Assembly: GCA_030537565.1 (NCBI GenBank)
Contig: JAUNVS010000011.1
Coordinates: 1 to 41,154 of the forward strand
Direction of reading: 5' to 3'
DNA: 41,154 nucleotides
DNA from: Eubacteriales bacterium
Lineage (GTDB): Bacteria; Bacillota; Clostridia; Saccharofermentanales; Fastidiosipilaceae
The translations under genes and the position numbers were made by a program. Of this stretch, positions 1 through 41,154 are shown in pieces; position 1 is the stretch's first letter; each line of letters opens with the position of its first letter. Below the pieces are notes generated by a model. It saw nothing but the letters and a program-made list of their open reading frames with translations. It searched no databases and was not told the origin of the DNA.

Positions 1-2640
1 CAGTAATCGACGATGAGTAACCATCGACCGAAACCTCCCCGATCGTGTAATTAATCAGTTTCCCAGCCTTTTTCTCAGGTAGGTTTTTAAAAACACCCCT
101 CCACTGATTTCCCTCCGAAAGCTCCAGAAAATGCCCCGTACGGATACCATCTGCTAGGAGGAAAACATAGATCTCACTGGGGTGAATGGGAGATTCACCT
201 GGAGTCTCCACCCACCGTTTAACAACGGGAATCTCGATCGCTTTAATCGGCTTATTGGTCAAAATGAGCCCTGTATCTTGGTCTCCGCTAACCTCCGCCT
301 CATACCAAGTCAATGAACGTTCCTTGATCGTATACTCATAATGCTCCCCACTTGGACTGAGTTTCGGTAAATTTGTCACGGTAAGTGCCCAATTCCCCTC
401 TTCATCGGGCTTTACAAGCTCATACCCGACGACAACTGGCTCCTCGGAACTTCCCTTAATTTGACGAAGAATATCAAAACTGATCGACTTCGGGCGCTTT
501 GATTCAGCCCCCATATCGTCCCATTTTTTCTCTACTTTAATCTCGATAGTATCGTATTCACCCATAAACACGATACCATTACTACCAATACCTCCGCCCC
601 GTGTTACGGAATAGTTTCCAGAAATGTTCACCTTCGCCAAAGCTTTTGCTTCAGCATCGGCGACTTCATCCGTTCTCAGCGATAGTGCTGAATTACTTGG
701 TAAAACACCAGACAGCTTATTATGTGGAAGCAATTCCCCATTGGGATACTTCCAATTGTAGGGTCTCCCACCTAACATCGAATCAGAAATCCTATATTTG
801 GCTTGGCCACTGTGCGTACCGAGAAAATCTGAACTTAGCAGAAAAATCTCATCGGCACCACTACCGGACTTATTCCCATAGAGGGCAACTCCGTTAGTTA
901 AATAAATCTCTGTTTCGGAGACGGGACAACCCGCATATCCACCTCCACCATATACAGCTTCGTTTCCCGTGATGATTGCATGATTAATTAATGCCTCACC
1001 TTTATTCCACTCTCCACTAAACGCAGAACCAATACCATTCACATAAATAGCACCGCCACCAAAGGCATTGTTACTAATACCTGTACCAAGTGCTTTGTTG
1101 TCTATCAATTGGCCTGCATAAATGTTAGCACGTGGTGTTCCGTAACCGCTGCGACCAACCTGAACGAAAATCGCCCCACCCGTGGCTCCGACAATATTGC
1201 CCTCCATGACGCCACCCGTCATGTTTAAAACAGGCTTACCATCGGACCAATGCTGATCACCAACACTAACGGCACCACCAAGTTCCCCTGCGATATTGCG
1301 AGAAATCGAACCGCCACTAAAGTTGAAAGTACTCCCATCGACAATTAAAACACCACCACCAGCGCCCCAGGTATAACTACCAGCATCCAAACGCTGCGTG
1401 CTTCATTTCCCTCGATGACGCCTGCGGACATATTCATAGTACTTCGCGAACTTAAGAAAATGCCGCCTCCTCGACGTGCTAAATTTTTGAGGATTGCACC
1501 GCCACTCATGTTGATCGTGGAGCTAAGAGCATAAATCCCCCCACCCTGTGCATGACTGAACTCTCCAGTATCAAGTGGGACTACATGGTTATTCTGTATC
1601 GTTGTTCCATCATGAATATTAACTGTCCCATGTACGACTCGAATTGCTGACTTGTCTGCTTGTACCAAATCATGATTCCCATCGATTGTAATGTCGCTGA
1701 ATGTCGCCTCGGTATAATAAACCAGCAGAAGGTAGTCTTTAAACTTCTCATAGCGATAGAGGGCTGCATTCGTCCCCGCGAGGCTAAGCTCGCCATTAAC
1801 GGGAACGGTACCACAAATCCAAATCTTCTTGATCGTCTGGTGAGTCGTTGCCAATTCCTTCGCTTTTTCAAAGGTCTTCACGGCAGTCTCAGGCGTCAAA
1901 CCATCAGCCGCATCGTCACCATTTTTACCATCGAGATAAAGCTCTCCTGCGTACTGTCTCGCATTACGAAAAGCAAAAATGGAGAACGATGCTGTCGTAA
2001 AGCTCAGTTGCTGCAGCTCGGAATCATAGTAGGCATCAACAATCTCCTCTACACCTGACTCGAGAGTATCCAGGTGGTAAACTGGCCCCAATAAAATTGG
2101 GTCGCTGCTGATGTTTCCAATCACGACCTGAACCGGAAGCACCGGCTGACAGCGCTCGCCAGCTCCCGTCTCAAAGTGAATCTCAAAAGCTCGCAAGTCA
2201 TTCGCTTTTAAGTCAGACTCATAGGCCTGTAACTTCTCCAAGAGCTGCTCAGAAGAAGAGAGATCCTGTACATGAACTTGAGCGTCACTCGGAAGTGCAT
2301 CTGCTGGGGCTTCAATATGAATCGAATATGTCTCATCGATGTAGGTCTGAGTGCTTACTTCCTCCCGTTCGCTGGCCTCGCTGCTCGTGCTCGTAGAAGC
2401 GTTCGTACTAGTGCTGGACGTTGCCGACGATGGATCTCCAGGCTCCGATTCAAATTCAGAATCGACGCCCAAATTCTCCTCTGTCACTGCTGTAGATTCG
2501 ACGGAGAGACTCTCGATTGGCGCTACTCCGGACTCCGCCAAGGGACTGACTGTCTCCTCTGCTAAAACTACAGAAAGAAAATTAGGGAAAACTACAAGAT
2601 AAGCGAATATAGTAACAATTGCGAGAATTCTTCGTCGCAC
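1..2640 (-). CDS. Cna-B/beta-helix surface adhesin, partial, with frameshift
   Basis: Probable cell-surface adhesin or polysaccharide-binding protein. I choose the GTG at 2640 as start: GGAGGC lies just upstream and the product opens with a signal peptide (MRRRILAIVTIF to VLAEE); the upstream ATG at 2667 has no ribosome binding site. After the signal comes a Ser/Thr/Glu-rich linker of about 75 residues, a beta-rich domain, then a parallel beta-helix that begins with a DGLTPETAVKTFEKA motif and continues with NMSGG / GGGI / EGNEA repeats. The frame breaks near 1387-1391. In the -1 frame the helix repeats resume (GAGGGVLIVDG), followed by a Cna-B-type domain at about 275-560 (VEKKWDD to LTNKPI) and a second one reaching the window edge (VVKRWVE to YTIGEVSVDG). 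The C-terminus, where an LPXTG sorting signal would be expected, is outside the window. The specific ligand is unknown. Confidence 0.8.
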
Positions 2641-2931
2641 GATTCTGCCTCCAAACCAAAGCCACATTGATGAACACGGAAATCCGTATCATTAAAAACC
2701 GAACACATGTAGTCATAGTATCATCACCTTTTGCATTTATTTAGGCCTCAAAATTACATTTCCCTAACTTTCTGATTTCACATCACTTTTTCCAAAACAA
2801 TTCGCCCTCACCATTATAGAATCAAATGAATCAGTAATTGCAACTTCACCAATTATATTTTTAATAATAGGAAAATTTTGCAATAATTCCTATTTTTAGA
2901 CTAACAATAATTTCATCCCCTCCGAATCGGA
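2641..2931. other. AT-rich gap upstream of the adhesin gene
   Basis: AT-rich non-coding stretch holding the 5' leader of the adhesin gene and probably its promoter. I could not pick out a convincing -35/-10 pair or operator. The Shine-Dalgarno GGAGGC at about 2647-2652 (minus strand) supports the GTG start at 2640. An in-frame TAA-TGA pair lies just upstream of the ATG at 2667. Confidence 0.5.
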
Positions 2932-2977
2932 GATAAAATAAAACGGCTCTTATTCCCAAGAAGAGGAATTAGAACCG
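2932..2977 (-). terminator. Intrinsic terminator after the propeller-like gene
   Basis: Minus-strand hairpin with a 13-bp stem: 2965-2977 pairs with 2944-2956, with one mismatch and one G-U pair. It is followed by the T-rich tail TTTTATTTTAT. It lies about 30 bases after the stop of the gene ending at 3008. Confidence 0.85.
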
Positions 2978-3007
2978 CTACACGGTTTACACATTGGATG
3001 CAACCGC

Positions 3008-3942
3008 TTATTTGAGGTCTTTTAAATCGACGTAAAGGATTTCTGGTATTACGCTATTTCCCAAACCTGCGATCCCTTCAGAGATACAGTTTGTATGAAC
3101 GAAAAGACGATCGTCAATCAATCCCACCTCATATTCATATTCATACTCATCCACCTCCATATCAATATCCTTATACTGACGATGTGGGATAGCAATTTCA
3201 CTGCACACGGTACCATCAGACGCGTAACGGTAGATTACTGACGAACCGCTCCCAACTAAATAAATGAATCCCTCTGTATCGACAGCTAATGAATTGATCC
3301 TGTTGAAACTCGTATTCCACAACAGAGTGGGAGCAGGCTCCCCCGCCAACCAACGATAAACACCACCCTTGTATGCTAAATAAAGAATATCTCCATGACG
3401 TACAAAATGAGTAAAATAAATCTTTTCCTGCGTTTCAGGGTCGCTTAACAGAATTGGCTTCCCCTGAGTCAAATCAAAATAACTCGAAATGTATTCATCA
3501 CAAAAAATTTTTCCATCAAAGTAGCAAATATGCTCTAGATATGGAGGCTGGCACCCGCCCGGCTTCGCATATCCAATGCTTGCGATCATATCCTGAGATT
3601 GGTTATACAGAAGCATATTATCTCGCGTCCTAAGGATATAGCGAGCTGCCGGATATTCAAGACAGTCGATCTCGTTTACGGCAGTAAAAAATATCGTGTG
3701 ATCTTCGGGTTCAAGGGCGGGCAGCACATTTTCAGCGATCAGCTGAAAGTCTCGATCATAGATCTGATTATTAATCATCAGATGATCTCCATTGATGATC
3801 ATCGGCTCAAAGGCCAAAATCATCGGATGATTATAAGTAAATGAAAAAACATTCCAATCTCCCCCGCCGTCAGGCGACAAAACGGTAGCAAAATCAGAGC
3901 CCAAATTAATCCTAACATTGATGATATTCGACTAATTTTCAT
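3008..3942 (-). CDS. Exported beta-propeller-like protein, frameshifted
   Basis: Family not recognised. The start is the ATG at 3942, preceded by GAGGAGGG. This frame gives a clear signal peptide (MKISRISSMLGLIWALILLP). After about 27 codons the frame must shift by -1 inside the C5/G5 run at 3861-3865 to join the 280-residue body, whose own frame has no ATG or ribosome binding site. The body contains repeated short beta-strand units such as MLLYNQSQDMIASIG, YLAYKGGVYRWL, FIYLVGSGSSVIYRY and LFVHTNC, with spacing like a beta-propeller made of about 40-residue blades. There is an acidic Tyr/Glu patch (EVDEYEYEYEVG). It follows the nucleoside hydrolase gene on the same strand but behind a terminator, so it is probably its own transcription unit. 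The function is unknown. Confidence 0.65.
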
Positions 3943-4263
3943 CTTTCCCTCCTCGTGAACAGGCATAGCACAACAATTTCCTTTACCATACTCTAAACAA
4001 TTAATAGGTGCTTGTCGCCCCATAAAGAAAGCCGCGATACATGCGACTCAGTCATAACTAAAAAGTCTTTATTAACGAACTTCACTGAACACAAACAGAA
4101 TCAACGATTCTCCCCCGCTGAAATGCCTCCCTGACAAACATATAGCAAGGCATAAAAAGCATCCACTAAAGTGGATGCTTTGCTTTAAAGCTTAGTGTTA
4201 AAGACGCAGGAGCTGGTTTGTGAGCACAAGCGGTCGACGTTCACAACAGAAACCTCTTAAAGG
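3943..4263. other. Gap between nucleoside hydrolase and propeller-like gene
   Basis: The right-hand part holds the terminator at 4151-4179 for the upstream hydrolase gene. The left-hand part is the leader of the propeller-like gene, with GAGGAGGG at its 3' end (minus strand). No additional gene is supported; the short open frames here lack ribosome binding sites. Confidence 0.5.
4151..4179 (-). terminator. Intrinsic terminator after the first nucleoside hydrolase
   Basis: Perfect 10-bp stem AGCATCCACT / AGTGGATGCT (4158-4167 with 4170-4179), followed on the minus strand by TTTTTATG. The other strand has only TTTGCTTT after the hairpin, so it should work mainly on minus-strand transcripts. 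Confidence 0.9.
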
Positions 4264-5436
4264 CTACGACTTCTTAGGCATTGGAAGCGTCAGATAGTGT
4301 ACATAAAGGTCCATAAATCGATCGACGTCCATATCCAACAAAACATTTACCGTTTGGCAATTCGGCAGTGTGTGAAAGAGCTCTGGATGTCGCGGCTCTG
4401 TTCGATAACCGATCGAACGCCCAAAATTGGCTCCTAAATTCATATCGACGTCAATAATTCGGTCCTCCGCCTTCGTCACAAACGACTCATCCAAAAGGTA
4501 TAAGATCGTGACTTCATCGAAAAGGGTATTTTTGTACTCTCGATCAGCCTCATGACGAGGGCCGTTGTACTCCATGAACATATTTCGCCCAGTTGACGGC
4601 TCAGCGTCTCGTATTTTCTCGTACGTGTCATAGGTGATACGAGCCTTCATGCAAATATCTTTAGGAACTAAAACTTGCTCTGGAAAGGCTGTCGTCATGC
4701 AGATTTTCGCAGCAAGTGGATCAGCCCACCAATTAAATTCTGCCGCAGCAGTCGTGTTACCGCGCTCATCAATAGCGCCGCCCATATATACAACTCGTTT
4801 GACCTCCGAAACCAGTTCAGGATAACGTTTTGCAAACATGGCCACATTTGTCGGAGCTCCAACACAGACAATCGTCACTTCTCCTCGATTCTTACGAACC
4901 GCCTCCGCCATGAAGTCCACGGCATGCATTTCTTCAGGTGCTTTGGATTCTGGATAACCGTAGACTGGTTCTTCTTCTAAGTCCATATAGGAGCTAGGAC
5001 GTTCAGACTTCAAATAACCGATATTTCCACCCTGAATGCCGAGGAGGAGCCCCGCATCCATATACTGACTCATGTCACCTAAAAGCGGCTCACCCATTCC
5101 CATGTAGACTGGAATATCTGTCCGTTGCCACAATTCAAGTTGCCGTAATGTGTACGCAGTACAAACCTCAAGCCAATAATTCCCTGTCATCGTCGTAATC
5201 CCTAAAAGATCAAAACGATCTGAATTCAAAAGCATGAGCAAGGCCTTTGTATCATCCCCAAACTCACCGTTATCCGTGTCAAAAATCACCTTGATTTTTT
5301 CGTTCGATTTCGCCACATCCTGACTTTCAGCAGCTGCGACAGTAGACCTCAAGCCGATGAATACACTAAGTACCAAAAACCAAGAGATGATCCATAATAA
5401 GTGCCGCCTGCGAAACTGCTTTGATTTAAAACGCAT
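4264..5436 (-). CDS. Exported inosine/uridine-type nucleoside hydrolase
   Basis: IU-nucleoside hydrolase family member (390 aa) expected to split nucleosides into base and ribose. Residues 1-37 are a basic, hydrophobic signal peptide ending in AAA-ES, so the enzyme should act outside the cytoplasm. The calcium/ribose-binding signature is D53-T-D55 followed by G-x-F-G-D61-D62; canonical intracellular enzymes read DTDPGxDD. Later family blocks are present: VTIVCVGAPTNVAMF, VVYMGGA, the AAEFNWWADP loop, VPKDI and a C-terminal FDEVT block corresponding to the family's conserved late aspartate. It lies downstream of a second, longer hydrolase on the same strand with a terminator between them. Base specificity cannot be told from sequence. 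The start is the ATG at 5436; no strong Shine-Dalgarno is visible upstream of it. Confidence 0.88.
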   Translation of the reverse strand: MRFKSKQFRRRHLLWIISWFLVLSVFIGLRSTVAAAESQDVAKSNEKIKVIFDTDNGEFGDDTKALLMLLNSDRFDLLGITTMTGNYWLEVCTAYTLRQLELWQRTDIPVYMGMGEPLLGDMSQYMDAGLLLGIQGGNIGYLKSERPSSYMDLEEEPVYGYPESKAPEEMHAVDFMAEAVRKNRGEVTIVCVGAPTNVAMFAKRYPELVSEVKRVVYMGGAIDERGNTTAAAEFNWWADPLAAKICMTTAFPEQVLVPKDICMKARITYDTYEKIRDAEPSTGRNMFMEYNGPRHEADREYKNTLFDEVTILYLLDESFVTKAEDRIIDVDMNLGANFGRSIGYRTEPRHPELFHTLPNCQTVNVLLDMDVDRFMDLYVHYLTLPMPKKS

Positions 5437-5472
5437 AATAAGTTACATCTTTCTAAATCTAAATAGAATTTC

Positions 5473-5535
5473 AAATAAGTAAAAGCTCCCCCCGTTCTCA
5501 GCTCGAATCATTTCATCGACCAGGAACGAGGGGAG
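5473..5535 (-). terminator. Intrinsic terminator after the second nucleoside hydrolase
   Basis: On the minus strand CTCCCCTCGTTC (5524-5535) pairs with GAACGGGGGGAG (5486-5497) with one G-U pair. The hairpin is followed by CTTTTACTTATTT. It lies about 35 bases after the stop of the 549-residue hydrolase gene. Confidence 0.85.
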
Positions 5536-5571
5536 GAAACCTAACTAATTAGAAACATTGAATAAGATTAA

Positions 5572-7221
5572 CTACATTCTTTCAGCAAAAAGTTTCGCTA
5601 AAAAAGTCCAAAAAGCGTCACGATCGATATTGAAAATAATCTCACAGGTCGCAGCCGTGTACGGTCCTTTTCCCTGACGCCATGACACTGACTGACCGTA
5701 ACCGAATCCACGATTAACATCCATCACGACATCTCGAACTTCACTTTCAGTAATTAACTCAGGACACAGGAAAACACCAACGGTAATCGGATCCCAGCAG
5801 TAAGAGGTCTTCGTAGGATTGGCCTCATAACCAGGGCCTAATTTCTCAACGAGAAGTTCTGTGACCTCCGACGTATTCATCGCCACATACTGATCATACA
5901 CATCTTTAGCCATAATCACCTTTGGGGCCACATCATGCGGAACAATGATCTGTTGGGGCCAATCCGCGCGCAGACAAATGTCTACTGAATCTGGGTCGTA
6001 CCACCAGTTGAACTCTGCTAGAACACTTGCATTTCCAGGAACATCAATTGCTCCACCCATGTAAACGATCCCCGCCGCATTCTTAGCAAAATTAGGATCT
6101 TTCATGATTGCAAGTGCCACATTTGTACAAGCACCGACTGCGAAAATGGTAACTTGCCCAGGATATTTATGGACTTGTTCAATCATGAAGTCAGATGCAT
6201 TTCCCTCAGCTGCATCCGTCTCTGGAATGCCCCACTCATCATCTTGAAGCTCACCAAGTTCCTTATAATTCCGTGTGTAGTGTTCCAGTTCACGATATGC
6301 GCCCGTCCACAAGAAGGAACCATAAACTTTTGACTCAAGAGCTAGGTCTCTAAAACCACCTAAAGGAACATCCGTGCCAATGTAAACAGGAACATCTGTT
6401 CGACCCAGCCGTTCCAACTGGTTCAATGTTGCCGCCGTTCCAGTAGCAATCAGCTCATTCCCCCCAACCGTAGTAACGCCTAGCAAGTCAAGCCAGCCCG
6501 CACGATCTGCCTGAAGCAACGTAAACAGCGCAATCGCATCATCATTTAAATAACCCATATCGGTATCGAAGATCACCTTGTGTGTTTTGGCAGAGGTAAC
6601 AACATCGTATTCTTCATAAAGTTCTTTCGCTTGGATTTCACTCGATTCAATCACATTTGCGCTGGCTCTCGGGTCATTTTTCTCTTGGAGTTGAAGCTTC
6701 ATCTCTGCAGAATCAATCACCAAGTTTTCAATAATTCCTGGACGCACATCAGCGATCACACGCTCACTAGGCTGAAGTGTCATTGTAAATCTCACGTTGA
6801 AAGAGCCGTCTTCTGGACTCTGAAACTCAGCCGCACTCTCGACATCATGCCCCAAGCTTTTAATAACTTGATAGAAACCACGATCACTTTCATTGTCGCT
6901 CAAAAGTTCAATAAAGCGGAATGCATTTTTCTCCAGTTTTTTAGCTTCAAAGAGTTCCGGATTAAACACAATTTTTAACGTATATGATTCATTACTAAAC
7001 TGGAATACGGGACCGAAGAGGCTCGGACTACATGAATCCAAGCTGAGCTCTTGCTCAACCCCACCAATTTTACAGGTCAGATTTCCAAGATCTTCTGCCT
7101 GTACTTTAACGACTTGCTGCTGATCGCTCACATCATCGCTTTCGGCCAAAAGACCTGTAAGTGATGCGGAGAAAAGTATCGCAAAACTAATGACAACGGA
7201 TAAGATAGATTTCCTTTTCAT
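5572..7221 (-). CDS. Exported nucleoside hydrolase with novel N-terminal domain
   Basis: 549-residue protein. Residues 1-26 form a signal peptide (MKRKSILSVVISFAILF to LLAES). Residues about 30-205 are a beta-rich domain I do not recognise (LTCKIGGVEQELSLD, then YTLKIVFNPELFEA and FNVRFTMTLQP). Residues 215-549 are an IU-nucleoside hydrolase domain: D219-T-D221-M-G-Y-L-N-D227-D228, VTIFAVGACTNVALA, VYMGGAIDVPGN, AEFNWWYDP, IIVPHDV and a late WDPITVGVF block with the conserved aspartate. Intracellular homologues are near 310-330 residues, so the first 210 are an addition. The start is supported by GGAG eight bases upstream. It should release ribose and free base outside the cell. The upstream region carries several LacI-type operator candidates resembling those next to the ribose importer, which suggests co-regulation. 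Confidence 0.88.
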   Translation of the reverse strand: MKRKSILSVVISFAILFSASLTGLLAESDDVSDQQQVVKVQAEDLGNLTCKIGGVEQELSLDSCSPSLFGPVFQFSNESYTLKIVFNPELFEAKKLEKNAFRFIELLSDNESDRGFYQVIKSLGHDVESAAEFQSPEDGSFNVRFTMTLQPSERVIADVRPGIIENLVIDSAEMKLQLQEKNDPRASANVIESSEIQAKELYEEYDVVTSAKTHKVIFDTDMGYLNDDAIALFTLLQADRAGWLDLLGVTTVGGNELIATGTAATLNQLERLGRTDVPVYIGTDVPLGGFRDLALESKVYGSFLWTGAYRELEHYTRNYKELGELQDDEWGIPETDAAEGNASDFMIEQVHKYPGQVTIFAVGACTNVALAIMKDPNFAKNAAGIVYMGGAIDVPGNASVLAEFNWWYDPDSVDICLRADWPQQIIVPHDVAPKVIMAKDVYDQYVAMNTSEVTELLVEKLGPGYEANPTKTSYCWDPITVGVFLCPELITESEVRDVVMDVNRGFGYGQSVSWRQGKGPYTAATCEIIFNIDRDAFWTFLAKLFAERM

Positions 7222-7318
7222 CTTATGCTCCTCACTGTAGATGGCCGCATGTTTGCTGCCAATTTTAATCCCCTCGCTAAAAGGGCCCTCTAAATTAGCA
7301 ATTTGGAGTCTAGACTTA

Positions 7319-7333
7319 GGTTAAACGTTTACC
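7319..7333. promoter_or_regulatory. LacI-family operator candidate 1
   Basis: GGTTAAACGTTTACC. The core TAAACGTTTA is a perfect 10-bp palindrome with the central CG typical of LacI-family operators. It lies about 100 bases upstream of the exported nucleoside hydrolase start, in a likely roadblock position. Confidence 0.6.
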
Positions 7334-7460
7334 TTTCGTTTGTCATTACACGTTGTTATTATTTCAAACTTAGTCTTCCAAAACAAGTTTTTTGTATATT
7401 TTCATCGTTTTAACACTAAATCCGCTCTATATATGTTCATGTTGACGAGGATTTCTATTC

Positions 7461-7475
7461 ATAAATCGTTTAACC
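7461..7475. promoter_or_regulatory. LacI-family operator candidate 2
   Basis: Minus-strand reading GGTTAAACGATTTAT: same left half as the site at 7319, with a degenerate right half. Confidence 0.45.
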
Positions 7476-7530
7476 ATCCTATGCATTCATAGAGGGATTT
7501 CTCATTATATTTGAACTGTTAACACTGGAA

Positions 7531-7543
7531 CGACGTTTAATCC
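7531..7543. promoter_or_regulatory. Weak LacI-family half site
   Basis: Minus-strand reading GGATTAAACGTCG. Only one half matches the repeated GGTTAAACG element, so this could be chance in AT-rich DNA. Confidence 0.25.
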
Positions 7544-7612
7544 ACCACTTCAGTACAGAAAATCTTGTCTTTTATATTCTCACTGACCTTTTATAAATGA
7601 GAATACTAATAA

Positions 7613-7627
7613 CTTAAGCGTTTAACC
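7613..7627. promoter_or_regulatory. LacI-family operator candidate 3
   Basis: Minus-strand reading GGTTAAACGCTTAAG. Both halves match the palindromic consensus GGTTAARCGYTTAACC well. It lies about 390 bases upstream of the hydrolase start, so it could serve as an auxiliary operator for DNA looping. Confidence 0.5.
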
Positions 7628-7705
7628 TTATCAAGACTTACATCTCGCCAGCAAGTCACAAAGCAAGCTGAAGCATTCCTCAAATCATATGTGCTCAGGC
7701 TTAGC

Positions 7706-8362
7706 CTAAAGAGCAGCAATTTCTACAAGCAAAGTCGTTAGATCGCAATTTTTAAGTCCTGGGTACTGAATAACTGCCCCCTCAAGGCCTGTCGAAGTGA
7801 TTCCAATTGGCAACATGCCCGCACGTTTAGCCGCTTCAATTCCTGCCACCGAATCTTCGAAAACCGCACAAAACTCCGGATGAGTCCCCAACGCCTGGGA
7901 TCCAAGTAAAAAGACTTCAGGGTCTGGTTTTGTCCGCTGTGTATCTCGCCCATCAATAATCACATCAAATAGCTCAGAAATACCGAGGCGCTCCAAAATT
8001 AAAGGAGCATTTTTACTAGCCGAGCCAAGACCAATTCCCAAGCCATATTGGCGACAGGTATGCAAAAAACTGAGAGCACCCGGGAGGAGATCCTCCTGCG
8101 TCAAGCGAGCAATATAACTGAGATATAGCTTATTTTTATCTACCATAAATTGGAGACGATCTTCCTCACTGTAAAATTCTCTCCCTAAGGACAGGAGGAT
8201 CTCGAGACTCGCACGCCGACTGACTCCTTTTAGCCGTTCATTGTCCTGAACTGTAAAGGGAATCTGAAGTCGATCGGCCAACGCCTTCCAAGCAAGGTAG
8301 TGATAGCGAGCAGTATCGACGAGCACACCGTCTAGATCAAATAAAAAAGCTTTAATATCCAT
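7706..8362 (-). CDS. pgmB: Beta-phosphoglucomutase
   Basis: 218-residue HAD-superfamily enzyme that converts beta-glucose 1-phosphate to glucose 6-phosphate. The N-terminus carries the catalytic HAD motif FDLDGVLVDTARYHYLAWKALA; the DTARYH continuation is typical of beta-phosphoglucomutases rather than generic phosphatases. A cap region with LKGVSRRASLEILL, motif II GLGSASKNAP and motif III KPDPEVFLLG then FEDSVAGIEAAKRAGM are all present. It is the last gene of the glycoside operon, seven bases after the AraC gene. Its partner is the GH65 phosphorylase three genes upstream, which would supply beta-glucose 1-phosphate; that pairing is a standard one in maltose, trehalose and kojibiose phosphorylase loci. 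Confidence 0.93.
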   Translation of the reverse strand: MDIKAFLFDLDGVLVDTARYHYLAWKALADRLQIPFTVQDNERLKGVSRRASLEILLSLGREFYSEEDRLQFMVDKNKLYLSYIARLTQEDLLPGALSFLHTCRQYGLGIGLGSASKNAPLILERLGISELFDVIIDGRDTQRTKPDPEVFLLGSQALGTHPEFCAVFEDSVAGIEAAKRAGMLPIGITSTGLEGAVIQYPGLKNCDLTTLLVEIAAL

Positions 8363-8369
8363 AGCAAAC

Positions 8370-9284
8370 CTAACTTTCCTCGTTTTGAAGGAGATTCCTC
8401 AATAATTCCTCACGAAGTTCACGAGGGCTCAAACCCTCCCGAGATTTGATCACCGCTGAAAAGTAACTCTCATGTTGAAATCCACACATCTCTGCCACAT
8501 CTGCAATAGCTAAATCAAGATCCATAAGGAGGCGTTTGGCCTTTCGAATACGAAATTGGAGTAGATACTCATTAATCGGGACTCCAACCATCCTCTTAAA
8601 AAGTCGAGCGGCATAATCTGTATGGAAAGTAGTGACAGCCGTAATATCCGAAACACGCAACTTTCGAAAATAATTCTCACGAATAAAAGCCTTCATCAAA
8701 TTGACATTCCGAAGTGCTTTGGTGTCGGCGAGAGCTTCATCACGTTGCTCACGGTTTAAAAGCGCCAAAAGTGTATAAAATGCAGCCAGAGCTGAATACT
8801 GCCACTGGCTCCCTGCTTCTAGATAGGCATGATAAATTTGGACGAAGCAGTGCTCTACCAGCAAGCGATCTTTAACTTCAACGATCGTTTCAAAGCCGAT
8901 ATATGGACGCAACTCAAAATTCTCACGAATATGCTCTGCATGTGGAAGACTGTGAAAGAAACAACTCAGATAATCTTCCGTATTACTGTAGTAAGCAAGT
9001 GGCCAAGCAGCATCCGCACGTTCAAAGAAGTCGAGGTGAAACCAATAGCAGTCGCACGGATTATCCGGATGGATCTGGTAACGATGCGGTTGATTAGGAG
9101 TAATAACGAAGAGGCTACCGACTTTAAGATCATAGCAATGTGCCCCGATCTGCATCGTTCCCCGTCCTTTGTAACAGTAAAAAAACTGATGATCGTAAAT
9201 CCGTCGATCTTGACGGGGCCAATCATCTGTCCCCTGTATTCCCGCCTCACGAATATACGGACAAAGCCGAGCAAGCACTTTCAT
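8370..9284 (-). CDS. AraC-family transcriptional regulator
   Basis: 304 residues. The N-terminal half is a cupin-like sugar-sensing domain with the characteristic GRGTMQIG and GSLFVITPNQPHRYQ segments, and a WFHLDF strand. The C-terminal roughly 100 residues are the two helix-turn-helix AraC domain (ITAVTTFHTDYAARLFKRMVG, INEYLLQFRIRKAKRLL, IADVAEMCGFQHESYFSAVIK). GGAGG precedes its ATG, which overlaps the TAA of the EamA gene (ATGTAATG). It sits inside the operon rather than at its edge. It probably activates the operon, including itself, in response to the imported sugar; the inducer is unknown. Confidence 0.93.
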   Translation of the reverse strand: MKVLARLCPYIREAGIQGTDDWPRQDRRIYDHQFFYCYKGRGTMQIGAHCYDLKVGSLFVITPNQPHRYQIHPDNPCDCYWFHLDFFERADAAWPLAYYSNTEDYLSCFFHSLPHAEHIRENFELRPYIGFETIVEVKDRLLVEHCFVQIYHAYLEAGSQWQYSALAAFYTLLALLNREQRDEALADTKALRNVNLMKAFIRENYFRKLRVSDITAVTTFHTDYAARLFKRMVGVPINEYLLQFRIRKAKRLLMDLDLAIADVAEMCGFQHESYFSAVIKSREGLSPRELREELLRNLLQNEES

Positions 9285-10195
9285 TACATCGCCTCCAACT
9301 TAGATGAACTCTGAGCATCGAGACGAGCCGCTGCCGCTGCCGCAACTAAGATACACAGAGCCCCCAGCAAAAGTGCTGGTCGATAGGATTCATATCCCAA
9401 AATGAGGGAGAAAAATGTACCGAAGAGGCCCTCGAGACAGAGGAGAACGGCAGTTAAACTCGATGGTAGATATGCTTGTGCCCAAGTTTGCAGGAAATAG
9501 CAGAGACAGGTGCTCATGACTGCAAGATAGATAAGCGCTAAGACACCGTGCTGCCACTCAAAGCCCAATGCTTGCTTTGGTTCAATCACCAATACAATGT
9601 TGGCCCAAATTGCGGCAAAAAACAGTTGGTAGAAACTCAATCGAGCCGAATCAACCTAAGTTGAAAATGCATCGAGGCTCGTAATATGAGCAGCAAACAA
9701 AAAGGCACATAGCATCACCAGCAAATCGCCACGATTAAATTCAAATCGTCCCTCTCGATAAGAGAGAAATAGCATGCCGATAAAGGCCAATCCACTAAAT
9801 GAGAGAACTGCTAACTGCAAAGAGCGCCTCAAACACAAGCGAGCAAGAAAGGGGACGATTAGAACATTGAGTGCCGTCAGGAGCGCAGAATTTGAAACTG
9901 TCGTCTGTGCCTGACCACTCGTCTGACAATAGAATGCAGCATAGAGAAGGAAGCCACTGATCGCTCCGGCTCTAAGCTCGACCCGACGCGTCTGCCGAAG
10001 TTTGCCTGCTATACAGATCCCGAGAAGTAATGCGGCTAGTGAGAAGCGCGAAGCCATGACCAAATTCGTCGACCACTGGGCGCGAATAACTTCTTCGGTT
10101 GCAATGAAGCCTGAGCCCCAGATGATCGAAACGAGAACGAGAGCAGCAAGTGCCTTATTTTTTTGCCGAGTGCTCACTTTCACAGCGTCTTGCAT
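9284..10195 (-). pseudogene. EamA/DMT-family transporter with in-frame TAG
   Basis: About 300 codons coding for a drug/metabolite transporter with two EamA repeats and about ten membrane segments. I place the start at the ATG 10195, just after the GH65 stop, with GGAGG upstream; longer starts would run far into GH65. The first half (LALVLVSIIWGSGFIATEEVI, FLLYAAFYCQTSGQAQTT) ends at a TAG at 9656-9658. The second half continues in the same frame without any shift (VDSARLSFYQLFFAAI to ARLDAQ), so a single substitution separates this from an intact gene. TAG is used as a normal stop elsewhere here, for example by pgmB, so recoding is unlikely. It may export a sugar-derived or signalling metabolite; its link to glycoside use is unclear. 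It is either a true nonsense mutation or a consensus error. Confidence 0.8.
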
Positions 10196-10196
10196 C

Positions 10197-12542
10197 TCAT
10201 TCGCCTCCAAACTCTGCCACCGGTCGTTCATACCATGGGCTACTGACTTTGCTGTGCCCTGAATCAACATAATGCACGGGTGTCTCCGCATCACAATACA
10301 GTGTCACCGAATCTCCCTCCACGTGCACTTCAATCAAACGGCCTGCATGATAGAGGCGAAAACGCAAACTCTGCCAAGAACTCGGTAGTTGCGCCGAAAA
10401 GTGAAACCGGCCATCCGCACCAAGATGAAGACCAGCGAAACCCATGACGAGGCACTGCCAGGAGCCACCTGCGGCAGCTGCATGGAGTCCCTCTCGCGTA
10501 TTTCTATGCTTATCCTCGATATCAATGAGAGCAGAACGCAAGAAATTCTCATAGGCTTCCTCGGGCCGCCCCGAACGCAACCCCATGATGCAATGGATCG
10601 ACGGACTGAGCGAGGAGCCATGAAGAGTACGCTTCTGATAATAGTCAAAATTACTGCGTTTACTCTCCATGGAGAAATACTCATCAAAAAGATACTGCCA
10701 CATGAGGACGTCCGCCTGCTTGATAATGCTGGTTTGCTCCCTCGGATAATCCCGAAGTGCCTGAGGAAAAATGGGCATACCCTTTTCATTGAATTCTTCA
10801 ATCACTGCATCGTGAAGCTCGAAATAACCGGCAAATTCCTCGATGACCCCATCAGCGTTGAGATGTGGTGGACGAATTCGCTCAGCGAGTAGAGCCCAAT
10901 CCTGAACCTCCTCAGTCGAAATCCCGAGCCGCACGACCAACGCCTGCTGCACAGGAGATAAATCTGCCTCTCTAAAATACTTAAGGGCCAGTTTTAACTG
11001 CCAACGGATCAACTCGAGTGTATAAACACTGTCCCGAATATCCTCATGCCACTCATCGGGACCCATAATGTGACTCAAACCATAACTATCTGTAGCTTCG
11101 TCATACTCAAGCCGACTCGCCCAAAAGCGAGAGGTTTGGAAGAGAATTTCTCCAAATGCATGCTGATAATAGTCCATATCCTCTGTAAATCGATAATATT
11201 GATAAGCACCGTAGACTACGTCTGCCGTAACATGTAATTCCTGCACACCAACAACACAGGGCTCGGACGTACCATCCCACGCGATCGTATCAAGTGGGCA
11301 CTCTTCATCCCCCGTATCGGCAGACTCCCAAGGATAACGTGCCCCCACACAATCACTCGCCGCCGCATATCGAATCGCCGCGGGCAACAATTCATATCGA
11401 TACTCCAAAAGTCGCTTCGCCATCTCTGGAAAACAGAGGGTATAGAAAGGTAGTATAAATAATTCCGTATCCCAAAAAGCATGTCCTCCGTACTCCTCAC
11501 CATGGAGAAGTTTGGCCCCAATATTGCTCTTGGAGTCATGGGGATTTGGCGTGCTCATGAGATGAAATAGGCTCAGTCGCAATGCCAACTCCGAACGTTT
11601 ATCGCCCTCAATCGATATCTCACAACGCTCCCAGAATTGAGCATAGATCCTTCGATTTTCTTCAAGGAGCTGATCAAAACCAAGCGTGATTAAATTATGA
11701 AGACAGGCTGTCGCTCGAGCTCGACAATCGCCTCCGTCATGAGCGGCAACGACCGCAGCGAACTTATCAATCACATAAGCCTTTCCCTCTTCAACGTACA
11801 AATCAAAGAATTCACAAGCCACCTCGCCATAGGGGCGATACTGTCGATGCAGAACAAGTTCGTTTCCAGCCTCGTCCGAAACACGAATCGCTGTTTGTGT
11901 TGAAAAAGCTTCTTGAAAGTCACGTGTGCACGCATCCACAGCCACCCCATCACCATCAAGCGATCGAATCTCCCGAACCTCGTAATGCTTAACCCGAAAA
12001 CGAGGATAATCGATAAAATTTGTCACTGTCGCATCGATTAGATTTTCAAACTCGAGAAGTCCTGAATAATTCAAGGGTTTGATACGCACACGGATCGCCC
12101 CACCATTGGGATAGGCACGGGAGAGGAGCTTTTGAATTTCAAGCTCGGTTCTACAACCACCAGCGTCCTCGAAAATGTAATGCTTAGCGAGAAATCCCTG
12201 TTTGAGATCAAGAACCCGAATATATTCGCTCAAGACCGTTGCTGTCTGCGGACTAATCGGCTGACGACGTGAATATATGGAGAGCTTCGACCAGTCTGGC
12301 ATATTAACGAGCTCACGTTGCAGAGCCTCGGAGCGATCAAAGAGACGATGCATGTAATGTGCGGGCAAACTCGGTCTCGCTTGCCCCTCGATGTGCGCTG
12401 CACGTGAACTCATCTTTCCCGAGCATAGCGTAAAGAGACTTTCATGGGCTAGACTCGTCTGAGGATCCCAAATGTCCTCAACATATAGCCAATCTGACGC
12501 AGAAAGTTGAGCAAACAGTTTTGGCGAGAAGTTCCTGATCAT
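10197..12542 (-). CDS. GH65 disaccharide phosphorylase
   Basis: 781 residues, the usual size of GH65 inverting phosphorylases (maltose, trehalose, kojibiose, nigerose). It cleaves an alpha-glucoside with phosphate to give beta-glucose 1-phosphate. Family blocks in order: a beta-sandwich start with HESLFTLCSGKMSSR; the barrel motif HAFWDTELFILPF; GARYPWESADTGDEECP; MGPDEWHEDI with the general acid Glu at residue 497, matching the position (487) known in Lactobacillus brevis maltose phosphorylase; then KQADVLMWQ, TLHGSSLSPSIH and NTREGLHAAAAGGSW. The W in GPDEWHE, where many family members have Y, is a small variation. Its ATG overlaps the upstream GH2 stop (ATGA), showing translational coupling. 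PgmB in the same operon supports phosphorolysis over hydrolysis. The exact linkage cannot be read from sequence. Confidence 0.92.
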   Translation of the reverse strand: MIRNFSPKLFAQLSASDWLYVEDIWDPQTSLAHESLFTLCSGKMSSRAAHIEGQARPSLPAHYMHRLFDRSEALQRELVNMPDWSKLSIYSRRQPISPQTATVLSEYIRVLDLKQGFLAKHYIFEDAGGCRTELEIQKLLSRAYPNGGAIRVRIKPLNYSGLLEFENLIDATVTNFIDYPRFRVKHYEVREIRSLDGDGVAVDACTRDFQEAFSTQTAIRVSDEAGNELVLHRQYRPYGEVACEFFDLYVEEGKAYVIDKFAAVVAAHDGGDCRARATACLHNLITLGFDQLLEENRRIYAQFWERCEISIEGDKRSELALRLSLFHLMSTPNPHDSKSNIGAKLLHGEEYGGHAFWDTELFILPFYTLCFPEMAKRLLEYRYELLPAAIRYAAASDCVGARYPWESADTGDEECPLDTIAWDGTSEPCVVGVQELHVTADVVYGAYQYYRFTEDMDYYQHAFGEILFQTSRFWASRLEYDEATDSYGLSHIMGPDEWHEDIRDSVYTLELIRWQLKLALKYFREADLSPVQQALVVRLGISTEEVQDWALLAERIRPPHLNADGVIEEFAGYFELHDAVIEEFNEKGMPIFPQALRDYPREQTSIIKQADVLMWQYLFDEYFSMESKRSNFDYYQKRTLHGSSLSPSIHCIMGLRSGRPEEAYENFLRSALIDIEDKHRNTREGLHAAAAGGSWQCLVMGFAGLHLGADGRFHFSAQLPSSWQSLRFRLYHAGRLIEVHVEGDSVTLYCDAETPVHYVDSGHSKVSSPWYERPVAEFGGE

Positions 12543-15500
12543 AGATCTGTCCTTTTCTTCAATATGTAATTGAATTTCATCGAGAAATTCTTAGGCTTAA
12601 CCTGATAACAGTCGAGTGGTTGAGGTCCACAACTAGCCGAACCGAGTCCCGCCATCTGAAGATCGCTATGAAGATAGTATCCTTCCGGATCCGCTTGCAA
12701 TTGGTGTAGATGTTGGGCCTCACTCAGGGCTCGTTCAGAGACCGGATGAATACGAAGCGAAAAAGACTGTTCCGAGGACAACGAAAAGTGAAATGCATCA
12801 TTTCCAGCCACCAATAACTTAACACCCTCTCGATTCGCATAATCCTGCGGATAAGTATACCCTCGTTCTAAATCTGGATCTAAATACCAAAACCCGGATC
12901 GTACACAACGTCGACGATCACTGTAGTTCTCATATGGCCCTAGGCCGAAGTAGCGAAATGACTGTGCTGTAAAAAAAGTTCGACTTAATTTCGATGTCAA
13001 TCCTATCCGAGGTAATCCAAAGTCTATGCGTTCATCCATCGATCCGCTCAACTCCAAACTCCAAGCATTGTCGTAATGTAGCAGCAAGCGATAATGCAAT
13101 GGGATTCGGTAAAGTCGATCCGGCATCATTCCCCGTCCATCTAGACACAGTTCTATCCCATGCTCCAATTCTGCAATTGTCCAGGCCTCAAGATGAAAAA
13201 CCATTTGATCTAAATGCGCCTCTTGCCACCGCTTCGCGATATAAATGTCGTTATCCGTCGCCGCCCTAGACAAGGACAATTGCGGTCCCATCAAAAAAAT
13301 CGCTCGATCACCAGCACACCAGTCAAGTATGCTCATCGATTCTAAATCAAGTCGAAGCTGGGAATCTCGCATCTCAAAAGTTAAAATTGATGCCCGCTCC
13401 TGATAGTCCAACTTGCCCACCGATGGATTGTAGACCACGGGTAATTCTGGCTGCAGTAGTAGGAGACTATCTCGTCCAAGCAGCGGTAACAACTCCGCCC
13501 GCTCCGCCTCATAGACGTACGAACTGCATCTCTCTGAATATCGAATATCCCCATCCCAGATCTCGATATCAATACGCACCATCTTATGTGAATTGAAATT
13601 ATTAAAATCAAGGTCATAGTGCTGACAGGTCCCCCGTGCACCTACCTCAATCGTCCGATCCTCTATTCGTAATAAGTCATCCTGATCGATGGCATAAACG
13701 CGAAGCGACAACGTCTCATTTTCACGAAAATCAAAACGGTTTTCAAGATCAAAGTGAAGTCGTCCCGCCCTCCACCGCAGATGATGGAAACGGAGAGGAA
13801 AGAAAAGCTCACGCAGCTCAAATGCTGCTGGCTTAGGCCGCATCAGACTATCGAAAATGCCGTCAAGACAAAAGTTTCGATTATGAAAAGGCTCGGCAAA
13901 ATCTCCACCGTAACAAAGAGCCTCTGACAATTCAAAATCCTGAGACGGCTGAGCTGCCCCTAAATAACTAGGGCAGTCCTGTGATATAAGGAATTGCTTC
14001 GCAATTTGATAGGCATACAAAGGGATCCCCGAAGCCTCTAGGCAAACACCTCGACGGCGTTCGAAATCCTCACGCCAGAGAATGTTGGATCGTTCAGCAA
14101 TCCCATGGTCTTTAAATTCCCAAACAAAAGCCCCCTGAAGTCGCCGACCGTTCCGAAGCACGTAATCATAATCCTGAAGGCTCCCAGCCCCATTTCCCAT
14201 CGAATGACCATATTCGCAGAGAATATGCGGCTTGGAATTATAAGGATCTAGATCGCGCTCTAGCAGAGCACCTAGATTCGTATACATGCTACTACTAACA
14301 TCTACACTCTCATCCGCCCCAGCCCCCTCATAATGAACCAAAACCCGTGGATTCTCATGCTTTAACCAACGATACATCGCCACAAAATGAGAACCGTAGG
14401 CTGATTCATTTCCAAGTGACCAAAGTGCTATACAAGTGAAATTTCGGTGATAGCGATACATACGTTGGATTCGTTCGAGATAAAGCTCTCCCCACTCAGG
14501 ACGATTTAACAGATCACGTGCTTGTCCAGCAATCTCAAATCCATGCGTCTCTAGATCGCATTCATCGATGAGGTAAAAACCTAAACGCAAGCACAACTCA
14601 TAAAAAAAGCTATTATTCGGATAGTGACTGGTACGAATAGCATTCACCCCCATCCTCTTGAGAACTTGAAGTTCCCGGAGACAGTCCCGATAACTAATTG
14701 CCCGCCCTCGATAGGGATGGAACTCGTGTCGGTTGACGCCTTTAAAAAAAATTGTCCGTCCATTCCAATGAATTTTACTACCTGTGATCTCAACGCGTCG
14801 AAATCCAACCAGATAACTGAGAACCTCAGCCTGCGAGGCATCTTCAGCCTGATTCTCTACGCACAGACAATACAGACTCGGCTGTTCACTCGACCAAGGC
14901 TGAACCACTAACTCGAGGGGATCGGGAACGGTTTGCATCTGTCCGTAATGTGTCCAAATACAGACGCCCTCAGGATCATATAGAGAGAACTTTAATGTTT
15001 GAGGAATCCCCTCATAGCGCAAGGTTTTAAACTCAAGTCGCCCCTGGCCATCCTCGTAATCACTCTCAAAAATGAGATCGCAGATATGTGATTTGGGGCG
15101 TAACGTTAAATAGACATTTCGAATAATGCCCCCGAGCCACCACTGATCTTGATCCTCTAGGTAACTCGCAGCAGAGTATTGATAAACATGTAGGCGTAGC
15201 TCATTGACTTGTCCCACACCCAAATGCTCCGTCAATTCAAACACAGATGGCATGCGACTGCCCAAATTATGTCCAATCCGCTTACCATTTAGATAGAGTT
15301 CAAATGCAGATTCAACGCCTTCAAAGTGAATGTAACAGCGCTGATTCAATTCATGTGGACAGTGAATCCACTTGCGATAGCAAGCAAACTCCCGACTTCC
15401 TGAAATATAGGGTGGATCAATGGGAAATGGGTAAGCCTCATCGGTATAATGAGGCTTACCGTAACCTGCCATCTGCCACGAGAGAGGAACCTCGATCTCA

Positions 15501-15730
15501 GAAAAATCCAGCTGTTCTTCTCGGATCTCTCGCTCCGAACTAGCATGAAAAAAGTCCCATCGCCCATTCAACGGGATAATCCGAGATGAGCTGAATATCG
15601 GATCGAGCTCACTGGAACGTGCCGCTTGTATTTCTTGCAGATTAGCATAGGGGAGGACATAGCTACAGTCCTCCACCTGTCCACTGCGTCGATCACGGAT
15701 CGATTGCCAAAACGCAGCTTCAACTTTCAC
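12539..15730 (-). CDS. GH2 beta-galactosidase (LacZ-type)
   Basis: 1063 residues, full length for the LacZ/EbgA branch of GH2. Order: jelly-roll sugar-binding domain (about 40-215, with GRWDFFHAS and VPLSWQMAGYGKPHYT), immunoglobulin-like domain, TIM barrel (FFKGVNRHEFHP, MGVNAIRTSHYPN, DECDLETHG), and a C-terminal beta-galactosidase small-chain domain (about 800-1055). The acid/base is Glu442 in SLGNESAYG and the nucleophile Glu506 in ILCEYGHSMGNG. No signal peptide, so it is cytoplasmic and acts on imported sugar. I take the GTG at 15730 as start: the preceding ATG is directly followed by TGA, and AGGTG is nearby. It lies eight bases after the permease and overlaps the GH65 gene by four. 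It probably removes a terminal beta-galactoside, but the branch also includes enzymes of other specificity. Confidence 0.9.
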   Translation of the reverse strand: MKVEAAFWQSIRDRRSGQVEDCSYVLPYANLQEIQAARSSELDPIFSSSRIIPLNGRWDFFHASSEREIREEQLDFSEIEVPLSWQMAGYGKPHYTDEAYPFPIDPPYISGSREFACYRKWIHCPHELNQRCYIHFEGVESAFELYLNGKRIGHNLGSRMPSVFELTEHLGVGQVNELRLHVYQYSAASYLEDQDQWWLGGIIRNVYLTLRPKSHICDLIFESDYEDGQGRLEFKTLRYEGIPQTLKFSLYDPEGVCIWTHYGQMQTVPDPLELVVQPWSSEQPSLYCLCVENQAEDASQAEVLSYLVGFRRVEITGSKIHWNGRTIFFKGVNRHEFHPYRGRAISYRDCLRELQVLKRMGVNAIRTSHYPNNSFFYELCLRLGFYLIDECDLETHGFEIAGQARDLLNRPEWGELYLERIQRMYRYHRNFTCIALWSLGNESAYGSHFVAMYRWLKHENPRVLVHYEGAGADESVDVSSSMYTNLGALLERDLDPYNSKPHILCEYGHSMGNGAGSLQDYDYVLRNGRRLQGAFVWEFKDHGIAERSNILWREDFERRRGVCLEASGIPLYAYQIAKQFLISQDCPSYLGAAQPSQDFELSEALCYGGDFAEPFHNRNFCLDGIFDSLMRPKPAAFELRELFFPLRFHHLRWRAGRLHFDLENRFDFRENETLSLRVYAIDQDDLLRIEDRTIEVGARGTCQHYDLDFNNFNSHKMVRIDIEIWDGDIRYSERCSSYVYEAERAELLPLLGRDSLLLLQPELPVVYNPSVGKLDYQERASILTFEMRDSQLRLDLESMSILDWCAGDRAIFLMGPQLSLSRAATDNDIYIAKRWQEAHLDQMVFHLEAWTIAELEHGIELCLDGRGMMPDRLYRIPLHYRLLLHYDNAWSLELSGSMDERIDFGLPRIGLTSKLSRTFFTAQSFRYFGLGPYENYSDRRRCVRSGFWYLDPDLERGYTYPQDYANREGVKLLVAGNDAFHFSLSSEQSFSLRIHPVSERALSEAQHLHQLQADPEGYYLHSDLQMAGLGSASCGPQPLDCYQVKPKNFSMKFNYILKKRTDL

Positions 15731-15737
15731 ATCGCAC

Positions 15738-16562
15738 CTAACCTTTCACGCTCCCACTGATACCTTCAAGTATTTGCTTCTGGGCAAAAAAGAAAACCAC
15801 GATTGGAACGGAGGCCATCATGACACTGACACACATTGTCGGTACGATCGCATTTGAATGTAGACCCCGAAAACTAGCTAGGCCTAGAGCGAGTGTATAA
15901 TTACTTCGAGAGTTTAAAAATACGAGGGGACCCAGATAATCATTCCAAACTGTAATCAAGGTCTGGACGAGGACGAGAACGAGAGCTGGGCGCATAATTG
16001 GTAGATAGATGCGTGCGTAAATCAACCATTCACTAGCCCCATCAATACGTCCAGCATCATGGAAATCACCTGGTGTCGATTCAAGATACTGTCGCATGTA
16101 GTAAATATAATAAGCGGAACCAAAAAGTGCAGGCACGGTTAATGGTTTGAGTGTATCGATCCACCCCAGAAAATTAAACTCCATGTATTGGGGGATTACA
16201 GTCACGTCCCAAGGCAGCATCATCGTCCCTAGCAAAAATGCAAAAAGGATGCGTTTTCCTTTGAATTCGTAGCGCGCAAAAGCAAACGCAGCCATTGAAG
16301 CTGAGATGAGCTGCCCAAAGCCATTCCCGAGGGCGACTAGAATCGTATTCCATGTATAGCGTGTAAAATCCTGACTTTGCCAAGCAGCAACGAAATTCGA
16401 AAAGTTCCAGACTTTGGGCCAAAACTGAAGCGGATAACGCATGACTTCGTTCTCTACTTTGAGGGCTGTCAAGAGCACCCAAAATAATGGAAAAATAAAG
16501 AGAAAAGCAAAAATTAATGCGCAGAGACCATAAACGATCCTCGCAGTTCGACTCATTCTCAT
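15738..16562 (-). CDS. ABC sugar transporter permease, MalG type
   Basis: 274-residue inner-membrane permease of the carbohydrate-uptake CUT1 class with about six membrane segments, starting with a short cytoplasmic tail and LCALIFAFLFIFPLFWVLLTAL. The EAA loop that contacts the ATPase is visible as DAGRIDGASEWLIYARIYLP. It starts with the ATG at 16562, which overlaps the stop of the other permease (ATGA). With the upstream permease it forms a heterodimer served by the lipoprotein binding protein at 17485. No ATPase gene is present in this operon, so a shared MsmX/MsiK-type ATPase elsewhere is likely. Confidence 0.92.
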   Translation of the reverse strand: MRMSRTARIVYGLCALIFAFLFIFPLFWVLLTALKVENEVMRYPLQFWPKVWNFSNFVAAWQSQDFTRYTWNTILVALGNGFGQLISASMAAFAFARYEFKGKRILFAFLLGTMMLPWDVTVIPQYMEFNFLGWIDTLKPLTVPALFGSAYYIYYMRQYLESTPGDFHDAGRIDGASEWLIYARIYLPIMRPALVLVLVQTLITVWNDYLGPLVFLNSRSNYTLALGLASFRGLHSNAIVPTMCVSVMMASVPIVVFFFAQKQILEGISGSVKG

Positions 16563-17472
16563 CTACCCTTCCTCCCTTTATGACCTTGATTGGTATAAAC
16601 CCAATGTTTAGAAGAAGCGAATAAGACACTGGTCAGTGCTACGATGATCAAGAACATCAACCAAGCATTGGCGGCGGCATAACCAAGGCGTTGAGTCTTA
16701 AAGGCATTGTTGTATACAAACAGTCCGTACATATACGTCGAGCGAAGGGGCCCCCCTTCGTCAATAACATGACCAGATCGAGACTTTGCAAGGTCGCAAT
16801 CACCGACGTAATGATATTAAAAAGAAGTGTTGGTCCCAAAAGTGGCAACGTCATAGAAAAGAAACTGCGAACTGGCCCTGCTCCATCGACACGTGCAGCC
16901 TCGTAGAGCTCACCTGGAATGCTGCGCATCGCTGTGTAAAAAATTAACATTAAACCGCCGACCGTCCACACCGAAGCCAACATCAGCGTGATAAATGCTG
17001 TCGTACTATTATTAAGCCAATCAGGTGTGGCCAAACCAAGACTATCGAGGACGTAATTAACAATGCCGTACTCTGTATTTAAGAGCCAAGACCAGATGAT
17101 GGCGATGGCAACGCTCGAGACAACTGTCGGGAGGTAGAAAATCGTCCTCAAATCATTGGAAACTCGAAAAGGTTTGGTCAAAATTAAGGCTAAAAAAAGC
17201 GCAATAACAATCTTAAATGGAACGAAAATCGCAGCGAAACCCAAGCTAATTTGTAGAGAGGCCCAAAACTGAGAATCCTTCGTAAGCATCTCTCGAAAAT
17301 TCCCAAGTCCACAAAAAACCACATTCCCAATTACAGGCCAGTCGAAGAAACTCATCACGAGAGACATCAAAAGTGGACCTGCGGTAAAGAGGATAAGTCC
17401 AGTGATCCAAGGCAGGAGAAAGAGATAGGGAGTCCAAGAACGACGTTTCATACTCGAGCGCTGCCTAACCAT
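16559..17472 (-). CDS. ABC sugar transporter permease, MalF type, frameshifted
   Basis: About 304 residues when repaired. The start at 17472 has GGAGGTG upstream. The N-terminal 235 residues show the usual CUT1 permease layout (PYLFLLPWITGLILFTAGPLL; EAA loop LYEAARVDGAGPVRSFFSMTLPLLGP). In LLTKGGP the frame breaks at the G4/C6 run 16747-16756; the -1 frame then gives the expected ending RSTYMYGLFVYNNAFKTQR, a last membrane segment and HWVYTNQ, and its TGA overlaps the next permease ATG by four bases, which supports this as the real end. Either one base is missing in the consensus or the gene is damaged. The coding strand reads G GGG GGC in the register of a -1 slippery site, but there is no family precedent for using it. 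Confidence 0.85.
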
Positions 17473-17484
17473 CAGGCACCTCCC

Positions 17485-18708
17485 CTATTTCAGGATTTGA
17501 GAAAAAGCATGCTCGGCTGAGATAGCTTCATTACTATTGAGAACCTGTTCCAAAGCAAGCTCTATTTTATCCGAAAGCTCTGACCAAGCAGCCACCTTAA
17601 ACGACGAAGGAATCTGTCCATTACTGCGTTCAAGCATTTCGTAAAACTTGCCGTACACTACGTCATCTGTCATCTTTTCTGAGGCAGCCACAGACTTAAG
17701 AACAGGAAGCTCATAGTTAAGTCGCTCACGGTTCATCTCAGGACTCGTCCAGTATTTAATAAAAGTCCAAGCGGCATCCTTGTGTTCACTGCTCTTGGCG
17801 ATCGAAACGCCCGAAGAACTAACAATGCTGACTGATTTTTGATCCCCAAAATTGGGTAGGAGTGCTACACCAAAATCAACGTCACTTTCTTTTAATCCCT
17901 GGAGTGACCAGGCCCCATTAATATACATAGCAACGGTGCCCATCTTAAAGGCATCTTCTCCCATTGAATCACCAGATACTGCCGATCCCTCAGCAATCAT
18001 ATCCTGGAACAACTGGAAAGGTTCAGTCGTCCGCTTCGAAGCAATAATGGGATCGAAAGACCCAGATTCATCGCTATAAGAGCCACCATTTGACCATGCA
18101 AACATTTCGAAATCATATGGATCTGCTTTAATCGGAAGTCCCAAGCCATAGCGTTTTTTACTCGGATCTGCAATCTTTTTCGCAGCCATTCGCAGCTCAT
18201 CCCATGTCCACTCCCCCTCTGGAACTTGGACTCCAGCTTCCTGGAAAAGGATTTTATTATAATAAATCACATGGGTCGTGTAGCCGACTGGAATCCCAAG
18301 GGTCTTATCACCCGAGCGATTGTAAATCCAGAGGGCATCATAAAAATCTTCTTTATAGTCTTTACCTTCCGCCTCAATAAAAGTATCTAGGGGCTCAAGC
18401 GCCTCACCATATTTCGGGTAATTCCACATATACATGACATCTGGAGCGTCTTTGCTACCAATTCCTGTCGTTATTTTTGTATCGTAGTTGCTTCCATAAC
18501 TTTCAATGCTGACATGAATTTTATCTTGTGATTGATTGAACGCTTCAACCATTTTCTCTTGAAACTGAAGGGTGTCGGCATTGTCCCATGTAGAGAATCG
18601 AATCTCTGTTTTCCCACTCTTTTCAGCACCTTGTCCCTGACAAGCAACAAGCGATGTACCGAATACTGCCGCAACTAAGATGGCGGCCAAAGAACGTAGC
18701 TGTTTCAT
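17485..18708 (-). CDS. Sugar-binding lipoprotein of CUT1 ABC transporter
   Basis: 407-residue extracellular solute-binding protein, family 1 (maltodextrin/oligosaccharide type). The start is the ATG at 18708, preceded by GAGGG; 28 more codons are open upstream but do not look like a signal. Residues 1-23 are a lipoprotein signal with lipobox S-L-V-A-C23. The mature protein opens with TEIRFSTWDNADTLQFQ, then KDAPDVMYMWNYPKYGEAL, GIPVGYTTHVIYYNK and WTWDELRMAAKKI, all typical for the family. The gene is first in the operon, 12 bases before the permease, and defines the imported sugar. The ligand is not known; the GH2 and GH65 enzymes downstream suggest a galactose- and glucose-containing oligosaccharide. 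Confidence 0.92.
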   Translation of the reverse strand: MKQLRSLAAILVAAVFGTSLVACQGQGAEKSGKTEIRFSTWDNADTLQFQEKMVEAFNQSQDKIHVSIESYGSNYDTKITTGIGSKDAPDVMYMWNYPKYGEALEPLDTFIEAEGKDYKEDFYDALWIYNRSGDKTLGIPVGYTTHVIYYNKILFQEAGVQVPEGEWTWDELRMAAKKIADPSKKRYGLGLPIKADPYDFEMFAWSNGGSYSDESGSFDPIIASKRTTEPFQLFQDMIAEGSAVSGDSMGEDAFKMGTVAMYINGAWSLQGLKESDVDFGVALLPNFGDQKSVSIVSSSGVSIAKSSEHKDAAWTFIKYWTSPEMNRERLNYELPVLKSVAASEKMTDDVVYGKFYEMLERSNGQIPSSFKVAAWSELSDKIELALEQVLNSNEAISAEHAFSQILK

Positions 18709-18939
18709 AAGATATCCCTCGCTATCCATTTCAATGGTCAAAGGAACCAAAGATTTGTCATCTGGAGCCGAGTTCATCTTATAAAATGACAAGAGTAATA
18801 TTTGGAGAAATCAAGTTAAAGCTTTAGAAATCCCGAGGTCTTCAGCCACATTTCCTGTGAGGAGTATTTTAGAAATTGACTATGTAGCACTTTGGACGAT
18901 TAAAATTGGGACCTATTCCGTGTACGAGGCCAAGCCTCC
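18709..18939. promoter_or_regulatory. Control region of the glycoside operon
   Basis: Non-coding stretch between the kinase terminator and the binding-protein gene, expected to hold the operon promoter and AraC-type binding sites. I see one palindrome, TAAAGCTTTA, at about 18817-18826, roughly 110 bases upstream of the start. No clear -35/-10 pair could be assigned. Confidence 0.4.
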
Positions 18940-18983
18940 CCTCGAAAAACAAAAGAGAAAGCCAGTTGAAACTGACCTTCTCT
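18940..18983 (-). terminator. Intrinsic terminator after the FGGY kinase (end of fucose operon)
   Basis: On the minus strand a 14-bp stem AGAGAAGGTCAGTT / AACTGGCTTTCTCT (18954-18983, two G-U pairs), followed by TTTTGTTTTTCG. It pairs fully only on the minus strand. It separates the fucose operon from the glycoside operon. Confidence 0.88.
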
Positions 18984-19077
18984 CCATAAGCCCATATCAC
19001 CATCTAGCTTTTTTACACGTATACTTGAAGCGTCCTCGGTAGCTCAGTCATCGAAATCGAATCAAGCCTATGCCTGG

Positions 19078-20634
19078 CTAAGAGAGGAGCTCTGAAACTT
19101 TTGCTTCAAGAGCAAGTCCGCGACGATAGTCCACCAAGAAGTCTTCAAAGTTCTTACAAGCTTCCTCCCCAGCAAGATATCGATCACACTCAGTATCGCT
19201 AAAAATCTCCGTATCAAGAAAATCTGCAAGTGAACAGGTCCTCGCATAGCGAACCCTATATAATGCTAACAAGGCAATTCCATAAGCTCCGCCCTCACCA
19301 GCATGTTCTAGAAGGACAACTGGTTTAGAGGTTGCAGCCGAAAGTGCTTTTTGCCCTGCATCTGAGCTCTTAAAGAACCCACCATGAGCACGCAGTTCCT
19401 CGATCTCAACACCCTCACGGTCAAGAATCTCCATTCCAATCCGTAAACTTGCCAGAGCCGAATAGAGCTGGCTTTGCATTAAAGCTGCGAGATCAAAACG
19501 ACTCTGGGCTTTGCGCATAAGGAGTGGACAGCCTTGTTCAATACCCGTGATTGGCTCAGCTGCAACATAATTATATAGGAGCAGTCCATCGTATGGAACG
19601 GTCTCAGCAGCAGCCCTGTAGAGAGTCTCATAGAGCTGATTATCGCTAACATTTAAACCGAGCCTCCGAATTAAATCTTGAAAGAGTGCGGCGAAAGCAT
19701 CGATCTCATTACAACCGTTATTACAATGCACCATGGCAACTGGTAGACCATCAGGAGTCGCCACCATATCTATCTCAAAATAGGGACGGCTCAAACCATG
19801 TTCTAAAACAAACATCGCAAAAATCGAAGTTCCTGCCGAAATATTTCCCGTCTTCGGACGAACACAATTGGTTGCAACCATCCCAGTTCCCGCATCACCT
19901 TCGGGAGGACAGAATAGAATCCCAGGAGATAACCAGTCGCATTGTCCGAGCAACTCAGACCCTTTGCTGCTGAGTTGTCCCGCAGGCTCTCCAGCTAGTA
20001 GTATCCTCGGGAGAATACTCTCGACCTGGTATGGTAGGTTGTAGGGGGCCAACACACGATCTAATGTCTCGAGACGGCCCTTATCATAGCTTATTGTACG
20101 AGCTCCAATCGGAAACATTCCCGCAGCATCACCAATACCAAGTACAAACTCACCAGTTAAACAATAGTGGACATAGCACGACAAAGTCATCAGACGATAA
20201 ATTTGTCTCACATAAGTCTCCCCATTGAGAAGTGCTTGGTAAAGATGTGAAACTGACCATCGAATTGGAAAATTGCAGTTTAGTACCTCGCTCAAACGCT
20301 CACTCGCCTCATGCGTGTACGTATTTCGCCACGTACGAAACTCTGCCAGCCATTGATCGTCTTGATCCAACGCTATACAACCATGCATCATCCCCGAAAT
20401 GCCAATACACTCAATCTTGGGTAAACAAAATGGCGATTTGGCGGTCAAGGCTTGACGCAAACTAGCTAAGGTCGCTCGTAGCCCGAAGAAAATTTCTGCT
20501 GGCTCATACGCCCAATATCCATTTATTCTTTTGGACTCCCAACGATAAGAGCCCGAAGCTAGAATTTCCCCTCTTTCCGAAATAACTTGGGCTTTAATCC
20601 TCGTAGAACCTAATTCGATTCCTAAAAAAGCCAT
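19078..20634 (-). CDS. FGGY-family carbohydrate kinase, probable L-fuculokinase role
   Basis: 518 residues. ATP-dependent sugar kinase of the FGGY family: N-terminal MAFLGIELGSTRIKAQVI phosphate-binding strand; CIGISGMMHG segment; sugar-side DAAGMFPIGARTISYD; ATPase-side GNISAGTSIFAMF; and the C-terminal ELRAHGGFFKSSDAGQKALSAAT and EHAGEGGAYGIALLAL. AGGAGA precedes the ATG. It lies 55 bases downstream of fucU on the same strand and ends in a terminator, so it is the last gene of the fucose operon. That position suggests L-fuculose phosphorylation, but a second FGGY kinase of rhamnulokinase type lies at 28563, and xylulokinase or ribulokinase activity cannot be excluded. Confidence 0.85.
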   Translation of the reverse strand: MAFLGIELGSTRIKAQVISERGEILASGSYRWESKRINGYWAYEPAEIFFGLRATLASLRQALTAKSPFCLPKIECIGISGMMHGCIALDQDDQWLAEFRTWRNTYTHEASERLSEVLNCNFPIRWSVSHLYQALLNGETYVRQIYRLMTLSCYVHYCLTGEFVLGIGDAAGMFPIGARTISYDKGRLETLDRVLAPYNLPYQVESILPRILLAGEPAGQLSSKGSELLGQCDWLSPGILFCPPEGDAGTGMVATNCVRPKTGNISAGTSIFAMFVLEHGLSRPYFEIDMVATPDGLPVAMVHCNNGCNEIDAFAALFQDLIRRLGLNVSDNQLYETLYRAAAETVPYDGLLLYNYVAAEPITGIEQGCPLLMRKAQSRFDLAALMQSQLYSALASLRIGMEILDREGVEIEELRAHGGFFKSSDAGQKALSAATSKPVVLLEHAGEGGAYGIALLALYRVRYARTCSLADFLDTEIFSDTECDRYLAGEEACKNFEDFLVDYRRGLALEAKVSELLS

Positions 20635-20688
20635 GTCTTTCTCCTATGTTCTGATCCACTTAGGGCACAATGTTTCTCGATATTCTCT

Positions 20689-21123
20689 TTAAATCACGCC
20701 CTTTTGGAGCATGATATTGGCATATAATGCAGATTCTCCCGTAGCAATAATCAAATAGGCCTTAGCACTTTCCTCGTAGAATTGATAGCGCTCATAGAAA
20801 TCGAGAACCTCTTCTGGTTGGTAGCCAGCCTGCCGCAAACTTTCTCGGTAACTATCCCATATCGGCGTCTCAACCTGATCACCAGGAACCTTTTCCATTA
20901 AATAGACTGCCTTGTCGCAATAGGGATCAAGTGGAAAAAGCTCCAGAATCGCATCAAGCACTGCCTGTCCTGAGTGACCATCCATCCGAAGTACGTACTT
21001 ATCTTTCCCTGTGCTTGCCGATGGGAAATTAGCATCAGCAATCACCAATCGATCGCCATGCCCCATTTCACATAGACGCATTAGCAATTCGGGACTTAAT
21101 ATTTTCGGAATTCCTTTTAACAT
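20689..21123 (-). CDS. fucU: L-fucose mutarotase (RbsD/FucU family)
   Basis: 144-residue RbsD/FucU-family protein that interconverts the alpha and beta anomers of L-fucose. The family signature is the N-terminal LLMRLCEMGHGDRLVIADANFPS with the catalytic-site His in GHGD; a C-terminal AYLIIATGESALYANIMLQKG block closes the protein. I start at the ATG at 21123 with AGAGG five bases upstream; the GTG at 21129 lacks spacing to any ribosome binding site. A terminator lies directly upstream, just after the binding-protein gene, so expression probably depends on readthrough. Fucose rather than ribose is favoured because fucI and fucA are in the same gene string. Confidence 0.92.
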   Translation of the reverse strand: MLKGIPKILSPELLMRLCEMGHGDRLVIADANFPSASTGKDKYVLRMDGHSGQAVLDAILELFPLDPYCDKAVYLMEKVPGDQVETPIWDSYRESLRQAGYQPEEVLDFYERYQFYEESAKAYLIIATGESALYANIMLQKGVI

Positions 21124-21134
21124 ATTCACCTCTA

Positions 21135-21174
21135 GAAAAAAGGCCGAAGCCCACAGCTTGCGGAACTTCGGCCT
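21135..21174 (-). terminator. Intra-operon terminator after the fucose binding protein
   Basis: Perfect 9-bp stem AGGCCGAAG / CTTCGGCCT (21166-21174 with 21141-21149) followed on the minus strand by TTTTTT. It lies between the binding-protein gene and fucU, both on minus. It probably limits readthrough so that the binding protein is made in excess of fucU and the kinase. Confidence 0.9.
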
Positions 21175-21196
21175 ACCCTCATAAGGGCGGACTCAA

Positions 21197-22261
21197 TTAC
21201 TCATACAGACATGGAGCGATGTCTTCATCCGTCATGTTTTCAGCCGTGTACCACAGAGCACCCGTATCAACATCTTTGACTTCAACCCCAGATTTAGCCA
21301 TAACAGCCAGCTTGACTGCCTGATATCCGATCTGAACAGGATTCTGGGTAATGGATCCGACAAAGATACCATCACGAATGGCATCCAGCTGCTTCTTACC
21401 TGCGTCGAAACCAACAGCAATTACTTTGTCTTTACCGAGACGGTCCAAACCTTCATTAGCGGTAATCAGCGCATTAGCAGCAAACTCATTTGAACCATAT
21501 ACGGCGATGAGATCTTCTTTTTCAAGGATGGCACTGGCAACATTCGCAGCATCCGCATCTTTAACTTCAGCTGGAATACCCAGCTCGATGACGACTTTAG
21601 CGCCCTCGACAGGCTTAGCGAGCGATTCATGCCCCTCAATCGAAACCTTATCTTCACCAATTAGCTTCGCCATTTTCTCGATGAAACCAGCTGTGCGCTG
21701 CGTAATTGAAAGCGAGTTCGACTCCTGTGATACAACACCGATACGAACGGTCTCTGCTGGATCGCTGACCTTATCTTTAATTAATTCATAGAGATGTTCA
21801 GCGGCGAGTTCACCAGCGGCATAGTTGTCCGTTGATGCATTGGCAACAACAGACCCTTCTGGTGCATCCGGAACCCCCGAGTCAAATCCAACAATCGGGA
21901 TACCTTTTTCTTGTGCATTCTTCAGTGAATCCAAACTTGCTTTCGTATCCAATGCGGCAAAGCAAATCGCATCAGGATCGAGGTCGATCGCTGCATTGAG
22001 ATATTCGACCTGTTGAGCAATCGCAGATTCATTATCAGGACCTTGAAAGTTGACTTCCGCGTTAAACTCTTCACCCGCCTTTTTTACACCTGCCTCAACG
22101 GCCTTCCAGAACTGGTGCTGGAATCCCTTTGCGATCACTTCAACTCGCAAACCTTCCTGTAATTTATCTGTTTCTTCAGCGAAACTGTGGGTCATCAAAA
22201 GTGGTGTTGCAACGAGGGCCAGCGCCAATGTTGCAACAATGCTTTTTCTAATCTTCTTCAT
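21197..22261 (-). CDS. RbsB-type sugar-binding protein, probable L-fucose importer
   Basis: 354 residues, periplasmic-binding-protein fold of the ribose/galactose type. The start is the ATG at 22261 with GGAGG well spaced; 13 further upstream codons are open but unlikely. Residues 1-27 are a classical signal peptide ending THSFA-EET with no lipobox cysteine, so the protein would be secreted or held by another means. Body motifs: EVIAKGFQHQFWKAVEAGVKKAG, DPDAICFAALDT, GIPIVGFDSGV, IGVVSQE, AVYGSNEFAANALI and KVIAVGFDAG. Permease and ATPase genes precede it on the same strand, and fucI/fucA lie further upstream; L-fucose as ligand is inferred from that. Confidence 0.87.
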   Translation of the reverse strand: MKKIRKSIVATLALALVATPLLMTHSFAEETDKLQEGLRVEVIAKGFQHQFWKAVEAGVKKAGEEFNAEVNFQGPDNESAIAQQVEYLNAAIDLDPDAICFAALDTKASLDSLKNAQEKGIPIVGFDSGVPDAPEGSVVANASTDNYAAGELAAEHLYELIKDKVSDPAETVRIGVVSQESNSLSITQRTAGFIEKMAKLIGEDKVSIEGHESLAKPVEGAKVVIELGIPAEVKDADAANVASAILEKEDLIAVYGSNEFAANALITANEGLDRLGKDKVIAVGFDAGKKQLDAIRDGIFVGSITQNPVQIGYQAVKLAVMAKSGVEVKDVDTGALWYTAENMTDEDIAPCLYE

Positions 22262-22278
22262 TTCTAACCTCCTAATTA

Positions 22279-22292
22279 GTCTCCGAAGAGAC
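22279..22292 (-). other. UUCG-tetraloop hairpin ahead of the binding-protein gene
   Basis: On the minus strand GTCTC-TTCG-GAGAC, a 5-bp stem with a very stable UUCG loop, ending eight bases before the GGAGG of the binding-protein gene. A hairpin here could protect or define a processed mRNA 5' end between permease and binding protein. Confidence 0.55.
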
Positions 22293-22387
22293 ATTGCCAT
22301 TGGGGATTTCCGCCCCTAGCCCTGCGCCTAGACACAGGAAGCAATCCGATACTTTCACATGAGATCTAGGTCTCAAACACATTTTTT

Positions 22388-23374
22388 CTACTTGTTCATT
22401 GCCTTACGTCGACGGTTGATGATGTCCATGAAAACCGCAAAGATTAGGATAAATCCAGTAATAAACAGCTGGTAGTGTGACTGGACTCCAATATATGGGA
22501 AGCCGATTTTAAGGACTGCCATGATAAAGACACCAATAATTGTTCCGAAAATAGAGCCAACACCACCTGAGAGCGAGGTGCCACCAATAACAACACCCGC
22601 GATGGCATCCAACTCGAAGCCATTACCCGTGTTTGGCTGTGCCGTAGAATAAACGGCAACATAAGCGATACCTGCAAGAGCAGCGAAGAGGCCACTAATT
22701 ACATACGCTGTAATTTCATAATTCTGTACACGAATACCCGATAAACGAGTCGCTTCCTTATTGGAGCCAATCGCCAGGATATACCGGCCAACCTTCATCT
22801 TATTTAAAACAAGCGCCATGATTATGCCGAGGACAGCAACGATAATAAAACCTGTCGGAAAGTTTTTCGGAAGAATGCCGCCCTCTCGAGTAACCATAAA
22901 TAGCTCCCGAAACCAAGCCCCTGGTTCATCCCCCTGTGGGAACGAGATTGTCTTTGTCTTCGAGATGATTGAACCCAAACCACGAGAAATCATCATGGAT
23001 CCAAGGGTCGCAATAAAGGCGGGTAAGCCCAGTTTAGAGACAAGAATGCCATTAAACAGACCAAACAACAGTCCGACGAGCAACATGATTAAGAGCACCA
23101 GAATCATTGGACAGCCCTTTTCCATGAAGACACCGCCGATCAATGCGGAACAAATAGCCACTGTCCCAATGCTAAGGTCAATCCCCCCCGTTGCAATTAC
23201 GAAAGTCACACCGATTGCCATAAAAGCAATGTAGTAGCAGCTCTTCGCAATATTTGTAAACGTAGAAACTTGCATAAACTTCGGTGTCATCAGCGAGAAG
23301 ACGAGACAGATTAGGACCAATGCGACGACAACAACAGTTTGTTGATTCGAAAAAATCTTCTTTATGCGGTTCAT
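22388..23374 (-). CDS. RbsC-type sugar ABC permease (fucose locus)
   Basis: 328-residue permease of the ribose-type CUT2 class with 8-10 membrane segments. Characteristic blocks: GVTFVIATGGIDLSIGTV, VSKLGLPAFIATLGSMMISRGLG, GRYILAIGSNKEATRLSGIRV and FELDAIAGVVIGGTSLSGGVGS. Its ATG overlaps the ATPase stop by four bases. It presumably forms a homodimer, as CUT2 systems use one permease gene. Spacing to the binding-protein gene is about 125 bases and contains the UUCG hairpin. Confidence 0.93.
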   Translation of the reverse strand: MNRIKKIFSNQQTVVVVALVLICLVFSLMTPKFMQVSTFTNIAKSCYYIAFMAIGVTFVIATGGIDLSIGTVAICSALIGGVFMEKGCPMILVLLIMLLVGLLFGLFNGILVSKLGLPAFIATLGSMMISRGLGSIISKTKTISFPQGDEPGAWFRELFMVTREGGILPKNFPTGFIIVAVLGIIMALVLNKMKVGRYILAIGSNKEATRLSGIRVQNYEITAYVISGLFAALAGIAYVAVYSTAQPNTGNGFELDAIAGVVIGGTSLSGGVGSIFGTIIGVFIMAVLKIGFPYIGVQSHYQLFITGFILIFAVFMDIINRRRKAMNK

Positions 23375-24879
23375 ATGACAATACTCCTCGTGGCTGCCGA
23401 CATAATATTTTCTTGGTTGGCTTTATCGATTGGAATGATTTCTGAGATACGCCCTTCACACATCACTGCAACACGATCGGACATACGTAAAATCTCAGGG
23501 AGTTCGGAGGAGATCATGATGATTGACTTACCCGCTGCAACAAGTTCATGCATGAGCGCATAAATCTCTGACTTCGCACCGACATCGATCCCTCGGGTGG
23601 GCTCATCAAAGATAATGATTTGACTATTGCGCATGAGCCATTTAGCAATAACCACCTTTTGCTGATTACCACCTGACAGCTTCCGTACTTCCTGTTTCAC
23701 GGACGGGGTCTTTATACGTAATGACTGAACATACTCCTCAGCACGAGCTTCGAGTTTCTTTTCATCTACAAAACTGCCTCGCACAATTTGATTAAAATCG
23801 GTCAGACCAATATTTTCATCCACCGCTTTATCAACTAGGATTCCATAGCGTTTACGATCCTCGGAGAGGTAACCAATCCCATATTGAACAGCATCGTGTG
23901 GATCCTTTATCTCAACGAGTTGTCCTTCAATAAAGATCTCACCCCGATCCTTTCGATCAGCGCCGAAAATAGCTCGGGCCAGCTCGGTGCGTCCAGCGCC
24001 CATGAGTCCAGCAAAGCCGAGAATTTCTCCACGTCGAAGCTGGAATGAGCAGTCTTGAACAGCCTTGCCGCAACTAATTCCTCGAACTTCAAGAACAACG
24101 TCCGAATCTTCACCCACAGAAGGTGCGCTCTTCGGATCTTCGAAAATAACGCGTCCGACCATCATTTTGATAATGTCATCTTTGCTTGAAGTAGCAGTCA
24201 CGAGACTCCCTACTGTCTCCCCATCACGCATCACCGTAACGCGGTCGGTAATCCGATGAATCTCATCCATACGGTGAGAAATGTAGATAATACCGATCCC
24301 TTTCTTACGTAGACTATGGATAATTTCAAACAGCTGATCGATTTCGGAATCAGTTAACGCGGCAGTCGGTTCATCAAAAACAATCAGACGTGCTTCTTGC
24401 AAGATAACCTTTGCAATCTCAACCATTTGCTGCTGACCAACGGTGAGTCGATCCATCAATTCACCTGGGTGGATATGTATTTTGAGAGATTCAAAGACAA
24501 CCCGTGCTTTCTCTTCAAGTTGTCGGTCTTTGATAAAGAGACCAGCCATATCCTCTCGACCCAAAAATAGGTTTTGAGCGACAGTAAGATCTTTAAGCAA
24601 ATTCAGTTCTTGATGAACAATTGCAATTCCATCCCGTTCTGAATCCTTGGGTCCATGGTAAGTAACCTCTTCCAAACCTTGACCACGATCGTAGAGGACA
24701 CGACCTGTATCCTTTTGATATATGCCTGTTAAGATCTTCATTAGTGTGGATTTCCCAGCACCATTTTCACCCATTAAGGCCAAAACCTCGCCACGGTGAA
24801 GCTCTAATCCAGCATTTTGGAGCGCAGGAATTCCCGAAAAGGCTTTCTGGATCCCCTCCATACGCAGTAGTACGTCCAT
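23371..24879 (-). CDS. RbsA-type sugar ABC ATPase, two domains (fucose locus)
   Basis: 502 residues with two fused ATPase domains, the CUT2 arrangement. Domain 1: Walker A GENGAGKSTLMKILTG, signature LTVGQQQMVEIAKVI, Walker B LIVFDEPTAALTD. Domain 2: degenerate Walker A replaced by GLMGAGRTELARAIFG, signature LSGGNQQKVVIAKWLM, Walker B IIFDEPTRGIDVGAK, all usual for RbsA/MglA/XylG. GGAAGGAGGG precedes the ATG. It powers the permease and binding protein encoded immediately downstream. Confidence 0.95.
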   Translation of the reverse strand: MDVLLRMEGIQKAFSGIPALQNAGLELHRGEVLALMGENGAGKSTLMKILTGIYQKDTGRVLYDRGQGLEEVTYHGPKDSERDGIAIVHQELNLLKDLTVAQNLFLGREDMAGLFIKDRQLEEKARVVFESLKIHIHPGELMDRLTVGQQQMVEIAKVILQEARLIVFDEPTAALTDSEIDQLFEIIHSLRKKGIGIIYISHRMDEIHRITDRVTVMRDGETVGSLVTATSSKDDIIKMMVGRVIFEDPKSAPSVGEDSDVVLEVRGISCGKAVQDCSFQLRRGEILGFAGLMGAGRTELARAIFGADRKDRGEIFIEGQLVEIKDPHDAVQYGIGYLSEDRKRYGILVDKAVDENIGLTDFNQIVRGSFVDEKKLEARAEEYVQSLRIKTPSVKQEVRKLSGGNQQKVVIAKWLMRNSQIIIFDEPTRGIDVGAKSEIYALMHELVAAGKSIIMISSELPEILRMSDRVAVMCEGRISEIIPIDKANQENIMSAATRSIVI

Positions 24880-24913
24880 AGGCCCTCCTTCCTAAATCGT
24901 TATATGAGTTTCA

Positions 24914-25594
24914 TTACTTCGTTTCAGATTCTGAGGATTTGCGTTGACCGTATGTCTTAAACTTCTCCGCCATTAAGGTCATTTCCTCATCATCGAGGAT
25001 AATTGGCGCTCCAATACAACGTGCTCGATAATATGCAGCAGCACAGTACTCGACCTCTTCAATAACATTGAAGGCGTTTAAAAGATCTTGCGCTCCTGCG
25101 AGGATTCCATGATTTGCAAGCAGCACTGCTCTTCTATCCTTCATCGCTTCAAATGCATTTACGGCGAGTTCATGGGTTCCATAGGTCGCATACTCAGCAA
25201 CCCGAACATCTTTTCCTGCCACAGCAATCATGTAGTGTGAAGCGGGTATCGGTTCCCTTAGAATTGCGAAAACCGTTGCATAGGCTGTGTGGGCATGGAT
25301 GACCGCATCGATGTCATCTCGATATTTGTACTGTAGTAAGTGCATCTCCCACTCACTGGAAGGCTTGCGGTGCCCCCCCACAACGTCACCATCTAAGTTC
25401 ATCAAAACGATATCTTCAGGACGAATCTCGTAGAAATCTATGCCCGTCGGGGTAATTGCCATAATTCCCGTTTTACGATTAAATACCGAGAGATTCCCGC
25501 CTGTCCCTTTAGTTAGATTGGTATCGACCAGTTTTTTTCCATATGTAATCAAGTCAAGTCGATCTTGATACATACTTAATCCTTCGTGCACCAT
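24914..25594 (-). CDS. fucA: Class II aldolase, probable L-fuculose-phosphate aldolase
   Basis: 226 residues from the ATG at 25594, which has GGAGGT five bases upstream; an extra 21 open codons upstream overlap only the leader. Class II aldolase/adducin fold, zinc-dependent, cleaving L-fuculose 1-phosphate to dihydroxyacetone phosphate and L-lactaldehyde. Visible residues: glycine loop TKGTGGNLSVF, phosphate site TPTGIDF, catalytic Glu81 in PSSEWEMH, zinc ligands His100 and His102 in IHAHTAY, and His162 in LLANHG. These match the FucA Glu73/His92/His94/His155 set. It lies directly after fucI. L-rhamnulose- or ribulose-phosphate activity is less likely given the neighbour. Confidence 0.92.
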   Translation of the reverse strand: MVHEGLSMYQDRLDLITYGKKLVDTNLTKGTGGNLSVFNRKTGIMAITPTGIDFYEIRPEDIVLMNLDGDVVGGHRKPSSEWEMHLLQYKYRDDIDAVIHAHTAYATVFAILREPIPASHYMIAVAGKDVRVAEYATYGTHELAVNAFEAMKDRRAVLLANHGILAGAQDLLNAFNVIEEVEYCAAAYYRARCIGAPIILDDEEMTLMAEKFKTYGQRKSSESETK

Positions 25595-25657
25595 GGCCAC
25601 CTCCTCACAATCATGGACGTTATGGCTCGCCCCCAAAAGGACGAGCCATAAACTCAT

Positions 25658-27448
25658 CTACCTGTAGAGCGGTCCATAGAATTCACAAGCGCGGAAATCC
25701 TGCCCTTCAAGTTCTTTCGTCCCGAAGCCATAGAATGAATGCGGACGGAAGATACGGTCTTCACTGACATTGTGGTAAACGACGGGGATTCGAAGCATTG
25801 AACAAAGAGTGATCAGATCAGCACCTACATGACCATAAACCGAAGCACAGTGATTTGCTCCCCAATGCATCATCACGTCATAAACGGACTCAAAACCTTT
25901 TGTCTCTCCAACAATTGGTGCAAACCAAGTCGTTGGCCAAGTCGTGTCTGTCCGGTCTTCAAGAACCTGCGAATGTTCCTCTGGAATATGGCAGCTATAA
26001 CCTTCGGCCAACTGAAGCGTTGGACCAACACCTTCAACAATATTCAGGCGAATCATGGTCATGGGCATCTCACAACGAGTGACGAAGTGGCTTGAGAAAC
26101 CACCACCGCGGAAGTATTGCAGATTCGCTTGAGGCCAATCACAGGCTGCGAGCATGGCGTCAATATCTTCTTGCTGGAGATTCCAGAATTCTTTCATGCA
26201 TGCCTGGCCCTGCTCATCCTTGCAGGCACCAGAGCCATCCAGCGCAGTTGCCCCTGAGTTGATTAAATGCATCACACCATTTTTAGCATGGCCCTCGAGC
26301 TCGTACCCCGTCACCCGCTTAACCGATTCCGGCGACCAGTAGGTTCGAACATCTGAGAACAGTGCTGCCCGATTCGTCAACAAATGACCTAAGAGCATGG
26401 ATGCACCATTAAGCGTATCATTCTCAGTAGCGAAACTGAATGGTTCTTTAGGGCCATTCCAATCAAAACTGGATGCCATAATGGCTTCTGTAAAGTCAGC
26501 ATTCGGTAGCCAGTCGGTCCAGTGACGCTGCCCCTGGAAGCCACCCGAAATCGCATTGCGACCCATCGCTTCCTCATGCCAGCCCTTTTCAGCAAGTTTC
26601 TCATTACCTACGAGAATATCGCGAACAATCATGTAATGTTTCGCGACGAAGTCCCACTCATCTTCATCGGAAATAACCTTTGATTTTTTCACGATTTCCA
26701 GGAGTTCATGTTTGGTATTGAGATTAATTCCTTCTTTGCAATTCTCTTTAATCCATGCGCGAGCACGTTCGAACTCTTCTTCGTCATAGATTTCCAATTT
26801 CATACGACGCAGAATTTCAACCATGTCGATCCATTCCGTACGCATGCCCAAATACTGTTGGAAAAACATAGCTTGTGCATTGGAGCCCATGATACCCATT
26901 GAAACGCCACCAAGGTTGACGTATGACTTATCCCTCATTTGTCCGACCGCATATGCGCCACGTGCAAAACTAAGGATTTTCTCACGCACATCACTTGGAA
27001 TACTGCTGTCATCAGCTTCCATAACATCATGGCCATAGATTGAAAATGCCGGTAACCCGCGCTGAGCATATGCAGCCATGACGGCCGCCAAATAAACTGC
27101 ACCAGGACGCTCGGTTCCGTTGAACCCCCAAACCGCCTTAATCGTCTTCGGGTCTAGATCCATCGTTTCGGTTCCATAACACCAACATGGCGTAACTGTG
27201 AGGGTTGCAACCACATTTTCACTTGCAAAAGCCTCTGCACAGCGTGACGCCTCCGCACCTCCACCAATTGTGCACGGAGAAATAACGCATTGCACAGCTT
27301 GACCATCTGAATAGTGAAGATTCGATTCAATCAACTCTTTCGCGGCTTTCGCCATGTTCATGGTCTGAGTTTCCAACGATTCTCGTACGCCACCCCAGCG
27401 GCCATCAATCGTCGGACGAATACCGATTTTGGGATAATTTTTCGACAT
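25658..27448 (-). CDS. fucI: L-fucose isomerase
   Basis: 596 residues, the full length of FucI. It interconverts L-fucose and L-fuculose in the cytoplasm, with Mn2+. Family blocks: N-terminal KIGIRPTIDGRWGGVRESLE; CTIGGGAEASRCAE; TVTPCWCYGTETMD; VWGFNGTERPGAVYLAAV; SFATENDTLNGASMLLGHLL, which carries the metal-binding Glu; DVRTYWSPESV with the metal Asp; and the C-terminal MMHWGANHCASVYGHVGADL with the metal His. GGAGG precedes the ATG. First gene of the minus-strand fucose operon, divergent from the DeoR regulator. D-arabinose isomerisation is a known side activity of the family. Confidence 0.96.
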   Translation of the reverse strand: MSKNYPKIGIRPTIDGRWGGVRESLETQTMNMAKAAKELIESNLHYSDGQAVQCVISPCTIGGGAEASRCAEAFASENVVATLTVTPCWCYGTETMDLDPKTIKAVWGFNGTERPGAVYLAAVMAAYAQRGLPAFSIYGHDVMEADDSSIPSDVREKILSFARGAYAVGQMRDKSYVNLGGVSMGIMGSNAQAMFFQQYLGMRTEWIDMVEILRRMKLEIYDEEEFERARAWIKENCKEGINLNTKHELLEIVKKSKVISDEDEWDFVAKHYMIVRDILVGNEKLAEKGWHEEAMGRNAISGGFQGQRHWTDWLPNADFTEAIMASSFDWNGPKEPFSFATENDTLNGASMLLGHLLTNRAALFSDVRTYWSPESVKRVTGYELEGHAKNGVMHLINSGATALDGSGACKDEQGQACMKEFWNLQQEDIDAMLAACDWPQANLQYFRGGGFSSHFVTRCEMPMTMIRLNIVEGVGPTLQLAEGYSCHIPEEHSQVLEDRTDTTWPTTWFAPIVGETKGFESVYDVMMHWGANHCASVYGHVGADLITLCSMLRIPVVYHNVSEDRIFRPHSFYGFGTKELEGQDFRACEFYGPLYR

Positions 27449-27552
27449 GATGCACCTCCCATTTATTCGTTACAATCGCCCATTTAAGCCCTGGTACAAT
27501 TGCACAAATAAAAATGCTTTATTCTTCGCCATCTTATGCCATCTATTTTGGT

Positions 27553-27620
27553 TTGACAATTTTTGAATTAAATATGAATATATTTCTTAGAACTTTGAAC
27601 ATTATGATGAACTTTTGAAC
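27553..27620. promoter_or_regulatory. Divergent promoter region with phased TGAA repeats
   Basis: A perfect -35 hexamer TTGACA (27553-27558, plus strand) is followed 17 bases later by GAATAT, a poor -10, so it may drive the DeoR-family gene. TGAA elements occur at 27564, 27575, 27596 and 27616, in steps of 11, 21 and 20 bases, that is on one face of the helix. The last two are within CTTTGAAC and CTTTTGAAC. Repeated elements of this kind are expected for a DeoR-family operator controlling both directions (fucI on minus, regulator on plus). Confidence 0.5.
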
Positions 27621-27671
27621 AGTTCAGAATTAAGAGCTAATAATCATCCAGCTTACCTGTGGGAGGGGACC

Positions 27672-28424
27672 ATGTCTTACGAAGACCAAAAATCGACAAT
27701 TATCCAAATTCTCAAGCACGAACGGGTTAGTAGCACCGAAAATCTCGTAAGCAAGCTATATTTCAGCCGTTCAACTCTACGTCGAGTCTTGATTCAGATG
27801 GAAGATGAAGGTCTAGTCCGCCGTTCTCACGGACGTGTAGAGCTAGTTGATCCATCCCGTCATGAAAATCCTGCTAATCGCCGCTTTGAAGTACATCAAG
27901 ATGAGAAATTGCAAGTTAGCAAAAAAGCCCTCCCCCTAATTCGAAATGGGATGGTTATCTTCCTCGACTCAAGTTCGACCATCTACCGGCTCAGCGGTTT
28001 TCTAAAGGAGTTTGAGGATCTAAAAATTATTACTAATGGCCTTCACGTCGCCATGAACTTGCGTAATTTACGCCGTTCAGAAATTTACATTTGTCCTGGG
28101 AGAATTCGCCCAGGCTCCACTTCTGTCATCGGAGAAATCGCAGTCGATTTTATTGACTCATTTCACGCAGACCTCGCGATCTTCTCCTGTAAATCCATTG
28201 ATCCACGAGGAGGGTATGAGGGAGATTCCTCTCAAGCCATGATTAAAATGCTCATGGCGCGTCAATCAAAAGAAACAGCTCTCCTATTTGACCATCATAA
28301 AATCCATGAAAAAGGCTATTATCGCTCATTTACCTTTCCAGACATCAACTACCTAGTCTGTGATTGTGAATTGCCCAACGCCCTAAAAGTCATCACAGAA
28401 GAACATGGTTGCCAAATTCTCTAA
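27672..28424 (+). CDS. DeoR-family transcriptional regulator of the fucose genes
   Basis: 250 residues from the ATG at 27672 (GGGAGGGG upstream); a further 19 upstream codons are open but have no ribosome binding site. N-terminal winged helix (ISTENLVSKLYFSRSTLRRVLIQMEDEGLVRRSHGRVEL type) and C-terminal DeoRC sugar-phosphate sensor with MVIFLDSSSTIYRL, LKIITNGLHVAMNL, and a late ALLFDHHKIHEKGYYR block. DeoR regulators generally repress and are released by a phosphorylated pathway intermediate; L-fuculose 1-phosphate is the natural guess. It is divergent from fucI and about 140 bases ahead of the plus-strand kinase. Confidence 0.88.
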   Translation: MSYEDQKSTIIQILKHERVSSTENLVSKLYFSRSTLRRVLIQMEDEGLVRRSHGRVELVDPSRHENPANRRFEVHQDEKLQVSKKALPLIRNGMVIFLDSSSTIYRLSGFLKEFEDLKIITNGLHVAMNLRNLRRSEIYICPGRIRPGSTSVIGEIAVDFIDSFHADLAIFSCKSIDPRGGYEGDSSQAMIKMLMARQSKETALLFDHHKIHEKGYYRSFTFPDINYLVCDCELPNALKVITEEHGCQIL

Positions 28425-28562
28425 GCTTAAGCTCATTTGAACACTCGCAATGAAATCCCTCCTAGCAGGGTCAATATCACACACTGGAAAGTCCCAAAGA
28501 TCGTGATATGATGCAGCCAAACCAGTTCGCTCAGCGAGGCATAATCGAAAAAGGAGACGGAT

Positions 28563-30014
28563 ATGAAAACCTATCTGGCATACGATCTTGGTGCTTCCTC
28601 AGGTCGCCTGATGGCAGTCACCCTCGACAACGACAAGAAACTTCACCTTGAAGAGCTATATCGTTTCGATAACCACCCGATAGAAATAGACGGCCACACC
28701 TGTTGGGATCTCGATAAGATCGAGAACGCTCTCTGTGAAGGTTTGAAAATTGCATGCGAGCGCGGGCTTAATATCGTCTCGATTGGTGTTGATACTTGGG
28801 GCGTCGACTTCGTCCTCATCAACGAAGCGGGTGAACCAGCCTCGCCTGCCGTCACCTACCGAGATCCACGCACCCAAGCGATGCGCGAAATCTGCGAAAG
28901 TGATCTGAGTTTCGAGGAACACTATCGCCGCACCGGCATCGCTTACAACTGCTACAACACCGTCTACCAACTTCTCGCTCTGAGAGAGAGCAATCCAGAA
29001 TTGCTCGAATCAGCCAAACAACTCTTATTCATTCCCGACTACTTCGCATATCGTATGTCGGGCGTCCCTCATAACGAGTATTCGATTGCTAGCACTAGTG
29101 CTCTCCTCGATGCCAAAACACGTGATTGGGACTACGAGCTAATCCAGAAATTAAAACTGCCTAAACATCTCTTCAAACCTCTGAAGCAAGCTGGTTACAT
29201 ATCTGGACCACTACAAGGTAAATTCCGTGAAGCCCTCGGTTCTGATGCCCTCGTGGTTCTAGCACCTGGGCATGACACTGCCTCCGCCTTTCTATCGGTC
29301 GCGGATCCAGATGCTGACTCAGTCTACATGTCGAGTGGAACCTGGAGTCTACTTGGTCTCGTTCGTGAAGATCCTATCATAGACGGAACAAATGTTGATT
29401 ATCGCTTCACAAATGAGGGCTGTTTCGATGGCCAAATCCGCTACATCCGCAACATCATGGGACTATGGATGATCCAATCGATCCGCCGCGAGATGCAAGG
29501 TATTAGCTATGTGAAAAATCAGGCACAATCACAGCCTCAGAAAAAAATCTCTTTTCCCGAAATCATTGCTCTCGCCCGTTCTGCCCAACATTTTAGCAGC
29601 CTTATCGACGTCAACGATGAACGTTTCCTCGCCCCAGAGAGCATGCGAAACGAAGTTCGGCAAGCTTGTATAGACTCGGGGCAGACAGCTCCTGAAAATG
29701 ATGCCGAGATCCTCGCCTGTGTCTATCACTCTCTTGCCCACTGCTATGCCCAAACCATTGAGGCCCTGGAACAAAGCAAACATCTGAAGTTTAAACATCT
29801 GCGCATCTTTGGCGGAGGCTGCCAGGACACCTACCTCAATCAACTCAGTGCCAATGCCAGCTATCACCGAGTCATCGCCGGTCCCGTCGAGGCCTCCTCG
29901 CTCGGCAATGCCCTTTGTCAAATGCTAAGCGATGGAAGTTTCAAAAATCTGCACGATGCCCAAACCGCTGTCGAGGTCAGTTTTCCACTTCACAGTTTTG
30001 AAGTCATGAATTGA
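28563..30014 (+). CDS. Rhamnulokinase-family sugar kinase
   Basis: 483-residue FGGY kinase of the RhaB branch. The branch markers are the N-terminal AYDLGASSGRLMAVTL, HTCWDLDKIENAL, SIGVDTWGVDFVLI, the ATP-side SVYMSSGTWSLLGL, and the GGGCQDTYLNQLSA block near the C-terminus. GGAGACGGAT precedes the ATG. No rhaA or rhaD gene is in the window and the neighbours are fucose genes, so it may act as an L-fuculokinase; phosphorylation of L-rhamnulose remains possible if the cell takes up rhamnose elsewhere. It is co-oriented with the DeoR gene and ends at a bidirectional terminator. Because the family name and local context disagree, I give no gene symbol. Confidence 0.88.
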   Translation: MKTYLAYDLGASSGRLMAVTLDNDKKLHLEELYRFDNHPIEIDGHTCWDLDKIENALCEGLKIACERGLNIVSIGVDTWGVDFVLINEAGEPASPAVTYRDPRTQAMREICESDLSFEEHYRRTGIAYNCYNTVYQLLALRESNPELLESAKQLLFIPDYFAYRMSGVPHNEYSIASTSALLDAKTRDWDYELIQKLKLPKHLFKPLKQAGYISGPLQGKFREALGSDALVVLAPGHDTASAFLSVADPDADSVYMSSGTWSLLGLVREDPIIDGTNVDYRFTNEGCFDGQIRYIRNIMGLWMIQSIRREMQGISYVKNQAQSQPQKKISFPEIIALARSAQHFSSLIDVNDERFLAPESMRNEVRQACIDSGQTAPENDAEILACVYHSLAHCYAQTIEALEQSKHLKFKHLRIFGGGCQDTYLNQLSANASYHRVIAGPVEASSLGNALCQMLSDGSFKNLHDAQTAVEVSFPLHSFEVMN

Positions 30015-30032
30015 TCCTCTGCAAGCAGACAA

Positions 30033-30069
30033 AAAGAGGCGAGTGCACACTGTGCGCCCGCCTCTTTTA
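30033..30069. terminator. Bidirectional terminator between the kinase and rbsK
   Basis: Perfect 10-bp stem AAAAGAGGCG / CGCCTCTTTT (30033-30042 with 30060-30069). It is symmetric with T-runs on both strands and lies between convergent genes (stop at 30014 on plus, stop at 30086 on minus). Confidence 0.9.
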
Positions 30070-30085
30070 TGCGTGTCTCTTTCTC

Positions 30086-31006
30086 TTAAGCGCCTGCGAG
30101 GAAATCCCTAAGTTGCTCGATGCGTGGCATGGCAGACTGGGCCCCGGCCCCGGTCGTCGATAGAGCTGCAGCCGCATTGGCAAATCGCGCCGCCTCTTCA
30201 AGCGAAAAATCTCGACTGAGTGCAAGCGCAAGGGCCCCATTAAATGTATCCCCCGCTCCAGTTGTATCCACGGGTTTAACACGAAATGCTGGAATCATGG
30301 CTTCTTGACCATCAGAACTTAAGAGATAGGATCCCTGTTCACCAAGTTTCGCCAAGACTGCACCCACCCCACGGCCCAATAGCTCACGGCAGGCTGTAGA
30401 TATTTCTGCGGGGCTTGTACAGGGCTTGCCCGTTAAAATCGAAAGTTCAGAAGCATTCGGCGTAATGATATCCACATTCGGATATAGTGCATCTGGCAAT
30501 TCCACTGCTGGTGCTGGATCGAGAATCACCGTTTTAGCAGCTGACTTCATCTGTTCTGCAGCATAAGCCACAGAGTCAATGGGTGTCTCGAGCTGTAAGA
30601 GGAGAATATCGCAAGTCAAAATATCTGGAAGCCAAGCGTCAAGCTGAGCACGATCCACACAGCCATTTGCCCCTGCGACAATCGCTATGCGGTTTTCCCC
30701 CGCATCGTCAACTTCAATAAAGGCAGTTCCCGAGCTCACATCCTTCCGCGAATAAACCGCCGCATGACCAACCGACTCCCGCTCTAATACATCCCGATAA
30801 AAGGAAGCAGCCATATCATCGCCTAAAAGAGCAAACATCTCGACATCCGCACCTAGGCGAGCTGCCGCCACAGCTTGGTTTCCCCCCTTACCCCCTGGAT
30901 ACTGAAACAAGGAATCGGCCGAAACTGTCTCTCCAGGTTGATGGAATTTCTTTAGTCGAATCGTTACATCAAGATTCAGACTCCCTAGCACAGCAATTTT
31001 TCTCAT
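30086..31006 (-). CDS. rbsK: Ribokinase
   Basis: 306 residues from the ATG at 31006 (AGGAGT upstream). PfkB-family kinase that makes ribose 5-phosphate. N-terminal IAVLGSLNLDVTIRLKKFHQPGET, sugar-binding PGGKGGNQAVAAARLGADV (PfkB signature 1), PAPAVELPD and ITPNASELSILTG, and signature 2 DTTGAGDTFNGALALAL with the catalytic Asp and anion hole. Last gene of the rbs operon, about 75 bases after rbsC, and it ends at the bidirectional terminator. Confidence 0.95.
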   Translation of the reverse strand: MRKIAVLGSLNLDVTIRLKKFHQPGETVSADSLFQYPGGKGGNQAVAAARLGADVEMFALLGDDMAASFYRDVLERESVGHAAVYSRKDVSSGTAFIEVDDAGENRIAIVAGANGCVDRAQLDAWLPDILTCDILLLQLETPIDSVAYAAEQMKSAAKTVILDPAPAVELPDALYPNVDIITPNASELSILTGKPCTSPAEISTACRELLGRGVGAVLAKLGEQGSYLLSSDGQEAMIPAFRVKPVDTTGAGDTFNGALALALSRDFSLEEAARFANAAAALSTTGAGAQSAMPRIEQLRDFLAGA

Positions 31007-31082
31007 CTTGCTACTCCTATGATCATAGAAAAGCTCATACATGAACTAGGACCCGTCAGGGTCCCAAGTTCAGATCAGGCAC

Positions 31083-32081
31083 TTACTTCTTGGCCTCAGC
31101 GTCAGCCACTTTAAATTTAACCGATGATCCGCGACGTTCAACCAAGAGACGCCCCTGTAGAATATCGATATAGGCTGCAAGAACGATTACCAAGCCCGTC
31201 ACCACGAACTGATAGAAAGTATCGATCCGAAGAACAATCAGACCTACCTTAAGTGCTGAGAATAGAATTGCCCCGATCACTGTACCGAACACGTGCCCTC
31301 GGCCACCAGTCATACTGGTACCACCAATCGCAGCCGCAGCGATCGCTTCCATCTCATAACCCTGACCAGTTGACGGGTCACCCGTTCCTAGGCGACCAAC
31401 CATCACAAGCGCCGCAAGTGCAGTTCCTAACATACAAAACGCATACATCAGGATCTTACAACGGTCAGTCTTAACACCAGATAGACGTGCCGCCTCTTCA
31501 TTGCCACCGATCGCATAGGTATGCGCTCCAAGTCGCGTCTTGCGCATCATCACGGCAATGATCAGCGCAAAGATAATGAAGTAGAGAACAGAAACTGTCA
31601 AAGTCGCTCCGATTTTTGCATTCAGAGGCTGACGATATGCCTGCGGCACACCAAGCACTGGGAAACCTCCAGTAATGATGTAGGCGAGCCCTCGGTAAAC
31701 CGACATGGTACCCATGGTCGCTACGAAGGGTTGCAGGTGCATTTTCGTAATCAAGAATCCATTCACCAAGCCCATCCCAAATCCAATCAGCAGACAGAGG
31801 GGCATCCAAATCCAAATTGGCATTCCCGCCTTTGCTAATTGAGCCGCAACACAGGCTACGAAAGCCAGTCCAGACCCAACCGAAAGATCAATTCCTCCAG
31901 TTAGGATAACCAGAGTCATACCAATTCCCATCAATCCATATGTAACCGCCTGCTGAATGATAGTCACTTGATTACTCACTGATAGGTAGGAGTTATTCAA
32001 AATGGAAAATAAAATAATCGCCAGTATTAGAGCCGCGAGAGTACTTAGCTCACGTCGGTATTTCGTGTAAATCATTTTCAT
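31083..32081 (-). CDS. rbsC: Ribose-type ABC permease
   Basis: 332-residue CUT2 permease with about ten membrane segments. Typical blocks: GMTLVILTGGIDLSVGSGLAF, ITKMHLQPFVATMGTMSVYRGLAYI, GAHTYAIGGNEEAARLSGVKT and MEAIAAAAIGGTSMTGGRG. The ATG overlaps the rbsA stop (ATGA). Ribose is inferred from the neighbouring ribokinase and LacI regulator; a different pentose or autoinducer-2-like sugar is possible. Confidence 0.9.
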   Translation of the reverse strand: MKMIYTKYRRELSTLAALILAIILFSILNNSYLSVSNQVTIIQQAVTYGLMGIGMTLVILTGGIDLSVGSGLAFVACVAAQLAKAGMPIWIWMPLCLLIGFGMGLVNGFLITKMHLQPFVATMGTMSVYRGLAYIITGGFPVLGVPQAYRQPLNAKIGATLTVSVLYFIIFALIIAVMMRKTRLGAHTYAIGGNEEAARLSGVKTDRCKILMYAFCMLGTALAALVMVGRLGTGDPSTGQGYEMEAIAAAAIGGTSMTGGRGHVFGTVIGAILFSALKVGLIVLRIDTFYQFVVTGLVIVLAAYIDILQGRLLVERRGSSVKFKVADAEAKK

Positions 32082-33568
32082 TCTTCGTCCTCCATGGCAT
32101 GCGCCAATAATAGATCTTCTCGAGCATCTTCACGTAAGACATCCGCACTAATCACGCCATCGCGCATTACATAAATTCGATCACTCATACCGATAACCTC
32201 TGTCAGCTCAGAGGAAACCATGATGATCGAAATCCCTTTTTTGAGCATTGACTCCATCAGTGCGTAGATCTCGGCCTTTGCGCCAATATCGATCCCCTTC
32301 GTAGGCTCATCAAATACAAGCACGGGTGCTTCGGTAGAAAGCCATCGCGCTAGCATGACTTTTTGCGCATTACCACCCGAGAGCCCTGACGTCGGAAAAA
32401 ACGGATCATTGGGTGTCAGACCAACTTCCGCGCCACGTCGCTTCGCATTTTCAACCTGCGCTTTATGATCCAGAAATCCAGCTCGAACAAACTGTTTTAG
32501 ACATGAAATCGAAATATTGCTGAGGTTATCAAGATTCGGGATAATTCCCTCTTCCTTACGATTTTCGGTGATTAATCCAAACCCAGCTTGGACGGCTTGT
32601 GACGGATTGCGGAATCTGAGTGATGTGCCATTCAAGCGAATCTCTCCGCCATCGATGGGATCAGCTCCAAAAATCCCGCGCATCAGTTCGCTACGACCAG
32701 CACCAACCAGTCCGAAAAAGCCGAGCAACTCCCCCTTACGCAGATAGAAACTACAATCATGGAATTTACTGCCACTAACATGCTCAACCTCAAGCACACG
32801 CTCTGAACTGGCCTGACAGGGAAGCGTACGGCGAGCAAACATCGAAACATCTCGCCCGACCATAGCTCGGATGATCTCGTCACGGCTCGTCTTGGCTAAT
32901 TCGTAGGTACCAATATATGCACCATCTCGCATCACCGTCGCCCGTGAGCAGAGTTCAAAAATTTCATCCATCTTATGACTAATGTATAAGATCGTTATGC
33001 CGCGCGACTGAAGCTCGCGAATCATCTTAAATAGCAATGCCACTTCGACATCTGACAGAGAAGCCGTCGGTTCATCAAAAGAAATTAAACGGGCATTACT
33101 TTCGATCGCCTTTGCGATCGTGACCATTTGTTTCTGTCCCGTCATCAGAGATCCCATAACATCTGTGGCTTTAAAATTGCATTTCAGCCGTTTAAGCATC
33201 TCCGTGGTTTTCTCGTTCATCAACTTATGATTAACAATCCCACAATGGCCCGGTTCTTCACCGAGAAACATATTCTCAGCAACCGTCCGTTCAGGGAGGA
33301 TTGAGAGCTCCTGATGAACTTTTACAATCCCTGCCGCCTTCGCCATATGGATGTCACGAAAACGCACGGACTTACCCTCAATGCGCACCTCTCCCTCGCT
33401 CGGCAGAAAAACACCATGCAAGATATTTAGCAGCGTGCTCTTGCCTGCCCCATTTTCACCGATAATCGCATGAATCTCTCCGCGATTGATCGAAAATGAA
33501 ACATCTTTAAGCGCTTGTGTTCCAGGAAAAAATTTTGAAATATGAGAAAACTCAATCAGTTTTTCCAT
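32078..33568 (-). CDS. rbsA: Ribose-type ABC ATPase, two domains
   Basis: 496 residues. Domain 1 has Walker A GENGAGKSTLLNILHG, signature MTGQKQMVTIAKAI and Walker B LISFDEPTASLSD. Domain 2 has GLVGAGRSELMRGIFG in place of Walker A, signature LSGGNAQKVMLARWLS and VLVFDEPTKGIDIGAK. GGAGGG precedes the ATG. It is separated from the upstream binding-protein gene by 217 bases containing a terminator, so it is expressed by readthrough or from an unseen promoter in that gap. Confidence 0.93.
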   Translation of the reverse strand: MEKLIEFSHISKFFPGTQALKDVSFSINRGEIHAIIGENGAGKSTLLNILHGVFLPSEGEVRIEGKSVRFRDIHMAKAAGIVKVHQELSILPERTVAENMFLGEEPGHCGIVNHKLMNEKTTEMLKRLKCNFKATDVMGSLMTGQKQMVTIAKAIESNARLISFDEPTASLSDVEVALLFKMIRELQSRGITILYISHKMDEIFELCSRATVMRDGAYIGTYELAKTSRDEIIRAMVGRDVSMFARRTLPCQASSERVLEVEHVSGSKFHDCSFYLRKGELLGFFGLVGAGRSELMRGIFGADPIDGGEIRLNGTSLRFRNPSQAVQAGFGLITENRKEEGIIPNLDNLSNISISCLKQFVRAGFLDHKAQVENAKRRGAEVGLTPNDPFFPTSGLSGGNAQKVMLARWLSTEAPVLVFDEPTKGIDIGAKAEIYALMESMLKKGISIIMVSSELTEVIGMSDRIYVMRDGVISADVLREDAREDLLLAHAMEDEE

Positions 33569-33650
33569 CCAAACCCTCCGTTCTCAAAAATATACTGGCT
33601 TCCTCAAACCACTGCACTCGGGTTAATGACCAACGGATCTAAACTGTAAG

Positions 33651-33687
33651 AAAAAAAGGGGAGCTGGTACTAAGTTCCAAACTCCCC
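33651..33687 (-). terminator. Intra-operon terminator after rbsB
   Basis: On the minus strand GGGGAG (33682-33687) pairs with CTCCCC (33658-33663), with inner pairing GG/CC, followed by TTTTTTTC. It lies between rbsB and rbsA on the same strand and should give more binding protein than transporter. Confidence 0.85.
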
Positions 33688-33785
33688 ACCATCATAGCTC
33701 GAATCAAAACATTTATAGCCCTTGCAAGAAATAATTACAAAGCAAACGCTAGAGCCACCTCAGGGTTTAAGTGAGTCGAAATGTC

Positions 33786-34877
33786 TTATTCAACATTCGG
33801 CTTATATTCGTAACCGAAGACCTCTTCAAAGCTCTTATCAATATTCTCAGCATCACGGACACACTGAGGGGCGTAGATAACGGTCGGAACCTTTTGTCCA
33901 GCTAGCTTACGAATCTGCATTTCGACACCAATGGCACCCATAACCTGAGGGCTAAAATCGATCGTCGCATCGAGGACACCGCCCTTAATGGACTCCATCG
34001 CTTCGCTCGTTCCATCGGTACCAACGATTACGCAGCTGCTGCTAATCGCCTCGCGAGCCTCGACAGCGCCCATCGCCATCGTATCGTTGTTGCAGTAAAT
34101 ACCACCAAGATCTGGATGCTGCTGAAGCAGAGTCTGCGTAATGTCGTAAGCCTTTTGGCGATCCCAGTCACCATTTTGAACCGCTACGATCTCGACCTTA
34201 TCTGGATTGTTCTTTTCAAAATAGTCTTTGAACCCCTGGGTACGAGCCTGAGCAGCAGTTGCCTGTGAAAGACCAGTAATGCATGCGACCTTACCTTCGC
34301 CACCGATCTTCTTATCAATCCACTCAGCAGCCTGATAACCGGCCTTATAGTGCCAAGCACCAACCGTGCACGTGGCATAAGGGGTAAACGCATCCATAAC
34401 CGTCGTTAAATCGACGCCATCTTGGCGCGCTTTTTCGAAGCCTGGAACGAGGTTGCTAGCAGAAATACCTGAAACAAGAATGCCCTTATAACCTTTATTG
34501 ATCATGTCCATAAGAAGGGTAAGCTGACCCTCCTCGTCGCTCTCAGTCTGTGCACCACGGACATCAATTTCGACATCGAAACCTGCATCACGGAAGAGTT
34601 GTGCACCCTGTTCGGCGCCTTCTTTTTCCATGCGCCAGAATTCGTTTTCAAAAGTCTTCGTTGCGAAACCTAATTCAATCTTGTCCTCGAGCTTCGGAAT
34701 GGCTGGAAGCTCTTCGCGGATATCGTTGTACTGAACGGCCCCATCATAGAAGTCGTAGCCCTGCTTCTCGACTTCGGCACCTGGTAGCTCATCATCTGCT
34801 CGTAGGGTGCCACCCATGGGCAGTATTACTAGGCCTAAGGCCAATGCATACATGAGAGTTCTTTTCGCTGTCTTCAT
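33786..34877 (-). CDS. rbsB: RbsB-type sugar-binding protein
   Basis: 363 residues. Signal peptide MKTAKRTLMYALALGLVILP to GGTLRA-DDE, again without a lipobox cysteine. Periplasmic-binding fold: KIELGFATKTFENEFWRMEKEGAEQGAQ, GYKGILVSGISASNL, KVACITGLSQATAAQARTQGF, LGGIYCNNDTMAMGAVEA and VIVGTDGTSEAMESI. The segment of about 30 residues between signal and fold (EVEKQGYDFYDGAVQYNDI) is longer than in typical RbsB and could be a spacer. AAGGAG precedes the ATG. First gene of the rbs operon and divergent from the LacI gene, with operator candidates between them. Ribose is inferred from context. Confidence 0.87.
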   Translation of the reverse strand: MKTAKRTLMYALALGLVILPMGGTLRADDELPGAEVEKQGYDFYDGAVQYNDIREELPAIPKLEDKIELGFATKTFENEFWRMEKEGAEQGAQLFRDAGFDVEIDVRGAQTESDEEGQLTLLMDMINKGYKGILVSGISASNLVPGFEKARQDGVDLTTVMDAFTPYATCTVGAWHYKAGYQAAEWIDKKIGGEGKVACITGLSQATAAQARTQGFKDYFEKNNPDKVEIVAVQNGDWDRQKAYDITQTLLQQHPDLGGIYCNNDTMAMGAVEAREAISSSCVIVGTDGTSEAMESIKGGVLDATIDFSPQVMGAIGVEMQIRKLAGQKVPTVIYAPQCVRDAENIDKSFEEVFGYEYKPNVE

Positions 34878-34974
34878 CGCTCGACTCCTTATTTATGCTG
34901 CATGAAACATTCGCAGCTGACCAGCTAGAGCTGGCCGTACCAATGATGTGTGAAACTCGCATCTAGGCTTAGCA

Positions 34975-34989
34975 GGTTAAGCGTTTATT
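34975..34989. promoter_or_regulatory. LacI-family operator candidate, rbs proximal
   Basis: GGTTAAGCGTTTATT; left half and core match the sites at 7319 and 7613. It lies about 100 bases upstream of the rbsB start, the same distance as the 7319 site from its hydrolase start. Confidence 0.6.
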
Positions 34990-35117
34990 CCACTCCAAAC
35001 ATTTACCACCTCGATTATTCCAAACAGAAGCTACTAAAACAACCATTTTTGAACAATTTCATCAATTCCACATTTTTATTCCCGCTAATTTGTGCTTAAT
35101 GCACGGCGTGATCAGTA

Positions 35118-35132
35118 GTTAAGCATTTGACC
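35118..35132. promoter_or_regulatory. LacI-family operator candidate, lacI proximal
   Basis: GTTAAGCATTTGACC; reverse reading GGTCAAATGCTTAAC resembles the 7613 site GGTTAAACGCTTAAG. It is placed about 85 bases before the LacI-family gene, as expected for autoregulation. Confidence 0.45.
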
Positions 35133-35214
35133 TGATGCCCGTTTTCAATTACTCTGTACCTAATCGCAATCGGAACCATATCAAGACTTGGATAAGTAGA
35201 ATCAGGAGGCTCAT

Positions 35215-36231
35215 ATGTCCTCAACCCTACGCGATGTTGCCCGGACCGCAAACGTCTCCACCGCGACTGCATCCCTCGTATTGAACGGAAAAGCACGCCG
35301 GATTTCTCAGGAAACCATCCAGCGTGTCCTCGCCGCTGCGGAGGCTTTAAATTATGTTCCCAACCGATCAGCCCAGTCGCTTGTCTCTGGACGACGAAAA
35401 ATCGTTGCTTTAGTGATGCCTGAACTCGAAAATTCCTTTTTCTCCAGCCTAAGCAACTCGATCATCCCAGCGCTTCAAGCGGCAGGTTATAACGTCCTGA
35501 TGGGGATTAGTGCGAACAACGCCGAAGAAGAAAAACGCCTTCTCGAGCAAATGCTTGGCGAAGGGGTCGCCGCCCTACTTCTCTGCACCTCGAGTGCAAA
35601 GGGCAGTCAAATCCAAGAGGACATCTGCAATCTGATCCGTTCAGCCCGGATTCCCACGGTCCAAATCGACCGGAAGTTTGAGCTTGAAAATAGCCCCTGT
35701 ATTTACGTCGACAGTTTCGAGGGCGCAAGGCGACTTTGTAAGCACCTCATTGACGAGGGTTATCGACGCATCGCAGCAATAACCGGCCCCCCCCAGCAGT
35801 TTTCAGTAACTGAGCGCCTGCGAGGCTATCGCTACTCCCTCGAAGAAGCGGGGATCAACTATGATGAGGACTTGATCTATGTCGGTGATTACCGGGTGAA
35901 TTCAGGCTACGAAGCCATCCCTAGCCTCCTCCCATTTCGTCCGGATTGTATCTTTGCATTTAACGACATGATCGCTCTCGGCGCCCTAAAGGCACTTGGA
36001 GACCTCGGCAAACAGGTGCCTCAAGACATCGCACTCGCAGGCTACGACGATAACTACTATTCCCCGATGCTCCATGTTCCGATTAGTTCGGTGCGCCAGC
36101 CCATCGAAGCCGTTGCCAGCGCCTCAGTCGAACGGCTCTTAGCCCTCATTCAAAAAGGCAAGTCCCCTGGGCTGATCGAAGATCTCGTACTTAAACCCGA
36201 ACTACGCATACGCCAAAGCAGCCTCTCTTAA
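35215..36231 (+). CDS. LacI-family regulator, probable ribose repressor
   Basis: 338 residues, full LacI/RbsR length. N-terminal helix-turn-helix TLRDVARTANVSTATASLVLNGK, hinge region near residue 50-58 (NYVPNRSAQSLVSGR), then a periplasmic-binding-like effector domain (IVALVMPELENSFFSSLSNSI, AALLLCTS, CIYVDSFEGARRL, DCIFAFNDMIALGALKAL, IALAGYDDNYYSPMLHVPISSVRQP). GGAGG is ideally spaced. It is divergent from rbsB, so it most likely acts as an RbsR-like repressor released by ribose. The shared operator motif suggests it also controls the nucleoside hydrolase gene at 5572. Confidence 0.93.
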   Translation: MSSTLRDVARTANVSTATASLVLNGKARRISQETIQRVLAAAEALNYVPNRSAQSLVSGRRKIVALVMPELENSFFSSLSNSIIPALQAAGYNVLMGISANNAEEEKRLLEQMLGEGVAALLLCTSSAKGSQIQEDICNLIRSARIPTVQIDRKFELENSPCIYVDSFEGARRLCKHLIDEGYRRIAAITGPPQQFSVTERLRGYRYSLEEAGINYDEDLIYVGDYRVNSGYEAIPSLLPFRPDCIFAFNDMIALGALKALGDLGKQVPQDIALAGYDDNYYSPMLHVPISSVRQPIEAVASASVERLLALIQKGKSPGLIEDLVLKPELRIRQSSLS

Positions 36232-36311
36232 TCTCCCGTCCCCTAAGTCGCCATCTCGGTTACAATAAATGCAATCGACTCTGGAGACCACGATGAAGAA
36301 AGGAACGAGCC

Positions 36312-37316
36312 TTGTACGAGTTTCATAAGCTGCGAAAAGTTCTGGTCGCCTTTTTACTCCTCCTTCTTGTAGGAACACTTGGCTACACCTTTTTCCTAAA
36401 GATATCTCTGCTAAAGGCCTTTTACATGACCGTCATAACGATCTCGACGGTTGGGTATAAGGAAGTTTCAAATATGACCCCTGAAGCGATCGTATTCACG
36501 ATCATTATCATCTTTCTGGGGCTTGGTATCGTTGGTTATGCCCTCACCTCGCTCGCAATGGTCTTTGTCGAAGGGCATGTTCATAAGATTTGGAGAGGTC
36601 ATCTCATGGAAAATCGTATTAAGAAAATGGAAGGTCACTACATCATCTGCGGCTATGAGGTGATCAGTGAGGAAATTCGTAAGGAACTCGAAATTGAGAA
36701 GCTCGAATACGTCTTTATTGAAGACGACATGGAGACGGTTCAGGAACTTCTCGAACGTAAGATCTGCGCATTCCATGGGAGTAGCACGCAAGAAAAAGAC
36801 CTGCTCGCTGTCGGAATTAAACAGGCCCGCGGGCTCGTCACAGCCATGTCAGAGGATGTCGACAATATCGTTACCGTCCTTACAGCGCGTGATTTAAATC
36901 CCGATATCCACATTGTATCTCTCGCGAATGAGGCACAGTCTGAGGAGAAGCTAAAACGAGTTGGGGCAGATGCCGTCCTCTCGACCTCGAAGATCAGCGG
37001 CCGTCGCCTCGCGGCACTCCTGACGAAGCCACACGTCATCTCTTTTCTCGATGTTTTGACCAAGATGGGCGACATTGAGATTGACCTCGAAGAAGTAACG
37101 ATCGGTCCGAAGTCGGAACTAGTCGACAAGAGTCTGGCCGAGGCGCAGATTCCTGCGAAGACAGGCCTGGTAGTCTTTGCGATTAAAAAAGAAGGGCGTT
37201 ATCTCGAACTCAATCCATCGGGAAATTTGATCCTCGGTGTGGGCGATGTCCTCCTCATCCTCGGACGCGAGACGAAGATTAAAAAGCTACGCAGTCTTGC
37301 CCAGGATTTTCGCTAG
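36312..37316 (+). CDS. Potassium-channel protein with RCK/TrkA domains
   Basis: 334 residues from a TTG start at 36312 with AAAGGA upstream. Two membrane helices (about 9-28 and 60-85) flank a pore loop with the filter T46-V-G-Y49-K-E, where classic potassium channels have TVGYGD. Then a TrkA-N/RCK Rossmann-like domain (HYIICGYEVISEEIRKEL, residues 109-126; VSLANEAQSEEKLKRVGADAVLS) and a TrkA-C domain at the C-terminus (LVDKSLAEAQIPAKTGLVVFAI, GVGDVLLILGR). The nucleotide loop lacks the usual GxGxxG glycines. It is 80 bases after the LacI gene. An ATG at 36293 with a better ribosome binding site opens an 11-codon frame that overlaps this start in another frame. Ion selectivity and ligand are unproven. 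Confidence 0.87.
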   Translation: MYEFHKLRKVLVAFLLLLLVGTLGYTFFLKISLLKAFYMTVITISTVGYKEVSNMTPEAIVFTIIIIFLGLGIVGYALTSLAMVFVEGHVHKIWRGHLMENRIKKMEGHYIICGYEVISEEIRKELEIEKLEYVFIEDDMETVQELLERKICAFHGSSTQEKDLLAVGIKQARGLVTAMSEDVDNIVTVLTARDLNPDIHIVSLANEAQSEEKLKRVGADAVLSTSKISGRRLAALLTKPHVISFLDVLTKMGDIEIDLEEVTIGPKSELVDKSLAEAQIPAKTGLVVFAIKKEGRYLELNPSGNLILGVGDVLLILGRETKIKKLRSLAQDFR

Positions 37317-37339
37317 ACGCCTCCCACTACTACCCCTCT

Positions 37340-37358
37340 TCTGATCAGAGTATTTTTT
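37340..37358 (+). terminator. Weak terminator candidate after the channel gene
   Basis: Short palindrome TCTGATCAGA followed by GTATTTTTTG, 24 bases after the stop. The stem is only four pairs, so activity is uncertain. Confidence 0.3.
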
Positions 37359-37481
37359 GCCTTTCGTTTTAAAAAGACTTCTCTAAACTTAGATCTATGC
37401 GCCGCAATTCTCTGCTATCATAGGTGGAGAACGAACGATTTTCTTTTATGTTTTGGCTTCCCCAGCACCACTTTCGCCAGG

Positions 37482-37556
37482 GATCCCCACCCGCTGTTTC
37501 CTGGGGATCGCCACGATTACAACGACTTTCAGTCAGTTCTCACAGTTATCTGTGAG
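37482..37556 (+). promoter_or_regulatory. Two leader hairpins upstream of the heptad-repeat gene
   Basis: GATCCCCA / TGGGGATC (37482-37489 with 37502-37509) and CTCACAG-TTAT-CTGTGAG (37539-37556) are both perfect. The second ends 24 bases before the start codon. They have no T-run, so they are not simple terminators; a role in translation control or mRNA stability is possible but unproven. Confidence 0.4.
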
Positions 37557-37579
37557 GCGTTAAGAAAGCAGGTCCCATC

Positions 37580-40291
37580 GTGATGACTTCGAGAAAACTA
37601 AACTCCCATTCCCGACGAGTCTTCGCGCTCGCACTATCTCTCAGCATTCTTCTTCCTGCCCTACTCTACGCAGACGAGGCGGATTCGCCGCTGCAACGAA
37701 GTGAAACGGTCTATGTAAACCAGGTGGACGGGCACATTGAAGATGAGCATGTCTCAGTCTGGATCTCAGGACCGGAGGGCTTTGCAATTGATGAAGCAAC
37801 AAATCTGAAGTCGATCACGGATGTGATGACGGATGCCCCCCTCCCAATTGATGAAACTGGCCGTCTCGTCTTACGCGCCAACTCAGGAGATCTCTACTAT
37901 CGTGGTACGAGTCAGCGCCAGCTCCCCCTCGATCTTCGCGTCGAATACCGCCTAGATGGCGAGCTCCTCAATGCCGAGGCTCTCGAGGGTCGCTCTGGAC
38001 ATCTTGAGGTAACAGTTTCTGCAAAAAATCCAATCCGCGAAGAGCGTTCGATCCAGGGAGAAACAACGCAGGTTTCTGCCCCCTACTTGGTTCTCGTTTT
38101 TTATTCTCTACCGAATAGCCAAGTTAAGAATATTCAGAGCGATGATTTCAGTCTGAGTAAGGATGGGAAGAATAGTCTATGCCTCGCCCTGATGACGCCA
38201 GGTCTTCGCGAGAGCTTCTCGGAAGAGGATCGAGACAGCGAAGAGCTCGATTTTCTCCGGGATCAACTTCATCTCGAGCTCGAGGTGGAGGACTTTGAAG
38301 TCCAAGACTTTTTTGTACTCTACAGTAATCAGTTTTTCCGAAGTGATCGCTTCAAAGGCTTCGACGGCATCGATGATCTCCGAGAGGGGCTCTCCGAGCT
38401 TGAAACGAAGGGTCAGGAGCTCCTCAATGCGGGCCGTGAAATTCAGTCCGGTGATGCGGAGCTCGATGATGGGATCAGTGACTTAAGCGAGGGTTTCGAT
38501 GAGCTCAGTGACGGTGGGACGAAGCTAGCCTCCGGTGTGAAGAGTCTCAGCGAGGCGGCATCGGAGCTCGGTTCTGGAGCAGATGAGCTTGCCGATGGCC
38601 AGGATCAGTTTGCTGGGAGTAGCCAGGACTTTGCTACGCAGCTACTGAAGCTACTTACAGGCGTCGGTGAGCTAAAGACGGCAGCCGACACGCTCTCCCA
38701 AGGTGCAACGAGGATCGGCGAGGGGATTACTAGCGTGAAAACAGGGACCTCAAACCTCGTCGATGGACTCGGCCAGGCCGCGGATGCCACCGATCAATTT
38801 ACGACGGGAATCGGCACTCTCAGCGAAGCAGCCAACAGCATTCAGTTAGGTCAAAAGCAGCTCAGTGATGGTCTCTCAAGCCTCAACAGTGCTGCGGGGG
38901 ATCTCAGCACTGGCAATAAGAAACTCAACGAGGGGCTCGCGCCTCTGGTGACTGGAATTAAAAGCTTTAGTGATGAGATGACGTCGCTGACTGAGGATCT
39001 GGAGAAACTCGGGCAGCTGAGCGAAGCGGTCACTTCGATGAGCAATAGTATTGAAACGGGCTTCAGCGATTTGGTAGAGGCCCAAAACACTTTGGCGACG
39101 AGCAATACCCAGATTGCAGATAAGCTCGACCAGCTGGCTACGGCGCTTGAAAATGCGGACGATCCCTCGACAGCCATTGCCAACATCGCAGCGCAAATTG
39201 CGGCAGAGGTCGAAAATCTCTATCAACTGGCTGGCAGCCTCGAGGTGACTGCAGCGGGCCTGAGCGATGACTCGGCGATTGAAGCCCTAAACACGGCCGC
39301 CGCTCAAATTCGCTCGGATGCCGATTCCCTAGCTAGCCTGTCTTGGCCCTCTGCTTCTACGGATGTCTCGGGCGTTGTAACTGCCCTCCGCGAACTGGCC
39401 ACAGCCAATCGCAACTTGGCAGCCTCCAACACCCAAATCGCGGATACGCTCAGCAACTCGAAAACCTCCCTCTGCGAGGGTCTCGGCCAAGTCAGTACCG
39501 CTCTAAGTTCCATTGATCAAAAGCTACCCAAGCTCAAAACGGCCCTATCTGAACTTGAAAAGGTGAATACGGCGATGAGTGCCCTCCTCGATGCCAGTGC
39601 CAAGCTCGCCGATGGGGCCAGCGCCCTCAGTTCAGGCTTAAAAGAGGCCCACAGTGCTTCCGAATCCCTCCATACGGCCAATTCGGAACTCGCCACAGGT
39701 CTCAAGCAAGTCGCGATAAAAATCGCCGATCTCAGTGATGGGCTTAAACAGAGTCACGAGGGCGCCAGGGCCCTCCTCACGGGACTAAGCGAGCTCGAAA
39801 CGGCCAGCAATGAGTTTACTTCTGGTTTTGCCAAATGGAATACAGGCTTCTCCGAGGCCAATGATGGCCTCAAGCAGGCCTCCGACGGGGCCCAAAAGCT
39901 TGCCGATGCCAGTGCCAAGTTGAACGAGGGTGCGGATAAGCTTGCTGATGGACTCAGCCGTTTGCAATCGGAGGGTCTAAGTGAACTGAGTACTGGCATT
40001 AGCGATTTCAACAGTGGTCTCTCTGAGGCTAATTCCGGCATTAAATCTCTGAGCGAGGGTAGTACGAAGCTCCGCGAAGGCCTCGCTGAATTCGTCGATG
40101 GACTCAGCCGCTACCAGGACGAGGGCGTTCATAAGCTTCGTAATGAAATGGAAACGAAGCTAAACAAGTTTGACCGCTATCTCGAGCTAAAGGATGTTTG
40201 GCGGGAGCTTGCAGACCGAGAGAAGAGTTTCTCCCTCGATGAAGCAGATGAAGTCCCCTCGCAGGTGAGCTTTATCTGTAAGCTTCGCTAG
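37580..40291 (+). CDS. Exported heptad-repeat coiled-coil protein (xxxLxxG type)
   Basis: 903 residues (GTG 37580 or ATG 37583; the second is equally good). Residues 1-32 are a signal peptide (VFALALSLSILLPALLYADEA). Residues 35-260 form a beta-rich domain (ETVYVNQVDGHIEDEHVSVWI; LDLRVEYRLDGELL) that I recognise only as a recurring partner of these repeats. From about 270 to 860 there are dozens of seven-residue units of the form LxxGxxxL (LSEGFDEL, LASGVKSL, LADGASAL), as in YhgE/Pip-type proteins, predicted to form long coiled coils. A sub-block is repeated: ATSNTQIADKL and AASNTQIADTL. No membrane segment follows; the end is VSFICKLR. YhgE relatives have flanking membrane helices, which are absent here. 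The function is unknown; a surface-attached rod or envelope stabiliser is a guess. Confidence 0.83.
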   Translation: MMTSRKLNSHSRRVFALALSLSILLPALLYADEADSPLQRSETVYVNQVDGHIEDEHVSVWISGPEGFAIDEATNLKSITDVMTDAPLPIDETGRLVLRANSGDLYYRGTSQRQLPLDLRVEYRLDGELLNAEALEGRSGHLEVTVSAKNPIREERSIQGETTQVSAPYLVLVFYSLPNSQVKNIQSDDFSLSKDGKNSLCLALMTPGLRESFSEEDRDSEELDFLRDQLHLELEVEDFEVQDFFVLYSNQFFRSDRFKGFDGIDDLREGLSELETKGQELLNAGREIQSGDAELDDGISDLSEGFDELSDGGTKLASGVKSLSEAASELGSGADELADGQDQFAGSSQDFATQLLKLLTGVGELKTAADTLSQGATRIGEGITSVKTGTSNLVDGLGQAADATDQFTTGIGTLSEAANSIQLGQKQLSDGLSSLNSAAGDLSTGNKKLNEGLAPLVTGIKSFSDEMTSLTEDLEKLGQLSEAVTSMSNSIETGFSDLVEAQNTLATSNTQIADKLDQLATALENADDPSTAIANIAAQIAAEVENLYQLAGSLEVTAAGLSDDSAIEALNTAAAQIRSDADSLASLSWPSASTDVSGVVTALRELATANRNLAASNTQIADTLSNSKTSLCEGLGQVSTALSSIDQKLPKLKTALSELEKVNTAMSALLDASAKLADGASALSSGLKEAHSASESLHTANSELATGLKQVAIKIADLSDGLKQSHEGARALLTGLSELETASNEFTSGFAKWNTGFSEANDGLKQASDGAQKLADASAKLNEGADKLADGLSRLQSEGLSELSTGISDFNSGLSEANSGIKSLSEGSTKLREGLAEFVDGLSRYQDEGVHKLRNEMETKLNKFDRYLELKDVWRELADREKSFSLDEADEVPSQVSFICKLR

Positions 40292-40427
40292 GACTGCCCG
40301 CCTGACTAATCGATGACCCGGCCAGCCGAGCGCCTAGCTTCTTCGCCGACCGCCTGGGGCTGCTTCGCTGACCAAGCCACCGGCCGACTGACCGACCGAA
40401 GAAGCAGCTCAGCGGCTACAGCTCCGA
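40292..40427. other. GC-rich repetitive spacer between convergent genes
   Basis: 136 bases rich in GACCGA/GCCGAC repeats. GCTTCTTCG (40337-40345) is complementary to CGAAGAAGC (40397-40405) across a 51-base loop. There is no T-run, so I do not call a terminator. It is compositionally unlike the rest of the window. Confidence 0.45.
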
Positions 40428-41154
40428 CTAAGCGTTGAGTGCCCGGAATCGACGGGCGCGGGTCTTTTCATCCGCTAGGGAATAACCGAAGAAGCCTAGA
40501 AGTTCGCCGACGGCATGGTACTCCCCGTGTTGATAACAGATCAAATTTGCTCGGCTCAGATGCATCGCATTTTTCGCATCGAAGAGGGCAGCATGCGCCC
40601 GCACTTGAACAATCTCTGCGATGAAGAGGTCATGACTTCCCAGCTCGATGATCTGACGCAGCTTACATCCGAGAACAAGCGGAGACGCATGGATGGCTGG
40701 AGCGATCTCGAGGCCCTCAAGCTTTTCGGCTTCGAGGCCGAGGGTCTCCCATTTGTTTTGCTCACGCCCTGACTTAACGCCACAGAAATCACAGGCCTCT
40801 GCCAGTTGCCGTGAGACGAGGTTGACAACAAATTCCCCCGACTTAGAAATGAGCTCATGGCTGTACCGTGACTTTCTAAGCGAGATACTGAGCATCGCAG
40901 GGTCCGAACAGATCGTTCCAGTCCAAGCGACTGTAACAATGTTCGGGAGCGCCCCGTTTTCAGCGGCTGAACTTACCATGACGACTGGAACCGGAGCGAG
41001 CTGAGTCCCCGCTTTTAAATAGCGGGCGGAAGCGTCGTAGCCAGGGGATGCAAATCCGCCAACGGTGTTCGGCGACTTCGGCCTCTGGAATCCTTGAGAG
41101 CGCCCTTGGTCTGAACTGCCTACCCCCCGTCCCCGCTTGTGATACCATTCTGAT
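40428..41154 (-). CDS. Flavin-reductase-domain protein, 5' end unresolved
   Basis: FMN-binding split-barrel flavoprotein. The recognisable fold begins at about 41015 with LKAGTQLAPVPVVMVSS, then NIVTVAWTGTICSDPAMLSISLRKSRYSHELI (FMN phosphate contact region), FVVNLVSRQLAEACDFCGVKSGREQNKW, and the C-terminal LICYQHGEYHAVGELLGFFG. The first ATG in frame (40979) would cut off the conserved PVPVV strand. The frame stays open beyond it to the window edge with no ATG, GTG or TTG, and the translated extension (GRSQGFQRPKSPN) looks non-coding. The true start is therefore either outside the window or obscured by a frameshift around the G-runs near 41124-41135. Proteins of this family often supply reduced flavin or have unknown roles. 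It is convergent with the heptad-repeat gene. Confidence 0.75.
   Translation of the reverse strand, partial: SEWYHKRGRGVGSSDQGRSQGFQRPKSPNTVGGFASPGYDASARYLKAGTQLAPVPVVMVSSAAENGALPNIVTVAWTGTICSDPAMLSISLRKSRYSHELISKSGEFVVNLVSRQLAEACDFCGVKSGREQNKWETLGLEAEKLEGLEIAPAIHASPLVLGCKLRQIIELGSHDLFIAEIVQVRAHAALFDAKNAMHLSRANLICYQHGEYHAVGELLGFFGYSLADEKTRARRFRALNA

Follow-up and report, generated by a model that had tools for sequence, protein, structure and literature searches.

A candidate ribose-scavenging regulon linking a predicted exported nucleoside hydrolase with a ribose importer

An RbsR-like repressor probably controls a putatively exported nucleoside hydrolase jointly with the rbsBAC-rbsK genes in the DNA analyzed here, a stretch of 41,154 nucleotides from an Eubacteriales bacterium (further referred to as the window). 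The computed features are the operator-like sites with their clustering, the assignment of the genes to families, the single LacI domain found and the signal-like N-termini of the hydrolases. Further, we infer binding, repression, the role of ribose as the effector, the activity and substrate of the hydrolase and the read-through described below.

In the proposed model, the LacI protein (35215–36231) would bind candidate operators of the TTAARCGYTTAA type located before the gene of the hydrolase NH549 and in the gap between rbsB and lacI. The bound protein would hold both transcription units low, and probably lacI itself as well. Derepression would follow when free ribose, or a ribose product, reaches the cell. 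NH549 would then be secreted and release ribose and free base from extracellular nucleosides; a second hydrolase, NH390, may be co-expressed through read-through from NH549. Finally, RbsBAC would take the ribose in and RbsK would phosphorylate it.

Genes of the two units and their regulator

The genome assembly searched has the length of 1.59 Mb and is 84% complete. NH549 (549 aa; 5572–7221, minus strand) matches the Pfam nucleoside hydrolase family IU_nuc_hydro (PF01156, cut-off 34.2 bits) with the E-value of 2.5e-57 and 195.2 bits, covering profile positions 1–296 of 297. The protein consists of a signal-like N-terminus, an N-terminal region of about 190 residues that has no Pfam match, and the catalytic domain (residues 216–538). 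NH390 (390 aa; 4264–5436, minus strand) also starts with a signal-like N-terminus and matches the same family (E-value 8.5e-66, 223.1 bits, positions 1–297 of 297).

The second unit, on the minus strand, includes genes for an rbsB-like sugar-binding protein (33786–34877; Pfam Peripla_BP_4, E-value 4.2e-52), an rbsA-like ABC ATPase (32078–33568; Pfam ABC_tran in two stretches), an rbsC-like permease (31083–32081; Pfam BPD_transp_2) and the ribokinase RbsK (30086–31042), which scores 317.6 bits with NCBIfam TIGR02152 at the cut-off of 299.65. The transporter subunits match NCBIfam models below the cut-offs: allose- and ribose-binding models for the rbsB-like protein, arabinose, xylose and ribose models for the ATPase, and the ribose permease as the top model for the permease.

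The regulator gene lacI (35215–36231, plus strand), with both Pfam and NCBIfam matches, is divergent from this rbs-like operon, which contains a ribokinase above the curated cut-off. Its product has the LacI (60.2 bits) and Peripla_BP_3 (99.2 bits) Pfam domains above the cut-offs. The two best models for it are RbsR models, both below the cut-off (220.9 of 382 and 184.0 of 531 bits) and both scoring above CcpA. No other LacI HTH domain was found in the assembly, although at 84% completeness a second LacI may be missing from it. AraC-like (8370) and DeoR-like (27615) genes are also present in the window. The Rfam scan of the window at gathering scores gave no match, and the counts from scans for sigma-70-like promoters and terminators were not above those in shuffled sequences.

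The catalytic domains of NH549 and NH390 begin with the Asp-rich metal motifs DTDMGYLNDD and DTDNGEFGDD, respectively, and the metal loop of both is two residues longer than in five cytosolic homologues. The C-terminal His-Asp pair is absent, its place being taken by Trp-Asp in NH549 and Phe-Asp in NH390. In nucleoside hydrolases, the histidine of this pair serves as the leaving-group acid. In the alignment, the residue before the conserved Asp is aromatic in all five exported sequences, and in the five cytosolic ones it is His (four) or Tyr (one); His-Asp is not required for membership in IU_nuc_hydro. A structure prediction for NH549 made with no alignment was discarded (mean pLDDT 34.6).

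As read from the sequence without a trained predictor, the N-termini of NH549 and NH390 have a basic start, then a hydrophobic stretch (17-residue means 2.27 and 2.51) and then LLAES and AAAES, respectively. Omp85 is absent from all 20 genomes of the group, the source genome included. Hence the export suggested by these signal-like N-termini would probably be to the cell exterior. No nucleoside transporter was seen in the regulon. The assembly also holds a separate gene for a Bmp-type binding protein (on contig C30) with ABC-transporter-like neighbours, where no core motif was found at up to one mismatch within the 15 kb examined, as well as other hydrolase genes that lack the motif.

Candidate operators and their distribution

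Five operator-like sites, scored against GGTTAARCGYTTAACC, lie in the two gaps. Those before NH549 are GGTTAAACGTTTACCT (7319–7334, two mismatches), the weak site CATAAATCGTTTAACC with one good half (7460–7475, four mismatches) and ACTTAAGCGTTTAACC (7612–7627, two mismatches). The gap between rbsB and lacI contains GGTTAAGCGTTTATTC (34975–34990, two mismatches) and AGTTAAGCATTTGACC (35117–35132, three mismatches), the latter 83–98 bases before lacI. Thus, the palindrome family reported in the earlier note was found again at all five positions, three of them with corrected starts (7460, 7612 and 35117 in place of 7461, 7613 and 35118). The same note placed the best site about 100 bases before the start codon in both units; the distance is 98 bases in each (7319 − 7221 for NH549 and 34975 − 34877 for rbsB). 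The number of matched palindrome pairs out of eight is six at 7319, five at 7612 and 34975, and four at 35117 and 7460. Each site taken alone is an imperfect palindrome, so the palindromic symmetry belongs to the five as a group. Candidate shared flanks on the minus strand are TAAGTCTAGA at 7309–7318, with its counterpart in the rbsB promoter region, and TAAGCCTAGA at 34962–34971, with its counterpart in the NH549 promoter region. NH390 has no site of its own and is separated from NH549 by 135 bp. Hence, of the earlier claim that exported hydrolases in the plural share operators, the part concerning NH549 stands, and NH390 could be included only via read-through over these 135 bp. The full scavenging path from environmental RNA suggested in the same note would also reach further than these results; the assembly has, in addition, the separate Bmp-type gene with its neighbours and the hydrolase genes lacking the motif.

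The motif is not scattered over the genome at up to two mismatches: the 1.59 Mb assembly contains three such matches, every one inside these two gaps. At up to three mismatches there is no enrichment (17 matches vs 16 in the control). For the 12-base core at up to one mismatch, 24 matches were found vs 17 in the control; some are intergenic, one of them (C18:53348) being located 13 bp before a gene that by eye resembles a sugar permease. It is unlikely that the sites belong to a broader, CcpA-like carbon or sugar regulator with NH549 and rbs as just two of many targets. The motif core resembles cre-type LacI sites, these core matches are somewhat in excess, and the lacI gene is the only one found in the assembly; yet no full-motif site occurs elsewhere at up to two mismatches, the looser matches are mostly intragenic, the RbsR models score above CcpA, and lacI adjoins rbs. 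Slightly less probable still are two separate regulators, one of them absent from the incomplete assembly or belonging to another family, the likeness of the sites being due to common descent of operators or convergence within the LacI family. LacI operators are often closely similar across paralogues, and the incompleteness of the assembly and the AraC-like and DeoR-like genes leave room for a second regulator, but a single LacI domain was found, five like sites cover both gaps, and the spacing is equal in the two units.

The clustering of the sites was further assessed with shuffled sequences. The window contains five matches at up to three mismatches to GGTTAARCGYTTAACC vs 0.41 expected, and none of 100 shuffles reaches five. 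One of these matches (22060) is intragenic and was not retained, which leaves four, all within the two gaps. With 20,000 dinucleotide shuffles per gap, the two sites of the hydrolase gap at up to two mismatches were equalled by no shuffle, and the two at up to three mismatches by one. In the rbs/lacI gap, the single site at up to two mismatches was equalled by four shuffles, and the two sites at up to three by none. Because the GGTTAARCGYTTAACC consensus itself came from the sites, we also performed a test without a preset consensus, taking every 14-mer of both gaps as a seed. At the threshold of at least 12 of 14 matched positions it recovers the five sites; no shuffle of 1000 reaches five and one reaches four. 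The pair formed by these gaps ranks first among the 78 gap pairs of the window, the runner-up having three sites. The test weakens with looser thresholds, as the result at 11 or more of 14 is matched by three of 100 shuffles, and at 10 or more, by 47. A chance likeness of the gaps with no common regulator is thus very improbable: the motif is short, both gaps are more A+T-rich than the window and the significance depends on the threshold, but the 0 of 1000 shuffles, the first rank and the identical 98-base spacing argue otherwise.

Several observations do speak against the regulon, namely the imperfect palindromes, the dependence on strict thresholds, the regulator scoring below the RbsR cut-offs, the lack of enrichment at up to three mismatches, the matches of the transporter subunits to allose and arabinose models, and NH390 having no site.

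Relatives, distant genomes and known systems

The search of named genomes for close relatives of the LacI protein yielded 29 loci with best segments 23–35% identical; none of the 29 has a nucleoside hydrolase hit in the flanks covered (BLASTP, 1e-10, more than 60 bits), and no named orthologue was found. A further point against the regulon is that the relatives examined, which included no genus-mate, yielded no orthologue whose operators are conserved. Among 25 LacI-centred loci from relatives, three contain hydrolase genes (one was chosen for its hydrolase), and lacI is present in none of 15 hydrolase-centred loci. In favour of the regulon, two relatives (G013 and G018) have an RbsR-like lacI together with Bmp importer and cytosolic hydrolase genes, and in both the perfect AAAACGTTTT palindrome precedes the Bmp nucleoside-importer gene. 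A third genome (G001) was excluded as operator evidence, its best palindrome (L086:8051) having only six of eight pairs; the gene at 8084–8494 of the same locus, considered as RbsD, was rejected as well, being a GNAT acetyltransferase.

Exported hydrolases were searched for with NH549 or the alignment of exported hydrolases in four overlapping samples: 98 relatives, 398 genomes of the phylum, 72 of the class of the distant genome G407 and 391 of the own class (E-value limits 1e-3, 1e-20, 1e-50 and 1e-45, respectively). These searches gave one strong outside member, G407, where the gene for a similar, putatively exported hydrolase is directly upstream of RbsA-, RbsC- and RbsB-like genes in an operon-like row. 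This row agrees with the earlier claim that one LacI regulator links an exported hydrolase to the import of ribose, and so do the confinement of the motif at up to two mismatches and the single LacI domain. For the exported hydrolases from Burkholderiales megaplasmids (L216 and L218), the points of likeness are FNWW or LNWW, an aromatic-Asp pair instead of His-Asp, the longer metal loop and a lipobox-like LSGC/LAGC start. Around the two annotated loci, the PLSDB gene tables, which are incomplete, show no ribose importer, ribokinase or LacI to a distance of about 8 kb; that these hydrolases are not beside ribose genes is another point against the regulon.

RbsR-type regulons with nucleoside hydrolase and ribokinase genes have already been published, and the exported enzyme would make the present one an unusual version. 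According to the portions of the reports compared, RbsR-type LacI regulators of Bifidobacterium, RbsR2 and RbsR3, control ribokinase and nucleoside hydrolase genes, the hydrolase being accompanied by the predicted nucleoside transporters rihT, rihP and nupC (PMC4746261). Their consensus TGATAAAACGTTTTATCA has the same AA-CG-TT centre and differs outside it, whereas here the hydrolase predicted to be exported shares operator-like sites with a ribose importer. In Corynebacterium glutamicum, the UriR/RbsR system combines ribokinase, a uridine transporter and a uridine-preferring hydrolase in an operon under a local repressor plus RbsR, and one study saw the response to RbsR loss in the rbs operon only (cited in PMC3146418). 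That system differs in having two repressors and a uridine transporter, and the portion of the description compared does not mention an exported hydrolase. The Rus system of Bacteroides thetaiotaomicron is a dedicated regulon harvesting ribose from nucleosides (PMC12596196, PMC11915817, PMC13011590); it belongs to a different phylum and has the regulator RusR. In open-licence literature, phrases describing exported, secreted, periplasmic or extracellular nucleoside hydrolases retrieved plant-titled papers only, and no paper joined ribose, extracellular nucleoside hydrolase, signal peptide and scavenging.

The model predicts a two-promoter regulon under a single repressor. In the regulons compared, the partners of the nucleoside hydrolase are nucleoside transporters, so that import comes first and hydrolysis occurs inside. 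Tentatively, the sparse group of exported hydrolases (FNWW/LNWW, aromatic-Asp, longer metal loop) may harvest ribose extracellularly and be coupled to ribose import, through shared LacI operators here and, in G407, through the position of the hydrolase gene next to those of an RbsABC-like importer. If so, the group would be an outside-first alternative to the import-then-hydrolyze route of the relatives, and exported nucleoside hydrolases of distant bacteria would have a function assigned. A secreted hydrolase co-regulated with a ribose importer would make the surrounding nucleosides a sugar source, with free bases released to neighbouring cells.

Operator-like sites in the two intergenic regions

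The earlier note had proposed that one family of LacI-type palindromes precedes the gene of an exported 549-residue nucleoside hydrolase (NH549, 5572–7221) and recurs in the rbsB/lacI intergenic region. All five sites are indeed present, three of the five coordinates being off by one. The pattern GGTTAARCGYTTAACC with at most three mismatches has five matches in the window against 0.41 in shuffles, and four of them lie within the two gaps (7319, 7612, 34975 and 35117). The fifth match, at 22060, is intragenic, lies outside both gaps and was rejected; the site at 7460 has four mismatches to GGTTAARCGYTTAACC. The distance from the start of the best site to the start codon equals 98 bases both in the NH549 unit (7319 to 7221) and in the rbsB unit (34975 to 34877). 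Individually, the five sites are poor palindromes, with 6, 5, 5, 4 and 4 of 8 pairs. A putative common element, TAAGYCTAGA, is located near the main operator-like site in both promoter regions.

Since the GGTTAARCGYTTAACC consensus was derived from the sites themselves, every 14-mer of the two gaps was tried as a seed, and a place on either strand was counted whenever 12 or more of its 14 bases agreed with the seed. The best seed, TTAAGCGTTTAACC, recovers all five sites at this threshold, the maximum among 1000 dinucleotide shuffles being four. Among 78 pairs of intergenic gaps of the window, this pair ranks first with five places, followed by a runner-up with three. The signal fades when the seed match is relaxed: it is reached by 3 of 100 shuffles at 11/14 and by 47 of 100 at 10/14.

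The assembly holding the window comprises 1.59 Mb in 81 contigs and is 84% complete. With at most two mismatches, the full pattern occurs in it three times, always in the two gaps, and hence is not scattered upstream of unrelated genes; with at most three, 17 occurrences compare with 16 for the reversed control. Twelve of these 17 fall outside the window: nine are intragenic by our own ORF calls, two are intergenic (C34:2922 and C63:7208, C-numbers denoting contigs) and one overlaps a gene end (C5:12982). The 12-base core with at most one mismatch is found 24 times, compared with 17 for the control. Outside the window it has 21 matches: 15 are intragenic, four lie between ORFs (C34, C40, C43 and C74) and two, in C18 and at C25:5829, are in small ORFs judged spurious. 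No ribose or nucleoside gene was recognised by eye beside these six non-genic matches; a gene resembling a sugar permease starts 13 bp after the one at C18:53348. The operator-like sites are real.

The regulator and the rbs genes

A family search that scored 19 candidates found a single LacI helix-turn-helix domain in the 84% complete assembly, that of lacI at 35215. The two best NCBIfam models for this protein are RbsR models (220.9 and 184.0 bits), ahead of PurR (175.7 bits) and CcpA (169.6 bits); as both scores are under the model cut-offs of 382 and 531 bits, we refer to the regulator as RbsR-like. The genes divergent from lacI encode a ribokinase and RbsB-, RbsA- and RbsC-like proteins. 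The ribokinase exceeds its NCBIfam cut-off (317.6 vs 299.65 bits), and the transporter subunits are under the ribose cut-offs and match allose and arabinose models too. Most likely, the NH549 and rbs units form a two-unit regulon of this RbsR-like repressor. NH390, a second hydrolase of the window, may belong to it as well, and environmental RNA as a ribose source, proposed by the earlier note, is a conjecture.

Putatively exported and cytosolic nucleoside hydrolases

Both NH549 and the second candidate exported hydrolase of the window, NH390 (4264–5436), match PF01156 and solved nucleoside hydrolases. Their signal-like N-termini pass from basic residues through a hydrophobic stretch to LLAES or AAAES. 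All 20 genomes of the group that were scanned, the window's own among them, lack Omp85, which is found in 7 of 14 control genomes; this argues that the cell probably has one membrane; export of both proteins would then probably be to the cell outside. Ahead of its hydrolase domain, NH549 carries a stretch of some 180 residues (residues about 28–205) that has no Pfam match and is missing from NH390 and from the homolog in the distant genome G407. Elsewhere in the window (1–2667, minus strand), the overlapping frames 2–1390, open at the window edge, and 1345–2667 resemble, by eye, one large repeat-bearing surface protein in two frames; the 440-aa frame of this region has no Pfam match.

Fetched loci of other genomes contain 28 hydrolase frames. 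With mechanically chosen starts, a hydrophobic stretch ahead of the metal motif is seen in the G407 frame alone and in none of the other 27, all of which come from relatives. FNWW or LNWW and a DxD loop two residues longer are common to five putatively exported sequences (NH549, NH390, the G407 protein and two proteins from Burkholderiales plasmids). These five have Trp, Phe or Tyr at the position occupied by His in four of five cytosolic enzymes and by Tyr in one. In IU-type enzymes this His acts as the leaving-group acid, and its place is taken by Trp in those of the IAG type, so a purine preference of the exported enzymes is no more than a guess.

The assembly has at least three further hydrolase genes, on contigs C80, C64 and C33, the first two (C80:13792–14672, L080; C64:26302–27103, L081) each in two overlapping frames. 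The best pattern matches within these fetched loci have at least five mismatches. A Bmp-type binding protein is encoded separately from rbs (L177, C30:42000–57449), and its neighbours resemble, by eye, a cytidine deaminase, two permeases and the ATPase of an ABC transporter; the locus has no 12-base core at one mismatch or less. Intact nucleosides may be taken up by the cell as well.

Comparative loci and known regulons

G407, from another class of the same phylum, encodes a putatively exported hydrolase 43–44% identical to those of the window. Its next three same-strand genes are RbsA-, RbsC- and RbsB-like, under those models' cut-offs; this is an independent physical link between an exported hydrolase and a ribose-type importer. 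The third- and fourth-best LacI matches among relatives (G018 and G013) score best as RbsR, under the cut-off, and their genes are in or beside rows of Bmp-type nucleoside importer genes with one or three cytosolic hydrolases. The perfect palindrome GCTAAAACGTTTTAGC directly precedes the Bmp gene of G013 (L085:1287). Directly before that of G018, there is a 30-base perfect palindrome (L084:15075–15104) with AGTAAAACGTTTTACT inside and AAAACGTTTT at its centre; this gene row also includes a hydrolase, lacI and a sugar kinase.

Of the 25 loci of relatives centred on LacI, three contain hydrolase genes, one of the three (G001) having been chosen for a nearby hydrolase match. None of the 29 LacI loci of named genomes contains a hydrolase gene, and all 15 fetched loci centred on a hydrolase lack LacI. 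Two annotated Burkholderiales loci with exported hydrolases have no ribose genes. These hydrolases (L216:7956–9038, Paraburkholderia plasmid; L218:7980–9092, Caballeronia plasmid) begin with a lipobox-like sequence and likewise show the NWW and aromatic-Asp traits. On the Escherichia coli conjugative plasmid NZ_CP117958.1 (L219:5049–7074), a LacI-family gene overlaps the start of a hydrolase gene, another pairing of the two families.

For two regulators of Bifidobacterium, RbsR2 and RbsR3, PMC4746261 gives the consensus TGATAAAACGTTTTATCA; their predicted targets are ribokinase, nucleoside transporters and hydrolases of the RihC or IunH kind. In Corynebacterium glutamicum, according to work cited in PMC3146418, a local repressor acts together with RbsR on ribokinase, a uridine transporter and a uridine-preferring hydrolase, and one study saw the rbs operon alone respond to RbsR loss. 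UriR is counted among nucleoside regulators in a LacI-family survey (PMC4052901). Thus coupling between a ribose repressor and nucleoside hydrolases is already known. Openly licensed literature, judged mostly from listings, gave nothing on point for exported bacterial hydrolases linked to ribose. The window differs from the known regulons in its single repressor and in that a putatively exported hydrolase is joined with a ribose importer rather than a nucleoside importer. That one regulator governs extracellular nucleoside breakdown and ribose uptake, as the earlier note proposed, is favored by the shared sites and the one LacI domain, and stands as a predicted regulon.
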